Below are positions 1 to 64,000 of a stretch of 64,000 bases of DNA, piece by piece (positions within the stretch are counted from its first letter, which is position 1; every line of letters starts with the position of its first letter). The stretch comes from Flavobacterium shii (GTDB taxonomy: Bacteria > Bacteroidota > Bacteroidia > Flavobacteriales > Flavobacteriaceae). Location: the NCBI RefSeq assembly GCF_025847235.1, contig NZ_JAOZEW010000008.1:62001-126000 (forward strand), read 5' to 3'. Position numbers and translations under genes: made by a program. The notes beneath the pieces were generated by a model that saw only the letters and a list, made by a program, of their open reading frames with translations, was not told the origin of the DNA and searched no databases.

Positions 1-3000
1 ATGCTATCTTTAAAAAGTTGAATGAAAGATTTTCAATTAGCGATTTATCTAAAACTTCAGAATTATAGCCAAAATCTATTTTTAAGGCTGCTGCAGAAGG
101 AGTTGCAATGATATTGAAATCATAATTTGTCTGTTCAAAAACAGTTACATTTTCTATATAATTACTTTGGTTACTCAGACTTTTATTTGTGTTCTCTTCT
201 ATTTCCTGAACAAAATAATTCTCAAAAGTAAGTAAGGTCTTTATCAATTCGCTTCCTAAATCGCTTTGAGACTGCACTTCAGATAAATTGGTATAATGAT
301 GTGATGAGCTTCCAATTGCATTTGATTGAATTTGTTTCAATAATGTTTTTGGTGTTTCTCCATTATTATACTTGACCCTTACTGGAATTGTATTGATAAA
401 CAATCCTACCATGGTCTCTACTCCTATCAATTCAGCAGGTCTACCCGAAACCACTGTACCAAAAACAACATCTGTTGTATTATTATATCTTGAAAGTAAA
501 TAGCCCCAAACACCTTGAACAAATACATTAAGCGTTACACCTATTTCCTGGCAATAACTTATAACGTTTTGATATAGTTCTCCTTCTATGTTAAACCTAA
601 AATGTTTAATATCGAAGCTTGTAGAACTTTCCTTTTTTTGTTTAAAAGGAAGATCAACAACTGTTTTCAAATCATTTAAATAATTTTTCCAATAGTCTAA
701 TGATTCTTGTTGGTCTATTTTTGAAAGCCATTTTATGTAGTCTGAATACTTTAATGGATTAGGTAAGTTTATGTTTTGATTTACAGAAATAGCATTTAAA
801 ATACTACTAAATTCGTTAATTAGAATACTCATGCACCAGCCGTCCATCAAGATATGGTGGTAACTCCAAATAAATACATAGCGATTTTTTTCTACCTCAA
901 CAATTTTTAATCTCATTAAAGAAGGCTGTGCTAAGTCAAATCCTTTGGCAATATCTTCCGCTTTTATTCTCTCAATATATTCTTCGACAGTTTCTCCTTC
1001 CGTTTTTTCCATTTTTTCATATGAAAAATCACTTTCTACTTCTTTGTGAACAATTTGCAGTGGTTGATCACCAAAATTATTGGTAAATGAAGTTCTTAGA
1101 ATAGAGTATCTTGAAATTAAATCCCTAAATGCCTGTTTGCTATTCTCTACAGACAATTCTTCTGTATTTACTGCATAAGCCATTTGTTCGAAATACATCG
1201 GACTAGAATAATCTGCAAGCCAGTGGTAATAAAAACCTTGCTGTAATGGAGATAATTCATAAATATCCTCTACGCTATTATCTTTATTTAATTGTTGTAA
1301 TTCTTCAATAGATAAATCTCTATAGGTTAAATCAGAAGGAGTTAATTGGGATTGTTTCTCCTTTGAAAGTTCTGTAATAAGGTTTTTCAACTGATTTTCA
1401 TATGCTCGTGTTAGCTTCTCTATTGTTTCTTCTGAATATCTTTCTCCAGAATACCCTATAGACATACTCAAACCTCCAGCAACCATCATCCCTGAAACAT
1501 CCAGTAAAATGGTACTTTGCATATTGGTAATATCTACTGAAGATCCTATGTTTTCTGAAGCAAACTCAAACATAACTTCATCTTGAGATCCTCCGGCATT
1601 AGATCCAAAATCTCCCAGATAATTAAATTGAATACTTGGAACTAAAGACGACTCAAAAGGGGCATCCAGATAATTTAAAATACCATAACCGATACCTTTA
1701 TTTGGAATTTTACGCAAAGAATCCTTAACAGATATTAATGCCTTATCTCCTGAAACATCCAGAATAAAAGGATAAACACTGGTAAACCAACCAACAGTAC
1801 GACCAATATCAACCCCGTCGATGATTTCCTCTCGACCGTGACCTTCCATCTTAACGGCGCTTTTGCTAACCCCGAAAACTTCTTCAATAGCCAAGCCTAA
1901 GCCTGTTAAAAGCAAATCATTAATCTCGGTTTTATAAACATGATGAACCTGTGTCTGTAATTTTTCGGTCTGTAAATTATCAAGCACAAAACCATTTCTT
2001 TTATCAATATTAGAAAACTTTACAGCATTTATGTAATCTGAAGGTAGCTGCGAAATGCCTGCCTTAGAAATGCCATCCCAATATGGTCTTTCCTGCTGCA
2101 TTTCATATCCTTTGGCGAAGTTCTGTTGTAACGAAGCCCAACGCTGGAAAGAATCTGTTTTTAACGGAAGATTTGCTGAATTTCCTGATTGGTACGCAAG
2201 GTATAATGTAGACAAATCTTCTAACAAAATACGCCATGAAATACCATCAATAACCAAATGATGAATGATAAGTGCTACGCGATCACCATCTGAAAGCCTA
2301 AAATGACCTATATTAAATAAAATGCCAGAACTAATATCAAAATTGCTTTGCAATTCGTCGCCGATATCATTGAGCGATAACAATTCATCTGATTCTGATC
2401 TTAAATCATAAAAATCAATTTTATAATGAAGCTCGTTAGAATTTTCATTATACTGAACCCAGCCCTCTGATTCTTCTTTATAAACCATACGCAAGGCATC
2501 ATGATGCGATACAAGCATGCTTATACAAGCTGCTAAAACTCTTGTATCAAGTTCTTCTTTACTTTTTAATAATACAGACTGATTATAATGATTCTTATTC
2601 GGTAAAGTCTCATTATCAAAAAAGTAATGCTGAATTGGTGTTAATACCGATGCTCCTGTAACCTCGGATTGATCTACAACTGTAATGCTAACTTCTATTA
2701 AAAGTGCTAAATCTTCTAATACCGGATTTCGTAATATTTGATCCACTTTTATCAGAAATCCTCGTTGCTTCAATCGCGAAACTATTAATATAGATTTAAT
2801 CGAATCACCACCCAAATTATAGAAACTGTCTTTTATACCAATCTCCTCATATTTTAAAACTTCTGACCATACTCCAGCAAGAACTTTCTCCTCTGCAGTA
2901 CGCGGTGCTATATATTCGGTCTTAATCAAATCTTCTGCTCTAACTTCAGGAAGTGATTTTCTGTCGATCTTACCATTACTTGTCAGTGGCATAACATCCA

Positions 3001-6000
3001 GTTGAATATAATAACCAGGTAACATATATTCCGGCAGAACTTTGCCCAATTCGGACTTTAGTGCTTTTTTGTCCAAGACAGCATCCGAAACATAATAGGC
3101 TACCAAAAATTTATCCCCGTCCTTAACATGGGCCACGACTACAGATTGTTTCACTCCGTTTAATGAAGACAGATTTCTTTCGATTTCTCCTAATTCTATT
3201 CTATGTCCTCTAATTTTTATTTGGTCATCTACTCTGCCTAAATAAACCAAATTACCATCTGCAAGCCATTTACCTAAATCCCCTGTTTTATACAAACTGC
3301 TTCCTGCTTCAAATGGGTTTGATATGAACTTCTCTGAGGTGAGTTCTGGACGGTTCCAATAACCCTTGGCTAAACCTGATCCGCCAATACAGATTTCTCC
3401 CATTACGCCCTCCGGCTGTAAATTATTAAGTGCATCTAGAATGTAAATTGCTGTGTTGGCTACAGGACGTCCTATTAAAATTTCTGCTTCTACAAACTGT
3501 GGCTCGTATATAGTACAACCTACTGTAGATTCTGTAGGACCATACTCATTAACAATCCTAATGTCTGGATTTATATTTTTCAATATTCTTACATGATCTT
3601 CCTGAAGCTCTTCTCCCCCAACAATTGCAAGCTGGATTTTACTAGATTGAATACCTAGATTCCCTAAAACGCTTATATGTGCAGGAGTTAGTTTAACACA
3701 AGACATATCGCTGGTAAAGTAGCTCTCTAATAAATTTTGAAAAGAATCGCTTGATGGTAAAACATTTAAACATCCTCCACTTATTAATGGCAAAAAGAAA
3801 CTTGTAATGGTTAAGTCAAAAGACATCGAAGTAAACAATCCAAAATCAGTATTTCTTAGATTTTTATCTAAATAATATTCCTTGGCCCAAACAAGATAAT
3901 TAGTCAATGAACTATGTTCAATCATAACTCCTTTTGGCAGACCTGTTGATCCTGAAGTATATATTATATAGGCTAAATCTGTTGGATCTAAATTAATTTT
4001 ATCTAAAATCACATCTTCTTGAAATGGGTTAAATTCTGTATCGATAAACAAAACATTCCCGTTGTAGAAATCTAAATCCTGTGTAAAAGCAGATTCTGTT
4101 ATTAATAATGTCAATACAGTATCTTCTGATACAAAAGCTTTACGATTATTGGGTAATTCAGAATCTATTGGAATATAAGTTCCTCCAGATTTTAAAATTC
4201 CTAAGATTGCAACCACTAGCCATTCACTTCTAGTTAAATGAATTCCAATTTTATCGCCTTTAGAAATCTTGTAATTCTTTTTTAGAGAATAAGCCAAATG
4301 ATCCGATAGATCGTTTAGTTCTTTATACTTAATTTCCCTGCCTTCAAAAACAACAGCAATATTATCCGGTGTTTTTTGTACCTGTTCTTCAAATAATTCT
4401 ACTATCGTTTTATCTCTTGGATAATCAACTTGAGTATTATTAAAATCAACTAAAAGACGTTGTTTTTCTTCAGAATTTAAATAATCAATATGCTGAATCT
4501 TAGCCTGAGGTTCAGCTATCATTATGCTCAGTAACTGCTCAAAATGAGTAAATATTTTTTCTATAAAAGACGATTCATAAATATCAGTATTGTATTCGAT
4601 ACCTAACAAAAGACCATCTGTCTCCATAAAGGCAAAGATTAAATCAAACTGAGCCTTTTTATGAGTCACTTCCTGTTCCTTAATCTCAAGTCCTAACAAT
4701 TTATCGTTCTCAAAATTATTAAGTTTCGACTGGCTTTGTAGTACAACCATGATATCAAACAACGCAGATCTGCTGCTGTCTCGTTTCAATTCCAGGTTGT
4801 CTACAAGTTCATCAAACGGATATCCCTGATGCTCGTAAGCACCTAATATTACCTCTTTTTCATGACGTAATAAGTCTAAGAAATTGAAATCTTTATCTGT
4901 TTTCGTGCGGAAAGCCAATGTATTTAGGTAAAGTCCTATTTGGTTTTCTAAATCAGAGTGCTCTCTTCCGGCAATTGGAGATCCAATAATAATATCTTCT
5001 TGTCCCGTATACCTATTTAGTAAAGCATTAACTCCTGCCATTAATGTCATAAATAAAGTAACATCATGTTTTTGAGAAAAAGCTGTTAGTTTTTCTGTAA
5101 ATCCATTAGGAAATTGGTAACTCAAGTAATCTCCGTTATAAGTTTTCACCAAAGGACGTTTCTTATACCCAGGTAATTCCATTACAGGAAGTGAACCCGA
5201 AAATTGATTTAACCAATACGTTTCTGATGTTTTATAATGCTCTAGCTGCGATTCCTTATTTAACCATCCTGCATAATCTTTATACTGGATTCTTAGTTCC
5301 GGCAAGTTTATCTCTTTAGACTCAATCAATGAATTATAAATCGATACCATTTCTTTAAATAATACGACAGATGACCAGCCATCGCCAATAATATGGTGCA
5401 TGGTCATGAAGAATACATATTCCTGATCTGCTACTTTAATTAGAGAAACTCGAAGTAAAGGTGCTTGTTCCAAATTGAAAGTCGTTGCATTTTCTTTCGC
5501 TAAATAGGCTGCTACAGCTATTTCTTTTTCAATGTCTGAACTTAAATCAATATAATTAATACTAAAATCTAAATCATCCATTGAAGTAATGAACTGACGC
5601 ACTTGACCATTTTCATCCAATTGGAAAGAAGTACGCAAAGATTCATGCCTGTTGATTAAGAAAAGAAAAGATTCTTCAAATTTTGACACATCTAATTCTC
5701 CTTTAAATTGAAGTGGCATCGATAGATTATAGGCTAAAGAAGCATCTCCAACCTGACTCAATACCCAAAATCTGTGTTGAGAAGCCGTTAAGGGATAGGA
5801 ATTAAGTATTGCTGATTTTTCAATTTGAATATATTGTTCTTCTTTTAATAGTTTGGATAAGGAAACTATAGTTGGATTTTCGAAAAATGTTTTTACTGAA
5901 GTATTTAATCCTAATTCTTTTTTAATCCTATTAATTGTTCTAACAGCCAACAAACTATGTCCACCTAACTCGAAGAAATTATCTGTCACTCCAATTCTGT

Positions 6001-8359
6001 CAACTTTTAGAACTTCCTGCCAAATAACTGCCAATTTTTCTTCGGTCTCGTTTTGTGGTGCAACATATTCTTTTGTCGCTAAGTCTTCTAATTTAACGGA
6101 TGGTAGTCGGTTTTTATCAATTTTACCATTTTTAGTTAATGGAAAATTTGACATATGTATGAAAGCCGATGGAAGCATATATTTAGGAAGCTTTTTTAAA
6201 ATTTCGCCTTCCATAAAAGCTTTATCAATTTCAAAATCCGAAACATAATACAAAACAATCATCTGCTTGTCTGTATGAGCAATCGCTTTAACGCTCTTAA
6301 CAGTAGCAATCTCGGCCGTAATATTTTCTATCGCATCTAATTCTATTCTATGTCCTAGTATTTTAACCTGATTGTCATTTCTACCTATGAATTCCATCGT
6401 TCCATTAGGCATAAATCTTCCAAGATCCCCAGTTTTGTATATTCTTTCCTGATTTGTAATCCCTTCTATCGGGCCTTTCAGAAAAGCTTCTTTTGTACGT
6501 TTTTCATCATTAAAATAACCTCTTCCCACGCAAGGACTTGCCAAATAGATTTCTCCTTTAACTCCTACAGGAACTCTTTCCCTGTTTTCGTCAAGAATAT
6601 GAACCTCAAAGTTTTGTATCGGTTGCTTCATTACCGGAACCGAATAGCTTTTAGGAACATCATGCATAATAAAATGCGACATATCATCAGAAACTTCGGT
6701 AGCTCCATATGTATTTACAATCGGAATGTTTGAATAAGCATCTAACCATCTTTTAACCATACCTTTTGTTAAAGTTTCGGCATTTAAGATCAAGATGTTT
6801 AGGAACAATGCTACTTTATTATCTTCACTTTCGATATAATTGAGCATTTCCAATAGATAAGAAGGCACCAATTCTAATAACGTAACTTTATCGTTTGTTA
6901 TTCTGGTTACAAATTCATTTATCTCCAGAATTGTATCCTCATCATATATTATACTTGTACCACCGGCTACCAATGGTGCAAAAAATTGCCAAACAGAAAT
7001 ATCAAAAGTATGTGGCGCATTTTGAGCAACAATACTATTTTGATCTATGCCCATTTCTGTAATTTTAGCCATAATATGATTTAACATCCCGTAATGTTCA
7101 ATCATGGCTCCTTTTGGTTTACCGGTTGATCCACTAGTGTAAATTACATAAGCGAGATCTTCATCTCCAATTTTCACATTTAAGGGAAGATCTGATAATT
7201 CATTTACAAATTCATTAATAATATTTAAATCAATCACCGGGATTTCAATAGATAATCCTTTAAGTTGTTCTAGAACGTTAAGATCATCTGTAATTATAGC
7301 TTTTAGATTTGAATTTTCAATAATATGCTGAAGCGCATCATCACCCAGATTTGTTGCCACAGGTACATAAGCACTTCCAGCTTTCCAAACAGAAAAGATT
7401 CCGCTGACCATATTGATCGATCTAGATAACATTATACCAAAAAGATCATCTTTTCCAGCTGCAAATTGATTCTGAATATATCTCGCCAGCCTATTGGTTT
7501 GTTGATTTAATTCTTTGTAAGTTATTGTTTGGTCATTGTTCGAAATTGCAATTTTATCGCTTTGGTTTTCACACTGCTCAATAAGCAATTCAACAATATT
7601 TTTATCTAATGAAAAATTAGTTTCCCATTGATTAACCTGACTTAAAATACGTTCTTCTTTATTACCCCTAAATTCTAAATTACTTATAGGTTCGTATAAA
7701 TTTTGAAGTGTTTCATTCAGTAATTTATTAAAATTATCTCCAAAAATATGTAGTAACTCATTGTCGATTATTTCTCCTTTACAAGTTATGTCCAATGATG
7801 GGTTGTCACTTTTAAAATCAAAAGCAAACTGGGTTTTAACAATATCCAGGATATCGTTGTTTATTTCGTTTATGCTTATACCAAACGAAATTTTATTTTT
7901 AAAGTCTTCAAAGTTTAAAAAAGAATCGTCGAAAATTTCGAAATCAAAACTATTTTCTATCGATTCTAACAAAGAGTTTTTACTTGCAGAAAAAATACTT
8001 TTAAAATTTTCGGATTTATCCAATTGATATTGTAAAACAAAAAACTGGTTATTGCTCTCTGCATACTCTTCAAACTGAGATAAAGGCGAAATAAAAAAAG
8101 AAGTCTCTTCATATTTATGAAGCAAAATACTTAAAACACAGCAATAAAAATTATATATCAAAATATCAGATCCATTACAGATTTCCTGTATTTTTTGTAT
8201 ATCATTTATCTCTAGCTGTAATTTAACGTGAGATCTGCCTTCTTCGTTTTTTAAATGGATTCCTCCAAAAAACGGATTTGAATCAGAATTTTGATTTTCA
8301 TTTAAAAAACGATTTAAAAACTCTTCTGTTTTAGCTTTATTAAGACTCAATACTTTCAT
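1..8359 (-). CDS. NRPS E, partial: C-lobe-A-T-C-A-T-E-C (3' end outside window)
   Basis: Multimodular peptide synthetase, open at the left window edge; about 2786 residues are visible. Order, with approximate residues: a condensation C-lobe without HHxxxDG (1-235); A1 (240-740, YTSGSTGKPKG near 405); T1 (GGHSL near 798); C with MHHIIGDGWS near 990; A2 (from 1320); T2 (GGDSI near 1851); an epimerization domain (HHLVIDGISW near 2040, then EGHGRE and FNYLGDFG); and a further C domain (YHHILMDGW near 2506) that should accept the epimerised D-residue. Core residues of A2 read DLTKIGEVGK, very close to the classical Asn code. A1 reads roughly D-I-W-E-I/L-N-T-D-D, which I do not recognise. The ATG at 8359 overlaps the end of the aminotransferase gene by 20 bp, so the two are translationally close. 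A chain ending in E-C needs at least one more A-T, so the protein or a partner continues beyond the window. Confidence 0.93.
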   Translation of the reverse strand, partial: MKVLSLNKAKTEEFLNRFLNENQNSDSNPFFGGIHLKNEEGRSHVKLQLEINDIQKIQEICNGSDILIYNFYCCVLSILLHKYEETSFFISPLSQFEEYAESNNQFFVLQYQLDKSENFKSIFSASKNSLLESIENSFDFEIFDDSFLNFEDFKNKISFGISINEINNDILDIVKTQFAFDFKSDNPSLDITCKGEIIDNELLHIFGDNFNKLLNETLQNLYEPISNLEFRGNKEERILSQVNQWETNFSLDKNIVELLIEQCENQSDKIAISNNDQTITYKELNQQTNRLARYIQNQFAAGKDDLFGIMLSRSINMVSGIFSVWKAGSAYVPVATNLGDDALQHIIENSNLKAIITDDLNVLEQLKGLSIEIPVIDLNIINEFVNELSDLPLNVKIGDEDLAYVIYTSGSTGKPKGAMIEHYGMLNHIMAKITEMGIDQNSIVAQNAPHTFDISVWQFFAPLVAGGTSIIYDEDTILEINEFVTRITNDKVTLLELVPSYLLEMLNYIESEDNKVALFLNILILNAETLTKGMVKRWLDAYSNIPIVNTYGATEVSDDMSHFIMHDVPKSYSVPVMKQPIQNFEVHILDENRERVPVGVKGEIYLASPCVGRGYFNDEKRTKEAFLKGPIEGITNQERIYKTGDLGRFMPNGTMEFIGRNDNQVKILGHRIELDAIENITAEIATVKSVKAIAHTDKQMIVLYYVSDFEIDKAFMEGEILKKLPKYMLPSAFIHMSNFPLTKNGKIDKNRLPSVKLEDLATKEYVAPQNETEEKLAVIWQEVLKVDRIGVTDNFFELGGHSLLAVRTINRIKKELGLNTSVKTFFENPTIVSLSKLLKEEQYIQIEKSAILNSYPLTASQHRFWVLSQVGDASLAYNLSMPLQFKGELDVSKFEESFLFLINRHESLRTSFQLDENGQVRQFITSMDDLDFSINYIDLSSDIEKEIAVAAYLAKENATTFNLEQAPLLRVSLIKVADQEYVFFMTMHHIIGDGWSSVVLFKEMVSIYNSLIESKEINLPELRIQYKDYAGWLNKESQLEHYKTSETYWLNQFSGSLPVMELPGYKKRPLVKTYNGDYLSYQFPNGFTEKLTAFSQKHDVTLFMTLMAGVNALLNRYTGQEDIIIGSPIAGREHSDLENQIGLYLNTLAFRTKTDKDFNFLDLLRHEKEVILGAYEHQGYPFDELVDNLELKRDSSRSALFDIMVVLQSQSKLNNFENDKLLGLEIKEQEVTHKKAQFDLIFAFMETDGLLLGIEYNTDIYESSFIEKIFTHFEQLLSIMIAEPQAKIQHIDYLNSEEKQRLLVDFNNTQVDYPRDKTIVELFEEQVQKTPDNIAVVFEGREIKYKELNDLSDHLAYSLKKNYKISKGDKIGIHLTRSEWLVVAILGILKSGGTYIPIDSELPNNRKAFVSEDTVLTLLITESAFTQDLDFYNGNVLFIDTEFNPFQEDVILDKINLDPTDLAYIIYTSGSTGLPKGVMIEHSSLTNYLVWAKEYYLDKNLRNTDFGLFTSMSFDLTITSFFLPLISGGCLNVLPSSDSFQNLLESYFTSDMSCVKLTPAHISVLGNLGIQSSKIQLAIVGGEELQEDHVRILKNINPDIRIVNEYGPTESTVGCTIYEPQFVEAEILIGRPVANTAIYILDALNNLQPEGVMGEICIGGSGLAKGYWNRPELTSEKFISNPFEAGSSLYKTGDLGKWLADGNLVYLGRVDDQIKIRGHRIELGEIERNLSSLNGVKQSVVVAHVKDGDKFLVAYYVSDAVLDKKALKSELGKVLPEYMLPGYYIQLDVMPLTSNGKIDRKSLPEVRAEDLIKTEYIAPRTAEEKVLAGVWSEVLKYEEIGIKDSFYNLGGDSIKSILIVSRLKQRGFLIKVDQILRNPVLEDLALLIEVSITVVDQSEVTGASVLTPIQHYFFDNETLPNKNHYNQSVLLKSKEELDTRVLAACISMLVSHHDALRMVYKEESEGWVQYNENSNELHYKIDFYDLRSESDELLSLNDIGDELQSNFDISSGILFNIGHFRLSDGDRVALIIHHLVIDGISWRILLEDLSTLYLAYQSGNSANLPLKTDSFQRWASLQQNFAKGYEMQQERPYWDGISKAGISQLPSDYINAVKFSNIDKRNGFVLDNLQTEKLQTQVHHVYKTEINDLLLTGLGLAIEEVFGVSKSAVKMEGHGREEIIDGVDIGRTVGWFTSVYPFILDVSGDKALISVKDSLRKIPNKGIGYGILNYLDAPFESSLVPSIQFNYLGDFGSNAGGSQDEVMFEFASENIGSSVDITNMQSTILLDVSGMMVAGGLSMSIGYSGERYSEETIEKLTRAYENQLKNLITELSKEKQSQLTPSDLTYRDLSIEELQQLNKDNSVEDIYELSPLQQGFYYHWLADYSSPMYFEQMAYAVNTEELSVENSKQAFRDLISRYSILRTSFTNNFGDQPLQIVHKEVESDFSYEKMEKTEGETVEEYIERIKAEDIAKGFDLAQPSLMRLKIVEVEKNRYVFIWSYHHILMDGWCMSILINEFSSILNAISVNQNINLPNPLKYSDYIKWLSKIDQQESLDYWKNYLNDLKTVVDLPFKQKKESSTSFDIKHFRFNIEGELYQNVISYCQEIGVTLNVFVQGVWGYLLSRYNNTTDVVFGTVVSGRPAELIGVETMVGLFINTIPVRVKYNNGETPKTLLKQIQSNAIGSSSHHYTNLSEVQSQSDLGSELIKTLLTFENYFVQEIEENTNKSLSNQSNYIENVTVFEQTNYDFNIIATPSAAALKIDFGYNSEVLDKSLIENLSFNFLKIA

Positions 8360-9719
8360 AACTTACTGTAGTTTTTTTGATTTCAGACATTACTTCTTTA
8401 AGACATTCTTTTAATACATCGACAATTTCATCTAATTGTTCTTCATTAATTACCAACGGTGGCGTGATTTGAAGGTGATCTCCTAACAGACCATCTACAG
8501 AACCTCTTCCTGGATATAAAACGACTCCTTTTTTAATCGCTTTTTCGCCTATCAATTTTGAAATAGCCAACGATGCTGGAAATGGTTCTTTTGTATATTT
8601 ATTTTGTACGATTTCAACACCGCATAATAATCCAACACCACGAATATCTCCTACAATTTCAAACTCATTTAATACTTTTAGTTTTTCAAGAAACAGAGCA
8701 CCCATTTTTTGAGCATTTGCAATGATATTCTCCCTTTCTAAAATATCCATTACAGCATTCCCCACAGCGCAACCAACCGGATTACAAGCAAAAGTATAAC
8801 CTCCAAGAAATGTCGTTTTTGTATCTACAAAAGGTTGAGTAACATGCGATGATGCAATTACTGCTGACAAAGGAAAATAGCCACCACTCATCCCTTTTCC
8901 TGCCGCAATTATATCCGGAACAACATCAAAATTATCCATTCCGAAATTTTTACCGGTTCTTCCAAAACCTGTTAATATTTCGTCTGTTATAAATAATATC
9001 CCGTATTTTTTACATATTCTGGAGATCCCTACAAAATAATTCGCTGGAGGAGGAACTGCTCCCATAGCAGAGGCGATAACAGGTTCGGCAACAAATGCAG
9101 CTATTGATTTCGGACCTTCCTTAACTATAGTTGTTTCAAATTCTACAAGTAAGCTTTGAACAAACTCTTCTTCACTTAACCCATCAGGTCTTCTGTAATT
9201 ATAAGCCGGAGAAATGTGAGGAAAATTATTAAGCCATTGACTATAAAGCTCTCGTCTTATCTTCATTCCTCCAATATCCAGCATAAAAACAGAATTACCA
9301 TGATATGTATTCCATCTCGAGATAACTTTGTAGCGACCAAAATCTCCTCTTATCTGATGAAATTGCAAAGCTAGTTTAACTGCACTCTCCACTGCTTCTG
9401 TCCCACTCATAACTGTCCAGGCTTTACTAAATCCTGCTGGTGCAAAAGAGACAAGGCGATCTAAATAATTCTCTACAACTCCTGAACTAAAAGCATGTGT
9501 AGGTAAAACAGATATTTTGGAAACCTGTTCGTGAATTACATCAGCAATTTCGCTACGGCCATGTCCTATATTAGAAACTGATGAAGCTCCTGATGAACCG
9601 TCTAAATATCTTTTACCATTTTGATCGTATATATATACTCCCTTACCGTAATCAATTTTAGGATAAACTTTATTCATATCCGGGCATACTGCCATAGATT
9701 GTATTAATGATTTAATCAT
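8340..9719 (-). CDS. class III (PLP-dependent) aminotransferase in the NRPS operon
   Basis: Fold-type I class III aminotransferase of 459 aa, the family of BioA, omega-transaminases and glutamate-1-semialdehyde aminomutase. The cofactor-binding Asp is in ITDEILTGFGRTG (D246) and the PLP lysine is K275 in AAGKGMSGG; length is normal for the family. It lies 58 bp after NRPS D and overlaps the NRPS E start by 20 bp, so it belongs to the D-E operon. Class III enzymes act on distal amino or aldehyde groups. Two roles fit: making a non-protein diamino or beta-amino building block for one of the unassigned A domains, or transaminating a peptide aldehyde made by the R domain of the neighbouring operon, as MxcL does in myxochelin biosynthesis. 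The sequence does not separate these. Confidence 0.9.
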   Translation of the reverse strand: MIKSLIQSMAVCPDMNKVYPKIDYGKGVYIYDQNGKRYLDGSSGASSVSNIGHGRSEIADVIHEQVSKISVLPTHAFSSGVVENYLDRLVSFAPAGFSKAWTVMSGTEAVESAVKLALQFHQIRGDFGRYKVISRWNTYHGNSVFMLDIGGMKIRRELYSQWLNNFPHISPAYNYRRPDGLSEEEFVQSLLVEFETTIVKEGPKSIAAFVAEPVIASAMGAVPPPANYFVGISRICKKYGILFITDEILTGFGRTGKNFGMDNFDVVPDIIAAGKGMSGGYFPLSAVIASSHVTQPFVDTKTTFLGGYTFACNPVGCAVGNAVMDILERENIIANAQKMGALFLEKLKVLNEFEIVGDIRGVGLLCGVEIVQNKYTKEPFPASLAISKLIGEKAIKKGVVLYPGRGSVDGLLGDHLQITPPLVINEEQLDEIVDVLKECLKEVMSEIKKTTVSYESIES

Positions 9720-9777
9720 AACTTTTTAATTTAATGGTTAATTATTTATCTGTATTTAATAGACTTACAGGGTTCTA

Positions 9778-12700
9778 CTAGAAGTTCTCTTCGAGTAAAA
9801 TTTTGTTTTTGTTAGGTTGCTTTTTACTTTGGAAATCAAAACTAATATTGCCAATATTGAACTGGCTAAACAGTTCCGGATTCTCTACAAGCTGATTGAT
9901 AACTGCATTAAACCTTTCTATAAAAAGCATGATATGGCTCTTATCGTACATACCGTTATTATAAATCAGAACACAATTAATCCCAGTTTCATTTTCATAA
10001 AAATCAAATGACATATTGTAGATACTTATTATATTATCTGTAAAAATGATGTTTGAGGTAAAATCCTGTCCTTCTGTCTTTTCCAAATACAAAGAATTTT
10101 CGGGAGCCTGATTTTTATAATAATTACATTTTATATTGAAGATATTTTCTTCATTATTTTCATAAAAAGCGTTCATCACTTTTTCTGCCATCTGAAAATC
10201 TGCAAAAAGATTCTCTTTTATTTCTTCTATCCCACGATTTAAACCATTATATATATCCTGCAGCAATTCTTCATTATCTATAGTGGTTACAATAGGTAAA
10301 TCGAGTTTATGCCCTTCATTAGATTTCTCTTCAGGGAAGGAAACACACAATGCAACTAAATCATTATCAATGTATTTTCGTATTGTTATTTTTAACAAGA
10401 ATAGTAAAGATGTAAAAAGTGTGCCTTTGCCAGAATTCGAGAATTTTAATAATCTTTCTTTTAATTCTTCACTTATATTAAATTGGAACTGAGATCCGGG
10501 CTTATCTGATTCTTTTAAAGTTTGTTTTTCAAAAGGAAGTATAATGGTCGGAAATTCATTTTGAAACATTCCTTTCCAATAATTAGCCATTGCCATTTCA
10601 TTTTTATCTTTTTCCGAAAGAAATTCTATCGATACTAATTTTGCTTCCGGCTTGGCTATTAATTCAGAAACCAAAGTCTCAAAATGTTTAAATACTTTTT
10701 CTACGAATGATTTGTCATAAATATCCGTGTTGTAATTTATTTCCAAATACAACGCTTCATTATCGGAAAAGCGGAACGACAAATCAAACTGGGAAGTTTT
10801 ATGACTTGATTCATAAGGCTTAATGAATAGATCCACCAGTTTTTCATCCTTGAACTTATTTAATTTTGTTTGATTGTGCAAAACAACCAATATATCAAAC
10901 AACAGTGATTTACTTGTATCTCTTTTTAATTGCAGCTTGTCAATTAGTTCATCAAATGGGTAAATCTGATGCTCATAAGCTCCCAAAATAACCTCCTTTT
11001 CATGATGTAATAGTTCTAAGAAATTGTATTCTTTATTTATTTGGGTTCTTAGAGCCAAAGTGTTTAGATAAAGCCCAATTTGATTTTCTAAATCAGGATG
11101 CTCTCTTCCTGCTACCGGAGTTCCTATAATAATATCTTCCTGACCAGTATATCTGCTTAAAAGCGTTTTTATACCTGCCGTTAATACCATAAATAACGAA
11201 ACATGATTTTTATTAGAAAAATCTCTTAAGTTCTCTGAAAAAACCTCAGAAAACTGATAACCTAAGTAATCACCGTTATATGTTTTTAATGAAGGTCTCT
11301 TTTTCGAACCTGGCAATTCTAATACCGGAAGTTTTCCTGAAAATTGATTTAACCAATATTGCTCTGAGATTTTATATCCTTCTTTTTGAACTTCATTATT
11401 TAACCATGCAGCATAATCTTTATATTGAATTCTAAGCTCAGGTAAATCTACTTTTCTATCCAGAACAAGAGAATTATAAATCGATACAACTTCGCCTACT
11501 AATAATTCCGAAGACCAGCCATCACCAATGATATGGTGCATTGATATAAAGAATACAAACTTACCTTCTTCTACTTTAATTAATGAAGCACGTACAAGAG
11601 GTGCTTTTTCTAAATCAAACCTAATCGCATTTTCGTTCAGTACATAAGAGGCTACATCCTCTTCTGTAGATTTACTAAGACTGAAATCTGTATAATTAAT
11701 GCTAAAATCCAGATCCTCTGTTGCCGTTATAAATTGTCTTAATTCCTCATCCTTATTTAATTTAAAAGAAGTTCTTAAGCTCTCATGCCTATCCATAAGA
11801 TGTATAAAAGATTCTTTAAACTTTGGAATCACTAAATCTCCCTCAAGTCTAAATACAGTTAACATGTTGTAGGCTACAGAAGCGTCCTCAAATTGACTGA
11901 TTAACCAAAACTTATTTTGCGAAGCAGTTACTGGATACGAATCTGATTCGGCTACTTTTTCAATAAAGAAAGATTCGGTTTTTTTATCTTTTAATTGCTC
12001 CGATAATGCGTCTATTGTTGGGTTTTCGAAGAATGTTTTTACAGATATATTTAATCCTAAATCTTTTTTAATCTGATTAATTATCCTAACTACCAATAAA
12101 CTGTGTCCGCCCAAATTAAAAAAGTTATCCGTTACTCCTATCTTATCTACTTTTAGCATTTCCTGCCATATTTCTGCCAATTTTTCTTCAGTTTCATTTC
12201 TTGGAGCTACGTATTCTTTTCGGATAATATCTTGTTCCGATATTTCAGGTAACGCTTTCTTATTTATTTTTCCATTAGAAGTTAAAGGCAAGCTCTCTAA
12301 TTCGACATAATAAGAAGGAACCATGTATTCCGGTAATACTTTTGAAAGACTGGACTTAATTTCTTTTTTATCCACATGTGTTTCTGAAACATAGTATGCC
12401 GTTAGATATTTATCATCGTTTTTTTGGATTACAACTACTATCGATTGGCTTACGCCTGGGATTAATGAAAGATTCTTTTCTATTTCTGCTAACTCGATTC
12501 GATATCCTCTTATTTTTACCTGATCATCAATTCGTCCTATATAATCTATATCACCATTTGGCATCCACCTACCTAAATCTCCAGATTTGTATAAGCTTTC
12601 TCCTTTCTTATACGAGTTCTCGATAAATTTATCCGACATTAAATCTGGACGGTTTAAATATCCTTTTGACAAACCTGAACCTCCAATATAGATCTCTCCA

Positions 12701-15700
12701 ACAATTCCTTTCGGCTGTAGGTTTTCAAACTGATCCAAAATATAAATCGAAGTATTTGAAATAGGTTTGCCTATTAAAATATTTTCATCAGGCGAAGTAA
12801 TTTCAGATACAATACATCCTACAGTTGTTTCTGTTGGTCCATATTCATTATAAATCCTCATTGCTGGGTTTACTCCTTTTAAAATCTGTATTTGTTTTTG
12901 GGTTAATGCCTCACCACCCACAATTGCAACTTCTACCTTACTTGCATTTATATCCAGATTTTCCAAAGCATTTATATGGGCAGGCGTAATTTTAATACAA
13001 GATATATTACCGTTAAAATAATCTTTCAATATATCCAGTACATCTTCATTAGGTCCAAAAACATTCAAACAACCACCACTTACAATTGGTAAAAACAAAC
13101 TCGTAATTGTTAAATCAAAAGACAATGAGCTAAATAGTCCAAAATCAGTATTTGCTAATTCAGAATCTAAATAATGTTCTCTAGCCCATTCAATGTAATT
13201 AAATAATGAACCATGTTTAATCATCACCCCTTTAGGATTTCCTGTAGAACCGGAAGTATAGATAACATAAGATAAATTATCATATAGATCCTTATTGGTA
13301 ATATTTTCTTTTGAGTATTGTTCATAAATCCCTGTAAATAATCCTAAAAACGAATCATCAATTACGATTTTGCAAGCGCTATCTTTTTCGATATATTCTA
13401 TTCTGTTTTGCGGATAAGCAGGATCAATTGGAACATATGCTCCTCCAGATTTTAAAACCCCTAAAATCGAGACAATAAGTTTTTCCCCTCTGTTTAATTT
13501 TATCCCAATTATGTCGTTTGCCTGTATCTCGTAACTTTCATGTAAATAATGGGCAAACTGATTTGCCTTTTCATTAAGTTCTTTATACGTCAATTCAATA
13601 TCATTAAAACGTATGGCAATACCGTTAGGCGTTTTCTCTACCTGCTCTTCGAATAAATCAACTATAGTTTTATGGCTTGGGTATTCTACGGAAGTATCAT
13701 TAAAATCAGATAATAATTGTTTTTTTTCAGCCTCTGTCAAATAATCAGCCTTACCTACAGCCGTATCTGGCTGCGCAGCGAGCTGGCCTAGCAGATTTTC
13801 AAAATGAGAAAACATCTCTTCAATTAAGAACTGATCGTAGATATCTGTATTATAAGTAATTGATAGATTTAGATTTTCTGTTTCGATGAAATTAAAAGTC
13901 AAATCAAACTTTGAAGAATTATTTTCAAAATCAACTGATTCTATTTTTAGACCACTTAATTCTTCTTTCGTATCCAAATTCGTAACCTGATTTTGGTTTT
14001 GCAATACCACTAAAACATCAAACAAAAATGAGCGGCTGTTATCTTGTTTTAGGTCTAATTTCCATACTAACTCATCAAAAGGGTAGCTCTGATGTTCATA
14101 GGAATTTAATAACAATTGTTTTTCTTTTATCAATAAGGAATTAAAACTTTCGTTTACGTCCAGCTTTGTACGAATAGCAACCGTATTTAAATAAGGACCT
14201 ATTTGATTTTCTAAACTCGGATGCTCTCTTCCTGCAACTGGCGTTCCTATAATAATATCATCCTGTCCTGAATATCTTGCTAAAAGTGTATTTATTCCGG
14301 CCATTAAAGTCATGAATAAAGTAACATTCTGAGCTTCAGAAAATGATTTTAATTTTTGGGTAAACTCTGTCGAATAAACATGTTCTATTTTATTCCCGTT
14401 ATTGGTTTTTATCAAAGGGCGTTTTTTAAAGCCAGGTAATTCTAATGCAGGTAATTCTCCACTAAATTGATCAAGCCAATACCCTGCGGAAATTTTGTTT
14501 TTTTCAATATGTATTTCATTCTGTGACCACGTCACATAATCTTTGTACTGAACATTTAAGTCTCCCAATTCTGATTTTTCATTCTTCAACAAGCTATTAT
14601 AAGTGCTTATTATTTCTTTAAACAAAATCAGTGACGACCAGCCATCTCCAATAATATGATGCATTGTAAAATAAAACACATGCTCGTTTTCGTTTACTTT
14701 AATTAAATAAGCTCTTAAAAGAGGAGACTGCTCCAAGTTAAATGGTTCTGCATTTAAAGTGAATAAATAAGGTTTAATCTCTTCTATTGAATTACTATTT
14801 GTAAAATCCTTTTGAGCAATATCAAACTCTAATTCATGTATTGGTTTTATATATTGATGAACTTCTCCTTCTTCATTTGATTTGAAAAAAGTTCTTAAAA
14901 TTTCATGACGTTCTATAATATTTCTAAAAGATTCATTTAATTTTAAAACATCTACCTCACCTTTAAAAAGAAAAGCGTTAGGCATATTATAGGCAATTGA
15001 ACTACTTTCGATTTGAGACAAAACCCACATTCTATATTGCGTAGAAGACAAATTGTAATACTCCTGAGTCTGTGCTTTGGTAATATACTCGAAAACCGAT
15101 TTTTTTGATTGTGCTATCAGTTCTGCCTGTTCTTTTAAAATAGAATTGCTGAATAAATCATAAATACTGAGTTCTACATCAAACTTTTGCTGAATTCTAA
15201 GTTTTAATTGGATTAGCTTAATACTATTTCCTCCTAAAAACAGGTAATTATCGTTCAGTCTGATTTTCTCTACATTTAATATTTCTTTCCATATCTGGAT
15301 TAGTTTTTTCTCTGTTTCATTGGCTTCATTTTCATCTGTAGCTTCATTGCTGTCTGCTCTTAAAGTATCATCGATTATCTTTTTCAGGACAACCGGATCA
15401 ATTTTACCATTAGCATTGATAGGTACTTCATCAAGAGCTATAAAACGCGAAGGAACTTCATATTGCGACAAGTATTCAAGGCAATGCTTACGGATTTCAT
15501 TTTCGTCGACACTAGCCGATTTGTAAAAACACACTAAAATAACACTTAGCAAATCCTGTTGATAAGTCAGACATTTTACCATGCCAACTTCTTTTAATTT
15601 CAATATGGTTTGTTCAATTGTATTAATATCAATACGTACTCCATTGATTTTTACAAGTCCATCTTCCCTACCGGTAACAATTGTATTTCTTTGAGAATCA

Positions 15701-16971
15701 TACTTTCCATAATCACCCGTTTTATAAATAATATCTGTGGAAGCAGATAATGGATTTTGCATAAATTTCTCTGCCGTAAGCACAGGGTTTTTATAGTATC
15801 CTTTTGTTAAAAATGGAGTTTTTATATAAATGCTTCCTACTTCACCAATTTTACAAAGCTTATTATCTTTATTTAAAATTAATATTACTGTATTTGATAT
15901 AGGTTGCCCAACGCAAAAAACATCTGATGATTCACCGTAAAGTTCTGCTTCGATTCTATAAAATGTACTAAGTATTGTAGCTTCTGTAGTTCCGTAAAAA
16001 TTGATAATTTCGGTATTACTACCATGACATTCTCTCCAGTTTTCAACATCTTTTTGATACAATTTTTCTCCCGCCAATAATATATATTTCAAATCCGGAA
16101 AAGAAAGACTGTTTATTTCTCCTTCAGAATAAATACTTAAAATTCTAAACAATGTTGGTACCATATGTAGCACCGTTATATTATATTTTCTTATCCAGTT
16201 TTGCAATTGGATAATATCTTCTTTGGTTTCTGAATTGATTAAACAAAGCGTACTTCCGTTAATTAACGCCATGAAAATTGCCTGAATAGAAGCATCAAAT
16301 GAAAATGAAGGCAGTAACCCTACTTTATCAGATTCTTTTATACCAAGTTCTGTACATTCCCAGTGTACAAAATGACTAAGGCTTTTATGACAGCCTAAAA
16401 CAGCTTTAGGATTACCAGTTGAACCCGAGGTGAAGTAAATATAATTAGGATCATTATCTTCTAATTGTAGTTCCGGATTTTCATCAGATAAATGGCCTTT
16501 ACGCGTAATATCTACGTAAGTATCTTTAGAATTTTCATATAATTTATAATGTAACGCTCCATGACTATCAATCGAAAGTGTAATGATATATGGAATAAAA
16601 TAATCAAAAGAATCACTAAATTGGTGGAGCAAAGCAAGATCTTCTGCTGCTGTAATATAAACTTTTGGACGTATCGTAGTATATAATTCCTCCCAATGAT
16701 TTCTTTTATATTTTTTGTCTATTGGCAAATATATTGCTCCAGACTTGAATGCACCAAGCAATGAAATAACCTGTAATCTCGGATCCGAAAAATAAACAGT
16801 AGCTATATCATTTTTTGATATTTTTGCATTTAGCAAAAGATGAGCTAGCTTATTTGAATATTTATTTAGCTCATGATATGATATATTTCCTTTATCGCCT
16901 TGTAAAGCAATGTTACTACCGTGATTTTTTACTATATTTTCAAATACAGTGTGAATGATCTTTTTATTCAT
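9778..16971 (-). CDS. NRPS D: A-T-C-A-T-C plus terminal C-lobe; probable loading protein
   Basis: Peptide synthetase of 2397 aa. It starts directly with an A domain (1-530; YFTSGSTGNPKAV near 180), with no condensation domain before it, as in loading modules. Then T1 (GGNSI near 582), C (HHIIGDGWSS near 775), A2 (from 1100), T2 (GGHSL near 1625) and C (MHHIIGDGWS near 1815). From about 2133 there is a second, N-lobe-less condensation fragment (NYWKGMFQ onwards) ending at 2397. A2 reads DLTKIGEVGK, matching the Asn code DLTKLGEVGK in all but one position. A1 reads about DAQHLAFIL and is unassigned. The protein ends with C and no A, so its last condensation must use a carrier on another protein, most simply NRPS E downstream. 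The upstream gap carries the shared cluster promoter at 17190-17247. Confidence 0.94.
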   Translation of the reverse strand: MNKKIIHTVFENIVKNHGSNIALQGDKGNISYHELNKYSNKLAHLLLNAKISKNDIATVYFSDPRLQVISLLGAFKSGAIYLPIDKKYKRNHWEELYTTIRPKVYITAAEDLALLHQFSDSFDYFIPYIITLSIDSHGALHYKLYENSKDTYVDITRKGHLSDENPELQLEDNDPNYIYFTSGSTGNPKAVLGCHKSLSHFVHWECTELGIKESDKVGLLPSFSFDASIQAIFMALINGSTLCLINSETKEDIIQLQNWIRKYNITVLHMVPTLFRILSIYSEGEINSLSFPDLKYILLAGEKLYQKDVENWRECHGSNTEIINFYGTTEATILSTFYRIEAELYGESSDVFCVGQPISNTVILILNKDNKLCKIGEVGSIYIKTPFLTKGYYKNPVLTAEKFMQNPLSASTDIIYKTGDYGKYDSQRNTIVTGREDGLVKINGVRIDINTIEQTILKLKEVGMVKCLTYQQDLLSVILVCFYKSASVDENEIRKHCLEYLSQYEVPSRFIALDEVPINANGKIDPVVLKKIIDDTLRADSNEATDENEANETEKKLIQIWKEILNVEKIRLNDNYLFLGGNSIKLIQLKLRIQQKFDVELSIYDLFSNSILKEQAELIAQSKKSVFEYITKAQTQEYYNLSSTQYRMWVLSQIESSSIAYNMPNAFLFKGEVDVLKLNESFRNIIERHEILRTFFKSNEEGEVHQYIKPIHELEFDIAQKDFTNSNSIEEIKPYLFTLNAEPFNLEQSPLLRAYLIKVNENEHVFYFTMHHIIGDGWSSLILFKEIISTYNSLLKNEKSELGDLNVQYKDYVTWSQNEIHIEKNKISAGYWLDQFSGELPALELPGFKKRPLIKTNNGNKIEHVYSTEFTQKLKSFSEAQNVTLFMTLMAGINTLLARYSGQDDIIIGTPVAGREHPSLENQIGPYLNTVAIRTKLDVNESFNSLLIKEKQLLLNSYEHQSYPFDELVWKLDLKQDNSRSFLFDVLVVLQNQNQVTNLDTKEELSGLKIESVDFENNSSKFDLTFNFIETENLNLSITYNTDIYDQFLIEEMFSHFENLLGQLAAQPDTAVGKADYLTEAEKKQLLSDFNDTSVEYPSHKTIVDLFEEQVEKTPNGIAIRFNDIELTYKELNEKANQFAHYLHESYEIQANDIIGIKLNRGEKLIVSILGVLKSGGAYVPIDPAYPQNRIEYIEKDSACKIVIDDSFLGLFTGIYEQYSKENITNKDLYDNLSYVIYTSGSTGNPKGVMIKHGSLFNYIEWAREHYLDSELANTDFGLFSSLSFDLTITSLFLPIVSGGCLNVFGPNEDVLDILKDYFNGNISCIKITPAHINALENLDINASKVEVAIVGGEALTQKQIQILKGVNPAMRIYNEYGPTETTVGCIVSEITSPDENILIGKPISNTSIYILDQFENLQPKGIVGEIYIGGSGLSKGYLNRPDLMSDKFIENSYKKGESLYKSGDLGRWMPNGDIDYIGRIDDQVKIRGYRIELAEIEKNLSLIPGVSQSIVVVIQKNDDKYLTAYYVSETHVDKKEIKSSLSKVLPEYMVPSYYVELESLPLTSNGKINKKALPEISEQDIIRKEYVAPRNETEEKLAEIWQEMLKVDKIGVTDNFFNLGGHSLLVVRIINQIKKDLGLNISVKTFFENPTIDALSEQLKDKKTESFFIEKVAESDSYPVTASQNKFWLISQFEDASVAYNMLTVFRLEGDLVIPKFKESFIHLMDRHESLRTSFKLNKDEELRQFITATEDLDFSINYTDFSLSKSTEEDVASYVLNENAIRFDLEKAPLVRASLIKVEEGKFVFFISMHHIIGDGWSSELLVGEVVSIYNSLVLDRKVDLPELRIQYKDYAAWLNNEVQKEGYKISEQYWLNQFSGKLPVLELPGSKKRPSLKTYNGDYLGYQFSEVFSENLRDFSNKNHVSLFMVLTAGIKTLLSRYTGQEDIIIGTPVAGREHPDLENQIGLYLNTLALRTQINKEYNFLELLHHEKEVILGAYEHQIYPFDELIDKLQLKRDTSKSLLFDILVVLHNQTKLNKFKDEKLVDLFIKPYESSHKTSQFDLSFRFSDNEALYLEINYNTDIYDKSFVEKVFKHFETLVSELIAKPEAKLVSIEFLSEKDKNEMAMANYWKGMFQNEFPTIILPFEKQTLKESDKPGSQFQFNISEELKERLLKFSNSGKGTLFTSLLFLLKITIRKYIDNDLVALCVSFPEEKSNEGHKLDLPIVTTIDNEELLQDIYNGLNRGIEEIKENLFADFQMAEKVMNAFYENNEENIFNIKCNYYKNQAPENSLYLEKTEGQDFTSNIIFTDNIISIYNMSFDFYENETGINCVLIYNNGMYDKSHIMLFIERFNAVINQLVENPELFSQFNIGNISFDFQSKKQPNKNKILLEENF

Positions 16972-17189
16972 TGTAATATTTATTAAAGGTGATATTCTAT
17001 ATTATATAGGGTAACTATAATTGATGTTTGAATTATGTCATTTCAGCATTACATATTTTAAATACACTTATTTTTTTTAATCAAAAATTTAATCTTAAAA
17101 TCGATGCTTTTTTAATGAAACCTATATTGTAAATCTCTCAAATGCTGTTTCTGTTAAAATCTTTACTGCGAGACACAATATATTTTATT

Positions 17190-17247
17190 CAAAAATAGAA
17201 GTAACATGAATCTAAATATTACGGATTTTTCGTAAAATAATTACGGG
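17190..17247 (-). promoter_or_regulatory. NRPS D promoter with two TTACGG half-sites 22 bp apart
   Basis: On the minus strand a box TATTTTTG (17197 to 17190) fits the Bacteroidota -7 consensus TAnnTTTG. Half-sites written on the plus strand lie at 17219-17225 (TTACGGA) and 17241-17247 (TTACGGG), starts 22 bp apart, i.e. near -38 and -60 if transcription starts about 6 nt after the box. AGTAACAT sits at 17200-17207. No -33 TTG is evident, which suggests activator dependence. The layout aligns base for base with the promoters at 45791 and 47891. Confidence 0.7.
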
Positions 17248-17292
17248 CTTAAAAAATAATATAAGTGCTCTGTAATAGTCTGTATAAGCAAA

Positions 17293-17328
17293 AAGGATCC
17301 CTGAGTTTACGTAAACCCTGGGATCCTT
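17293..17328 (-). terminator. hairpin terminator after the A-T-E-R gene (second of two)
   Basis: The arms AAGGATCCC (17293-17301) and GGGATCCTT (17320-17328) are perfectly complementary, with inner GTTTAC/GTAAAC pairing. On the minus strand it is followed by a short T run. It lies upstream of the NRPS D promoter, so it should isolate the two operons. Confidence 0.7.
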
Positions 17329-17353
17329 CTCTATTTAATTTTTGAATATTAAA

Positions 17354-17387
17354 AAAGGTTCAACTTTAATTAAAAAGTCAAACCTTT
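17354..17387 (-). terminator. hairpin terminator after the A-T-E-R gene (first of two)
   Basis: Inverted repeat AAAGGTT-C-AACTTT against AAAGT-C-AAACCTTT around an AATTAA loop. On the minus strand it is followed by six T residues. It is 58 bp past the stop codon of the A-T-E-R gene. Confidence 0.65.
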
Positions 17388-17445
17388 ATTTTTTTTAAAA
17401 TTTATGCACTTTTTGAATAATGCATTACTTTATTTTAAAACAATA

Positions 17446-20400
17446 TTAATAAATACTAACTGCTTCTATATTTACAGATTTTAGCTGACCAACGATTAGT
17501 TTTTTAAGCCAGTCTTTTGATAATTCTGGAAAAATGACTCCGTATTTACTAAAAATTTCATTTGATTCATTACTCAGATACTTTACATTTCTTTTTTGTG
17601 AAAGAAACCTGTTTACCCAAATATTATACCCATAAATACACTCGTATTCTTTCTCTGATCCTTTAAAGTTAAGCACAGCATTCTTAAAAACAGCATCATC
17701 TACTATTTTGCATGGATAGCCAATATGGTTCATTATGGATGCTATTTCTTTAATAGAAAAATAAGCTGTGTTTTCTAAATGGATACAATCTAAATCGCAT
17801 ATTATTTTTTGTAGTGCCATTGATGTTATTATATTTGAAATAACATCTACATAGGAGAACGATATTTTTTCGGTATAAGAAACAGGGATTTGATTTAATG
17901 CAATAATCCCGTTTAATACTTGAATAACTCTATTGTCGCCTGCATTTTTTTGGAATTTACCAGTTACAGAATGTGCGCCAATATGCCCTACCCTATATAT
18001 TTTCCCTTTCAATCCCTGATCAAAAGCCATACGTACAATTTTTTCAGCTTGAAACTTTGACTTCTCATATCCTGATAAGAATTTTTGGTTGATATCAAAA
18101 TGATGTTCTGAAAAATCTTGTCCACCAGTTGTGGTATAACCGCTTACCGCCAATGTCGAAATGTAATGTAATGTCTTTACTTTACCTTCGTTAGCAAAAG
18201 AAATAATCTGCTCTGTGCCAAATACATTGGTGTCATTTAAGTCATCATATGATTTTACAAGATTAACATTGGCTCCACAATGAATAATAACATCAATACG
18301 ATTTGTGAGATACCCATAATCATCCAGCCCTAAATGCCTTTTTGATAAATCTCCCAATACTATATTATCATTAACTTTCTCTGATAGCATTTCTCCCGGA
18401 AAATAATAATCCAAAGTATCTTTTAATTTTTGTTTTGCATTATATAAATTTTCCGATTTAATGAGACAAAATACCTCCGCTTCTTCCAAAAGTAAATCCC
18501 TCAAAACGCTTGATCCTAAAAAACCAGTTGCTCCGGTTAGTAAAATTGCCTTATCGTGTTTTTTAATTTTTTTATTGATCGGAAAATTTAGCATTGGTTT
18601 CCCAACTGTACAAACATTATTATAATATAGGTGGGCAAAATCGCTCCATTGCTTATTTTTTTCCAAATCAATATGCGGTGCCAGATTACTTAAAAAAAGA
18701 TTTGTTATTTTATGTATATCCTGGCTGTTAAAGCAGTCTGTATTATACTGAATATCAAAAATTAGATTATCGCCAATAAACCTACCAGTAAAAAATAATT
18801 TGTACTCGCTGTTGTTTTTATTAGATCTCGTAGGAGCTGTGGTGTAATGAGAAGGTTTTAATTTAAGGGATGTATTTTCATATGATTCAGGAAATTTCCC
18901 TAAATAATTAAATCTAATATCTGCCTTAAGCTTTTCATCATTTGAAAAAATACTGCTATGTGAGTTGATGTTATTCGCATAACTTGCAATAGGAGACATA
19001 TATTTTTTTAACTGCTGGACGGATCTGTGTCTTTCATCAAAATCAACCGGAATAGTGGTAGACCACCATGAAACAGATCTGCTTAAATCTATTCCTCCGT
19101 TTTCTTCCGGTCTTCCGTGGAATTCAATATCTACTGAACATTCTCTGATATCGTAAAAATCAAAAACTGAGCTAACGAAGCTGCTTAAGAAAAGATCCTG
19201 CAATTTTAAATGACTTTCGGACATCACTTCAAATTGCCTTAGTTTTTCAGAATACTCATTAGCAACAACAATAGAAACTACAGAATTAGAATGACGAGAA
19301 TTATATTTACTTATTGGTATTCCCTTAATTTCTTCGCTTATTCCCAAAGGCTTGCAAAAATCTTTTTGAGTTGATGTTTCTATCTCATTTTTTTTATAAA
19401 AATGATTCTGAATTTGTTCTTTACTCACAGGCAATGCCCTTTCTATATATAATGATTCATACCTCCATAAAATTTCTTCCAAAAGAGTGTTCCAGGAAAT
19501 CGCATCGGTAATCAAATGATGGCTTACTAAAAACAAATAATTAAGATTTTTACCTGTATCGGTAATTAAAGCCGATTTAAACAGAATTCCCTCTTCAATA
19601 GAAATGCTTTTAACCAAATCATTTGTAATCTGTATTAACTGATCCGTAAATAATTTTTCTGAATTTAAATTATATACAACTAAAGGAGGCGTTGGATTTA
19701 AATTATTTTCCGGAAAAAAATCATTATTTACATTTATATACTTCAGATTATAACTTTCATGAGACTTTAGAGACTCTTCGATTGCTTTCCCCAGCAATTT
19801 AATATTAATATCACCTTCTATATCAAACAATAATGTTTGTGTATAGAGATTTAAGTCCAGTGATTTATTTTTTAAGAATGTCAACTGGGAACTCGTAAAC
19901 TGTAAATCCGAAGATTCAACAATATTGTTGACCAAAGGATTTTTCTGGGATCTGTTTAGTGCTATAAAATGTTCAAAAGAAGGATTGTCGTATAGGTCTG
20001 CAAGATTCACATCAAATCCATTCAATTGTAATTTGCCCACAAACTTGATTGCACTTAAAGAATCTCCTCCTGAATCTAAAAAATGTCTATCTCGGCTTTC
20101 TATACCAAATACTTCCTGCCAGCAGTACAATACGTTATCTTCCCAACTATTTAAATCTAAATCTTTAAAAAGCTTTACATTTTTAGTGAAGTGTTGCTTT
20201 CTTAATGCTTTAAAGTCTATTTTTCCGTTTCCAGTGTAAACAATGTCATCTTGAATGTAAATATAAGCAGGTATTTTATAGTCAGGCAATAACTTTTTCA
20301 GCCATACTAACAGGTCTTCTTTTTTAAGCGTTTCGTCTTCAACAACCTTTATAAAACACTCTATAGAAGCTGTATTGTTTTCATAAAATGTATTTAATCT

Positions 20401-21672
20401 GCTGTATAGTATTTTAGGGTTTTTATTTAATGTCGATTCGATTTCATCCAGTTCGACACGATGCCCTCTAATTTTAACCTGATTATCATCTCTTCTTAAG
20501 AAAATAAAATTTCCGTCTTCTAACATGCTGCATATATCCCCCGTCTTATAACCTCGGTTATTTGTTTCTTCATTAAAAAAGAATTTTTCCTTTGTTTCAT
20601 TATCATTATTAAAATATCCTATTCCAACACCTGGTCCCTCGATATACAACTCTCCAATTCCATTTTTCTTATTAACCAAATAGGCATTGCCGTTCCCAAT
20701 AGGTTTTCCAATAGGTACACTATTTTCCGTTCCTAATGTTTCGGTTATTGGGTATACCAAAGCACCAACGGTTGTTTCGCTGGGACCATAATGATTCAAA
20801 ATAGTATTAAACAACTTTAAGTCTTTAATCTGCCTCACTAATTTCCATGGAAGTTTTTCGCCTCCCAACACAAGGAAATCCATTTTATAATCGACACCAA
20901 AATCTAAAAAAGGAAGCATAACTTCTATATGTGACGGAGTCGTCTTGATAAAATTGATTTGTTCTCTTTTTAGGATGGAATTAAAAAGGAAAGGGTCTCT
21001 GCATTCATTTCTATCCAGAATATAAAGCATACCACCTGATATTAAAGACAATAATAAATTTGTATGACCTAAATCTGTCGAGAAATTAGTAACATGTGCT
21101 GCATTTATACGATCAGGACTCTTTAAAAGTTCGTACAGATTATGTACATAATGCAGGACATTATCATGCGATATCTCTATCACTTTAGGCATGCCTGTTG
21201 TACCGCTGGTTGTAATCATATAACATACTTCGGCTATCTCATACGAATGTAGCGATTCTTCTTTTTCAAGCCCATCCATAAGCTCAGACTCATGCAGAAT
21301 CTGAGTTCCAGAAAGCATTTCTTCTTTATCACTATCAGAGTCTCTTACGATAATATAAGATGGTTGTGACGACTTAAGTTTGTTTTTAAGTACAAGGATT
21401 TCATCATCATCATCTAGCAATACTGGTATTCCTCCTGCATAAGAAATGCCCCAAAATAACAATATCGTAAAGTTGTCTTTTTTTGTTAAAAGCCCTATTC
21501 TGTCATTCACTTTTACCCCTTCTTTTTTTAATCTGGAAGCCAATTTAAGGGCTGAATTTTGTAATTCAGAATAAGTATAATGAGTACTGCTATCCTTAAT
21601 CGCAATGCGGTCAGGATGAATATTTGCAATATGCTCAAATAAATCGGTTAATTTTTTTTGCTTTTCTATCAT
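17446..21672 (-). CDS. NRPS terminal protein: A-T-E(like)-R, reductive release
   Basis: Peptide synthetase of 1408 aa without its own condensation domain. A domain 1-510 (TTSGTTGMPKV near 152); T (GGDSL near 535); an epimerization-type domain (SHHLITDAISW near 723, with Ala where Gly is usual; FHGRPEE near 853; RFNYLGKF near 923); and a thioester reductase domain with GATGFLG near 1047 and YEKSK near 1203. R domains release the chain with NAD(P)H as an aldehyde, or further as an alcohol. The A-domain core reads DLTKVGHVGK, one conservative change from the Asp code DLTKVGHIGK. NRPS C ends with an orphan C domain, so that C should load this carrier in trans: one module split over two proteins. 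The inferred product end is a D-configured aspartate-derived aldehyde or alcohol. Two terminators follow, so this is the last gene of its operon. Confidence 0.93.
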   Translation of the reverse strand: MIEKQKKLTDLFEHIANIHPDRIAIKDSSTHYTYSELQNSALKLASRLKKEGVKVNDRIGLLTKKDNFTILLFWGISYAGGIPVLLDDDDEILVLKNKLKSSQPSYIIVRDSDSDKEEMLSGTQILHESELMDGLEKEESLHSYEIAEVCYMITTSGTTGMPKVIEISHDNVLHYVHNLYELLKSPDRINAAHVTNFSTDLGHTNLLLSLISGGMLYILDRNECRDPFLFNSILKREQINFIKTTPSHIEVMLPFLDFGVDYKMDFLVLGGEKLPWKLVRQIKDLKLFNTILNHYGPSETTVGALVYPITETLGTENSVPIGKPIGNGNAYLVNKKNGIGELYIEGPGVGIGYFNNDNETKEKFFFNEETNNRGYKTGDICSMLEDGNFIFLRRDDNQVKIRGHRVELDEIESTLNKNPKILYSRLNTFYENNTASIECFIKVVEDETLKKEDLLVWLKKLLPDYKIPAYIYIQDDIVYTGNGKIDFKALRKQHFTKNVKLFKDLDLNSWEDNVLYCWQEVFGIESRDRHFLDSGGDSLSAIKFVGKLQLNGFDVNLADLYDNPSFEHFIALNRSQKNPLVNNIVESSDLQFTSSQLTFLKNKSLDLNLYTQTLLFDIEGDINIKLLGKAIEESLKSHESYNLKYINVNNDFFPENNLNPTPPLVVYNLNSEKLFTDQLIQITNDLVKSISIEEGILFKSALITDTGKNLNYLFLVSHHLITDAISWNTLLEEILWRYESLYIERALPVSKEQIQNHFYKKNEIETSTQKDFCKPLGISEEIKGIPISKYNSRHSNSVVSIVVANEYSEKLRQFEVMSESHLKLQDLFLSSFVSSVFDFYDIRECSVDIEFHGRPEENGGIDLSRSVSWWSTTIPVDFDERHRSVQQLKKYMSPIASYANNINSHSSIFSNDEKLKADIRFNYLGKFPESYENTSLKLKPSHYTTAPTRSNKNNSEYKLFFTGRFIGDNLIFDIQYNTDCFNSQDIHKITNLFLSNLAPHIDLEKNKQWSDFAHLYYNNVCTVGKPMLNFPINKKIKKHDKAILLTGATGFLGSSVLRDLLLEEAEVFCLIKSENLYNAKQKLKDTLDYYFPGEMLSEKVNDNIVLGDLSKRHLGLDDYGYLTNRIDVIIHCGANVNLVKSYDDLNDTNVFGTEQIISFANEGKVKTLHYISTLAVSGYTTTGGQDFSEHHFDINQKFLSGYEKSKFQAEKIVRMAFDQGLKGKIYRVGHIGAHSVTGKFQKNAGDNRVIQVLNGIIALNQIPVSYTEKISFSYVDVISNIITSMALQKIICDLDCIHLENTAYFSIKEIASIMNHIGYPCKIVDDAVFKNAVLNFKGSEKEYECIYGYNIWVNRFLSQKRNVKYLSNESNEIFSKYGVIFPELSKDWLKKLIVGQLKSVNIEAVSIY

Positions 21673-21706
21673 CTCAAAGAATAATCAAATGAATAATTAA
21701 GGTAAA

Positions 21707-22483
21707 TTATGGATAGGACTGTCTGGTTGGCCTAATCGAAATATTATCTAAATGCACATTTTCGGGCATCTGAACCAAAAACTGTATCACTTTGGCGACA
21801 TCGTCACCTACCAGTACAGGACCAATTTCGTCGCAATAATTTTCAAACCAATCCATATCATAACCGGCCGACTCTTGAAAATTTGTAGCAACCAGTCCCG
21901 GTTCAATAAGTGTTACACGAATCCCTTTAGGTCCCAATTCTCTTCTTAACGCCTCTGTTAGGCCATGAGTTGCAAATTTTGTAGCTCCATAAACAGAGTT
22001 AAATGGAGAAACATTTCGACCTATTGTTGAGCCTAGTACGACAATATCTGAAGGGGTTTTATTTTCCGGGTCTTTTTCTCTTGAGGCTATCATAACTTGA
22101 GAAATAGCTTTTAATTGATGCTGTAAACCCAGTACATTTATATTCCATAAATTCTCCCATTGCATTTCATCAGAAGTTATTAATGTTCCTGGTAATCCTC
22201 TTCCGGCACAAGCTATAAAAAGACTTGGGATTAAATTCCAATGCGTTTGACAAGCTTGTATGCATCTTTCGAGAGTTTTTTTATCAGTAATATCCCCAGC
22301 AACCACTATGGCTATTTCTTTCCCAGCTTGTGTATTGATTTCTTCTTTCAGCAAATCCAGCTCTTTTTCGTTTCTGCCGTTTAAAACAATCCTAAAACCA
22401 TCAGAAGCTATTCGCAAGGCTGTATTTCTTCCTATGCCTGAACTTGCGCCTGTTATAATCCCTACTCTATTTAAGTTTTCCAT
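21707..22483 (-). CDS. classical short-chain dehydrogenase/reductase in NRPS operon
   Basis: NAD(P)-dependent SDR of 258 aa. The cofactor motif TGASSGIG is at residues 11-18, with a Ser at 152 and the catalytic pair Y165/K169 in YGATK. Overall it resembles the YdfG type, which oxidises 3-hydroxy amino acids and reduces small carbonyls. It sits between NRPS C (95 bp) and the A-T-E-R protein (34 bp) in one operon. The context suggests either reduction of the released aldehyde to an alcohol, or redox change at a beta-hydroxyl; the sequence cannot tell which. No transmembrane or signal segment, so cytoplasmic. Confidence 0.9.
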   Translation of the reverse strand: MENLNRVGIITGASSGIGRNTALRIASDGFRIVLNGRNEKELDLLKEEINTQAGKEIAIVVAGDITDKKTLERCIQACQTHWNLIPSLFIACAGRGLPGTLITSDEMQWENLWNINVLGLQHQLKAISQVMIASREKDPENKTPSDIVVLGSTIGRNVSPFNSVYGATKFATHGLTEALRRELGPKGIRVTLIEPGLVATNFQESAGYDMDWFENYCDEIGPVLVGDDVAKVIQFLVQMPENVHLDNISIRPTRQSYP

Positions 22484-22578
22484 TTTTTGTTACTAATTAT
22501 TAAACTTTGTTCTTTTATCCGTTTGGATTAATCTGAAGTCTCAACAGGTAAATGTTACTACTTGAGATGTATGTTTTT

Positions 22579-25500
22579 TTAAAATTCTTCGCTTATTTCT
22601 GAAATAATCGCATTTAGAAAATCTTCCTGTTCCAAAAGTTCCTTTTCGCTTATGATTAAATTCAAACAATCATTAAGTGTCAGGGACTGGTCATCGGATA
22701 CATTTTCCAGTAATTTTTTAAAATCTGAGATTAACTTCTCAATAGTATCTTTCTCAAATAAATCAGTATTATAAGTAAAACGACATTGCAGGTTATTTTC
22801 AAAAAGGTCAAATTCAAATAAAAGATCATATTTGCTTGTTGCCTCTTCTTCGATGCATTGGCCAGACCTTATTAAATTCTCATTGATTTCTTCATATTCA
22901 TTTAGAGTAAGCATAACATCAAAAAGCGGGCTTCTTGACAAATCTCTCCCCTGATCCAGGTCTTCTAACAAAACATCAAACGGATAAGACTGATTATCAA
23001 AACAAGCCAAAACGTTTTCTTTAATCGTTTCTACAAAATTCTGATAGGGTTTCTCTTCATCCAAAAATATTTTTAAAGGCAGCGTATTAACATAAAAACC
23101 TACCTGATTATCTAAATCCGGATGGATTCTTCCTGAAACTGGGCTTCCTATAATAATCTCTTTCTGAAGGGAATTCCTGTATAAAACCATTGCTGCAATA
23201 CCCAGTAAATTCAAAAAAGGAGTTGTTCCTGTAGTCTTTGTTAATTTTATAAAATTTTCAAAAGCATTGCCGTCAATAATGTAAGTCAACAAGGATCCAT
23301 TGTAGGTCTTAAGATTAGGTCTATTATTTGCAAAACTCAGATTCAGTTGGGGTATTTCACCCTCAAACTGGTTTTTCCAAAAAGTTTTCTGATTTGCATA
23401 ATCATCTCCTTTGACTGTATTTAATTGCCAAATAGCAAAATCTTTATATTGAATGCGTAAATCAGAAAGCATTGGTTTTTCGGAATTCCTGAAAGCATTG
23501 TAAAAAGCCATCACATCACTCTTAAGAACTTTGTATGACCATCCATCAAAAATGATATGGTGCAAATTACTGTAAAATACAAAGGTGTTTTCGTCAACCT
23601 TCAGCAAAGCAAATCTTACCAATGGGCCATTTTTTATATCAAAAGGTTTAACCGAATCTTTATAAACATAATCAAACACTTCGTTATAAGGTTTTTCACT
23701 TTGAGTAAAATCGTAAGAACTTACTTTAATACCTAATTCTTCGGGAGACTTGACACATTGACTAAAATTTCCATCCAAATCTTCTTTAAATACTGTTCTC
23801 AAAATTTCATGTCTTTCTACCACTGCATGCAAAGCCTGGATAAAGAAATCAGGATCATAATCTCCTTTAAGGACTAATGTTGTCGGGATATTATAAGCCA
23901 CAGAACTTTCTTCTATTTGACTTAATGGCAATAATCTTCTTTGAGCAAATGAAACCGGATAACTTGGTTCTTCTGGAAATACAGGAATCGTATTACTTAA
24001 ATCAATTTCCAGTGAAGCAATAAGTTGCGCCTGAGATAACAATGTGGGATTGATGAAAATCTCACTTATCTTAAAATTAACCTCAAATTCTTCTTTTATT
24101 TTCGAAATCAATTTCATAGCCTTAATACTATGTCCTCCTATTTCAAAAAAATTATCTGTTACACCAACTTTTTCAATAGTCAGAACTTCCATCCAGATGG
24201 TCGCTAATTTAATTTCGATTTCAGTTTCAGGTTCAACATATTCGGTTTGAATCAAATCTGTATATGTTACAGCAGGAAGTGCATTTTTATCTGCTTTCCC
24301 ATTTGATGTCAACGGGATAGAATCAATCTGGATATAGTAACCAGGCAACATATAATCAGGTAATTTTTTTGATAAACATTCCTGGATTTCTTTTTTGTCT
24401 GTTTTCTTATCCGAAACGTAATAAGCAACAATAATTTTATCACCGTCTTTTTCATTTATAACTACAACAGATTGGCTTATTTCTTCAATATCAGCAATAT
24501 TTCTTTCGATTTCGCCCAGCTCTATTCTATGTCCTCTTATTTTTACCTGATCATCATTTCTTCCCAAATAAATTACATCACCATCAGGCAGCCATTTTGC
24601 TAAATCTCCGGTATTGTACATTTTTGTACCTTGAACAAATGGATTTACGATGAATTTTTCAGCCGTTAATTCCGGCTTGTTCAGATAACCTCTTGATAAA
24701 CCATCTCCCGCTACATATAATGTGCCCGAAACCCCAACCGGAACTGGTTGTAATTGTTCGTCTAAAATATATGCAGTACTGTTCTCGATAGGTTTACCTA
24801 TAGGAATGGAAGTAGTATCGCTTTTCTTGATTTCATGTGTTAAAGAAAATGTTGTGTTTTCTGTAGGTCCATATCCATTGGTCATTTTTATACTCTTAAA
24901 TGCATCAAAAAGTTTTTTTGTATGCACAGGAGAAACAACATCTCCTCCGGCAATAAGATGGTCAATAGTATCGAAAACATTAATATCACTATCTGCAACC
25001 TGACTAAACCATGAGGCTGTCATCCAGAGACAATTTACCTTATTGCTTTTAATAATATTTTTTAAAGTACTTGTTTCTAAAAGACTCTCCTGTTTTGCAA
25101 TTATTAATTTTGCACCGTTAAGCAATGTGCCAAAAAACTCTATTATCGTAGCATCAAAAGAAACTGCACCAGTGCTTAAAAGTACTTTGTTCTCGTCTAG
25201 TGGAAAATAAGATCCTGGTTTTACCAACCTTACTACACTTCTATGCTCCACCATCACACCTTTAGGGTTTCCTGTAGTTCCGGAGGTATAAATAACATAT
25301 GCCAAATCTTTTGGAGAATTCACTAAAGGAAGATTTCCTTTCTTATTTTCTACTTTAGATGACTTAAAAATATTCCATTCACTTTCATCAATAATTATCT
25401 TACAATGCGTGTCTTCTTCAATATATTTTATTCTCTCTTGTGGATAATTGGCATCGATAGGAACATAAGCACCTCCTGATTTTAGAATCCCCAGAATCGA

Positions 25501-27303
25501 AATAATGAGTTTCTCACTTCTTCCCAATTTAATTCCAACAAAATCATCGGGCTGAATCTGATAATTATCTCTTAAATAATAACCAAGCTCGTTCGCCTCT
25601 TCGTTAAGTTGTTTGTATGTCATTTCCTTACCCTCAAAAACAACGGCAATATGATCTGGCGTTTTTTCTGCTTGTTCTTCAAATAATGAAACTATCGTTT
25701 TATCTCTTGGATACGCAATCATAGTATTATTAAAATCTACTAAAAGATGTTGTTTTTCTTCAGTATCTAGATAATCAATATGTTGGATTTTGGTCTCGGG
25801 TTGGTCTATCATCCTACTAAGCAATTGCTCAAAATGAATAGCTATTTTATCTACAAAAGATAAATCATAAATATCAGTATTGTAATTGATTTCCATCGAC
25901 AAGGTATCCGTTTCTGTAAAGGAAAAGATGAAATCAAACTTTGATGTTTTATCATTTAATTGATATTCTTTAAATTCTAATCCTTCTAATTTAACGCTTT
26001 TAAAATTATTGAGTTTCGACTGGCTCTGAAGCACAACCATAACATCAAACAAAGTCGATCTGCTATTATCACGTTTTAATTTTAGTTTATCTACCAGTTC
26101 ATCAAAAGGATAACTTTGATGCTCGTAAGCCCCCAATATCACTTCTTTTTCATGGCGCAATAAGTCCATAAAATTGAAATCTTTATCCACTTGCGTACGC
26201 AAAGCCAAAGTATTCAGGTAAACTCCAATCTGATTTTCAAGATCAGGATGTTCTCTTCCGGCAATTGGCGAACCAATAATAATATCTTGTTGTCCTGTAT
26301 ATCTGCTTAGCAACGTATTAATACCTGCCATTAATGTTATAAATAAAGTGACATCATGTTTTTGAGAAAAAGCAGTAACTTTCTCCAGAAAGGCATTTGA
26401 AAATTGGTAATTAACAAAATCTCCATTGTAGGTTTTTACCAAAGGACGTTTCCTCGATTCCGGTAATTCGATTACAGGGAGGGAACCTGAAAATTGATTT
26501 AACCAATAAGTTTCAGACGCTTTATAATGCTCTTGTTGTGATTCCTGGTTTAACCATCCTGCATAATCTTTATACTGAATTCTTAATTCCGGTAAGTTTA
26601 TCTCTTTCAACTGAATCAGGGAATTATAAATCGTTACCATTTCTTTAACCAACAGTTCTGATGACCAGCCATCTCCTATAATATGGTGCATTGTCATGAA
26701 AAAGACATATTCCTGCTCTCCAGATTTAAGTAGCGAAACACGAACTAAAGGTGCTTTCTCTAAATTGAAGGCAATCCCATTTTCTTTAGCCAGATAATCC
26801 GCTATAGCTTTTTCTTTTTCAGTACTTGAACTCAAATCGACATAGTTAAGGCTAAAATCCAAATCATCCATCGAAGTGATAAACTGATTTACCTCACCTG
26901 CTTCATTCAATTCAAAAGAAGTACGCAAAGCCTCGTGCCTGTTAATTAAGAAAAGAAAAGATTCCTCAAATTTTAATAGATCCAATTTCCCTTTAAGCTG
27001 CAAAGCAACAGGCATATTATATGCCAAAGAAGTAGCTTCGATTTGGCTTACCATCCAAAATCTGTGTTGGGAAGCAGTTAGAGGATAAGACGATGCCTCT
27101 TTAACCGGCTGAATTTCATCAACGTTATTTTTTGACAAAATAGCTGAAAAATAAGCTATAATATCTTGTTTGTGCTTTTTAAGCAATTCAAGGGTTTCAT
27201 CCTCAATATGATTATTGAGCAAAACAATTTCAAGCTGATTATTGTTCAGCTTTAACATTACTCCTTCTTCTCTTAATCTTTTAATAAATAAACGAATTTC
27301 CAT
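22579..27303 (-). CDS. NRPS C: docking-C-A-T-C
   Basis: Peptide synthetase of 1574 aa. Residues 1-55 look like a TubC-type N-terminal docking domain (two short strands, then a helix with ELLKKHKQDI). Then C1 (YPLTASQHRFW near 76, MHHIIGDGWS near 208), A (from 540; YTSGTTGNPKGV near 675), T (GGHSI near 1055) and a second C (LHHIIFDGWS near 1250) that ends the protein. The A core reads DAIWIGGTFK, very close to the Val codes DAFWIGGTFK/DALWIGGTFK. It starts 6 bp after the NRPS B stop. The orphan C-terminal C domain points to condensation onto the carrier of the separate A-T-E-R protein two genes downstream. Confidence 0.94.
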   Translation of the reverse strand: MEIRLFIKRLREEGVMLKLNNNQLEIVLLNNHIEDETLELLKKHKQDIIAYFSAILSKNNVDEIQPVKEASSYPLTASQHRFWMVSQIEATSLAYNMPVALQLKGKLDLLKFEESFLFLINRHEALRTSFELNEAGEVNQFITSMDDLDFSLNYVDLSSSTEKEKAIADYLAKENGIAFNLEKAPLVRVSLLKSGEQEYVFFMTMHHIIGDGWSSELLVKEMVTIYNSLIQLKEINLPELRIQYKDYAGWLNQESQQEHYKASETYWLNQFSGSLPVIELPESRKRPLVKTYNGDFVNYQFSNAFLEKVTAFSQKHDVTLFITLMAGINTLLSRYTGQQDIIIGSPIAGREHPDLENQIGVYLNTLALRTQVDKDFNFMDLLRHEKEVILGAYEHQSYPFDELVDKLKLKRDNSRSTLFDVMVVLQSQSKLNNFKSVKLEGLEFKEYQLNDKTSKFDFIFSFTETDTLSMEINYNTDIYDLSFVDKIAIHFEQLLSRMIDQPETKIQHIDYLDTEEKQHLLVDFNNTMIAYPRDKTIVSLFEEQAEKTPDHIAVVFEGKEMTYKQLNEEANELGYYLRDNYQIQPDDFVGIKLGRSEKLIISILGILKSGGAYVPIDANYPQERIKYIEEDTHCKIIIDESEWNIFKSSKVENKKGNLPLVNSPKDLAYVIYTSGTTGNPKGVMVEHRSVVRLVKPGSYFPLDENKVLLSTGAVSFDATIIEFFGTLLNGAKLIIAKQESLLETSTLKNIIKSNKVNCLWMTASWFSQVADSDINVFDTIDHLIAGGDVVSPVHTKKLFDAFKSIKMTNGYGPTENTTFSLTHEIKKSDTTSIPIGKPIENSTAYILDEQLQPVPVGVSGTLYVAGDGLSRGYLNKPELTAEKFIVNPFVQGTKMYNTGDLAKWLPDGDVIYLGRNDDQVKIRGHRIELGEIERNIADIEEISQSVVVINEKDGDKIIVAYYVSDKKTDKKEIQECLSKKLPDYMLPGYYIQIDSIPLTSNGKADKNALPAVTYTDLIQTEYVEPETEIEIKLATIWMEVLTIEKVGVTDNFFEIGGHSIKAMKLISKIKEEFEVNFKISEIFINPTLLSQAQLIASLEIDLSNTIPVFPEEPSYPVSFAQRRLLPLSQIEESSVAYNIPTTLVLKGDYDPDFFIQALHAVVERHEILRTVFKEDLDGNFSQCVKSPEELGIKVSSYDFTQSEKPYNEVFDYVYKDSVKPFDIKNGPLVRFALLKVDENTFVFYSNLHHIIFDGWSYKVLKSDVMAFYNAFRNSEKPMLSDLRIQYKDFAIWQLNTVKGDDYANQKTFWKNQFEGEIPQLNLSFANNRPNLKTYNGSLLTYIIDGNAFENFIKLTKTTGTTPFLNLLGIAAMVLYRNSLQKEIIIGSPVSGRIHPDLDNQVGFYVNTLPLKIFLDEEKPYQNFVETIKENVLACFDNQSYPFDVLLEDLDQGRDLSRSPLFDVMLTLNEYEEINENLIRSGQCIEEEATSKYDLLFEFDLFENNLQCRFTYNTDLFEKDTIEKLISDFKKLLENVSDDQSLTLNDCLNLIISEKELLEQEDFLNAIISEISEEF

Positions 27304-27309
27304 AAGCTT

Positions 27310-30300
27310 TTATATAAATATTTTTGTAGCAGAATCTTCTAAAACAGCTTCTTCCAACCATTTTGCATTTTCTATGTTTAAGGCAAGGATTTCAATTGTA
27401 GGAGACATAAAAATCTCTTTTATGTTAATCAATACATCAAACTGTTTGTTTATTTGATTAATCACTTGACCAACAATGAGGCTGTGCCCTCCTAATTCGA
27501 AGAAATTATCTGTTATTCCTATTTTATCAATTTTTAAGACTTCCTGCCAAATGAGCACTAACTTCTCCTCTATTTCGTTTGTTGGTGCTACATATTCTTT
27601 CTTTATTACATCTTCTCCTGATATGTCTGGTAATGCTTTTTTATCTACTTTTCCATTTGGAGTTAGTGGCATATTCTCCAGTTGAACATAGTAATTAGGA
27701 ATCATAAATTCCGGCAGAATTGTTTGAAGGTAATTTCTCAACTCTCCCTTATCAATGCTTTCTGAAGCAACATAATAAGCCGCCAATACTTGTGTTGATT
27801 TTATTTCTTTGGCTTCTAAAATTACTTGCTTTATGAATTCTGAATATTTAGAAATAGCAGTTTCAATCTCACCAAGTTCTATCCTAAAACCACGTATCTT
27901 AACCTGATGGTCTTTTCGACCTATAAACTCTATGTTTCCATCTGGCTGCCAGTAGGCTAAATCGCCTGTATCGTACATTCTTTCGCCTTCGATAAAAGGA
28001 TTGGCTATAAATTTTTCTGTCGTCAGTTCTGGTTTATTCAGATATCCTCGTGTAATTCCTTTTCCTGAGAGATATATTTTACCCGTTACACCTATTGGTA
28101 CAGGAGAAAGTGATTCATTAAGAATCCATGCCTGCGTATTTGATATAGGACGTCCAACAGAAATAGTTCTCTGATTTTTGACAGTAATTAAATAACAAGT
28201 ACTGTAGGTTGTATCTTCAGATGGTCCATAAAGGTTTCTTACTTCTATCGATTCTAATGGCAATTGATCAATTATATCTGTAGGCAATATTTCTCCAGCC
28301 ATATTAAGTACATTAATATTTTCGAAAGAAATATTATCTTCTAATAATTTTCTTACTACCGATGGTACTGTATTCAATAATACATTCTTATCGATGTGGG
28401 AGTAAGTAGCTATGTCTAAAGCATTTTTTAAAATCCTTAATGTTTTCCCTGTGGTTAATGTGAAGAAAAATTCGTAAACCGATAAATCGAAACAATACGA
28501 AGTAACGGCATAAACCATGTCGAATTTACTTTGCGCATATTCTTCTTTTGACCAATCTATCAGTGCTGTGGCATTACTATGCTCCACCATTACCCCTTTA
28601 GGATTTCCGGTAGTTCCTGAGGTATAAATTACATATGCTAAATCTTTGGGACCGTTATTCTTCTCGATATTCGATGTGGAATAATTCTGCTGTTCCTTAT
28701 AAAATAATTCCAATACTGCTTCATCAATGATCAGTTTGCTGTTGCTGTCCTGTTCTATATATTCAATTCTGGATTGTGGATATGTAAGATCAATAGGAAC
28801 ATATGCAGCTCCAGATTTTAGGATTCCTAATATAGCAACCATCATGCGTTCGCTTCGTTCCAGCTTAATACCAATCAGATCATCATACTTGATATCATAA
28901 TGCTTTCTTAAATAAGCTCCAAGTTGGTTCGCCTGTTCATTCAAGGAACGATAACTCAGTTCTTTGTTTTCAAAAACAACTGCTATTTTATCTGGGGTCT
29001 TTGCAGCCTGTTCTTCAAACATATCTATAATGGTTCTGTCTTTGGAATAATCTGCAAGGGTATCATTGAAGGTTTCTGTTACCTCAAGTTTTTCCTCGGC
29101 AGTAATATAAGACAGCTCTTCTAGAGTAAGAGAACTTTCGTCTATTGCCTGAGTCATTAAAAGTTCTAGATGGGCAAACATCCTTTCAATCAACAAGGAA
29201 TCATAAAGATCGGTGTTGTATTGGATGGTCAACGATAATCCTTCTTCTTTTTCTATAAAAACAAAGCTCACATCAAACTGGGAAGTCTTGCTTTTAAACT
29301 CATAGTTCTTAATCTCTAATCCTGTCAGTTCTTCTCCGTTTACAAGGTTTTTTAGCTGTCCTTGGTTTTGTAAAACGACCATCACATCAAAAAGTGCCGA
29401 GCGGCTCATATCTCTCTTCAGGTTCAGGTTTCCAATCAGGTCATCAAATGGATAATTCTGATGCTGATACGCTTCAAGCAAAGTACGTTTCTCCTGATTT
29501 ACTATTTCCGTAAATTGGGCTTTCTCCTTAAATTGGGTTCTAATGGCTAGTGTGTTGAGGTAGAGTCCTGCCTGATTCTCCAAATCCGGATGTTCTCTCC
29601 CTGCTATAGGTGTCCCGATGATGATATCATTTTGACCTGTGTATCGATAAAGGAGTGTTTTTACTCCTGCAATCAAGGTCATAAACAATGTGGCGTCTTG
29701 TGTTTTTGAATATGTTTTTAACTTCTGTGAAAATGCTTGTGAAAATGTACGATTGATACTCTCTCCTTTATAACTCTGCATTAATGGGCGTTTCTTGAAA
29801 CTTGGTAAATCCAATACAGGAATTTCTCCTGAGAATTGAGACATCCAGAACTCTTTCGCTTTCAGGTGTTTTTCCTGCTGAAGTTCTTTGGTAAGCCATA
29901 CAGCATAATCTTTATATTGAATCTTTAATGCTGGAAGTTCAATCTCTAATCCCTGACTTAACGCATTATAAATCTTCACAACTTCAGAAACCAGTAATTC
30001 CAGCGACCAGCCATCTCCGATAATATGGTGCATTGATAAAAAGAAAACGTGTTTCTGGGTATCAAGTTCTACAAGTCCGGCGCGCAATAAAGGAGCTTTC
30101 TCCAGATCGAAGGCAAAATTGCTTTGCTCTTGCAGATAATCCGATACGGCTTCTTGTTGCCTATTTACTGAGGTAAAGTCTTCTCGAATCAATCTAAAAG
30201 TAACAGAATCAGCTGGCAAAATATGCTGGCGTACCAATCCTGATTCATCAGCTTTAAAGCGGGTTCTTAATATCTCGTGACGTTCTATTACTTTTTCAAA

Positions 30301-33300
30301 CGAGGCTTCGAATTTGTCTTTATCCAAAGTACCTGATAACTCGAAGGCAAACGGAATATTGTAAGCCTGAGAACCACCATCGAGTTGGCTTAAAAGCCAA
30401 AGTCTGTTCTGGGAAGCCGTCAAAGGATAGCTTTCCTGCAACGGTGCCTGAGCAATGGATACATAACATGCCTCGGTTAATTGCTGGGATAAACCTTCGA
30501 TTGTAGGCTTTGAAAAGAAATCCTTAAAGGATACTTTCTTGCTTAATTGTTTTTGAATTCGGTTTATAACCTGTGCTGCAATAAGGCTATGTCCTCCCAA
30601 TTCGAAGAAATTATCTGTTATTCCTATTTTATCAACTTTTAAGACTTCCTGCCAGATATTGGCAAGGTCTTCCTCTATTGTATTTCTTGGAGAAACATAT
30701 TCTTTTCGGATTAAATCTTCCCCGCTTATTTCCGGTAACGCTTTACGATCCGTTTTTCCGTTAGGAGTTAAAGGAAGGTTTTCTAAGGCAACATAAAATC
30801 CAGGAACCATATACTCGGGTAACTTCCCTTGAAGATAAGTTCGGATAGCCGATTTGTCCAGTTCTTCATTGCTCACATAATAAGCAACCAATACTTTCTC
30901 GCCATTGCTTTCTTTTACAGCAACAACTGTTTGTCTTAAATCATCAGAATATTGTAGTACCGCAGTTTCGATCTCACCAAGTTCTATCCTGAAACCACGT
31001 ATCTTAACCTGATGATCAATTCTGCCCATGTACTCGATATTACCGTCAGGATACCAATAGGCTAAATCGCCTGTATCGTACATTTTTTCACCTTCAATGA
31101 AAGGATTTGGTACAAATTTTTCTGCTGTTAGTTCCTGCTTATTTACATAACCTCTAGCTAAACCCACTCCTGAAATATATAATTTACCAACAATTCCAAC
31201 TGGAAGTGCTTTTAAATCATCACTTAAAACATAAAGTTGCATATTTTCAATTGGTTTTCCTATAGGAACAGACAACAAGTTTTCTGAACAATTAAAATAA
31301 CTCACATCAATTGTAGCTTCGGTCGGTCCGTATAAGTTTACTAATGAAACGTTTGCTAATTGAAGAAAGAAGTTACGGTTTTGATCAGCCGTTAAAGCTT
31401 CTCCACTTGTAAATACTCTTTTAAGGCTCTCTAAATTCTGAATTTCATGTTTGTTTTCTTCTAAATAATCTAAGAACAGATTTAACATTGAAGGCACAAA
31501 ATGAAGCACCGACACTTTATATTTTTTAATATGATCTATAATTTCTTTTGGACTTTTTTGTCCGTCAGGTTTTAATACACATAATTTAGATCCTGTGAAT
31601 GACCACCAGAATAATTCCCATACAGAAACATCAAATGAATAACTTGTTTTCTGTAGAATAACGTCATCTTCTACAATTGGATAAAAATTCTGCATCCACT
31701 CTAAACGATTAACTAAAGCAGTATGCTCCACCATTACCCCTTTAGGATTTCCGGTAGTTCCTGAGGTATAAATTACATATGCTAAATCTTTGGGACCGTT
31801 ATTCTTCTCGATATTCGATGTGGAATAATCCTGCTGTTCCTTATAAAATAATTCCAATACTGCTTCATCAATGATCAGTTTGCTGTTGCTGTCCTGTTCT
31901 ATATATTCAATTCTGGATTGTGGATATGTAAGATCAATAGGAACATATGCAGCTCCAGATTTTAGGATTCCTAATATAGCAACCATCATGCGTTCGCTTC
32001 GTTCCAGCTTAATACCAATAAGATCATCATACTTGATATCATAATGCTTTCTTAAATAAGCTCCAAGTTGGTTCGCCTGTTCATTCAAGGAACGATAACT
32101 CAGTTCTTTGTTTTCAAAAACAACTGCTATTTTATCTGGGGTCTTTGCAGCCTGTTCTTCAAACATATCGATAATGGTTCTGTCTTTGGAATAATCTGCA
32201 AGGGTATCATTGAAGGTTTCTGTTACCTCAAGTTTTTCCTCGGCAGTAATATAAGACAGCTCTTCTAGAGTAAGAGAACTTTCGTCTATTGCCTGAGTCA
32301 TTAAAAGTTCTAGATGGGCAAACATCCTTTCAATCAACAAGGAATCATAAAGATCGGTGTTGTATTGGATGGTCAACGATAATCCTTCTTCTTTTTCTAT
32401 AAAAACAAAGCTCACATCAAACTGGGAAGTCTTGCTTTTAAACTCATAGTTCTTAATCTCTAATCCTGTCAGTTCTTCTCCGTTTACAAGGTTTTTTAGC
32501 TGTCCTTGGTTTTGTAAAACGACCATCACATCAAAAAGTGCCGAGCGGCTCATATCTCTCTTCAGGTTCAGGTTTCCAATCAGGTCATCAAATGGATAAT
32601 TCTGATGCTGATACGCTTCAAGCAAAGTACGTTTCTCCTGATTTACTATTTCCGTAAATTGGGCTTTCTCCTTAAATTGGGTTCTAATGGCTAGTGTGTT
32701 GAGGTAGAGTCCTGCCTGATTCTCCAAATCCGGATGTTCTCTCCCTGCTATAGGTGTCCCGATGATGATATCATTTTGACCTGTGTATCGATAAAGGAGT
32801 GTTTTTACTCCTGCAATCAAGGTCATAAACAATGTGGCGTCTTGTGTTTTTGAATATGTTTTTAACTTCTGTGAAAATGCTTGTGAAAATGTACGATTGA
32901 TACTCTCTCCTTTATAACTCTGCATTAATGGGCGTTTCTTGAAACTTGGTAAATCCAATACAGGAATTTCTCCTGAGAATTGAGACATCCAGAACTCTTT
33001 CGCTTTCAGGTGTTTTTCCTGCTGAAGTTCTTTGGTAAGCCATACAGCATAATCTTTATATTGAATCTTTAATGCTGGAAGTTCAATCTCTAATCCCTGA
33101 CTTAACGCATTATAAATCTTCACAACTTCAGAAACCAGTAATTCCAGCGACCAGCCATCTCCGATAATATGGTGCATTGATAAAAAGAAAACGTGTTTCT
33201 GGGTATCAAGTTCTACAAGTCCGGCGCGCAATAAAGGAGCTTTCTCCAGATCGAAGGCAAAATTGCTTTGCTCTTGCAGATAATCCGATACGGCTTCTTG

Positions 33301-36300
33301 TTGCCTATTTACTGAGGTAAAGTCTTCTCGAATCAATCTAAAAGTAACAGAATCAGCTGGCAAAATATGCTGGCGTACCAATCCTGATTCATCAGCTTTA
33401 AAGCGGGTTCTTAATATCTCGTGACGTTCTATTACTTTTTCAAACGAGGCTTCGAATTTGTCTTTATCCAAAGTACCTGATAACTCGAAGGCAAACGGAA
33501 TATTGTAAGCCTGAGAACCACCATCGAGTTGGCTTAAAAGCCAAAGTCTGTTCTGGGAAGCCGTCAAAGGATAGCTTTCCTGCAACGGTGCCTGAGCAAT
33601 GGATACATAACATGCCTCGGTTAATTGCTGGGATAAACCTTCGATTGTAGGCTTTGAAAAGAAATCCTTAAAGGATACTTTCTTGCTTAATTGTTTTTGA
33701 ATTCGGTTTATAACCTGTGCTGCAATAAGGCTATGTCCTCCCAATTCGAAGAAATTATCTGTTATTCCTATTTTATCAACTTTTAAGACTTCCTGCCAGA
33801 TATTGGCAAGGTCTTCCTCTATTGTATTTCTTGGAGAAACATATTCTTTTCGGATTAAATCTTCCCCGCTTATTTCCGGTAACGCTTTACGATCCGTTTT
33901 TCCGTTAGGAGTTAAAGGAAGGTTTTCTAAGGCAACATAAAATCCAGGAACCATATACTCGGGTAACTTCCCTTGAAGATAAGTTCGGATAGCCGATTTG
34001 TCCAGTTCTTCATTGCTCACATAATAAGCAACCAATACTTTCTCGCCATTGCTTTCTTTTACAGCAACAACTGTTTGTCTTAAATCATCAGAATATTGTA
34101 GTACCGCAGTTTCGATCTCACCAAGTTCTATCCTGAAACCACGTATCTTAACCTGATGATCAATTCTGCCCATGTACTCGATATTACCGTCAGGATACCA
34201 ATAGGCTAAATCGCCTGTACGGTACATTTTTTCACCTTCAATGAAAGGATTTGGTACAAATTTTTCTGCTGTTAGTTCCTGCTGGTTCAAATAACCTGCT
34301 GAAAGCCCTTTACCTGATATGCAAAGTTCTCCAACAACTCCTAGAGGAGATAATTGTGTCGTTTCGGGTTCTAAAATATATACTTGTCTGTTAGAAATAG
34401 GTTTTCCAATAGGAATCGCAGCTTGTTTTTCAGATACTTTATAATAAGTAGCGCAAACAGTACTTTCTGTTGGCCCGTAAGTATTATATATAGCGATATT
34501 ATCCCATAAATTATTTATATAATCTGGTTGTAAAACGTCCCCACCACTAATGAGGATTCTTATTTTAAGATTATATTGTTTATGAGCTCCATTCAAGTAT
34601 TGTAGTGCATACGGATTCGTACTCAAAATTGTTATGTTTGAGTGCTCACAAAGACGGAATAATGTTTGGAAATCTCCTTTTGATTCATATACTACCAAAG
34701 TTCCTCCGCTAATAAGGATTGGAAATATTTCTTCTATTGAAGTATCGAAAGAAATACTCGCTTGTTGTACTATACTGTCTTGTGATGACAATTGAAAGTA
34801 GTCTTTAAATGTTACTGCATAATCTATCAAAGAAGCGTGGGTTATTTGTACTCCTTTCGGATTTCCGGTAGATCCCGAAGTATATATTACATAAGCCAGA
34901 TCTGTTGGAGTTATCTCTGGTGTATATTCCCCTATATAACTATCAGAAATACTTTTAAATTCTTCTAATACTGCATTGGTTATTGTGAGTTTGCAATAAC
35001 TATCTTGTTTTATATAACTTTTTCTTTCTTCTGGATAAGCAGGATCAATAGGTATATATACTCCTCCCGCCTTTAATACGGCAAGAATTGTTATGATAGT
35101 CCATGAATTTCTTTCTAATTCTATTCCTATAAAATCACCTTTTTCAACATGGAGATGTTGCTCGAGGTAGTTTGCCAGTTTATTGCTGTATTTTTCTAAA
35201 AGTGTATAACTTATTTCTTCTTCCTGATAAACGAGTGCTGTCTGGCTTGGATTTTCGACAGCTATTGCTTTTATAAGATCTATAATCGTCAAAGAACTTT
35301 CAGAAGAAATAGATGGGGTATTAAATTCAGTAAGTATCTTGTTTTTTTCTGTTAGGGTCACAATCTCAATGGCATCTACAGATTGATTTGGTTTTTGAAG
35401 TCCAGATTTTATAAATCCTTCAAAATGATGCAGAAGACTAACAATAAAACTTTCATTATAAATGTCTGTATTGTATTCCACACTTAAAGACAAACTTTCT
35501 TCTTTTTCTACAAATACAAAACTAATATCAAGCTGACTAACTCCTCTTTCGATTTCACTATATTCAGAAGCCACGACTCCATTTATTCCTTTTTGATCGT
35601 TGATTTCCAATCCCTGATGATTTTGCAATAAAACCATAATGTCAAACAAAGCAGATCTGCTCTGGTTCTTAGGAAGTGTTAAGTGATTGACAAGGGCAGT
35701 AAAAGGATACTCTTTATTTTCATATGCTTTTATAAGTGTCTGCTTTTGTTTTTGCATCAATTGAGCAAAACTATCTTCTTTTTCAAACTGTATACGTATA
35801 GGCAAGGCATTAGAGTATAGTCCTATCTGGTGTTCAAGATCAGCATGTTCTCTTCCTGCAACAGTAGTTCCTAGTGTGATATCTGTCTGACCTGTGTACT
35901 TGGAAAATAATCCGTTCAATCCCCCCATCAGTAACATGAATAGTGTCATTTGATGCTCTTTTGCGAAAGCATTTAATTCTCCTAAAAAGTGTTTAGAAAA
36001 TTCATGATTGTGTATGCGTCCGTTATAGGTTTTAACAGCCGGACGTTTTCCTTGAATCAAATCCAATACTGGAGATTTTGTTTGAAACTGTTGTTTCCAG
36101 TATTCTAATTTTGCGATGTATTCGGGACTTACAAGCTTTCCATTAAGCCATTCGCTATAGTCTTTGTATTGTATAGAAAGTTCAGGTAATTCTATTGCCT
36201 GCGCACTCGCCAAACTGTTATAAACGAGCATAACTTCTCTGGTAAGTAATTGCAATGACCAGCCATCTCCTATAATATGATGCAGGACAAACACCAGAAT

Positions 36301-36870
36301 ATGTTCTTCTTCACTACTCTTTAATAAAGTAGCACTTAATAAAAGATCTTTTTCTAAATCAAAAACTTTTTGATATTCTTCTTTAATTTGATTGTGAAGT
36401 TGCTCAACAGAAAAATGCTGCAATGCTAAAGTATGTAGCTTAAACTCCGTTTCTTCGTTTGATAAGATATACTGTTGGATTTCTTCCTTTTGATTCTTTT
36501 TAAAAATAGTTCTGAGCGCTTCATGGCGTAATATAACTTGCTGAAATGCTTTTTCTAGAAGCGTTTCATTGATTTTTCCCTGCAACTTTAATGTTGAAGT
36601 AATATTATATGCTCTGTCTCCTCCAAGATATTCATGGGTAAACCACATAAAATATTGTGTTGGAGTTAAGGCATAGCTTTCCTTTACCTCAGCTTTAGGA
36701 ATAGATGTACTAATAGCTATCAGACTCATTAAATACACCTTGTGTTCTTTAATCTCCTCTAATAATTCTGTTGTCAACACCCCTTTAGGCGCATTAACTT
36801 TAAGATTACCATCATTTATTTTTAACTGAACTCCTAAGGAAAGAAGTTTATGTAGAATGTCATTTTTCAT
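27310..36870 (-). CDS. NRPS B: docking-C-A-T-C-A-T-C-A-T
   Basis: Peptide synthetase of 3186 aa with three full modules. Residues 1-52 are a clear TubC-type docking domain (GVQLKINDGNLKVNAPKG, then a helix). C1 has HHIIGDGWS near 197; A1 from 530; T1 GGHSL near 1043; C2 HHIIGDGWS near 1235; A2 from 1565; T2 near 2090; C3 near 2280; A3 from 2612; T3 near 3128. Core codes read: A1 DTESIGTVCK (close to the bacitracin Lys code DAESIGSVCK), A2 DVWHFSLIDK (Ser type), A3 DLYNNALTYK (Ala type). No epimerization or release domain. A tandem duplication makes A1 C-end-T1-C2-A2 N-end almost identical to A2 C-end-T2-C3-A3 N-end. It starts 78 bp after NRPS A and stops 6 bp before NRPS C. Confidence 0.95.
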   Translation of the reverse strand: MKNDILHKLLSLGVQLKINDGNLKVNAPKGVLTTELLEEIKEHKVYLMSLIAISTSIPKAEVKESYALTPTQYFMWFTHEYLGGDRAYNITSTLKLQGKINETLLEKAFQQVILRHEALRTIFKKNQKEEIQQYILSNEETEFKLHTLALQHFSVEQLHNQIKEEYQKVFDLEKDLLLSATLLKSSEEEHILVFVLHHIIGDGWSLQLLTREVMLVYNSLASAQAIELPELSIQYKDYSEWLNGKLVSPEYIAKLEYWKQQFQTKSPVLDLIQGKRPAVKTYNGRIHNHEFSKHFLGELNAFAKEHQMTLFMLLMGGLNGLFSKYTGQTDITLGTTVAGREHADLEHQIGLYSNALPIRIQFEKEDSFAQLMQKQKQTLIKAYENKEYPFTALVNHLTLPKNQSRSALFDIMVLLQNHQGLEINDQKGINGVVASEYSEIERGVSQLDISFVFVEKEESLSLSVEYNTDIYNESFIVSLLHHFEGFIKSGLQKPNQSVDAIEIVTLTEKNKILTEFNTPSISSESSLTIIDLIKAIAVENPSQTALVYQEEEISYTLLEKYSNKLANYLEQHLHVEKGDFIGIELERNSWTIITILAVLKAGGVYIPIDPAYPEERKSYIKQDSYCKLTITNAVLEEFKSISDSYIGEYTPEITPTDLAYVIYTSGSTGNPKGVQITHASLIDYAVTFKDYFQLSSQDSIVQQASISFDTSIEEIFPILISGGTLVVYESKGDFQTLFRLCEHSNITILSTNPYALQYLNGAHKQYNLKIRILISGGDVLQPDYINNLWDNIAIYNTYGPTESTVCATYYKVSEKQAAIPIGKPISNRQVYILEPETTQLSPLGVVGELCISGKGLSAGYLNQQELTAEKFVPNPFIEGEKMYRTGDLAYWYPDGNIEYMGRIDHQVKIRGFRIELGEIETAVLQYSDDLRQTVVAVKESNGEKVLVAYYVSNEELDKSAIRTYLQGKLPEYMVPGFYVALENLPLTPNGKTDRKALPEISGEDLIRKEYVSPRNTIEEDLANIWQEVLKVDKIGITDNFFELGGHSLIAAQVINRIQKQLSKKVSFKDFFSKPTIEGLSQQLTEACYVSIAQAPLQESYPLTASQNRLWLLSQLDGGSQAYNIPFAFELSGTLDKDKFEASFEKVIERHEILRTRFKADESGLVRQHILPADSVTFRLIREDFTSVNRQQEAVSDYLQEQSNFAFDLEKAPLLRAGLVELDTQKHVFFLSMHHIIGDGWSLELLVSEVVKIYNALSQGLEIELPALKIQYKDYAVWLTKELQQEKHLKAKEFWMSQFSGEIPVLDLPSFKKRPLMQSYKGESINRTFSQAFSQKLKTYSKTQDATLFMTLIAGVKTLLYRYTGQNDIIIGTPIAGREHPDLENQAGLYLNTLAIRTQFKEKAQFTEIVNQEKRTLLEAYQHQNYPFDDLIGNLNLKRDMSRSALFDVMVVLQNQGQLKNLVNGEELTGLEIKNYEFKSKTSQFDVSFVFIEKEEGLSLTIQYNTDLYDSLLIERMFAHLELLMTQAIDESSLTLEELSYITAEEKLEVTETFNDTLADYSKDRTIIDMFEEQAAKTPDKIAVVFENKELSYRSLNEQANQLGAYLRKHYDIKYDDLIGIKLERSERMMVAILGILKSGAAYVPIDLTYPQSRIEYIEQDSNSKLIIDEAVLELFYKEQQDYSTSNIEKNNGPKDLAYVIYTSGTTGNPKGVMVEHTALVNRLEWMQNFYPIVEDDVILQKTSYSFDVSVWELFWWSFTGSKLCVLKPDGQKSPKEIIDHIKKYKVSVLHFVPSMLNLFLDYLEENKHEIQNLESLKRVFTSGEALTADQNRNFFLQLANVSLVNLYGPTEATIDVSYFNCSENLLSVPIGKPIENMQLYVLSDDLKALPVGIVGKLYISGVGLARGYVNKQELTAEKFVPNPFIEGEKMYDTGDLAYWYPDGNIEYMGRIDHQVKIRGFRIELGEIETAVLQYSDDLRQTVVAVKESNGEKVLVAYYVSNEELDKSAIRTYLQGKLPEYMVPGFYVALENLPLTPNGKTDRKALPEISGEDLIRKEYVSPRNTIEEDLANIWQEVLKVDKIGITDNFFELGGHSLIAAQVINRIQKQLSKKVSFKDFFSKPTIEGLSQQLTEACYVSIAQAPLQESYPLTASQNRLWLLSQLDGGSQAYNIPFAFELSGTLDKDKFEASFEKVIERHEILRTRFKADESGLVRQHILPADSVTFRLIREDFTSVNRQQEAVSDYLQEQSNFAFDLEKAPLLRAGLVELDTQKHVFFLSMHHIIGDGWSLELLVSEVVKIYNALSQGLEIELPALKIQYKDYAVWLTKELQQEKHLKAKEFWMSQFSGEIPVLDLPSFKKRPLMQSYKGESINRTFSQAFSQKLKTYSKTQDATLFMTLIAGVKTLLYRYTGQNDIIIGTPIAGREHPDLENQAGLYLNTLAIRTQFKEKAQFTEIVNQEKRTLLEAYQHQNYPFDDLIGNLNLKRDMSRSALFDVMVVLQNQGQLKNLVNGEELTGLEIKNYEFKSKTSQFDVSFVFIEKEEGLSLTIQYNTDLYDSLLIERMFAHLELLMTQAIDESSLTLEELSYITAEEKLEVTETFNDTLADYSKDRTIIDMFEEQAAKTPDKIAVVFENKELSYRSLNEQANQLGAYLRKHYDIKYDDLIGIKLERSERMMVAILGILKSGAAYVPIDLTYPQSRIEYIEQDSNSKLIIDEAVLELFYKEQQNYSTSNIEKNNGPKDLAYVIYTSGTTGNPKGVMVEHSNATALIDWSKEEYAQSKFDMVYAVTSYCFDLSVYEFFFTLTTGKTLRILKNALDIATYSHIDKNVLLNTVPSVVRKLLEDNISFENINVLNMAGEILPTDIIDQLPLESIEVRNLYGPSEDTTYSTCYLITVKNQRTISVGRPISNTQAWILNESLSPVPIGVTGKIYLSGKGITRGYLNKPELTTEKFIANPFIEGERMYDTGDLAYWQPDGNIEFIGRKDHQVKIRGFRIELGEIETAISKYSEFIKQVILEAKEIKSTQVLAAYYVASESIDKGELRNYLQTILPEFMIPNYYVQLENMPLTPNGKVDKKALPDISGEDVIKKEYVAPTNEIEEKLVLIWQEVLKIDKIGITDNFFELGGHSLIVGQVINQINKQFDVLINIKEIFMSPTIEILALNIENAKWLEEAVLEDSATKIFI
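28578..31139 (-). repeat. direct repeat, copy 1 (A2 C-end, T2, C3, A3 N-end of NRPS B)
   Basis: 2562 bp segment repeated at an offset of 3144 bp within NRPS B. I count about five differing bases between the copies, including two adjacent ones near 31076 that change YDTGD to YRTGD. The match begins abruptly beside the A3 motif (GNPKGVMVEH) and ends just before A7 (YxTGD), so the copies flank rather than include the substrate-binding core. Confidence 0.93.
31722..34283 (-). repeat. direct repeat, copy 2 (A1 C-end, T1, C2, A2 N-end of NRPS B)
   Basis: Upstream copy of the 2562 bp repeat. Between the copies lies a unique 582 bp stretch (31140-31721) that carries the Ser-type binding pocket of A2. 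Near-identity implies a recent duplication or ongoing gene conversion. Confidence 0.93.
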
Positions 36871-36948
36871 AAAAAATTGTTTAACCTGGTATTGCCGGAT
36901 TTATATTTTCTTTTTTCTTTAATGATTGGATTTTCTTTTTAAAAACCT

Positions 36949-39900
36949 TTACAGAACAATTTCGTCTTGATCTTCTTCCTGAAGTACCATCTCAAATTCG
37001 TTTTTTTGAATTATATAAAAATTCAGTAAGACTGATAAACCAGCTATATTTAGGGTTTCGTATAGATTTGTAATAGAAAACATTGTGCTATATGTTTTGT
37101 TTATTTTATTAATCAGAACGACAGCTTGCAAACTATTCCCTCCCAATTCGAAGAAATTATCTTCTGTTCCTACAATCTCAGGTCTGAGTTTCAGAACTTC
37201 AGCCCAGATAGCTACCAATTCACTTTCTATATCATTTTTAGGAGCTACATATGGCACCGTTTTCAAATCGGAAATAGTAGGATTTGGCAATGCTTTTCTT
37301 TCTATTTTCCCGGTTCGTGTCAATGGAAATTCTTCCATAGCTATATAAATTGTTGGAATCATATATTTAGGTAATATTTTTCCCAAAAGCATTTTGACTT
37401 TAGTCACATCCAGGGTTTCCGTTAACCTTACGTACGCCGTTATATAATTATTTCCCTGTAATTCTTTAAGTAAAACCACTGCCTCTTTTATAAACTCAAT
37501 CTGTTCTAGTTGATATTCTATTTCTGACAGTTCTATTCGTAATCCATTGATTTTTACCTGAGAATCTTTTCTTTGCAGAAATTCAACTTCACCAGTAGGA
37601 AGCATTTTCCCGATATCACCTGATTTATAAACCCTGCCTTCTCCCGTTATCGGGTCTGTTATAAAGGCGTTATCTGTTAATTCCTGTCTGTTTAAATACC
37701 CTAATGAGAGATAGTCACTTTTAAAAACAATTTCTCCTGTTTGGTAAATACCTCTCGGTTGATTATTTTCATCTAATAAGAAAATATCCGTTTCCTTTAC
37801 TGCTTTACCCAAAGGCATATTATTTCTCGTTAATTGAGAAGTATGTGTTAAGAATTTTTGACTTACAATAGTAGATTCTGTTGGTCCGTAATCATTTACT
37901 AAAAAAGTTCCTTCAAGGAAATATTTTTTAAATAAATCCAAATCTGCCTTATGACATGATTCTCCTCCTAAATCAATTAATCTTACTGTAGGTAACACCA
38001 CATCTTCTTCCAGTCCTTTTAAGAAATTCCTGTAGATTGTTGGTACCATATGTATAATCGTAATGTTTTGAGCAAGTAGCCATTCTGAAAGTTGGTCAAG
38101 CCCATTTTCAACTATATCATAGAAACTAACTTTTGCACCGTTTAAAATTGCCCCATAAATATCTTTTACAGAAGCATCAAACGTATAGGTTGAGAAAACA
38201 CTTAAATTATCATTTTCTCCAATTTGAACATTATTAGTATATACTCGTATAAAATGAAGTACATTTTTTTGATTCTGCAAAACTCCTTTTGGCATTCCTG
38301 TAGATCCCGAAGTATACAAAACATAGGCCTCTGCTAAGGAATTTAGGCTATTGTATGGGTTTGGAATTTGAGGAAGAACATAATTTTGAGATAACTTTAT
38401 GATCGATAATTCCGGTACTATCTGTTGCAGCTGTTGGGCTGTTTCTATGGTTTTATCATTACATACCAGCTGGTTACACCCTGAGTCTTCAATAATATAC
38501 TGAATCCTGCTCAAGGGAGTATTCGGATCGATAGGTACATAAGCATATCCGGCTTTAAGCACTCCCAGCATTCCTATTACACAAGTTTCATTGTGATTTA
38601 AAAGCAGTGCTATTCTTTTGGTTTCGTGATTTGCTTTTGCATTGATTTGTTGGGCTAAATGATTCGCACAATTATTCAACATTTTATAAGTAAGTTCAAT
38701 TCCATTTGAAGCCACAGCGCGATGATATGGAAATCGTTCCACTTGTTTTTCAAATCGTTGCGTTATACTTTGTTGAATTTCACTCGCCTCAAAAAATCTA
38801 AAATCATTAATTGGTTTTAAGTCCTCTTCCTGATAAACAAACTCTTCAAATATTTTTATTGTCTCCAACGGTTTTTCTTCATTCACTATTACCTGATCGA
38901 TAATAGATAAATAAGCGTTTATCCAATATTGAATGGTTTCTTTTTTAAAGAGTTCGTGATCATATACACAGTTTATACTATATCCGTTTGCGAAGCTTTT
39001 TATGTAACATTCCACATCAAATTTTGGTGTTGCTTCAAGTATTCCATGATTTGGAATGAATTCAGTTATTATTTCCAGCGCTTTTACATCAAAATCAACC
39101 ATGTTTAGAAAAACTGGGCTTATAGGAAAACGATTATCATTTTGAGGAACATCAATCAATTCCAACAATTGTTCAAAAGGATAGTTTTGATGTGCTAAAG
39201 CATTTATTAATGTTTCATTTACGGTTTGAAGCCATGTCTGAAAAGATACATTTCCATCTATTTTATCTCGTAGCATGAGCGTATTTATAAAACACCCCAC
39301 TAAGTCTTTTAATTGATAATGATTTCTATTTGCTACCGGAATCCCAACAATAATATCTTCTTCTGAAGTAAGTCTGAACAATAATATCTTTAGAGTTGCA
39401 ACAAATACAGCAAATACGCTACTACCATTTTTTCTGGATAATTCTTCTATTTTTTTCTTCTTGTCTTCTGTAATGTATACCGTGTAAGAAGAAGAAGTAT
39501 CTGCCTTTTTTAATTTCGAAATATAATCTGATGGCAATTGCAGATACGTTAAAGATCCTTCAAACTGTTGTTTCCAATAATTTTCCTGAACTGTAATCTC
39601 TGGCGATTGTAACAGTTTATTCTGCCATTGCGCATAATCTTTATACTGTATCAATAACTCAGGTAGTGCTGCAGTTTCGCCTGCATTTATTGCAGTATAA
39701 ATGTGCATTAAATCCCTTGATATAATCCCCATAGACCACCCGTCGCCTATACTGTGATGCATATTAAAATACAATCTGTGAGTTGTGCCTTGTTTTAAAA
39801 TAGCTATTTTAAACAAAGGATAGGATTCGAGATCAAATTCATGTTCGAATACATCGCTTTTAATAGCTGCTTCTGATTCAAAAATTGGAATTAATATGTC

Positions 39901-42900
39901 TACATTTGGTAACATTTTTTGTTTAGGAATACCTACTTTTTCAACAAATACACTTCTCAAAATCTCATGACGTTGCAAAAGGATATTAAATGCCGATTCG
40001 AAAGCATTAATATTTAAATTATCCGGCAATTCAAACGTACTGTAAATATTGAATTCCCTGGATTTTCCTTGTATTTTATACAATAACCAATATCGAATCT
40101 GAGAAGGTGATAAATCATAAAATTCCTGATTGGCTAATTTTGTAATCTCACTTACTACTTCTTCTGAATCATTTAAAAGAACTGCATGGTTTTTCAGACT
40201 CGTATTTGTATAGAGTGTTTTAAGATCAATTGTTCTTTTAAATATTTTCTGGTATTCGCTTAATAATTTCGTCAATAATAAACTGTGTCCTCCAAGCTCA
40301 AAGAAATCATCAGTAACACCAATTTTTTGATGTCCTAAAATTTCTTGCCAGATTACAGCAATCTTTGCTTCTGTTTCGGTAGTTGGTGCAACATATTCTT
40401 TTTTCAATATATCGGCTTCGGAAATAGTTGGAAGCTTTAAGGTATCTGCTTTTCCGTTTGCATTCAAGGGCAATGTTTCCAATGCTACATAATAACTTGG
40501 AATCATATAATCCGGTAATTGCTCTTTTAAATAACCTCTTAATAATTTTTTATCTATATCTGCGGTTGCAGTATAATAGGCTGCTATAACTTGTTCTTGA
40601 TTTATTTCTTTTATTAATACTATCGCATTAGTAATTGCAGGTTCATATTCTCTAATAACATGTTCTATTTCACCCAATTCAACTCTGTTACCTCTTATTT
40701 TTATCTGATTGTCTTTTCGTCCTATGAATTCAAGAGTACCATCAGGCAGCCATCGGGCTAAATCTCCGGTTTTATATAGCTTATCTTCTGCTTTAAACGG
40801 GTTTTGAATAAATTTCTCTGCCGTAAGTTCCGGTTGGTGCAAATACCCTTTTGAAAGTCCGATTCCCGAGATACACAATTCTCCAGCAACTCCAATTGGT
40901 TGTAATTTTAAGTTGTCGGATAAGATATAAACTTTGGTATTCGCTATTGGTTTTCCAATGGATACTTTTTCATGTAAAGCTTCTTTACAATTATAATACG
41001 TCGTTACAACTGTGTTTTCTGTTGGTCCATAATTATTATATACCTGTAAAGATGTGTTTACAGAATAATTCAGGCGTTCTCCTCCGGTAAGTATCGTTGT
41101 AGATAAGTCTAAACTGTCATCAGCCATAATATCCTGACAAATTTTTGAAGGCAGATAGGCATGTGTAATTTGATTATCTTTAAAAAAGGACGCTAATACT
41201 TCTGTCTGAAGACGTATTTCTTCTTTTTGAATTGGATAAAGCGTAGCACCGGATATCAAATACGGATAGATTTCCCAAACCGAAGCATCGAATCCAACTC
41301 CGGAAAATAAAGTTCCTTTACTGGTTTCATCCACATTATAGGTTTCTGTATGCCAATGACATAAATTTACCAAACTTTGGTGCGTAATCATTACTCCTTT
41401 TGGTTTTCCTGTAGATCCAGAAGTATAGATTACGTAAGCAAGATGTGTACTTACGGTTTTTATTTCAGGCTGCAAAGGAGATGTTTCACTGCAATAAAAC
41501 TCATCAAGAAATGCATCGTCTATTATAACCCCGGCAGCAACATCTTCCAGAATATCCTTAATTCTGTTTTCAGGATAATTTGTATCTATAGGCACATAAG
41601 CAGCTCCTGTTTTTAAAATACCTAATAATGATATAAGCAGGCGTTCTCCCCTATTTAGTTTAACAGCAATCAGATTTTGTGGAGCGATTTTACAATTTTC
41701 AATAAGATAATTAGCCAGTCTATTAGATAATTCATCTAATTGGGCATAGCTTAAAGTTTTGTCATCTTCTATAACAGCCAATTTTTGTGGGGTCTTCTTT
41801 ACTTGAGATAAAAAATGATCTATGACTGTTTTATCTGTATCAAAAACAGAATCTGTGTTATTGAATGTACGCAGTAAAGTTTCTTTCTCACTGTCAGAAA
41901 CTAAGTCTATTTCTTCTAATAATATTTCGGGCTGTCTTACTACCTGACGGAATAAATTCTCCAGATGCCAGGATATTTTCTCAATAAATTCAGCATTATA
42001 AATAGCTGTATTATAAAGAATTTCTAAATGAAGTGATTCTTTTTCTGTGAAAGTAAATACAATGTCAAACGGAGAAACATTACTGCTGATTTCAAATTCT
42101 TCCAGAACAATATCAGAAGAATTTGTATTTGTAAAGTTTGATACCTGATTTTGATTTTGTAAAACTACCATAATATCAAACAAAGGTGATCTTGAAGTAT
42201 CTCTCGAAATTTTCAACTGCTCCACCAAAGCATCGAATGGAAAATTCTGATGTTCATAACCTTCTAAAAGCTGTTTCCCTTCTCTTTCAAGCAATGTAGA
42301 GAACCCATCTTTCTGATCGATTAATGTTCGTATTGCAAGTGTATTGATATACAAACCTATCTGATGTTCCAAATCAGGATGCTCTCGTCCGGCTATGGGT
42401 GTTCCAATAACAATATCGTTCTGATTGCTATATCTTGATAACAATGTTTTTACTCCTGTCATTAACACCGTAAATAATGTTACCTGAGAACTCTTTGAAA
42501 GGTTTTTTAATTCGGTTAGTAATTCTGTTGAGAAAGTACAACGCAACTGACTTCCTGAATACGTTTTTACAATTGGACGGTTAGTGTAACCCGGCAATTG
42601 AAGTACTGGTGGTGTTTCTTCAAATTGTTTAAGCCAATAGTTTTCGGCTGTTTGATAGCTCTCTTTTTTCTGTTGATCCTGTAGCCATAAAGTATAATCT
42701 TTAAACTGAACTGTAAACTCAGGCAATAAAATGGAGTCTCCTCTTTCTAATATTTCATAATATTCTAAAACTTGTGCTGTCAATACTTTCAATGACCATC
42801 CATCGCTTATAAGGTGATGAATTGACAAATAAAACACATAATCAGCAGCAGTAGTCTTCAATAATGAAGCTCTGAATAAGGGTGCTTCTGCCAGATTATA

Positions 42901-45639
42901 ACTTTGTTTTTCTTTTTCTCTTATATAGTTTTCTACCTCCTCATATGGTAATTCCTGATTTGAAAAATCATGGGCTTCTATTGTAAAATGAAATTCATCA
43001 TTTGGAACAATAAATTGTTTTACTTCTCCTTCTTCATCTTTTTGAAAATATGTTCTTAAAATTTCATGATATGCAACTACCTGAGTAAATGCTTTGGTAA
43101 AATTATCAGCATTAACATTTCCTTTTAACAATACTGCTCCTGAAATTTGATATGCTTCATTTCCTCCTTCTAATTGACTTAGCAGCCATAATCTGTTTTG
43201 AGAATGTGTCAATGGATACGACTCTGAATATGAAACTAGCGGGATAGGTAAATACTCCTGATTCTTCAATACTTTTCTCAATTCATTGATAGTAGGATTG
43301 GTATAAAACACTCTAAACGGAACACTCTTATTCAGATTTTTGTAGATTGCATTAATAATTTGTGAAATCATTAGACTATGTCCTCCCAATTCAAAGAAAT
43401 GATCGTTCATACCAATAGGAGAAATTCCCAGAGTTTGTTCCCAAATTTCAACCAGTGCTTTCTCTACTGCATCTACAGGTGCTACATATTCTTTTTTAAT
43501 AATAGTGATGTCTGCTATTTCAGCAAGAGCATCCTTGTTTATTTTTCCGTTAGGAGTTAATGGGATCTTCTCTACTTTTATAAAATAGTATGGAATCATG
43601 TAAGCAGGAAGCTGTTTTTCTAAATGAACTCTTAAATGTATTTTATCTATAACCGTACTTTCTGTATAATATCCAACCAAGATATCTTCGCCATTGTTCT
43701 TTCTGACAGCTACAACGGATTGCAGAATATCCTCAGAAAATGAAGACATAACATTCTCTATTTCTTCAAGCTCAATACGATATCCCCTAAGTTTTATCTG
43801 ATGATCTTTTCTTCCTAGAAACGCAAGATTTCCATCCGGCATCCATTTTACCAAATCGCCTGTATCATACATCTTTTTTCCTTGTTCAAAAGGATTATCT
43901 ATAAACTTAACCGAAGTTAATTCTGCTTTATTGAGATATCCCTTAGCAATTCCATCTCCAGAAAGATATAGTTTTCCAATAGTTCCCAGTGGCACTAATT
44001 GAAACTCTTCATCTAAGATATAGGCTTGTGTATTATTTATAGGCTTACCAACAGGAATCGTTTGGTATATCTTTTCTGAAGACAATTTGTAGCAAGTACT
44101 ATAAGTTGTGTCTTCTGATGGACCGTATAAGTTTCTGATTTCGGCATTTGTTTGTAATAATCTTTTAGCGATATCTACCGGAAAAGGTTCACCAGCCAGA
44201 TTAATTACACTAACATTTTCAAAAGAAAAACCTTCCCCTAAAATATTTCGTATACTCGACGGAACTGTATTCAATAAAATCATCTGATCCTGTGATAGTT
44301 CTCTGCCAATCTCTAAAGCATTATTTAATATTTTTATTTTTTTTCCGATAGAAAGTGGATAAAACATCTCATATATAGAAAGATCAAAACAATGTGATGT
44401 AGCCGCATAAACGATATCAAAACTTTCCGAATTGAATTCTTCTTGTGCCCAATAAACTAATGCAACGGCATTTTGATGTGTGATCATTACGCCTTTAGGA
44501 TTACCAGTAGTTCCTGAAGTGTATATAATATAAGCCAAATCATCTGATCTTCTGCAAGATGATGGGTTTTCCTTAGTATAATTAACCTGGTTTTCCTCAA
44601 AATTATTATAAACCCCTACATCAATTACCAGCTTGCAATTACTGTCGGTTTCTATGTAAGCAATTCTATCTTCCGGATAATTAACATCTATTGGAACATA
44701 AGTTGCTCCTGTCTTTAAAACTGCCAATATAGCAATAAGCAGTTTTTCGCTTCTTTCTAATTTAACTCCCACAAAATCACCTTGCGAAATACTATTGCTT
44801 AAAAGATATTGAGAAAGCTGGTTTGCCTGCTCATTAAGAGATTCATAAGTAAGTGCAATTTCCTTACAAACAACAGCTATATTTTGAGGAGTTTTATGTG
44901 CTTGTTTTTCTACAATTTCTGATAATGTTATAGTACGGTCATAGTCGGATTTTGTATTATCCAAATTATCCAGCAACAATCTTTTTTCCTCTTTAAAAAT
45001 TAAAGAAATCTTAGATGCAGATACATTGATACTATCTTCCAGTTCTTCAAGCCATCTTTCAAAATTATTTAGAAAATGTAGTGCAATGTTACTTTCTGCA
45101 AATTTCTCAGAATAATATAATGAAATCTTTAAATCATTGTTTTTAAGCTTTTCAATATGAAATGACAATTCGTTATATAATTCATAAGGCTTAGTATTAA
45201 CTCCATAGTTAAATTGAAAAGGAATGTAGTTTACACATGAACCCTGATCTGTAAGAACATTTCCATAATAAGGAGCATTTTTATAAACCTCCTGAACCTC
45301 TTCTCTGGTTTCTTGTATAAACTCTTTTATCGTTTTTTGAGCAATCGGTTGAAATTCATAACATAACAGTTTTTCCTCGGAGGCCAGGAATGATTTCAAA
45401 AACAACATATTATCATCTGCAAAATAGCGCTGAAGTAACATGTTATAAAGTGCTATTAACACCGTAAATTCTGCATCTGTATTTTCCCCTGTCACCTTAT
45501 AGAAGTAAGAAAGTTTACTTGAATCGACTTTAATAAAATCTACAAAAGAACTTTCTGAAGCACTTTCTTTAGAATAAACAATTCTACTATTTTTTTTATG
45601 CCAATAATCTTTAGCTATTTTGTCGTTGATGTGATCCAT
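36949..45639 (-). CDS. NRPS A: C-lobe-A-T-C-A-T-C-A-T
   Basis: Peptide synthetase of 2896 aa, first gene of the main NRPS operon. Residues 1-225 resemble only the C-terminal half of a condensation domain (starts DYWHKKN; no HHxxxDG). Then A1 (from 235; YTSGTTGNPKG near 378), T1 (GGHSL near 750), C (HHLISDGWS near 940), A2 (from 1270), T2 (near 1782), C (MHHSIGDGWS near 1965), A3 (from 2293; LYTSGSTGMPKG near 2445) and T3 (GGNSL near 2835). Core codes read: A1 DLYNNALTYK (Ala type, cf. DLFNNALTYK), A2 DAWYLGNVVK (Leu type, cf. DAWFLGNVVK), A3 about DAKHDGDIV, not recognised. It ends in T, so the chain is handed to C1 of NRPS B, whose docking domain sits at its N-terminus. The promoter is at 45791-45848. 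Confidence 0.94.
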   Translation of the reverse strand: MDHINDKIAKDYWHKKNSRIVYSKESASESSFVDFIKVDSSKLSYFYKVTGENTDAEFTVLIALYNMLLQRYFADDNMLFLKSFLASEEKLLCYEFQPIAQKTIKEFIQETREEVQEVYKNAPYYGNVLTDQGSCVNYIPFQFNYGVNTKPYELYNELSFHIEKLKNNDLKISLYYSEKFAESNIALHFLNNFERWLEELEDSINVSASKISLIFKEEKRLLLDNLDNTKSDYDRTITLSEIVEKQAHKTPQNIAVVCKEIALTYESLNEQANQLSQYLLSNSISQGDFVGVKLERSEKLLIAILAVLKTGATYVPIDVNYPEDRIAYIETDSNCKLVIDVGVYNNFEENQVNYTKENPSSCRRSDDLAYIIYTSGTTGNPKGVMITHQNAVALVYWAQEEFNSESFDIVYAATSHCFDLSIYEMFYPLSIGKKIKILNNALEIGRELSQDQMILLNTVPSSIRNILGEGFSFENVSVINLAGEPFPVDIAKRLLQTNAEIRNLYGPSEDTTYSTCYKLSSEKIYQTIPVGKPINNTQAYILDEEFQLVPLGTIGKLYLSGDGIAKGYLNKAELTSVKFIDNPFEQGKKMYDTGDLVKWMPDGNLAFLGRKDHQIKLRGYRIELEEIENVMSSFSEDILQSVVAVRKNNGEDILVGYYTESTVIDKIHLRVHLEKQLPAYMIPYYFIKVEKIPLTPNGKINKDALAEIADITIIKKEYVAPVDAVEKALVEIWEQTLGISPIGMNDHFFELGGHSLMISQIINAIYKNLNKSVPFRVFYTNPTINELRKVLKNQEYLPIPLVSYSESYPLTHSQNRLWLLSQLEGGNEAYQISGAVLLKGNVNADNFTKAFTQVVAYHEILRTYFQKDEEGEVKQFIVPNDEFHFTIEAHDFSNQELPYEEVENYIREKEKQSYNLAEAPLFRASLLKTTAADYVFYLSIHHLISDGWSLKVLTAQVLEYYEILERGDSILLPEFTVQFKDYTLWLQDQQKKESYQTAENYWLKQFEETPPVLQLPGYTNRPIVKTYSGSQLRCTFSTELLTELKNLSKSSQVTLFTVLMTGVKTLLSRYSNQNDIVIGTPIAGREHPDLEHQIGLYINTLAIRTLIDQKDGFSTLLEREGKQLLEGYEHQNFPFDALVEQLKISRDTSRSPLFDIMVVLQNQNQVSNFTNTNSSDIVLEEFEISSNVSPFDIVFTFTEKESLHLEILYNTAIYNAEFIEKISWHLENLFRQVVRQPEILLEEIDLVSDSEKETLLRTFNNTDSVFDTDKTVIDHFLSQVKKTPQKLAVIEDDKTLSYAQLDELSNRLANYLIENCKIAPQNLIAVKLNRGERLLISLLGILKTGAAYVPIDTNYPENRIKDILEDVAAGVIIDDAFLDEFYCSETSPLQPEIKTVSTHLAYVIYTSGSTGKPKGVMITHQSLVNLCHWHTETYNVDETSKGTLFSGVGFDASVWEIYPYLISGATLYPIQKEEIRLQTEVLASFFKDNQITHAYLPSKICQDIMADDSLDLSTTILTGGERLNYSVNTSLQVYNNYGPTENTVVTTYYNCKEALHEKVSIGKPIANTKVYILSDNLKLQPIGVAGELCISGIGLSKGYLHQPELTAEKFIQNPFKAEDKLYKTGDLARWLPDGTLEFIGRKDNQIKIRGNRVELGEIEHVIREYEPAITNAIVLIKEINQEQVIAAYYTATADIDKKLLRGYLKEQLPDYMIPSYYVALETLPLNANGKADTLKLPTISEADILKKEYVAPTTETEAKIAVIWQEILGHQKIGVTDDFFELGGHSLLLTKLLSEYQKIFKRTIDLKTLYTNTSLKNHAVLLNDSEEVVSEITKLANQEFYDLSPSQIRYWLLYKIQGKSREFNIYSTFELPDNLNINAFESAFNILLQRHEILRSVFVEKVGIPKQKMLPNVDILIPIFESEAAIKSDVFEHEFDLESYPLFKIAILKQGTTHRLYFNMHHSIGDGWSMGIISRDLMHIYTAINAGETAALPELLIQYKDYAQWQNKLLQSPEITVQENYWKQQFEGSLTYLQLPSDYISKLKKADTSSSYTVYITEDKKKKIEELSRKNGSSVFAVFVATLKILLFRLTSEEDIIVGIPVANRNHYQLKDLVGCFINTLMLRDKIDGNVSFQTWLQTVNETLINALAHQNYPFEQLLELIDVPQNDNRFPISPVFLNMVDFDVKALEIITEFIPNHGILEATPKFDVECYIKSFANGYSINCVYDHELFKKETIQYWINAYLSIIDQVIVNEEKPLETIKIFEEFVYQEEDLKPINDFRFFEASEIQQSITQRFEKQVERFPYHRAVASNGIELTYKMLNNCANHLAQQINAKANHETKRIALLLNHNETCVIGMLGVLKAGYAYVPIDPNTPLSRIQYIIEDSGCNQLVCNDKTIETAQQLQQIVPELSIIKLSQNYVLPQIPNPYNSLNSLAEAYVLYTSGSTGMPKGVLQNQKNVLHFIRVYTNNVQIGENDNLSVFSTYTFDASVKDIYGAILNGAKVSFYDIVENGLDQLSEWLLAQNITIIHMVPTIYRNFLKGLEEDVVLPTVRLIDLGGESCHKADLDLFKKYFLEGTFLVNDYGPTESTIVSQKFLTHTSQLTRNNMPLGKAVKETDIFLLDENNQPRGIYQTGEIVFKSDYLSLGYLNRQELTDNAFITDPITGEGRVYKSGDIGKMLPTGEVEFLQRKDSQVKINGLRIELSEIEYQLEQIEFIKEAVVLLKELQGNNYITAYVRLTETLDVTKVKMLLGKILPKYMIPTIYIAMEEFPLTRTGKIERKALPNPTISDLKTVPYVAPKNDIESELVAIWAEVLKLRPEIVGTEDNFFELGGNSLQAVVLINKINKTYSTMFSITNLYETLNIAGLSVLLNFYIIQKNEFEMVLQEEDQDEIVL

Positions 45640-46064
45640 TATTGTAATTCTTTTATACGGTTAATATCAATTTGTGAACTGTTTAATAAATTATTAAAGT
45701 CTTTCTTTTTAAAAACACTTTTCTCCCTCTGTCATGAGAACAACAACCTAACTATTTAATTTTCAACACTAATACAAGCTAGATTTTATGCTAAAGTAGT
45801 AGTAACATTTCTTTAGAGATTACGGATTTTTGATATAAAAATTACGGACTTATAAACCCCGAACGATAATCTTAAAGATTAAGTCAATTAAAAAAAATTG
45901 AATTTTTTTGACACAACAATACCACCCCCATCAATTCGACGGAGTTTAAAAATCTAACTTGAATTTTAATGATAGAATTATCTCAGGGAGATTACCCTAG
46001 ATAGTAATAGCTTTCCTTTCGGGCCATTTTGGAACACTGTTGTATCAGAATTGGCATGCTGTGA
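45640..46064. other. intergenic region upstream of NRPS A
   Basis: This 425 bp gap lies between the threonine dehydrogenase gene and NRPS A. It holds the NRPS A promoter with its two TTACGGA half-sites (45791-45848), followed by a leader of about 145 bp. I see only a weak AGGG/CCCT inverted repeat near 45985-45998 and no convincing terminator for the upstream operon, so some read-through is possible. Confidence 0.6.
45791..45848 (-). promoter_or_regulatory. NRPS A promoter with two TTACGGA half-sites 22 bp apart
   Basis: TTACGGA occurs at 45820-45826 and 45842-45848 (plus-strand writing), start to start 22 bp. Twenty-nine bp below the proximal site is TACTTTAG on the minus strand (45798 to 45791), one mismatch from TAnnTTTG. 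AGTAACAT is at 45801-45808. Every spacing equals that of the NRPS D promoter. Confidence 0.7.
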
Positions 46065-47033
46065 TTAAAAAGACAGTTGATTTTGAACAGTAGCATCTAA
46101 TTTCTCCAGCATCTCTAAAGTCATACTTGATAAATCAAATTTATTTTTCCAGTTCCAATCTAGCCTTGCAGAGCTATCATCTATACTATCGGGCCAACTA
46201 TCTGCAATTAATTGGCGAAAATCATTCTCTTTATATGTTATCTCAAAATCAGAGATATGTTTTTTAATTTCGGCAGCTATTTCATTAGGATTAAAACTCA
46301 TTGCTGACAAATTGTAAGAGGAGCGAATTTTTACCATATTGCCTGGAGCTTGCATAATAGCTATTGCTGCATCAATAGCATCATCGATATACATCATTGG
46401 CAAACTAGTTTCTGGAGATAAAAAACATTCATATTTTTGCTCCTTAATTGCTGAGTGAAAAATATCTACGGCATAATCAGTTGTTCCTCCACCTGGGGGC
46501 GCTGACCAGCTAATAATTCCCGGAAATCTGACACTTCGAACATCAACACCAAAAGTTTTATAGTAGTACTCACACCATCTTTCTCCAGTTTGCTTGCTTA
46601 TTCCATATACAGTTGAAGGTTCCATAATTGTATATTGTGCCGTTTTCTCACGTGGTGTGTTATTCCCGAAAACAGCAATGCTGGAAGGCCAGAATATCTT
46701 TTTTATTTTTTTTGCTTTTGCGAGATTAAGAACGTGAAAAAGCGAATTCATATTTAAATCCCACGCATGAGCATGTGCTTTTTCGGCTGACGCTGATAAT
46801 AAAGCAGATAATAAATAGACTTCATCTATAGCATACTTATCCACAAAATATTCTATCTGATCAAAATTAAGAGCATCAATAATTTCAAAATATCCATGAT
46901 TAACAATATCACTATCAGGCTTTACAATATCAGAAGCAATAACATTTTCAACTCCGTAAATTTGTCTTAATCTCAAAGTAAGTTCAGTACCTATCTGACC
47001 ACATGCACCTATAACTAAAATTTTCTTATTCAT
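46065..47033 (-). CDS. L-threonine 3-dehydrogenase, short-chain (GalE-like) type
   Basis: NAD-dependent oxidoreductase of 322 aa, extended SDR fold. It resembles the GalE-like L-threonine dehydrogenase known from Flavobacterium frigidimaris: cofactor loop GACGQIG (9-15), catalytic Ser in PSSIAVFG (117-118), Y143/K147 in TVYGISK, and the characteristic PGGGTTDYAVDIF, LPMMYIDDAI and DSWPDSIDDS stretches. It would oxidise L-threonine to 2-amino-3-oxobutyrate. It lies 51 bp after the PPTase gene in an operon driven by the cluster-type promoter at 47891, which is unexpected for a plain catabolic gene. No partner 2-amino-3-ketobutyrate CoA ligase is present in the window. It may supply a precursor, or simply be a housekeeping gene caught in the operon. 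Confidence 0.88.
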   Translation of the reverse strand: MNKKILVIGACGQIGTELTLRLRQIYGVENVIASDIVKPDSDIVNHGYFEIIDALNFDQIEYFVDKYAIDEVYLLSALLSASAEKAHAHAWDLNMNSLFHVLNLAKAKKIKKIFWPSSIAVFGNNTPREKTAQYTIMEPSTVYGISKQTGERWCEYYYKTFGVDVRSVRFPGIISWSAPPGGGTTDYAVDIFHSAIKEQKYECFLSPETSLPMMYIDDAIDAAIAIMQAPGNMVKIRSSYNLSAMSFNPNEIAAEIKKHISDFEITYKENDFRQLIADSWPDSIDDSSARLDWNWKNKFDLSSMTLEMLEKLDATVQNQLSF

Positions 47034-47084
47034 ATTTCTTTTTTAAATGATTAATATTTCTTAAAATTTAAAAATAACTTTATA

Positions 47085-47717
47085 CTATATTTTCCTTATG
47101 CAAAGCTCATCAATAGGCATATCCAGAGAGATATAGCATTTATATTTTTCGTCAATTTTTATTTCTTTTAAAAAAAACTTCTGATCGTTTATGATAGCTG
47201 CGTCTTCAGAAATCTCGAATGTTTTTAACGGTATTGATAATCCGTGACCATGTGTCTTAATGACAGCTTCTTTTTGTGTCCAATACGCAAAAAAGGATTC
47301 CATCATTTTGCCGGATGAAGTAATGGTCAACCATTCCTGTTCTGTCATCTGCCATTTAAAATCATCTATTTGAATATCTGATATAATCTCAATATCAATT
47401 CCTACTTGTGATTTTTCTACTAATGCACAAACTACTATTTCTCCTGAATGTGAAATATTAAATTGGATAAGACTATCCTTAAAATATGGTTTATTATATT
47501 TCGTCTGCAGGATCTCCTTATAATTAAGTTTGCATTTGTAAACCTGTTCAATTGCCTTAAACAATATTACTCTGCCCAAAAGTGACAATTGTGCATCTTG
47601 CCATCTTCTATAGCCCTTTATTTTATCTTGATAATCTGATGAAAACTTTGATAATTCATTTTCTAACAAATTTTCAAAATTGTCTTCAGAGATATATGAA
47701 TAATAGATGTAAATCAA
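47085..47717 (-). CDS. Sfp-type 4'-phosphopantetheinyl transferase
   Basis: Transfers the phosphopantetheine arm of CoA to carrier-protein serines and so activates the T domains of the NRPSs. The protein is 210 aa, usual for the Sfp family. Motifs: FNISHSG at 86-92, GIDIE with metal ligand D108 at 106-110, and WTQKEAVIKTHGHGL from 146 with E150 and K154. It heads a two-gene operon with the threonine dehydrogenase, downstream of a promoter with the same half-site pair as both NRPS operons, so it is probably induced together with its substrates. Confidence 0.93.
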   Translation of the reverse strand: MIYIYYSYISEDNFENLLENELSKFSSDYQDKIKGYRRWQDAQLSLLGRVILFKAIEQVYKCKLNYKEILQTKYNKPYFKDSLIQFNISHSGEIVVCALVEKSQVGIDIEIISDIQIDDFKWQMTEQEWLTITSSGKMMESFFAYWTQKEAVIKTHGHGLSIPLKTFEISEDAAIINDQKFFLKEIKIDEKYKCYISLDMPIDELCIRKI

Positions 47718-47890
47718 AACTATAGATGTTTAAAATTTTTAAATTCAAATTTGTTATTTTCCATAAAGTCTAATTTAAACTCCTGCCATTTTACTGGTAT
47801 CACTTGAATTTGATATGAAAAATATATTCTGCCTGTTACTGCGTTAAATCATATCTACTTAAGCTTTAAGTTAGATAGCCTTTTCTTTTA

Positions 47891-47948
47891 CGAAAATAGT
47901 GGGGATTTCTTAAAAAAAATTACGGACTTTTTGTTTAAAAATTACGGA
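47891..47948 (-). promoter_or_regulatory. PPTase operon promoter with two TTACGGA half-sites 22 bp apart
   Basis: TTACGGA at 47920-47926 and 47942-47948, start to start 22 bp. At the same offset as in the NRPS promoters is TATTTTCG on the minus strand (47898 to 47891), one mismatch from TAnnTTTG. The AGTAACAT element seen in the two NRPS promoters is not conserved here. The leader to the PPTase start is about 170 nt. Confidence 0.65.
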
Positions 47949-48160
47949 CTTAATTTTTTTAAGTAATTATCTAAAAAAATAAGCAGGTAAGCATCACAAA
48001 TAACGCATCCTGTTTTATAAAAACATTTAAATTTTAAATAATTGCAGAGATCATAAAATATCTCTACAAATTATTTTTAAGCAAAAAAAATAGGAATTTC
48101 ATTGAAGATTTAATATTCCAAAATAATTAATGAATAAAACATTAAATATAAATCTGAATA

Positions 48161-48360
48161 TACTTATTACTACCCCCCTTGGGTGCAATTAATTTTAACA
48201 CATAGGAACATAGATTTTGCTACTCTCAAAAAAGACGTTTCCCTTGTTTAAAACACATCTCGTCGCGACGTTTCGGGATCGGGACTATGTGTTAAATGAA
48301 ACTTTTGTGACCCGAGCAAAGCAAATAGACGAAGTAATTATACCCAACGGGTACTTATTA
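48161..48360. mobile_element. MITE-like element with imperfect terminal inverted repeats
   Basis: A 9-bp direct repeat TACTTATTA (48161-48169 and 48352-48360) flanks about 182 bp. Near the ends lie imperfect inverted repeats: TTGGGTGCAATTA (48179-48191) against TAATTATACCCAA (48335-48347). A further inner pair is TTAACACATAG (48195-48205) and CTATGTGTTAA (48285-48295). No gene inside. This fits a non-autonomous transposable element with a target duplication, but the outermost ends are not exact mirror images and a generic intergenic palindrome is possible. Confidence 0.5.
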
Positions 48361-48428
48361 TTCTAATTTTATACAATTTAAGAGACAGTGCCACTGAAAA
48401 TTTAAAAAACAACTACACTAAAGCCTCT

Positions 48429-50447
48429 CTATACTATAGCATCGAGATTAAAGACAGCTTCAATCACTGTTCCAATTCCAATTTTTGATTTGATTTTAAA
48501 CTTACCTTTTAAGGAAATAGTTCGATCCTTCATATTATTTAGTCCGATACCATTTTTTAAAGTTTTAACATGAAATCCTACCCCGTCATCAATAATAGTT
48601 AATCTCAAAAAATTATCTTTTATTTTTTGAATTTTTATTTCGCAATTATTTGCATTAGCATACTTATTGACATTTAAAATCGCTTCCTGAATTATTCTGT
48701 ATAAATTTATTTTATAGATATTCTGCACGATGGACCAATCTATAGAATCATCGATTATGTATTTAAATTGTGTAACACTAATATCCTTTTGACCATCAAC
48801 TAAGATTGTCAGCATTTTATTAAAATCATTTCCTTCAAAAAAAGAATTTTGATTTAATTCATGTGATATCATTCTGATTTCATTTTCTACATTTTGTAAT
48901 TCTGCAATGTATTTTTTTCTTTTTTCAATTATTTCTGCTTCAATTTTTGCGTTAAAAAAACCTAAATTCATTCGAATTCCATAAATTTTGTTCATCACTC
49001 CATCATGTAGCTCTCTTGCTATTTTAGTTTTCTCATTTTCCCTAGCAATATTTATTTTCTCGTTTTGCTCAATTAGCAATAAATAAATCTCTTCATTTGC
49101 TTTTTTCTGCTTGATTAAAAACTGTAATTCTTTATTTTTATATTTTGAATACCTTAAAACAAGAATAATCAAAAATAGAAGTATTAGTATAAATGAAATA
49201 ATTAACATATATAGATTTTTTTTGGTCAAAACTTTATTTTCATCTTCAATTCTTGAAGTTTCATACTCAATTCTCGCATATTTATTATGTGCATTTTTTT
49301 GAATAATATTTATACTATCACTCAAATTAATATACTCATTTGCATAATAAAAGCTATTCTTTTTATCTAAACTAGAAAGTAGTTTTAATGAAGTTAAAAT
49401 TTCATTACTATTATTAATTCTAATTGCTAATCGATTCGCTTCTTTAAGTATTTGAACTGCCTTTAAAGTGTCTTTTTGCGTTAAAAAATATTCACCAATA
49501 TGAATTTTTTTATATAGAATGTCGGATTCATCTCCACTCTTTTCCAGAATTTTTAATGATCTTGAAAACATTAAATAGACATTGTGATATTGTCCATTTT
49601 TCATCTTAGAATAAGCTAGATTACTAAGAACATTTGCATATAATCTTGGCCATTTCTCTTCTAAATCTTTTGAAAGTAAACCTTGTAACTTTTGTATAGA
49701 TTTTGAATATTCCCCCTTTAAATCATAAAGATTACAAATATTAATAGTAGACGCTACGTTATAATTATTCAATTCGTCTTTATTACTAAGCTTCATCTTT
49801 TCTAAATTATTTAAAGCCATTTGGTGGTACCATAGTGCCTTATCATAATTAGTCAGCTTCTCCAGGCAATTACCCATTAATGCATTACAAGAATAAATTA
49901 ACTCTTGATCTTTAGATTCTTTTAAATATTGCAAGGCTTTAGAAATTTCAACTTCACATTCTACATAATTTCCATCATAAAATAAAACACACGCTTTACT
50001 AAATAACATTCTTGCTGTATTATCATAATCAGATAGCTTGTAATATAATTTTTCTGCCTGTAAATAATAAAAATAGGCACTATCCTTTTTTATGTTTCCA
50101 TAACTATCTCCAATATAATATAGTGCTTTTGCAATTCCTTCTTTATCATTAACATCTTTTGACAACTTAAGAACCATCAAACTTGTAGCTAAAGATTTAT
50201 TTAGATTTTTATTGTAATAATACTCTGTAGATAACCTAAAATACAAGTTCCTAATGACAGAATCATTTTTTTTTGCATTTAACAAATTAAATATAGAATC
50301 TAAATATTTTTCTTTTCTTTTCCCTACTAAAGACTTATTATCTAATGATATAGATGTCTTAATTTCACCACTGGATGATTCTGTTTTGTTGCATGAAAAA
50401 ATTATCAGCACAAGAAATAAAGAAATTATTTTAAAAGGAGTTTTCAA
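48429..50447 (-). CDS. lipoprotein-type TPR sensor histidine kinase (HisKA_3 family)
   Basis: Sensor kinase of 672 aa. The N-terminus is a lipoprotein-like signal with Cys19 (LIIFSC). The sensory part (about 60-390) is helical with TPR-like repeats. One transmembrane segment (MLIISFILILLFLIILVL) follows at about 410-430, then a coiled linker, the phosphoacceptor box ARELHDGV (His near 479) and an ATPase domain with QEAILNVNKYANA, DDGVGF and GIGLNNM. This HisKA_3 type normally pairs with NarL/LuxR response regulators, and one is encoded divergently 0.7 kb away. TPR kinases of this layout are common in Bacteroidota. Its own TATATTTG box lies 25 bp before the start. It probably controls the NRPS regulon; the signal is unknown. 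Confidence 0.9.
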   Translation of the reverse strand: MKTPFKIISLFLVLIIFSCNKTESSSGEIKTSISLDNKSLVGKRKEKYLDSIFNLLNAKKNDSVIRNLYFRLSTEYYYNKNLNKSLATSLMVLKLSKDVNDKEGIAKALYYIGDSYGNIKKDSAYFYYLQAEKLYYKLSDYDNTARMLFSKACVLFYDGNYVECEVEISKALQYLKESKDQELIYSCNALMGNCLEKLTNYDKALWYHQMALNNLEKMKLSNKDELNNYNVASTINICNLYDLKGEYSKSIQKLQGLLSKDLEEKWPRLYANVLSNLAYSKMKNGQYHNVYLMFSRSLKILEKSGDESDILYKKIHIGEYFLTQKDTLKAVQILKEANRLAIRINNSNEILTSLKLLSSLDKKNSFYYANEYINLSDSINIIQKNAHNKYARIEYETSRIEDENKVLTKKNLYMLIISFILILLFLIILVLRYSKYKNKELQFLIKQKKANEEIYLLLIEQNEKINIARENEKTKIARELHDGVMNKIYGIRMNLGFFNAKIEAEIIEKRKKYIAELQNVENEIRMISHELNQNSFFEGNDFNKMLTILVDGQKDISVTQFKYIIDDSIDWSIVQNIYKINLYRIIQEAILNVNKYANANNCEIKIQKIKDNFLRLTIIDDGVGFHVKTLKNGIGLNNMKDRTISLKGKFKIKSKIGIGTVIEAVFNLDAIV

Positions 50448-50471
50448 AGTTTAAGTATTATTTTACAATTT

Positions 50472-50479
50472 CAAATATA
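50472..50479 (-). promoter_or_regulatory. -7 box of the histidine kinase gene
   Basis: TATATTTG on the minus strand, an exact TAnnTTTG match 25 bp before the ATG. No TACGGA half-site lies nearby, so the kinase may be expressed independently of the regulator. No clear -33 element. Confidence 0.5.
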
Positions 50480-50555
50480 GCATTTTGAAATAAAAGAATA
50501 TAAAATTTAAGAATAAATGAAATAAACTCTTTTTTGAAAATAATAAAAAAGAAAA

Positions 50556-50819
50556 CTAATCCTTTCTAGGTGGTATTACAATAACAGGGTCACCTTCATT
50601 CTCGGCCATAACATCTATTTCTGGAGCACCAGTCTCATTTATAGAGTCTTTAACTTTTGAATTATTTATTTCATTCAAGCTCGTTTTCAATTGGTATGTT
50701 GGCACAACTCCAAACTGGTTGTTTTTACTTTCCGGAATTTCATAATCGTCATTTGTACATGAAGAAAATAATACTGAAATAGAAAGTAGTAATCCTGAAA
50801 TAAGCAATTTGTTTTTCAT
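50556..50819 (-). CDS. small lipoprotein between kinase and response regulator
   Basis: 87 aa with a lipoprotein signal peptide and lipobox ending at Cys21 (VLFSSC). The mature part is only about 66 residues, polar and acidic, probably unstructured, ending in PVIVIPPRKD. I do not recognise a family. It lies 108 bp upstream of the kinase gene on the same strand, and its upstream region carries the TACGG palindrome at 50881-50895. A role as a sensory partner or as a signal peptide precursor for the two-component system is possible but unsupported beyond position. Confidence 0.75.
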   Translation of the reverse strand: MKNKLLISGLLLSISVLFSSCTNDDYEIPESKNNQFGVVPTYQLKTSLNEINNSKVKDSINETGAPEIDVMAENEGDPVIVIPPRKD

Positions 50820-50880
50820 AACATAAATTTTTAGCTGATTATTATTACAGCAAAAAAACAGCTAAATAGAAATTAAAATG

Positions 50881-50895
50881 TACGGTAAATCCGTA
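50881..50895. promoter_or_regulatory. TACGG-N5-CCGTA palindrome
   Basis: Inverted repeat TACGG TAAAT CCGTA, 62 bp upstream of the lipoprotein ATG. It has the same half-site as the NRPS promoters, so it is a candidate operator for the adjacent response regulator. Confidence 0.6.
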
Positions 50896-50983
50896 ACATT
50901 TCACTTATTACAAATAAAAAAACAAACCATAACTAATTGTCACTAAACACATAACACAACTTGTAAAACATTTTAAACCATAG

Positions 50984-50998
50984 TACGGAAAGTCCGTA
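50984..50998. promoter_or_regulatory. TACGGA-N3-TCCGTA palindrome
   Basis: Perfect 6+6 bp inverted repeat TACGGAAAGTCCGTA, identical to the copy at 51072-51086. It is followed by TAGATTTT, similar to the -7 box found after the next copy. Confidence 0.65.
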
Positions 50999-51071
50999 AC
51001 ATTAGATTTTTTTGCGAGAATTAAACTCCTTAATTATGATTAATTGCAAAAAAATATGATTAAAAAAATTG

Positions 51072-51102
51072 TACGGAAAGTCCGTAATATTTATTAGATT
51101 TG
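51072..51102 (+). promoter_or_regulatory. response regulator promoter with TACGGA-N3-TCCGTA operator
   Basis: The palindrome TACGGAAAGTCCGTA (51072-51086) ends 8 bp before TAGATTTG (51095-51102), an exact TAnnTTTG box; the ATG follows at 51126. The operator sits closer to the box than the half-sites do in the NRPS promoters, so binding here could equally activate or repress. Autoregulation is the likely meaning. Confidence 0.65.
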
Positions 51103-51125
51103 TTTTTGAATAGAATTAAATCAAT

Positions 51126-51794
51126 ATGAGCCTTAATATTTTGATCGTCGATGATCACCCAATGACTGTAGATAGTTATGTTAATCTTTTATCTGATACT
51201 GAGTTTCAAAAAGAACTGCCGATCTTTATAAAGAGTCATAATTGTGAAGATGCCTACAATAAAATAACTTTTGAATTAAAGCAAAACAAGAATATTGATT
51301 TTGCTCTATTAGATATTAATCTTCCCCCCTTCAAGAAGCTTAATATTAGTAATGGTATTGATTTGGCTCTACTCGTTAGAGAAAAATTTAAAAATTGTAA
51401 AATAGTTCTTCTTACTATGCATAGTGAGCCATTAACTGTTGATAAAATAATTAAGGGTGTAAAACCTGAAGGCTTTATATCTAAAAGTGATATTAATTTT
51501 GAATTATTTCCTGTACTTTGTAAAAGAATTTTGGATGGAGAAATAGTACAAAGCGATACTATTATAGAATCGCAAAGAGATTTATTCAAAAAAAATATAA
51601 ATTGGGACAATCATGATAATCAAATCTTGATCTTGATCTCCCAAGGTGTTAAAACAGTCAATCTTCCTAATTATATCCCTCTTTCTATGAGTGCAATCGA
51701 AAAAAGAAAAGCAAGCATAAAAGATCAGCTTTTAAAAGAAAAAGGAAGCGATAAAGATTTAATTGAAAAAGCAAAAAATTTAGGTCTATTATAA
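51126..51794 (+). CDS. NarL/LuxR-type response regulator, probable cluster regulator
   Basis: 222 aa. Receiver domain 1-130 with acidic pair D9/D10, phosphoacceptor D63 (LLDINLPP), T97 and K120. The C-terminus (about 158-222) has a LuxR-like helix-turn-helix (ILILISQGVKTVNLPNYIPLS, then AIEKRKASIK). It is divergent from the HisKA_3 kinase gene, its expected partner. Its promoter region has palindromes with the same TACGGA half-site as the three biosynthetic promoters, so I infer that it binds them and switches on PPTase and NRPS genes. Confidence 0.88.
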   Translation: MSLNILIVDDHPMTVDSYVNLLSDTEFQKELPIFIKSHNCEDAYNKITFELKQNKNIDFALLDINLPPFKKLNISNGIDLALLVREKFKNCKIVLLTMHSEPLTVDKIIKGVKPEGFISKSDINFELFPVLCKRILDGEIVQSDTIIESQRDLFKKNINWDNHDNQILILISQGVKTVNLPNYIPLSMSAIEKRKASIKDQLLKEKGSDKDLIEKAKNLGLL

Positions 51795-51833
51795 GAAAAA
51801 ATAGTAACATCAAATGATCACTAGCTTGATTAG

Positions 51834-51869
51834 TTATATCCTAGTGAAAACTAAAGAAACAGGATATAA
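51834..51869. terminator. weak bidirectional hairpin between convergent genes
   Basis: Arms TTATATCCT (51834-51842) and AGGATATAA (51861-51869) with an 18-nt loop, between the 3' ends of the response regulator and the oxidoreductase gene. There is no strong T run. Confidence 0.35.
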
Positions 51870-51875
51870 ATTTCT

Positions 51876-52457
51876 CTATATTGAATCCAATCTAGCAAAG
51901 TCTTCTATTTGGACTATCCATTTTTTTCTATCATTCTCTTCTAATTCATAAATAGGTCCAATAAAATGATCCTGAATAAAAGATATTCCGCAGTATTCCA
52001 AGATTCCTTTTTTCAATTGCACAAGTCCACTTGATTTATAAATTTCCTCATAAACATCTATCGATAAATCTCCTGCTGTTGTAAAGATTCTTCCAGTTCT
52101 CCCTTTCAACAATCCCTCAGTGCCTCCATTTTTATTGCTTTTAAAAGTGATGCCAGGAAGAAACGCCCTATCAAAAAATCCTTTCATGATTGCCGGCATA
52201 CCAAGCCACCATAAAGGATGTATCCATACCTGGTGCTCGCTCCATTGGATATCTTCCAATGCTTTTATCAAATCCGGCTCCAACTCCATCCTTTGACGAT
52301 AACCAAACTGTAGATTGGGATTAAAATCCAGTTCTCCAATTGCAATATATCGTACTTCTGAGCCAGCATCCAATGCAGATTGAATATAGGAATGTGCAAT
52401 GACACTGTTAAAACTTTCCTTGTTAGGATGCCCATTGATAACTACTATTTTTTTCAT
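51876..52457 (-). CDS. NAD(P)H-dependent oxidoreductase, flavodoxin-like (quinone reductase family)
   Basis: 193 aa, normal length for the NQO1/KefF/MdaB-like flavodoxin-fold family, which uses FMN or FAD for two-electron reduction of quinones and similar acceptors. Visible are the start VVINGHPNKESFN (phosphate loop), HPLWWLGMPAIMKGFFDRAF with the usual flavin-contact pattern, and TTAGD. The start overlaps the stop of the esterase gene by 4 bp, so the two are translationally coupled, with the MDR oxidoreductase upstream. The set looks like a small electrophile or quinone stress operon. Confidence 0.88.
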   Translation of the reverse strand: MKKIVVINGHPNKESFNSVIAHSYIQSALDAGSEVRYIAIGELDFNPNLQFGYRQRMELEPDLIKALEDIQWSEHQVWIHPLWWLGMPAIMKGFFDRAFLPGITFKSNKNGGTEGLLKGRTGRIFTTAGDLSIDVYEEIYKSSGLVQLKKGILEYCGISFIQDHFIGPIYELEENDRKKWIVQIEDFARLDSI

Positions 52458-53419
52458 TGTTCTTGATTTAAAATTTGTTTGAATAATTCAGTTTGTCGTG
52501 CATAAAAAGTATCGGATAATGAACAAGAGAAAAAATCAAAAGCATGTACAGCCTCTTTTATTTCCAACAGATCAACCAAAACCCCTGCTTTCTGTAGTTT
52601 TTGGGCATATATTTTCCCCTCGTCTTTAAGCGGATCTAATTCGCAAACAATGATGGTTGCATTTGGGAGATTATTAAAATTCTCACCCAATAACGGAACT
52701 GCATATTTTGGCGGCTGGGTTATTTTATGTTGTAAGTAATGTTTCCACATCCATTCTGCAGCCTTTTTGGTTTGCATAGGAGCATTTGCCAATTCATTCA
52801 TAGATAACGTTTGTAAAAGATGGCTCATTGGAGGATAAAGCAAGTATTGATATCGAATTTCTACTTCTTTTTTGTCTCTAGCTTGCTGTGTAATGGATGC
52901 GGCAATTGTCGCTCCTGCACTACTTCCGCCAATAAGGATGTTATTTTGGTTTCCTCCTATTTCATCAGCATATTTAGACAGCCATAGCAATGTATCATAT
53001 CCATCTTGCATTCCGGCAGGAAATGGATGTTCGGGAGCCAATCGGTAATCTACCGAAACAATTATCATATCAACATCTAAAGCTAACCCAAAGAATAAGA
53101 AATCGTATTGTTCGGGAGTACCATATATAAAGGCACCTCCATGAAAATACAGCAATATTGGTAAATGTTGTTTTCCTTTTGGTCTGTATACTCTCGAACT
53201 GATCATTCTGGATTTATCAGAAGATGGAATCTGGATATTCTTAACATCTAATTGTTTTGGAACATCAAGTGGCTCTTCTTTTAATGACAAATTCATTTCT
53301 TCTTCTCTAATTTTTGCGGGGTTATTCGCTAGCAGGTTTTCGTAATCTATTTCATTAAAAGGACTATTAGTAATAGCTTTCCAAAGTCCATTATCTATTT
53401 TTTTAATTGTACTTTCCAT
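52454..53419 (-). CDS. alpha/beta hydrolase, HSL-type carboxylesterase
   Basis: 321 aa esterase of the hormone-sensitive lipase family. The oxyanion motif is HGGA at 93-96, the nucleophile elbow GGSSAG contains S167, and the likely acid and base are D262 (ELDPLKD) and H292 (EAVHAF). No signal peptide, so probably cytoplasmic, hydrolysing small acyl esters. It is the middle gene of three, 12 bp after the MDR gene and overlapping the oxidoreductase gene by 4 bp. The substrate is unknown. Confidence 0.9.
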   Translation of the reverse strand: MESTIKKIDNGLWKAITNSPFNEIDYENLLANNPAKIREEEMNLSLKEEPLDVPKQLDVKNIQIPSSDKSRMISSRVYRPKGKQHLPILLYFHGGAFIYGTPEQYDFLFFGLALDVDMIIVSVDYRLAPEHPFPAGMQDGYDTLLWLSKYADEIGGNQNNILIGGSSAGATIAASITQQARDKKEVEIRYQYLLYPPMSHLLQTLSMNELANAPMQTKKAAEWMWKHYLQHKITQPPKYAVPLLGENFNNLPNATIIVCELDPLKDEGKIYAQKLQKAGVLVDLLEIKEAVHAFDFFSCSLSDTFYARQTELFKQILNQEQ

Positions 53420-53431
53420 ACTTGAATTGTT

Positions 53432-54379
53432 TTACACTTTCACCACAACTTTCCCCACCGTACGCCCTGTTTCGATTTGCAGATGTGCTTTTTCCATTTC
53501 GTCAAAGTCGAATACATGGGAGACATGAGGCTTCAATAAACCAGTTCCTAATAAGGAAGCGATATATTCAATATCCGAAGAATTGGAATAAACCGCCATA
53601 AAATAACAAGCATGCAGATGTTTTGTTTCTGCACTGAGCTCATCGTTATTCGTATGCCCGGAATTCAACGCGACGATGGTACCAAAAGGCTTTAGAACAC
53701 GAACTGATTTTTGAAAATTATCACCTCCAACGGATTCCAAAACAAAATCAATATCTTCAAGAATTCGTTCAAAATGAGTAGTTTGATAATCAATGTGTTC
53801 GTCTGCTCCCAATTGCAGCACAAAGTCTCGATTGGATACCGAAGAGGTAGCAATAACATAAGCTCCGATATGTTTGGCAATCTGCACTGCAAAATGTCCT
53901 ACACCACCCGCTGCTGCGTGAATAAGAACTTTATCTGTTGGTCTCAATTTTCCATAACGATCAAAAGCTTGCCAAGCAGTTAGCGCCGCCATTGCACTGG
54001 CAGCGGCTTCGATATGGCTGATGTTATCGGGTTTCAGAGCCAAGTGTTCGCTTGAGGCAGCCACATATTCTGCATACGCCATACCGTGTCCGATAAAGTT
54101 TATCATCCCAAACACTTCATCTCCGATACGAAATCGTGTAACTTTATTTCCAACCTCAACAACTTCTCCTGAGATATCCCAACCTAAGATCAGAGGATCA
54201 AAATGAGCCAAATCCTCTGCCAATGGCGCTTTTTTATTCCGAACCTTAATATCCACCGGATTGATGCTGATAGCTTTTACTTTAATAAGCACTTGATTTT
54301 CGCTTATTTCAGGTTTTTCAATATCTTGATGAACGAGATTTTCGACACCTCCAAAAGTTTTCAATACTATTGCTTTCAT
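53432..54379 (-). CDS. zinc-independent MDR oxidoreductase (quinone oxidoreductase-like)
   Basis: 315 aa medium-chain reductase. An N-terminal GroES-like domain (GWDISGEVVEVG, GDEVFGM) precedes a nucleotide-binding domain with AAGGVG at 156-161. The Cys ligands of zinc alcohol dehydrogenases are absent, which places it with NADPH:quinone or enone reductases. It is the first gene of the three-gene operon, divergent from an AraC regulator 86 bp away that probably controls it. Confidence 0.9.
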   Translation of the reverse strand: MKAIVLKTFGGVENLVHQDIEKPEISENQVLIKVKAISINPVDIKVRNKKAPLAEDLAHFDPLILGWDISGEVVEVGNKVTRFRIGDEVFGMINFIGHGMAYAEYVAASSEHLALKPDNISHIEAAASAMAALTAWQAFDRYGKLRPTDKVLIHAAAGGVGHFAVQIAKHIGAYVIATSSVSNRDFVLQLGADEHIDYQTTHFERILEDIDFVLESVGGDNFQKSVRVLKPFGTIVALNSGHTNNDELSAETKHLHACYFMAVYSNSSDIEYIASLLGTGLLKPHVSHVFDFDEMEKAHLQIETGRTVGKVVVKV

Positions 54380-54399
54380 TTGTTTAACTATTTATTTGG

Positions 54400-54407
54400 C
54401 AAAAATA
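54400..54407 (-). promoter_or_regulatory. -7 box of the MDR-esterase-oxidoreductase operon
   Basis: TATTTTTG on the minus strand (TAnnTTTG), 21 bp before the MDR start codon, in the divergent gap shared with the AraC gene. Confidence 0.5.
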
Positions 54408-54453
54408 GACTGAATTACAAAGGAACTACAGGTACATTCAAAGTCTATTTAGG

Positions 54454-54461
54454 TATCTTTG
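54454..54461 (+). promoter_or_regulatory. -7 box of the AraC regulator gene
   Basis: TATCTTTG (TAnnTTTG) followed by C and then the ATG at 54466. The leader would be almost absent, a common Bacteroidota arrangement. Confidence 0.55.
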
Positions 54462-54465
54462 CGTT

Positions 54466-55317
54466 ATGGCAAGAGAAAATATCCATAATTCATTAGAGGT
54501 ATATTACGAAAAGATAGACTGCTGTCCACTACAGGATCGCCAATTCAATTTTTTTGAATTTGTCTATGTATTATCTGGAAAAGGAAACCACGGAATCAAT
54601 GGCAATCAACTTCCTTTTAAAGGAGGAGATCTATTTTTGATCACGCCAAATGATTACCACTCGTTTAATCTGGATCTGGTCTGTGAGTTTATGGTAGTAC
54701 GTTTTGCTCCCTCTTACGTAAAAAGTTATAGTTGGCAAAGTATAGACCATATTGAATGTCTCTTATATTATGCCTCCCATTTTTCGGGTTCCATTATAAT
54801 AAATGAAGCTGATAAGCTTATGGTTGCCAATTTAATGCAGAATTTACAGCACACAGCAGAACTGAAATCTATATATGCTGAAGATCTAATGCGTCATTTG
54901 GTCAATGCAATTATTGTGATTGCTGCCCGAAACATATCGGTTATCAAACCTGAGTCTATTTCACCAAATGCAGATACCCGAATACTACAGATAATTGACT
55001 ATATCCAGGAACATATACGTCAGCCCGAACTGCTAAAAATAAATGTAATTGCTGAGAAATTCGGTCTGTCTGATACCTATTTGGGTAGTTATTTCCGAAA
55101 ACAATGCAATGAATCAATACAACAGTACATTTCTTCGTACCGGATTCGACTGATAGAACATCGATTACGTTTCAGTAATAAAAGAGTTCATGAAATAGCC
55201 GATGAATTTGGATTTGCAGATGAGAGTCATATCAATAAGTTTTTCAAACGACACAAAGGAATGAGTTTGAGCCTTTATAGGAATACCTCTAAAAGAGAAA
55301 ATGTTATAGCCTCCTGA
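54466..55317 (+). CDS. AraC-family transcriptional regulator
   Basis: 283 aa. The N-terminal half is a cupin-like sensing domain (FFEFVYVLSGKGNHGING, GGDLFLITPNDYHSF). The C-terminal 100 residues carry the two AraC helix-turn-helix units: IAEKFGLSDTYLGSYFRKQ, then HEIADEFGFADESHINKFFKR with the typical K-x-x-x-G-M ending. It is divergent from the oxidoreductase-esterase operon, which it probably regulates in response to a small molecule. Confidence 0.9.
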   Translation: MARENIHNSLEVYYEKIDCCPLQDRQFNFFEFVYVLSGKGNHGINGNQLPFKGGDLFLITPNDYHSFNLDLVCEFMVVRFAPSYVKSYSWQSIDHIECLLYYASHFSGSIIINEADKLMVANLMQNLQHTAELKSIYAEDLMRHLVNAIIVIAARNISVIKPESISPNADTRILQIIDYIQEHIRQPELLKINVIAEKFGLSDTYLGSYFRKQCNESIQQYISSYRIRLIEHRLRFSNKRVHEIADEFGFADESHINKFFKRHKGMSLSLYRNTSKRENVIAS

Positions 55318-55472
55318 TTTTTTTCTTTATTTTTTAGGTATTAAATTTAAATGTACTTCCCGATTCTAAATGTTTTCAACTCCTATATACTTAGCAAAGC
55401 TATTCGTAGTCCACTATACTATTTTAGACAGAAAAAACATGGTCAATTTTACTGTTTTTTTTAATTATTCTG

Positions 55473-55480
55473 TAAATTTG
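55473..55480 (+). promoter_or_regulatory. -7 box of the secreted hypothetical gene
   Basis: TAAATTTG, an exact TAnnTTTG match, 26 bp before the chosen ATG at 55507. The earlier ATG at 55491 meets a stop after four codons. Confidence 0.45.
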
Positions 55481-55506
55481 TAACTCATAAATGAAAACAT
55501 GTTAGT

Positions 55507-56181
55507 ATGCATATTAGATCAATTACATTTTTTTTCTTGTTAATATTTAGTCTATCAGGAAATGCACATTCACCCTCTAAAGATAAAAGCTATATCGTAA
55601 CGAAAACTAATGATACGATATACGGTAAAATCAAAGTTAATATTTTAATAGGAGGCTTAAAACTAATTACAGCAGATACTAGTTATGTAATAAATCCAAA
55701 CATCTATTTGGCTTATTATAATGCGAAAAAAAAGGCTGTTTATCGTAGTAAAGTACTTCCAGGTTTTATTCCTGAGAAATTAGCCAAAAAATTATCTCTA
55801 GCTGAAAAAGCCGATTGGCTAAAATGTATAGAAGATGGAGAAATAAAATTGTATGAGTACAAACATTCTAACTTAGGTAATAATGCTGACAACGTACTCG
55901 ATGTTGCGTGTACGATTAGCTCAGTTATTGCTACGAGCGGCGCTATTCCAAATATAGAATTTACCAACTGGTATGTCGAAAAGGAAGGAACTCAACTAAC
56001 TCCAATTATATATAGCTCCTTTACAGTTGCTGGTAGTAAACCAAGGAAAGAGCGTAAGGAACTATTAAGAAGTTTGCTGGCAGACAACGGTAAAGTATCC
56101 CAAAACTATAGTCAAACCAAGCCTTTTACATTTAAGACCGTGCAAACATTAATTCAGGAATATAATATATCAAAAACATAA
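55507..56181 (+). CDS. secreted protein of unknown function
   Basis: 224 aa with an N-terminal signal peptide (a hydrophobic stretch ending near GNAHS, residue 22). The mature part starts with YIVTKTNDTIYGKIK, a pattern common in uncharacterised Bacteroidota envelope proteins that begin with a short strand repeat. It is followed by a mixed alpha/beta region with no catalytic motif I can recognise and no transmembrane helix. It stands alone between two AraC-type regulators on the same strand, with its own promoter and a strong hairpin after it. Confidence 0.75.
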   Translation: MHIRSITFFFLLIFSLSGNAHSPSKDKSYIVTKTNDTIYGKIKVNILIGGLKLITADTSYVINPNIYLAYYNAKKKAVYRSKVLPGFIPEKLAKKLSLAEKADWLKCIEDGEIKLYEYKHSNLGNNADNVLDVACTISSVIATSGAIPNIEFTNWYVEKEGTQLTPIIYSSFTVAGSKPRKERKELLRSLLADNGKVSQNYSQTKPFTFKTVQTLIQEYNISKT

Positions 56182-56253
56182 GTAGAGCGAAAACATAATT
56201 TTAGACTAGCAGTACCTTTAGATATTTTCATAGAAGATGCCAACGGAGAAAAT

Positions 56254-56283
56254 GGATAGAACGATTTAAAAATCGTTCTATCC
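56254..56283 (+). terminator. strong hairpin after the secreted protein gene
   Basis: Perfect 13-bp stem (GGATAGAACGATT / AATCGTTCTATCC) with a 4-nt loop, followed 13 nt later by an eight-T run. A likely terminator, 72 bp after the stop codon. Confidence 0.6.
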
Positions 56284-56407
56284 GGGTTAACATTCTATTT
56301 TTTTTAACAGCTGTACACCTAAACTTATTTTAACAGACTTAAAAGCAATTAATTCAACAATCAATCCTAATTTATCACTACCCACATAAAGGATTGCAAA
56401 TTAATAT

Positions 56408-56415
56408 TATATTTG
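56408..56415 (+). promoter_or_regulatory. -7 box deciding the start of the second AraC gene
   Basis: TATATTTG (TAnnTTTG) directly before the ATG at 56424. The in-frame TTG at 56394 lies upstream of this box and would not be transcribed from it, so the ATG is preferred. Confidence 0.55.
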
Positions 56416-56423
56416 CGACTGTT

Positions 56424-57539
56424 ATGTTTCAGCAAAATTTGAAGAACTGGTTTAATCAGTTCAAGCAGTACTTTTTTACGTACAGCAATGGTTTTTATCA
56501 TCTCCCTTATAGTAGCAAATCTCCTGAGGCCTTGGTGGAGAGTTTTGCTAAATATCCCTTTGTAAAACATAATAAAGAAAGACAAAGCATTTATGCTAAA
56601 ACTCCTTTTTGCGATGGAGGTTTCAATTACCAAAAACTTGAAGAAGGATGCTGGATTATTTATTCTAAAGTGAGGTATAAAGCCAATGTCGCTTTTGATC
56701 TTATTTATGACGATCCAAAAGAGGAGAAAATAGAAGACAAAGGTTACTATATGTTAAGCCTGAATCATATTACAAATCAGGTAACTATTGATAAGAAAAT
56801 TTATGAAAAACAGCTTTGTTTTTCAAACTACAGCTGGACATTCTTTAAGCCTAAAGAACGTAACTGCGATCTGAATTTTAAAGGTTCCGATAATAAATAT
56901 ATTACCCTATATTTTAATGATGAATGGCTACAACGTAACCTTGCCCAGAATAACCTTTTCTCAGAGGGAGGTCTTACCAGTTTTATTGCTTCAAACGAAC
57001 CATATATTGCCTGGCCTTTAACAGGCAACGAAGAAGTGCTTAAAAATTTTAGCCATTTTGATGATGTTATGAACCTTAATGGTGAAGCTGCTTCTATAGA
57101 CTTTCTACAACTAAAATTCTCAACGATAAACCTTATTTTCGATTTTTTCAGGCTTTGCAGTGAACAAAAGGTTATGGAGAATTATTCGGGTATAGACTAT
57201 GATGATAAATTCAATATCAACAGGGTTGAAAACTATTTAACGAATCATTTGTTTGATAAATTTCCAGGTATCGCTATACTGTCAGCAAAATTTAAAATAT
57301 CCGAGAGTAAGCTAAAATCGGAATTTAAGCAATTTTTTGGAAAACCTATTTATAAATATTTTCAGGAAAAACAAATGCAGCTGGCAAAAGAACTTATTAT
57401 TGAAAATAAGTTTCTAATAAAAGAGATTTCCTATAAATTCGGTTATGAAAATACCAGTAAATTTTCGGCAGCCTTTAAAAAACATTATAATATCCTGCCA
57501 AGTGATCTGCAAAAGCAGGAATTTGAGATAGAAGGATAA
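56424..57539 (+). CDS. AraC-type helix-turn-helix regulator
   Basis: 371 aa from the preferred ATG; ten residues more if the upstream TTG were used. The N-terminal 260 residues have no domain I recognise. The C-terminus has the double helix-turn-helix of the AraC/XylS family (AILSAKFKISESKLKSEFKQFFG, then IKEISYKFGYENTSKFSAAFKKHYNILPS). This layout of a long N-terminal domain plus AraC tail is frequent in Bacteroidota. It precedes a type IX-secreted protein by 202 bp on the same strand, a possible but unproven target. Confidence 0.88.
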   Translation: MFQQNLKNWFNQFKQYFFTYSNGFYHLPYSSKSPEALVESFAKYPFVKHNKERQSIYAKTPFCDGGFNYQKLEEGCWIIYSKVRYKANVAFDLIYDDPKEEKIEDKGYYMLSLNHITNQVTIDKKIYEKQLCFSNYSWTFFKPKERNCDLNFKGSDNKYITLYFNDEWLQRNLAQNNLFSEGGLTSFIASNEPYIAWPLTGNEEVLKNFSHFDDVMNLNGEAASIDFLQLKFSTINLIFDFFRLCSEQKVMENYSGIDYDDKFNINRVENYLTNHLFDKFPGIAILSAKFKISESKLKSEFKQFFGKPIYKYFQEKQMQLAKELIIENKFLIKEISYKFGYENTSKFSAAFKKHYNILPSDLQKQEFEIEG

Positions 57540-57646
57540 CCATCTTTATCATTATTTTTTACACTTTATTTAGCCCTAAAACTTTTCGGGCTATAGATTT
57601 TCTTTAGGAAAACTTTTTGGAGTATTCCTAATCATATTCCCTACTA

Positions 57647-57654
57647 TAATTTTG
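57647..57654 (+). promoter_or_regulatory. -7 box upstream of the SprB-repeat protein
   Basis: TAATTTTG fits TAnnTTTG and is 88 bp before the ATG. A TTTG at 57616 is further away than the usual -33 spacing, so the promoter call is tentative. Confidence 0.35.
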
Positions 57655-57741
57655 CGATTAATATATGGCAGTATACAAAAGCCGCTGTAAAATGGGCGGT
57701 AATATCGATAATGCCTAGTAACTATTAAATAAAACGTGATA

Positions 57742-59514
57742 ATGAAAAAAACTCTACTCTTATTTTTACTTTCCTTTATTAACTTTCAATGTATTGCACA
57801 GGTAACTGCACCTACTGTAGTTAGTAAAAAAGTTGCAATAGGAACAAATTCTGTAGTTTTGGCAGCAACAAACAACGCAATTACGACAAATAGCGTTGTA
57901 TTAGGTACAAATGTTAATATTCCAAACTATGGAGTTGTAACGCTTACTGGCAATGTTACAATTCCCGATGGAGCAGTGGTTACTTCCGCTAACCTTGTCT
58001 TTAATGGATTCAATTTAGGAATGGGGTCGATAATTTTTGATTTTTATGTAGCAGCATCCGGTGCAGGAACTTTACCTAACAGTACGATATCTAATACTTC
58101 GAACACAAATAAAATATACACAAAACCCATTAATAATCTCACTAACGGTACAATAAATATTTCAATTTACGATGACTATCATAACCCCTTTATGAATATA
58201 TCTGCAACCTCAACAAACATAACACTTGTTTATACCTATACTCAAACCAAATGGTATGATGCTAGTGTAGGTGGCAACTTATTGGGAACAGAAAATACTC
58301 TTGAAACTGTGGGTACATCGGTCTTACCAAATACTGCAACAGTCGGTACATACTATTTCTATACAGAAGCTATCAATGCATCAGGCACTAGTAGCAGAAC
58401 TCAATCAGCTGTAACTGTAGTTCCGCTACTTGAGGCATCAATTATCTCTAATAACTTAACATGTTATGGCGTGCCTACCGGAAGCGCAACAGCAGTTACC
58501 TCAGGAGGAGCACCTCCATTTACCTATGAATGGCTGCCGGGAGGAACCACACAAACAATAACTGGTTTGGCAGCAGGTCCATATACCTTAAAAGTAACTG
58601 ATGCCATAGGGCAGGTTGCCACACCTAATGTTACAATTACCCAACCTGAAGCAATAATAAATTCACAACCACAGAATCAGGCAATAGCTACGAATGCTAA
58701 CGCCACATTTAGCATTAATGCATTAGATGCAGATCAATACAAATGGCAGGTAAGTAAAGATGGTGAGAATTGGCTTGATATTACAGATGGAGGAAACATT
58801 CCATTCTATTCGGGTACAAATACTGCTACACTTACAATACTAAATACTCCTTTTGGGTACAATGGTTATCAGTACAGAGTCTTGGTTAGCAGTAATAGCT
58901 GTGTAATGGAATCTAATGAGGTAACATTATTAGTAACCAATGCGCTTTTGGCCAATGATGACGACTTTAGTAACACTCCTCTTTTAACAGGTACTGAACG
59001 AATTGCTGGAAATTTACTTGCAAATGATCTTTACAATAATTTTCTTGTTGCTGCCTCCAATATAACAATATCACTTATAGATAATGGCGGGCTTACAGAT
59101 ACAGCTATTGCTAATGATGGTAATCTTGTAATTCCTGCAACAGCCTTACCTGGAAAATATACTATTACCTACTCAATATGCGATATAAATAAATCTTCAA
59201 ACTGTAGTACAGCAGAAGCAACTGTTGTTGTATCAAAACTTCTTGGAATAGACGAATTTAATAATGATAAATTTACTTTATACCCTAACCCTGCTTCTAC
59301 AGAGGTATTCATAAATCTAAACGACTTTGAATATAAATCGGATTTAATACTAAACGTCTACGATCTTAACGGTCGACTGATTAAAACATCCCAAATAACT
59401 CCCAAAACACAAAAAATTGATGTTTCGACAATGGAATCAGGTGTTTATATATTCACAATTACCTCAGGCAAGTCTAAAACCTCAAAACGAGTTATTATAT
59501 CCAAAACTTTATAA
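57742..59514 (+). CDS. type IX-secreted protein with SprB-type repeat and Ig-like domain
   Basis: 590 aa from the ATG at 57742; an in-frame GTG two codons earlier is less likely. Signal peptide 1-20 ends near CIAQ. The N-terminal region is rich in Thr, Asn and Val and looks beta-structured. A SprB-type repeat (LTCYGVPTGSATAVTSGG ... GPYTLKVTDAIGQ ... VTITQP) lies around 235-300. An Ig-like segment follows (PQNQAIATNANATFSI ... YQYRVLVSS), then a further beta domain. The last about 80 residues are a type A type IX sorting signal (FTLYPNPAS ... NVYDLNGRLIKT ... GVYIFTITSGKSKTSKRVIISK). It should be exported and either surface-anchored or released; an adhesin-like role is an inference. Confidence 0.88.
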   Translation: MKKTLLLFLLSFINFQCIAQVTAPTVVSKKVAIGTNSVVLAATNNAITTNSVVLGTNVNIPNYGVVTLTGNVTIPDGAVVTSANLVFNGFNLGMGSIIFDFYVAASGAGTLPNSTISNTSNTNKIYTKPINNLTNGTINISIYDDYHNPFMNISATSTNITLVYTYTQTKWYDASVGGNLLGTENTLETVGTSVLPNTATVGTYYFYTEAINASGTSSRTQSAVTVVPLLEASIISNNLTCYGVPTGSATAVTSGGAPPFTYEWLPGGTTQTITGLAAGPYTLKVTDAIGQVATPNVTITQPEAIINSQPQNQAIATNANATFSINALDADQYKWQVSKDGENWLDITDGGNIPFYSGTNTATLTILNTPFGYNGYQYRVLVSSNSCVMESNEVTLLVTNALLANDDDFSNTPLLTGTERIAGNLLANDLYNNFLVAASNITISLIDNGGLTDTAIANDGNLVIPATALPGKYTITYSICDINKSSNCSTAEATVVVSKLLGIDEFNNDKFTLYPNPASTEVFINLNDFEYKSDLILNVYDLNGRLIKTSQITPKTQKIDVSTMESGVYIFTITSGKSKTSKRVIISKTL

Positions 59515-59536
59515 TTATAAACTTATGCAATTAAAA

Positions 59537-59562
59537 GGGGCTTCTCAAAATGAGATAGCCCC
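59537..59562. terminator. bidirectional terminator between convergent genes
   Basis: GGGGC and GCCCC arms with inner TCTCA/TGAGA pairing, followed by six T on the plus strand and preceded by AAAA (TTTT for the minus strand). It separates the SprB-repeat gene from the convergent kinase gene. Confidence 0.75.
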
Positions 59563-59602
59563 TTTTTTATATTTATATCTCTTAAAAGTTCAATCGTATC
59601 TC

Positions 59603-60514
59603 TTAAAAAAGCTTGATTTTTTCGACCATTAAACTTTCAATTTCCGAATAGGAAATCTCAGGATTGGCTCCTGGAGCTTGAGCAACCAAAGCTCCTATTG
59701 CACAAGCAAAATCGATAGCAGTTTGTGGTGCCTTTCCTGTAAGCAATGAGGTGATGAGAGCTGCCAAAAACGAATCGCCTGCTCCTACTGTATCAGCAAC
59801 CTCCACAGGATAACCTCCGTTTTCATAGAGTTTTCCTCCCCACATTAATAATGCACCGTGTTTCCCTTTGGTTACACACATTGCAGTAACATTTGTTTTT
59901 TTGGCAATAAAATGCATATTATCTTCTAAACTGGTAAAAGGTGACTGCATCGCTGCGGCAATCTCTAACAATTCTTCATCATTAAACTTTATAAAATCGG
60001 CTGAATACATTAATTTTTCCAGTATTTCATACGAGTAATGAGGTTTTCTTAAATTGACATCAAAAACCTTATACACTTTTGTTTGCAACAATTCTTCCAA
60101 AGATTTTCTTGACACTTCGTCTCTACAAACCAGACTTCCATAAATTAAAACATCAGCATCGGCAACTATTTTCTTTGCAAAATCATTCAATACAATTTTA
60201 TCCCAAGCCGATGGATAGCTAATTTCATAACTCGCAGAACCCCGATCGTTTAGTGTCACGTTTACTAATCCTGTTGCAAAATTTTCCGTTTGCATAATAG
60301 CATCCGTTTCGAGTCCTAAACTTTTTACCTGATCTATAATCGCTTGTCCATCTTCATCATTTCCTATGCAGCTTATCATGGCCACTTCACAACCTAATGT
60401 TTTCATGCGCAAAGCCACATTTAGTGGAGCTCCACCAATCTTCTTTTCATTGCCAAAAACATCCCAAAGCACCTCTCCATAGGCCACTGCCTTAAGGTTT
60501 TTTCCGTTACTCAT
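59603..60514 (-). CDS. PfkB-family carbohydrate kinase, probable fructokinase
   Basis: 303 aa ribokinase-fold sugar kinase. The substrate-side motif is GGAPLNVA (27-34) and the ATP/catalytic motif DTVGAGDSF has the base D247. Length and the GEVLWD start fit the fructokinase branch, which phosphorylates fructose to fructose-6-phosphate. It follows the SusD gene by 90 bp on the same strand, so it probably belongs to a SusC/SusD locus for a fructose-containing glycan such as levan or inulin. Sugar specificity is inferred from family and neighbours only. Confidence 0.85.
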   Translation of the reverse strand: MSNGKNLKAVAYGEVLWDVFGNEKKIGGAPLNVALRMKTLGCEVAMISCIGNDEDGQAIIDQVKSLGLETDAIMQTENFATGLVNVTLNDRGSASYEISYPSAWDKIVLNDFAKKIVADADVLIYGSLVCRDEVSRKSLEELLQTKVYKVFDVNLRKPHYSYEILEKLMYSADFIKFNDEELLEIAAAMQSPFTSLEDNMHFIAKKTNVTAMCVTKGKHGALLMWGGKLYENGGYPVEVADTVGAGDSFLAALITSLLTGKAPQTAIDFACAIGALVAQAPGANPEISYSEIESLMVEKIKLF

Positions 60515-60604
60515 TTTAAAATTATTTTTATATTAATGTTATTTTGGTTGCATAATCTTGAGGTTACACAACCAGAATTTTGTTATCCTTCAGCTATTAA
60601 ATCA

Positions 60605-62296
60605 TTAATAGCCCAGATTTTGCTTATACAATCCTTGACTAAAATTAATTTGCTTTAACGGAATTGGACAATACTCCTCTTTATGAGCATCAAAAAAGGC
60701 ATCTTGATAATAGGTGCGTTTAGTTTTTTCTCCTGTATAAAAATCATTCATCACCTGATCTGTAACGCCCCAGCGAACTAAATCAAAGAAGCGATTTCCT
60801 TCCATTGCCAATTCCAAACGGCGTTCCCAACGCATGGCTTTACGAGCAAAATCTTGTGTCCAATTACAATTAACGCCATCAACATAAGTATTGATCTTAA
60901 AGTTGTTTACATACGGTAGCCTTCCTGTACTTTGAGTCGCGCGTTCCCTGATTTGATTAATTAATGGTAAAGCTTCTGTTTGTCTTCCTAATTCAATCAG
61001 AGCTTCTGCACGCATCAAAATCACATCGGCATAACGAATCTGTATTCTGTTTTTTGAATTTCCATAAAATGGATCAATATTAACTATACAACTACAACTT
61101 GGAGCTACGTTTTCTTTTAATGATGCAAAATATCCATAGGTTCCCGGAGATCTTACCCAAGCTTCTACATATAAAAATTCAGGATCATATTTATAAGGTA
61201 AACCAGGCATTGCTACTGTGTGATATAATCTAGGATCAACTGTATTGGCATTTATATTTTTATAATCAAAATCCTGATCGTTGTAGGTATCAAATTCCGG
61301 TAAACCATTGGCGTCTGTTTTAAAAGCATTTACTAAGTTCTGACTTGGTTTATGAAAATCGCAACATCCTAAACCTTGCGGAGTTGAGAGTACATCTGAA
61401 AAGTTTAATCTTCCGTACAAAGTCCCGTCATTATCAGAAAACTGAATTGAGAAAATAGATTCAGATCCGTTTTCAAAAGATCCAGGCAAAAAGTTGTTGG
61501 CAAAATCAGGCTCTAAACTTGCTTTCCCAATTACTTTATCTGTCGCAGCAATTACTTCTTGCAAATGTTGCTGATTGATTCCTATAACTTTATATGTTTC
61601 GTCCTGTGTATATGCCTGATACAATCGTGTCTTAGCCAAATAAGCGTAAGCTGCTTTTTGAGTAGCACGACCTACTTGTGGTTGTATTTCTGGTAAATTA
61701 TCGGCTGCAGCCTGAAAATCTTCGGCAATTTTATTCCAAAGTTCCTCATTCGAAAGTGTTTTATTTGAGATCTTTTTATACTCTTCTACCGGAATATCTT
61801 CTGTGATATAAGGAACATTTCTGAACATAATTTTCAGCATAAAATAAAAATGTCCTCTTAAAAAACGCATTTCAGCCATACGTGTTTTCTTCAACGGATA
61901 ATCCGATTCTGAAATTTGTTCTAATGCTTTCAATGCTTTATTTGCCCTTGAAACACCAACATAACTGATGTACCAAAAATTATCCAATTCGTCAAAATCT
62001 GGTCTGATATTATTCGAAACTTCAAAAAAGTGAAAATCCTGAATATCGTTAGTTCCGCTTCCTCCTTTGTAAGCATCATCAGAACGAACATTTCCAAAAG
62101 GCCATAAACTGTATGGCGAATCATAATGATCATTACCCAATTGTGCATAAGCGGCATTCATAAATCCTTCTACCGATTGTGGTGTCACAATATCTTCTTC
62201 GGATAATACGCCTCGAGGGTTATTCTCCAAAAAATCCGAACAGGAAGTAATAATTCCAAGTATTAAAAACCCTGTTATATATAGTATTTTTTTCAT
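60605..62296 (-). CDS. SusD/RagB-type outer-membrane glycan-binding lipoprotein
   Basis: 563 aa. Lipoprotein signal with Cys19 (IITSC) followed by the typical SDFLENNPRG start. TPR-like helices (MRFLRGHFYFMLKIMF) and the C-terminal features of the family (YADVILMRAEALIELG, RWERRLELAMEGNRFFDLVRWG) are present. It binds oligosaccharide at the cell surface and forms a lid on the SusC transporter encoded 105 bp upstream. The pair with a fructokinase-like gene suggests fructan import. Confidence 0.94.
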   Translation of the reverse strand: MKKILYITGFLILGIITSCSDFLENNPRGVLSEEDIVTPQSVEGFMNAAYAQLGNDHYDSPYSLWPFGNVRSDDAYKGGSGTNDIQDFHFFEVSNNIRPDFDELDNFWYISYVGVSRANKALKALEQISESDYPLKKTRMAEMRFLRGHFYFMLKIMFRNVPYITEDIPVEEYKKISNKTLSNEELWNKIAEDFQAAADNLPEIQPQVGRATQKAAYAYLAKTRLYQAYTQDETYKVIGINQQHLQEVIAATDKVIGKASLEPDFANNFLPGSFENGSESIFSIQFSDNDGTLYGRLNFSDVLSTPQGLGCCDFHKPSQNLVNAFKTDANGLPEFDTYNDQDFDYKNINANTVDPRLYHTVAMPGLPYKYDPEFLYVEAWVRSPGTYGYFASLKENVAPSCSCIVNIDPFYGNSKNRIQIRYADVILMRAEALIELGRQTEALPLINQIRERATQSTGRLPYVNNFKINTYVDGVNCNWTQDFARKAMRWERRLELAMEGNRFFDLVRWGVTDQVMNDFYTGEKTKRTYYQDAFFDAHKEEYCPIPLKQINFSQGLYKQNLGY

Positions 62297-62401
62297 GTGT
62301 AGATGCTATTTGTTTTTTAATAGAATATGGTATCGCCAATCTTCATTACAGTTTATGATCTTGATTCATGGCGATTTCATGTTTTTCAATTTAATCTTTT
62401 A

Positions 62402-64000
62402 TTATAAAGTAAAATTAAGACCAGCTGTAAAAGTCATCGGCTGCGGATATCCGAATCCTGCATTTTCAGGATCTACACCAGTGAAATTTTTAGCATCAAT
62501 GATCAGTAAATTTTGTCCGCTGATGTACAATCTAAAACTGTCGAAATTTATTTTCTTCAATAGCTCTTTTGGCAGGCTATAGCCAAATTGTAAAACTCTA
62601 AGTTTCAAATAACTTCCATTTTCTACATAATAAGTTGAAAATCTTGATTCTGCATTTCTATCTACAGTTGTTAAAGCTGGAATAGTCGAATTTGGATTAT
62701 CTACAGACCAAGCATTTAGTAAACGAGTTCCTTTATTAGAACCTACATCATCAACACTCCAAAAATCCGTTTGATATTTTGTTTTATTAATTACATCAAC
62801 ATTACCTACTCCTTCCCAGAAAGTTGTGAAATCGAAATTTTTATATCCTAATCCTAAATTAAATCCGTAGAGCAAACCCGGATTTGGATTTCCTATCCAA
62901 GTACGATCTTTATCTGTAATAACCCCATCTCCATTTAAATCTTTATAGCGAATTCTCCCAAGGCCTTTTCCTTCCTGAGTTGCCGAGTTATCTACTTCTG
63001 CCTGACTTTTAAACAATCCGTCAGCAACATAACCGTACATAGAATTAATTGGACGACCTAAAATATTATCGCTTAATCCATCGCCACCGTAATTATTTCT
63101 TACTTCATCAGGCAATTGTGTAATCTTGTTTTTGTTTGCCGAGATATTAGCCGAAATATCATATTTTAATCCAAATGAAGTTTCATCGTGATATCCTAAA
63201 GTAAATTCCCATCCTGCATTTTGCATTGAAGCACCATTAACCCAACGATTTCCTCCTTCGCCAATTACTCCTAAATAAGGTGGCAAAACCAAGATGTCGT
63301 CTGTTTTTTTGATATAATAATCAACAGAACCGCTTAATTTTTGTTTGAAGAAACCAAAATCCAAACCTATGTTCGTTTGTGTAGTAGTTTCCCATTTTAA
63401 ATCCTCATTACCCGATTGCGTTGCAATAAAACCAGACGGTAATAAACCATTTCCGTTTCCTGCAATGTCATAAGCTGTACCAAAAGAAGTTGCCCAAGTT
63501 GGACTTCCCCCTGCATAACTAGCCAAGTAAAGGTTATAAACCGCAGTATTACTAATTTCTTGATTTCCGGTTTGTCCCCACCCCACTCTTAATTTTAAAT
63601 CAGAAATAGTAGGTACATTATTTTTAATGAAATTTTCATTGCTAATTCTCCATCCAGCCGAAACTGCCGGAAAGGTCCCGAATTGATTGTTTTTACCAAA
63701 ACGAGACGAACCATCACGGCGAATTGTAGCCGAAAGTAAATAACGATTATCAAACTCATAATCTGCTTTTCCGAAATACGAAAGCAATGAATACACTGTT
63801 GATGTTCCGCTTGTAAACGATTCACCAGTTCCTGCATCAGGGTACATATAATCTGGCGTTTCGATCAAAAAGCCGTTTTTTCGTAAAGTAGTTGTATCAT
63901 AACTGTCTTTATACATCTCGGTTCCTGCCATTAAATTCAAATTGCTTTTTCCGAAATTCAAACTATAAATAGCCGTATTTGTCCAAGTCCATTTATCGCT
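62402..64000 (-). CDS. SusC/RagA-type TonB-dependent transporter, 5' part outside window
   Basis: The C-terminal about 532 residues of a SusC-like outer-membrane beta-barrel; the frame is open to the right edge of the window. Visible features are alternating strands such as RYLLSATIRRDGSSRFGKNN, AGWRISNENF and LRVGWGQTGNQEI, the DLNGDGVITDKDRTWIGNP segment, and an ending GFGYPQPMTFTAGLNFTL with the terminal aromatic pattern of barrels. It would import oligosaccharides with the SusD partner encoded downstream, powered by TonB. The plug and N-terminal signal are not in the window. Confidence 0.93.
   Translation of the reverse strand, partial: SDKWTWTNTAIYSLNFGKSNLNLMAGTEMYKDSYDTTTLRKNGFLIETPDYMYPDAGTGESFTSGTSTVYSLLSYFGKADYEFDNRYLLSATIRRDGSSRFGKNNQFGTFPAVSAGWRISNENFIKNNVPTISDLKLRVGWGQTGNQEISNTAVYNLYLASYAGGSPTWATSFGTAYDIAGNGNGLLPSGFIATQSGNEDLKWETTTQTNIGLDFGFFKQKLSGSVDYYIKKTDDILVLPPYLGVIGEGGNRWVNGASMQNAGWEFTLGYHDETSFGLKYDISANISANKNKITQLPDEVRNNYGGDGLSDNILGRPINSMYGYVADGLFKSQAEVDNSATQEGKGLGRIRYKDLNGDGVITDKDRTWIGNPNPGLLYGFNLGLGYKNFDFTTFWEGVGNVDVINKTKYQTDFWSVDDVGSNKGTRLLNAWSVDNPNSTIPALTTVDRNAESRFSTYYVENGSYLKLRVLQFGYSLPKELLKKINFDSFRLYISGQNLLIIDAKNFTGVDPENAGFGYPQPMTFTAGLNFTL

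Follow-up and report, generated by a model that had tools for sequence, protein, structure and literature searches.

A conserved 22-bp direct-repeat promoter design and its likely response regulator at natural-product gene clusters of Flavobacterium

Several large biosynthetic operons lie side by side in the genome of Flavobacterium shii, and the locus raises the question of whether they are switched on together and, if so, by which protein and in response to what. The window analyzed here comprises 64,000 nucleotides (NZ_JAOZEW010000008.1, positions 62,001 to 126,000) of a 5.58-Mb genome. A preliminary description of this DNA had reported pairs of TTACGG half-sites ahead of three operons, starting exactly 22 bp apart, and we recovered these pairs at 17219/17241, 45820/45842, and 47920/47942. 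The extended half-site was given there as TTACGGA; the copy at 17241 reads TTACGGG. Since all three pairs serve minus-strand genes, the functional reading is a direct repeat, CCGTAA-N16-CCGTAA (17219 to 17246, 45820 to 45847, and 47920 to 47947). The accompanying -7-like boxes are TATTTTTG (17190 to 17197), TACTTTAG (45791 to 45798), and TATTTTCG (47891 to 47898), all on the minus strand; as had been described, the offset from the proximal TTACGG down to the start of the box is 29 bp in each case. Both NRPS promoters also share AGTAACAT at equal offset (17200 and 45801), an 8-mer that is common when taken alone (10 plus-strand copies in the window); in promoter orientation, this is the ATGTTACT stretch above the box at 17200 to 17207 and at 45801 to 45808.

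The promoter at 17219 to 17246 precedes a minus-strand operon (1 to 16971) that starts with an NRPS gene (9778 to 16971) and continues with a class III aminotransferase (8340 to 9719) and a further NRPS (1 to 8359) extending beyond the window edge. A predicted minus-strand terminator (17354 to 17387; one found versus a shuffle mean of 0.0) lies between this promoter and the gene at 17446 to 21672. The latter is the last of the minus-strand run behind the promoter at 45820 to 45847, which begins with an NRPS (36949 to 45639) and is followed between 17446 and 36870 by two further NRPS genes (27310 to 36870 and 22579 to 27303), an SDR (21707 to 22483), and an NRPS with a terminal reductase (17446 to 21672). 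The third promoter serves an Sfp-type 4'-phosphopantetheinyl transferase (PPTase) gene (47085 to 47717, minus strand; Pfam PF01648 and PF22624) and, behind it, an NAD-dependent epimerase/dehydratase gene (46065 to 47033, minus strand; PF01370). The box resembles TAnnTTTG, the flavobacterial sigma-A box, which was mapped at -12 to -5 in F. psychrophilum (PMC9723704). If the boxes here lie at the same position, the half-sites would occupy about -61 to -56 and -39 to -34, which is an activator position. From the sequence, we infer activator dependence, protein binding, and the transcription starts at the three promoters.

A search of the whole genome found three matches to CCGTAA-N16-CCGTAA, all of them at the three named promoters, and random genome-wide occurrence of the spaced pair was not found. 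The same pattern read backwards gave one match, and base composition predicts 0.32 matches per genome (at least three, P = 0.004) and 0.004 per window. With 5-base half-sites and 29 spacings, the genome holds 82 pairs versus 96 + 85 in the backward control, and three of the 82 (hand count) have the 22-bp spacing, identical to the named promoters; the spacing is thus not enriched in number in this single genome. A search for a single half-site followed by the box likewise showed no enrichment genome-wide (19 matches versus 22 in the control; 4 of the 19 inside the cluster). What stands out here is the location of the 22-bp pairs and not their copy number. The earlier remark that no paired motif was seen before other genes of the window holds for the pairs, but the half-site recurs there in palindromes at 50881, 50984, and 51072.

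The main statistical strength of the spacing comes from relatives and not from the counts in this genome. We compared 70 Flavobacterium loci chosen by similarity to the response regulator that neighbors the cluster, namely, the window, 9 loci, and 60 of the further regulator matches, which were not all included (distant paralogue loci L049 to L052 were excluded from the pair, palindrome, box, and lipoprotein counts, and L040 and L053 to L058 were never included). Across these loci, 66 CCGTA pairs have the 22-bp spacing, whereas no other spacing between 8 and 35 is represented more than 4 times, and the spacing and distance to the -7 box are those of the window promoters. Sixty-one of the 66 pairs are intergenic, and a sequence logo was built on these in two classes: class 1 (n = 33) comprises sites with an NRPS, PKS, or PPTase match downstream or with a locus number below 125 except L041, L042, and L046, and class 2 (n = 28) is the remainder. 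When the sites are aligned on the pair, T50 and A51 are each present in 32 of 33 class-1 sites, and A51 and T55 are present in all 28 class-2 sites; the box position A51 is therefore found in 60 of the 61, which corresponds to a constant distance between the activator site and the polymerase site.

The genes behind these sites are frequently biosynthetic. By hand count, 20 of the 61 intergenic sites directly precede a gene matching NRPS, PKS, or PPTase queries; some of the remainder precede operons with such genes further on, and others, including several class-2 sites, precede quite different, non-biosynthetic genes. Among 59 named loci, the pair occurs in 22 of the 23 whose stretch contains an NRPS/PKS match versus 7 of the 36 with none (Fisher test; 22 and 7 counted by hand), although the named and unnamed locus sets share genomes, so that the 70-locus and 59-locus counts are not independent. 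The shared geometry and the downstream genes support the earlier proposal of a pathway-specific regulon. The proposed tie of carrier activation to the NRPS operons is seen in this genome and in a single further one (G159, locus L087), where the direct repeat also lies ahead of a PPTase match, but with such a match behind just 2 of the 61 sites, the link is not general.

The box itself could be taken as the shared design, with an alternative sigma factor reading it together with the stretch above and the TTACGG pairs being incidental. Class-1 sites do have a ATGTTACT-like stretch and a TATTTTnG box in common, and at class-2 loci the box facing the kinase often reads TAAATTGC or TACATTGC, which fit TAnnTTGY, a box most likely recognized by an alternative sigma factor (PMC9723704). 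However, the spacing of the pair and its distance to the box are the same in class 1 and class 2, which differ in the type of box and in the ATGTTACT stretch. The class-1 consensus fits variants of the sigma-A TAnnTTTG type, whereas class-2 and kinase-side boxes partly read TAnnTTGC and depart from TAnnTTTG. The pair also co-occurs with a response regulator across genomes, and we regard a sigma factor as the common element as very improbable. Box type and assumed position are like those of flavobacterial sigma-A promoters, from which the class-1 sites differ in a free seventh box base (TATTTTnG) and in a CCGTAA half-site that occupies the -33 zone.

The co-occurrence was evaluated in 398 genomes, in which regulator presence was defined as a match at E = 1e-50 or better and lists were compiled by hand. 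Of the 99 genomes with the regulator, 62 contain the strict site, as do 28 of the 299 that lack the regulator (P = 3.6e-25); for the backward pattern, the counts are 16 of 99 and 34 of 299 (P = 0.22). The strict pattern is missing from 37 of the 99 regulator-positive genomes. Eleven of the 28 site-positive, regulator-negative genomes were rechecked, and 6 lacked a regulator match at E = 1e-5, while 3 more had matches of only 33 to 40% identity.

The regulator in question, which the preliminary description did not name, is encoded on the plus strand at 51126 to 51794 and is the likely activator of the pairs. Its Pfam search matched the receiver alone (PF00072) and no family at the C terminus, and NCBIfam models of NarL/FixJ-type regulators align along most of its length far below cutoff; the NarL/FixJ assignment thus comes from the fold and not from a sequence match of the helix-turn-helix (HTH) to a Pfam family. 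An AF2 model (pLDDT, 90.8; pTM, 0.73) shows a C-terminal four-helix HTH, and the best Foldseek matches are RcsB, spr1814, LiaR, VraR, and DesR, which cover both domains with TM-scores near 0.5. Receiver residues D10, D63, and K120 are invariant in 46 regulator sequences, and helix residues E192, K193, R194, K195, and K199 are invariant in the 58 regulators having a site. Loci of other paralogous regulators of at most 41% identity (the 20 loci L019 to L038 and four larger ones, L049 to L052) contained neither pairs nor palindromes of CCGTA, and repeats of a different sequence were not in excess at the 22-bp period, a weak result because only about 7 and 9 kb of noncoding DNA were covered. Unrelated tandem repeats, chiefly those of L134, obscure the positive-set part of the repeat scan. 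A correlation between the half-site flank base (T or A) and regulator residue 188 (M or L) was set aside as confounded by descent.

LytTR proteins classically bind direct repeats about 21 to 22 bp apart, and LytTR regulons such as those of AgrA and ComE have direct repeats of near 22-bp period before bacteriocin or quorum genes. A LytTR-type response regulator was our first guess from the period of the pairs, and class-2 loci do encode one (PF04397), divergent from the NarL-type regulator with the palindrome between the two. Domain searches, the locus survey, the fold, and paralogue identities led us to drop it as the main explanation. Unlike in AgrA and ComE, no LytTR domain was found in the regulator tied to the sites by Pfam, the AF2 model, or Foldseek, and its own palindromes have one half-site in common with the direct repeats. 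Across the 40 loci L087 to L126, a LytTR match occurs in the stretch at L119 only, although the pair is present at many of them. The pair is likewise found with no LytTR match in the window and at L039, and also at L102, L117, L140, and L142 (a 4-kb contig), where it lies beside the regulator. In six genomes (G000, G004, G159, G098, G125, and G180), the proteins most similar to the LytTR regulator of class-2 loci are paralogues (44 to 54% identity in the DNA-binding part and 29 to 34% in the receiver), and in G126 and G303 the match reaches 46%, away from the locus, versus 67% in G014. We therefore consider LytTR binding at the pairs improbable, and the NarL-type regulator is retained in what follows.

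Three palindromes of the CCGTA half-site, which have no strand assignment, lie between the kinase operon and the regulator gene: TACGGTAAATCCGTA at 50881 to 50895 and two copies of TACGGAAAGTCCGTA at 50984 to 50998 and 51072 to 51086, the last starting 54 bp before the regulator gene. Genome-wide, there are five such palindromes, these three and two others (C11:65847 and C55:35586), and none in the backward control. A palindrome of the same half-site precedes 52 of 72 regulator genes, and on the kinase side a -7-like box lies at the same 22-bp offset in 48 of the 52. In the window, the minus-strand CCGTA of the palindrome at 50881 ends 22 bp before the box TTTTTTTG (50851 to 50858, minus strand) of the lipoprotein-kinase operon; this equals the distance from direct repeat to box and suggests positive feedback on that operon. 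No palindromic partner half-sites were evident inside the direct repeats, where the gap-5 score was not the best.

Taken with the predicted folds, these patterns make it likely, in our judgment with good confidence, that the three promoters are targets of this one pathway-specific regulator, phosphorylated by the kinase encoded at 48429 to 50447 and with autoregulatory palindromes. The kinase would phosphorylate the NarL/FixJ-fold regulator, which would bind the two CCGTAA half-sites of a direct repeat, two helical turns apart, at the biosynthetic promoters and recruit RNA polymerase to the sigma-A-type -7 box 21 bp further on. It would also bind the palindromes of its own locus, one of which would activate the lipoprotein-kinase operon, while another, which faces the regulator gene and lies near its box, would probably mediate autorepression.

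The sensor histidine kinase (minus strand; model pLDDT, 83.8; pTM, 0.56) consists of an N-terminal hydrophobic helix, a TPR solenoid, a long helix, HisKA_3, and HATPase. In structure comparisons, its TPR part resembles peptide-binding TPRs, Rap proteins included, and its catalytic domain resembles VraS and DesK. The first gene of its operon (50556 to 50819, minus strand) encodes an 87-amino-acid lipoprotein-like protein with a signal stretch and lipobox by pattern and the C-terminal end GDPVIVIPPRKD, a candidate precursor of a peptide signal. Such small proteins, with export judged by sequence pattern, precede 52 of the 58 kinases of kinase-regulator pairs; a looser automatic search for small genes ahead of all 63 long kinases yielded 51 lipobox proteins, but some of these were clearly spurious, and the stricter count was used. 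Lipoprotein and palindrome are associated: 48 of these pairs have the two features and 6 have neither, whereas 4 have the lipoprotein alone and none has the palindrome alone (P = 5e-6).

We put it slightly short of an even chance that the module is quorum-sensing-like, with a TPR domain that lies outside the cytoplasm and detects a peptide derived from the lipoprotein C terminus. Alternatively, the regulator is correctly named, but the lipoprotein serves the sensor as an accessory or belongs to the envelope, and the kinase responds to the metabolite, envelope stress, or another cue, a reading that has a substantial though less than even chance. The VraS/DesK-like catalytic domain and the VraR/LiaR/DesR-like regulator are consistent with it, as some systems of these types answer envelope stress, and so are the 6 of 58 pairs with no lipoprotein by pattern and the loose C-terminal pattern [DE]P..[PRK], which fits 22 of 36 class-1-like kinases. 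The co-variation of peptide and sensor at 50 loci (L090 and L119 omitted) is weak and not C-terminus specific: C terminus and sensor correlate at r = 0.29 given kinase (P = 0.0005) and 0.17 given regulator (P = 0.003), compared with 0.24 for the middle and sensor given kinase and 0.18 for C terminus and regulator given sensor. A peptide signal fits better with the TPR sensor, with a lipoprotein directly before the kinase that has a variable middle and a recurring proline-rich end, with three tandem copies of one peptide at the paralogous locus L052, and with a promoter geometry that is the same as that of the targets.

If the peptide reading holds, the whole would be a Flavobacterium pheromone system, which we propose tentatively: an exported lipoprotein would be cut to a proline-rich C-terminal peptide and sensed by the extracytoplasmic TPR kinase, and the regulator would switch on whole NRPS, PKS, or double-glycine-peptide clusters via the 22-bp direct-repeat promoter while feeding back positively on the gene for the signal; the code would be shared and the clusters behind it exchanged between species. 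In many Flavobacterium species, the design seems to act as an on-switch that can be reused for different natural-product genes, a readable promoter code with a likely activator, a sensor, and a candidate signal named, and, if this is true, regulator overproduction or an added short peptide could wake silent clusters. Among the matches listed from the open-license literature, neither motif nor module is described in titles or abstract openings.

The closest analogue appears to be ComX-ComP-ComA-srfA of Bacillus subtilis, in which ComA works with its paired kinase ComP, partner of ComX. Like ComA, the regulator is a four-helix HTH response regulator with an NRPS operon under its proposed control, and its half-site (here TTACGG) occurs as both palindrome and direct repeat. 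The ComA half-site TTGCGG is read in both forms, with a preference for a 4-nt spacer in the inverted and a 5-nt spacer in the direct repeat; a 15-nt direct-repeat spacer, which adds a full turn, abolished binding (PMC4797271). This loss, together with the missing palindromic partners inside the direct repeats here, weighs against the proposed binding of the direct repeats by a dimer. Here, in contrast, the half-sites form the palindrome TACGG-N5-CCGTA and direct repeats with a start-to-start period of 22 bp, and, unlike in ComP-ComX, sensing is assigned to a TPR solenoid and the putative signal to a lipoprotein end. The module may work like ComA, but we do not file it as a ComA system.

FimS-FimR of Porphyromonas gingivalis, which controls fimbriae, pairs a periplasmic TPR sensor kinase with a regulator and is described as having no known signal (PMC11053733). 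It is likewise a Bacteroidota TPR kinase with a paired regulator, but the kinase here scores far below the cutoff of the NCBIfam FimS model (35.7 of 600 bits). The peptide reading would supply a testable ligand class for Bacteroidota TPR sensor kinases such as FimS. VraSR, LiaSR, and DesKR are among the best structural matches of the kinase catalytic part (VraS and DesK) and of the regulator, and to our knowledge these systems have no TPR sensor and have other sites and targets.

The preliminary description set pairs of TTACGG half-sites, 22 bp from start to start, ahead of two NRPS operons and the PPTase operon (promoters at 17219, 45820, and 47920). The pairs lie at the stated coordinates, and the -7-like box does begin 29 bp from the proximal site at each of the three promoters. 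The longer form TTACGGA given for the half-sites does not hold throughout, as the one at 17241 reads TTACGGG. The genes are on the minus strand, and on the coding side the design reads CCGTAA-N16-CCGTAA, then 21 bp, then the box TATTTTTG, TACTTTAG, or TATTTTCG. The sigma-A box TAnnTTTG of Flavobacterium psychrophilum occupies -12 to -5 (PMC9723704). On that basis, the half-sites would cover roughly -61 to -56 and -39 to -34, with transcription expected to start near 17185, 45786, and 47886. A predicted terminator (17387-17354) between the 17446-21672 gene and the 17219 promoter fits a fresh transcription start there.

Random occurrence of the pair across the genome was checked, and the 5,576,800 bases hold three copies, all at the named promoters, versus 0.32 expected from base composition alone; the pattern read backwards occurs once. 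With 5-base half-sites, the genome holds 82 pairs across 29 spacings, a lower count than the backward control gives (96+85); the three at 22 bp (hand count) are these same promoters, so that within one genome the place of the pairs is remarkable and not their number.

Among 59 named records that contain a relative of the neighboring response regulator (51126-51794), 56 have Flavobacterium in their title. This regulator matched 262 of 398 searched genomes of the genus at E 1e-38, and stretches of up to 20 kb surrounding some of the top-scoring matches were taken; resemblance to the regulator, not the motif, decided the choice. Across 70 loci (window included, 1.31 Mb in all), CCGTA pairs with the 22-bp spacing number 66, of which 61 are intergenic, compared with at most 4 at every other spacing from 8 to 35 and never above 4 in the backward control. 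The 59 named loci, which share some genomes with the 70, contain 36 pairs with this spacing, and no other spacing from 12 to 32 has more than 3. Aligned on the pair, the 33 sites of class 1 (those with a downstream NRPS, PKS, or PPTase match, plus those at loci numbered below 125 other than L041, L042, and L046) give roughly aagtCCGTAATTTTTAtnynAAAgtCCGTAATTTTTAgatnaatgttactgcTATTTTnG, with a box T at one fixed position in 32. The element AGTAACAT (ATGTTACT on the coding side), earlier singled out at the two NRPS promoters, is part of a stretch common in this class. For the remaining 28 sites (class 2) the consensus is roughly ACCGTAAAAAAAA..CCAAAAAACCGTAA; their box varies more but keeps its position (A51 and T55 in 28/28 each).

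By hand count, 20 of the 61 sites directly precede a gene matching NRPS, PKS, or PPTase queries; PKS genes directly follow sites in two genomes, G004 and G408 (L039, L099), and a third (G159, L087) carries sites before both a PPTase and an NRPS gene, as in the window. The pair is present in 22 of 23 named loci with an NRPS or PKS match in the stretch versus 7 of 36 without, and two of these seven (L188, L217) have no -7-like box. Behind the pair at three class-2 loci are short peptides whose leaders look double-glycine-like by eye, close to C39-peptidase ABC transporters (L041:12463-12633, L046:10448-10627, and L140:9070-9261); a Pfam search of these peptides found no family. Other class-2 targets do not look biosynthetic and include an RteC-family protein, a pectate-lyase-like protein (L138), and very large proteins. 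The RteC-family gene (PF09357; L145:11485-12327), of a family named from a mobile-element regulator, stands directly behind its pair. Single very large proteins of 1654-3227 aa in the stretch follow the pair at L116:1-9682, L125:13295-19876, L129:12949-17913, and L144:566-5770, the first with 36 Ig-like domain matches. The site is thus not tied to one product kind.

With regulator presence set at E 1e-50 or better, the strict pattern CCGTA-N12-AAA-N2-CCGTA occurs in 62 of 99 regulator-positive genomes versus 28 of 299 others, while the backward control is unassociated with the regulator (16/99 versus 34/299). Eleven of the 28 exceptions were rechecked, and five contain some regulator match: a remnant with an internal stop in G069 (C1:8001-8227), still followed by a 22-bp pair, contig-edge pieces in G234, and only distant relatives (33-40%) in G152, G249, and G251. 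The other six gave no match at E 1e-5, and two of these genomes are 65% and 76% complete. A search of 199 family genomes (198 genera) yielded only three matches outside the genus at E 1e-40, with 38-40% identity. The regulator comprises a receiver and a predicted four-helix C-terminal domain (pLDDT 90.8); its best structural matches are RcsB, spr1814, LiaR, VraR, and DesR (TM-scores near 0.5 over both domains), and the recognition-helix core is invariant in 58 family members with the site. A kinase near the regulator is absent at some loci (e.g., L100, L102, and L117). Collectively, these results support and extend the earlier interpretation of the pair design as a pathway-specific activation code, present in many Flavobacterium genomes, and the neighboring NarL-type regulator is most likely its binder.

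Between the regulator and the kinase operon, this half-site also recurs as palindromes, TACGG-N5-CCGTA; the window has three, and 52 of 72 regulator genes are preceded by one or more. On the kinase side, 48 of 52 have a -7-like box beginning 22 bp after CCGTA, the arrangement found at the biosynthetic promoters, which would fit activation; on the regulator side the commonest distance is 8 or 9 bp, which would fit repression. Within this genome, CCGTA-N22-TnnTTTnG alone carries no genome-wide signal, with 19 matches versus 22 in the control; four of the 19 are the kinase promoter and those of the three operons.

The kinase (48429-50447) is predicted to comprise a TPR solenoid (42-361), a long helix, HisKA_3, and an ATPase. 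The TPR part is similar to the TPR domains of LGN/Pins, which were solved with partner proteins, and to Rap proteins, some of them solved with their peptides; the catalytic part is similar to VraS and DesK. Directly before the kinase is encoded an 87-aa lipoprotein-like protein (50556-50819). Of 58 kinases that have a regulator nearby, 52 are preceded by a similar lipoprotein. Lipoprotein and palindrome occur together at 48 loci, the lipoprotein alone at 4, the palindrome alone at none, and neither at 6; loci without the lipoprotein thus lack the palindrome too. The lipoproteins are built alike, with a signal stretch and lipobox, then a variable middle, then a recurring end, e.g., GDPSNPKPPRK or EGDPIIPKPPRKD (G 42/47, P 44/47, and P 40/48 in an alignment of 51). 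At a further, paralogous TPR kinase-regulator locus in this genome (L052:5263-5592, on G000:C54), a small exported-looking protein just before the kinase holds three tandem PIDGGAAGGGRKQD copies, as in a multi-copy pheromone precursor. These features suggest a peptide signal, the boldest part of our interpretation. Co-variation of the lipoprotein with the sensor is positive but unspecific, so that reading the lipoprotein as a signal is an inference on our part.

The nearest known logic is that of ComX-ComP-ComA-srfA. ComA reads TTGCGG as an inverted repeat with a 4-nt spacer and as a direct repeat with a spacer of 5 nt; binding was lost when the direct-repeat spacer was 15 nt (PMC4797271). The Flavobacterium half-site is TTACGG and its direct repeat spans two turns; the system would therefore work like ComA without being classed as a ComA system. 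Another TPR kinase, FimS of Porphyromonas gingivalis, has a signal stated as unknown (PMC11053733); the window's kinase scores well short of the cut-off for the FimS family.

The NRPS reading frame at 1-8359 runs on left to about C55:54419 on the window's contig, where a further NRPS-like gene occupies about C55:44553-49031; the cluster thus extends beyond the window. Farther left, an intergenic gap holds a further palindrome, TACGGATATACCGTA (G000:C55:35586-35600; L053:5587), which may be chance. Right of the cluster are two AraC-family regulator genes (54466-55317 and 56394-57539), the former divergent from a zinc-binding dehydrogenase gene (53432-54379). The window end (59603-63961), with pfkB kinase, SusD, and TonB-dependent receptor genes, looks like the entry to a sugar-use locus.
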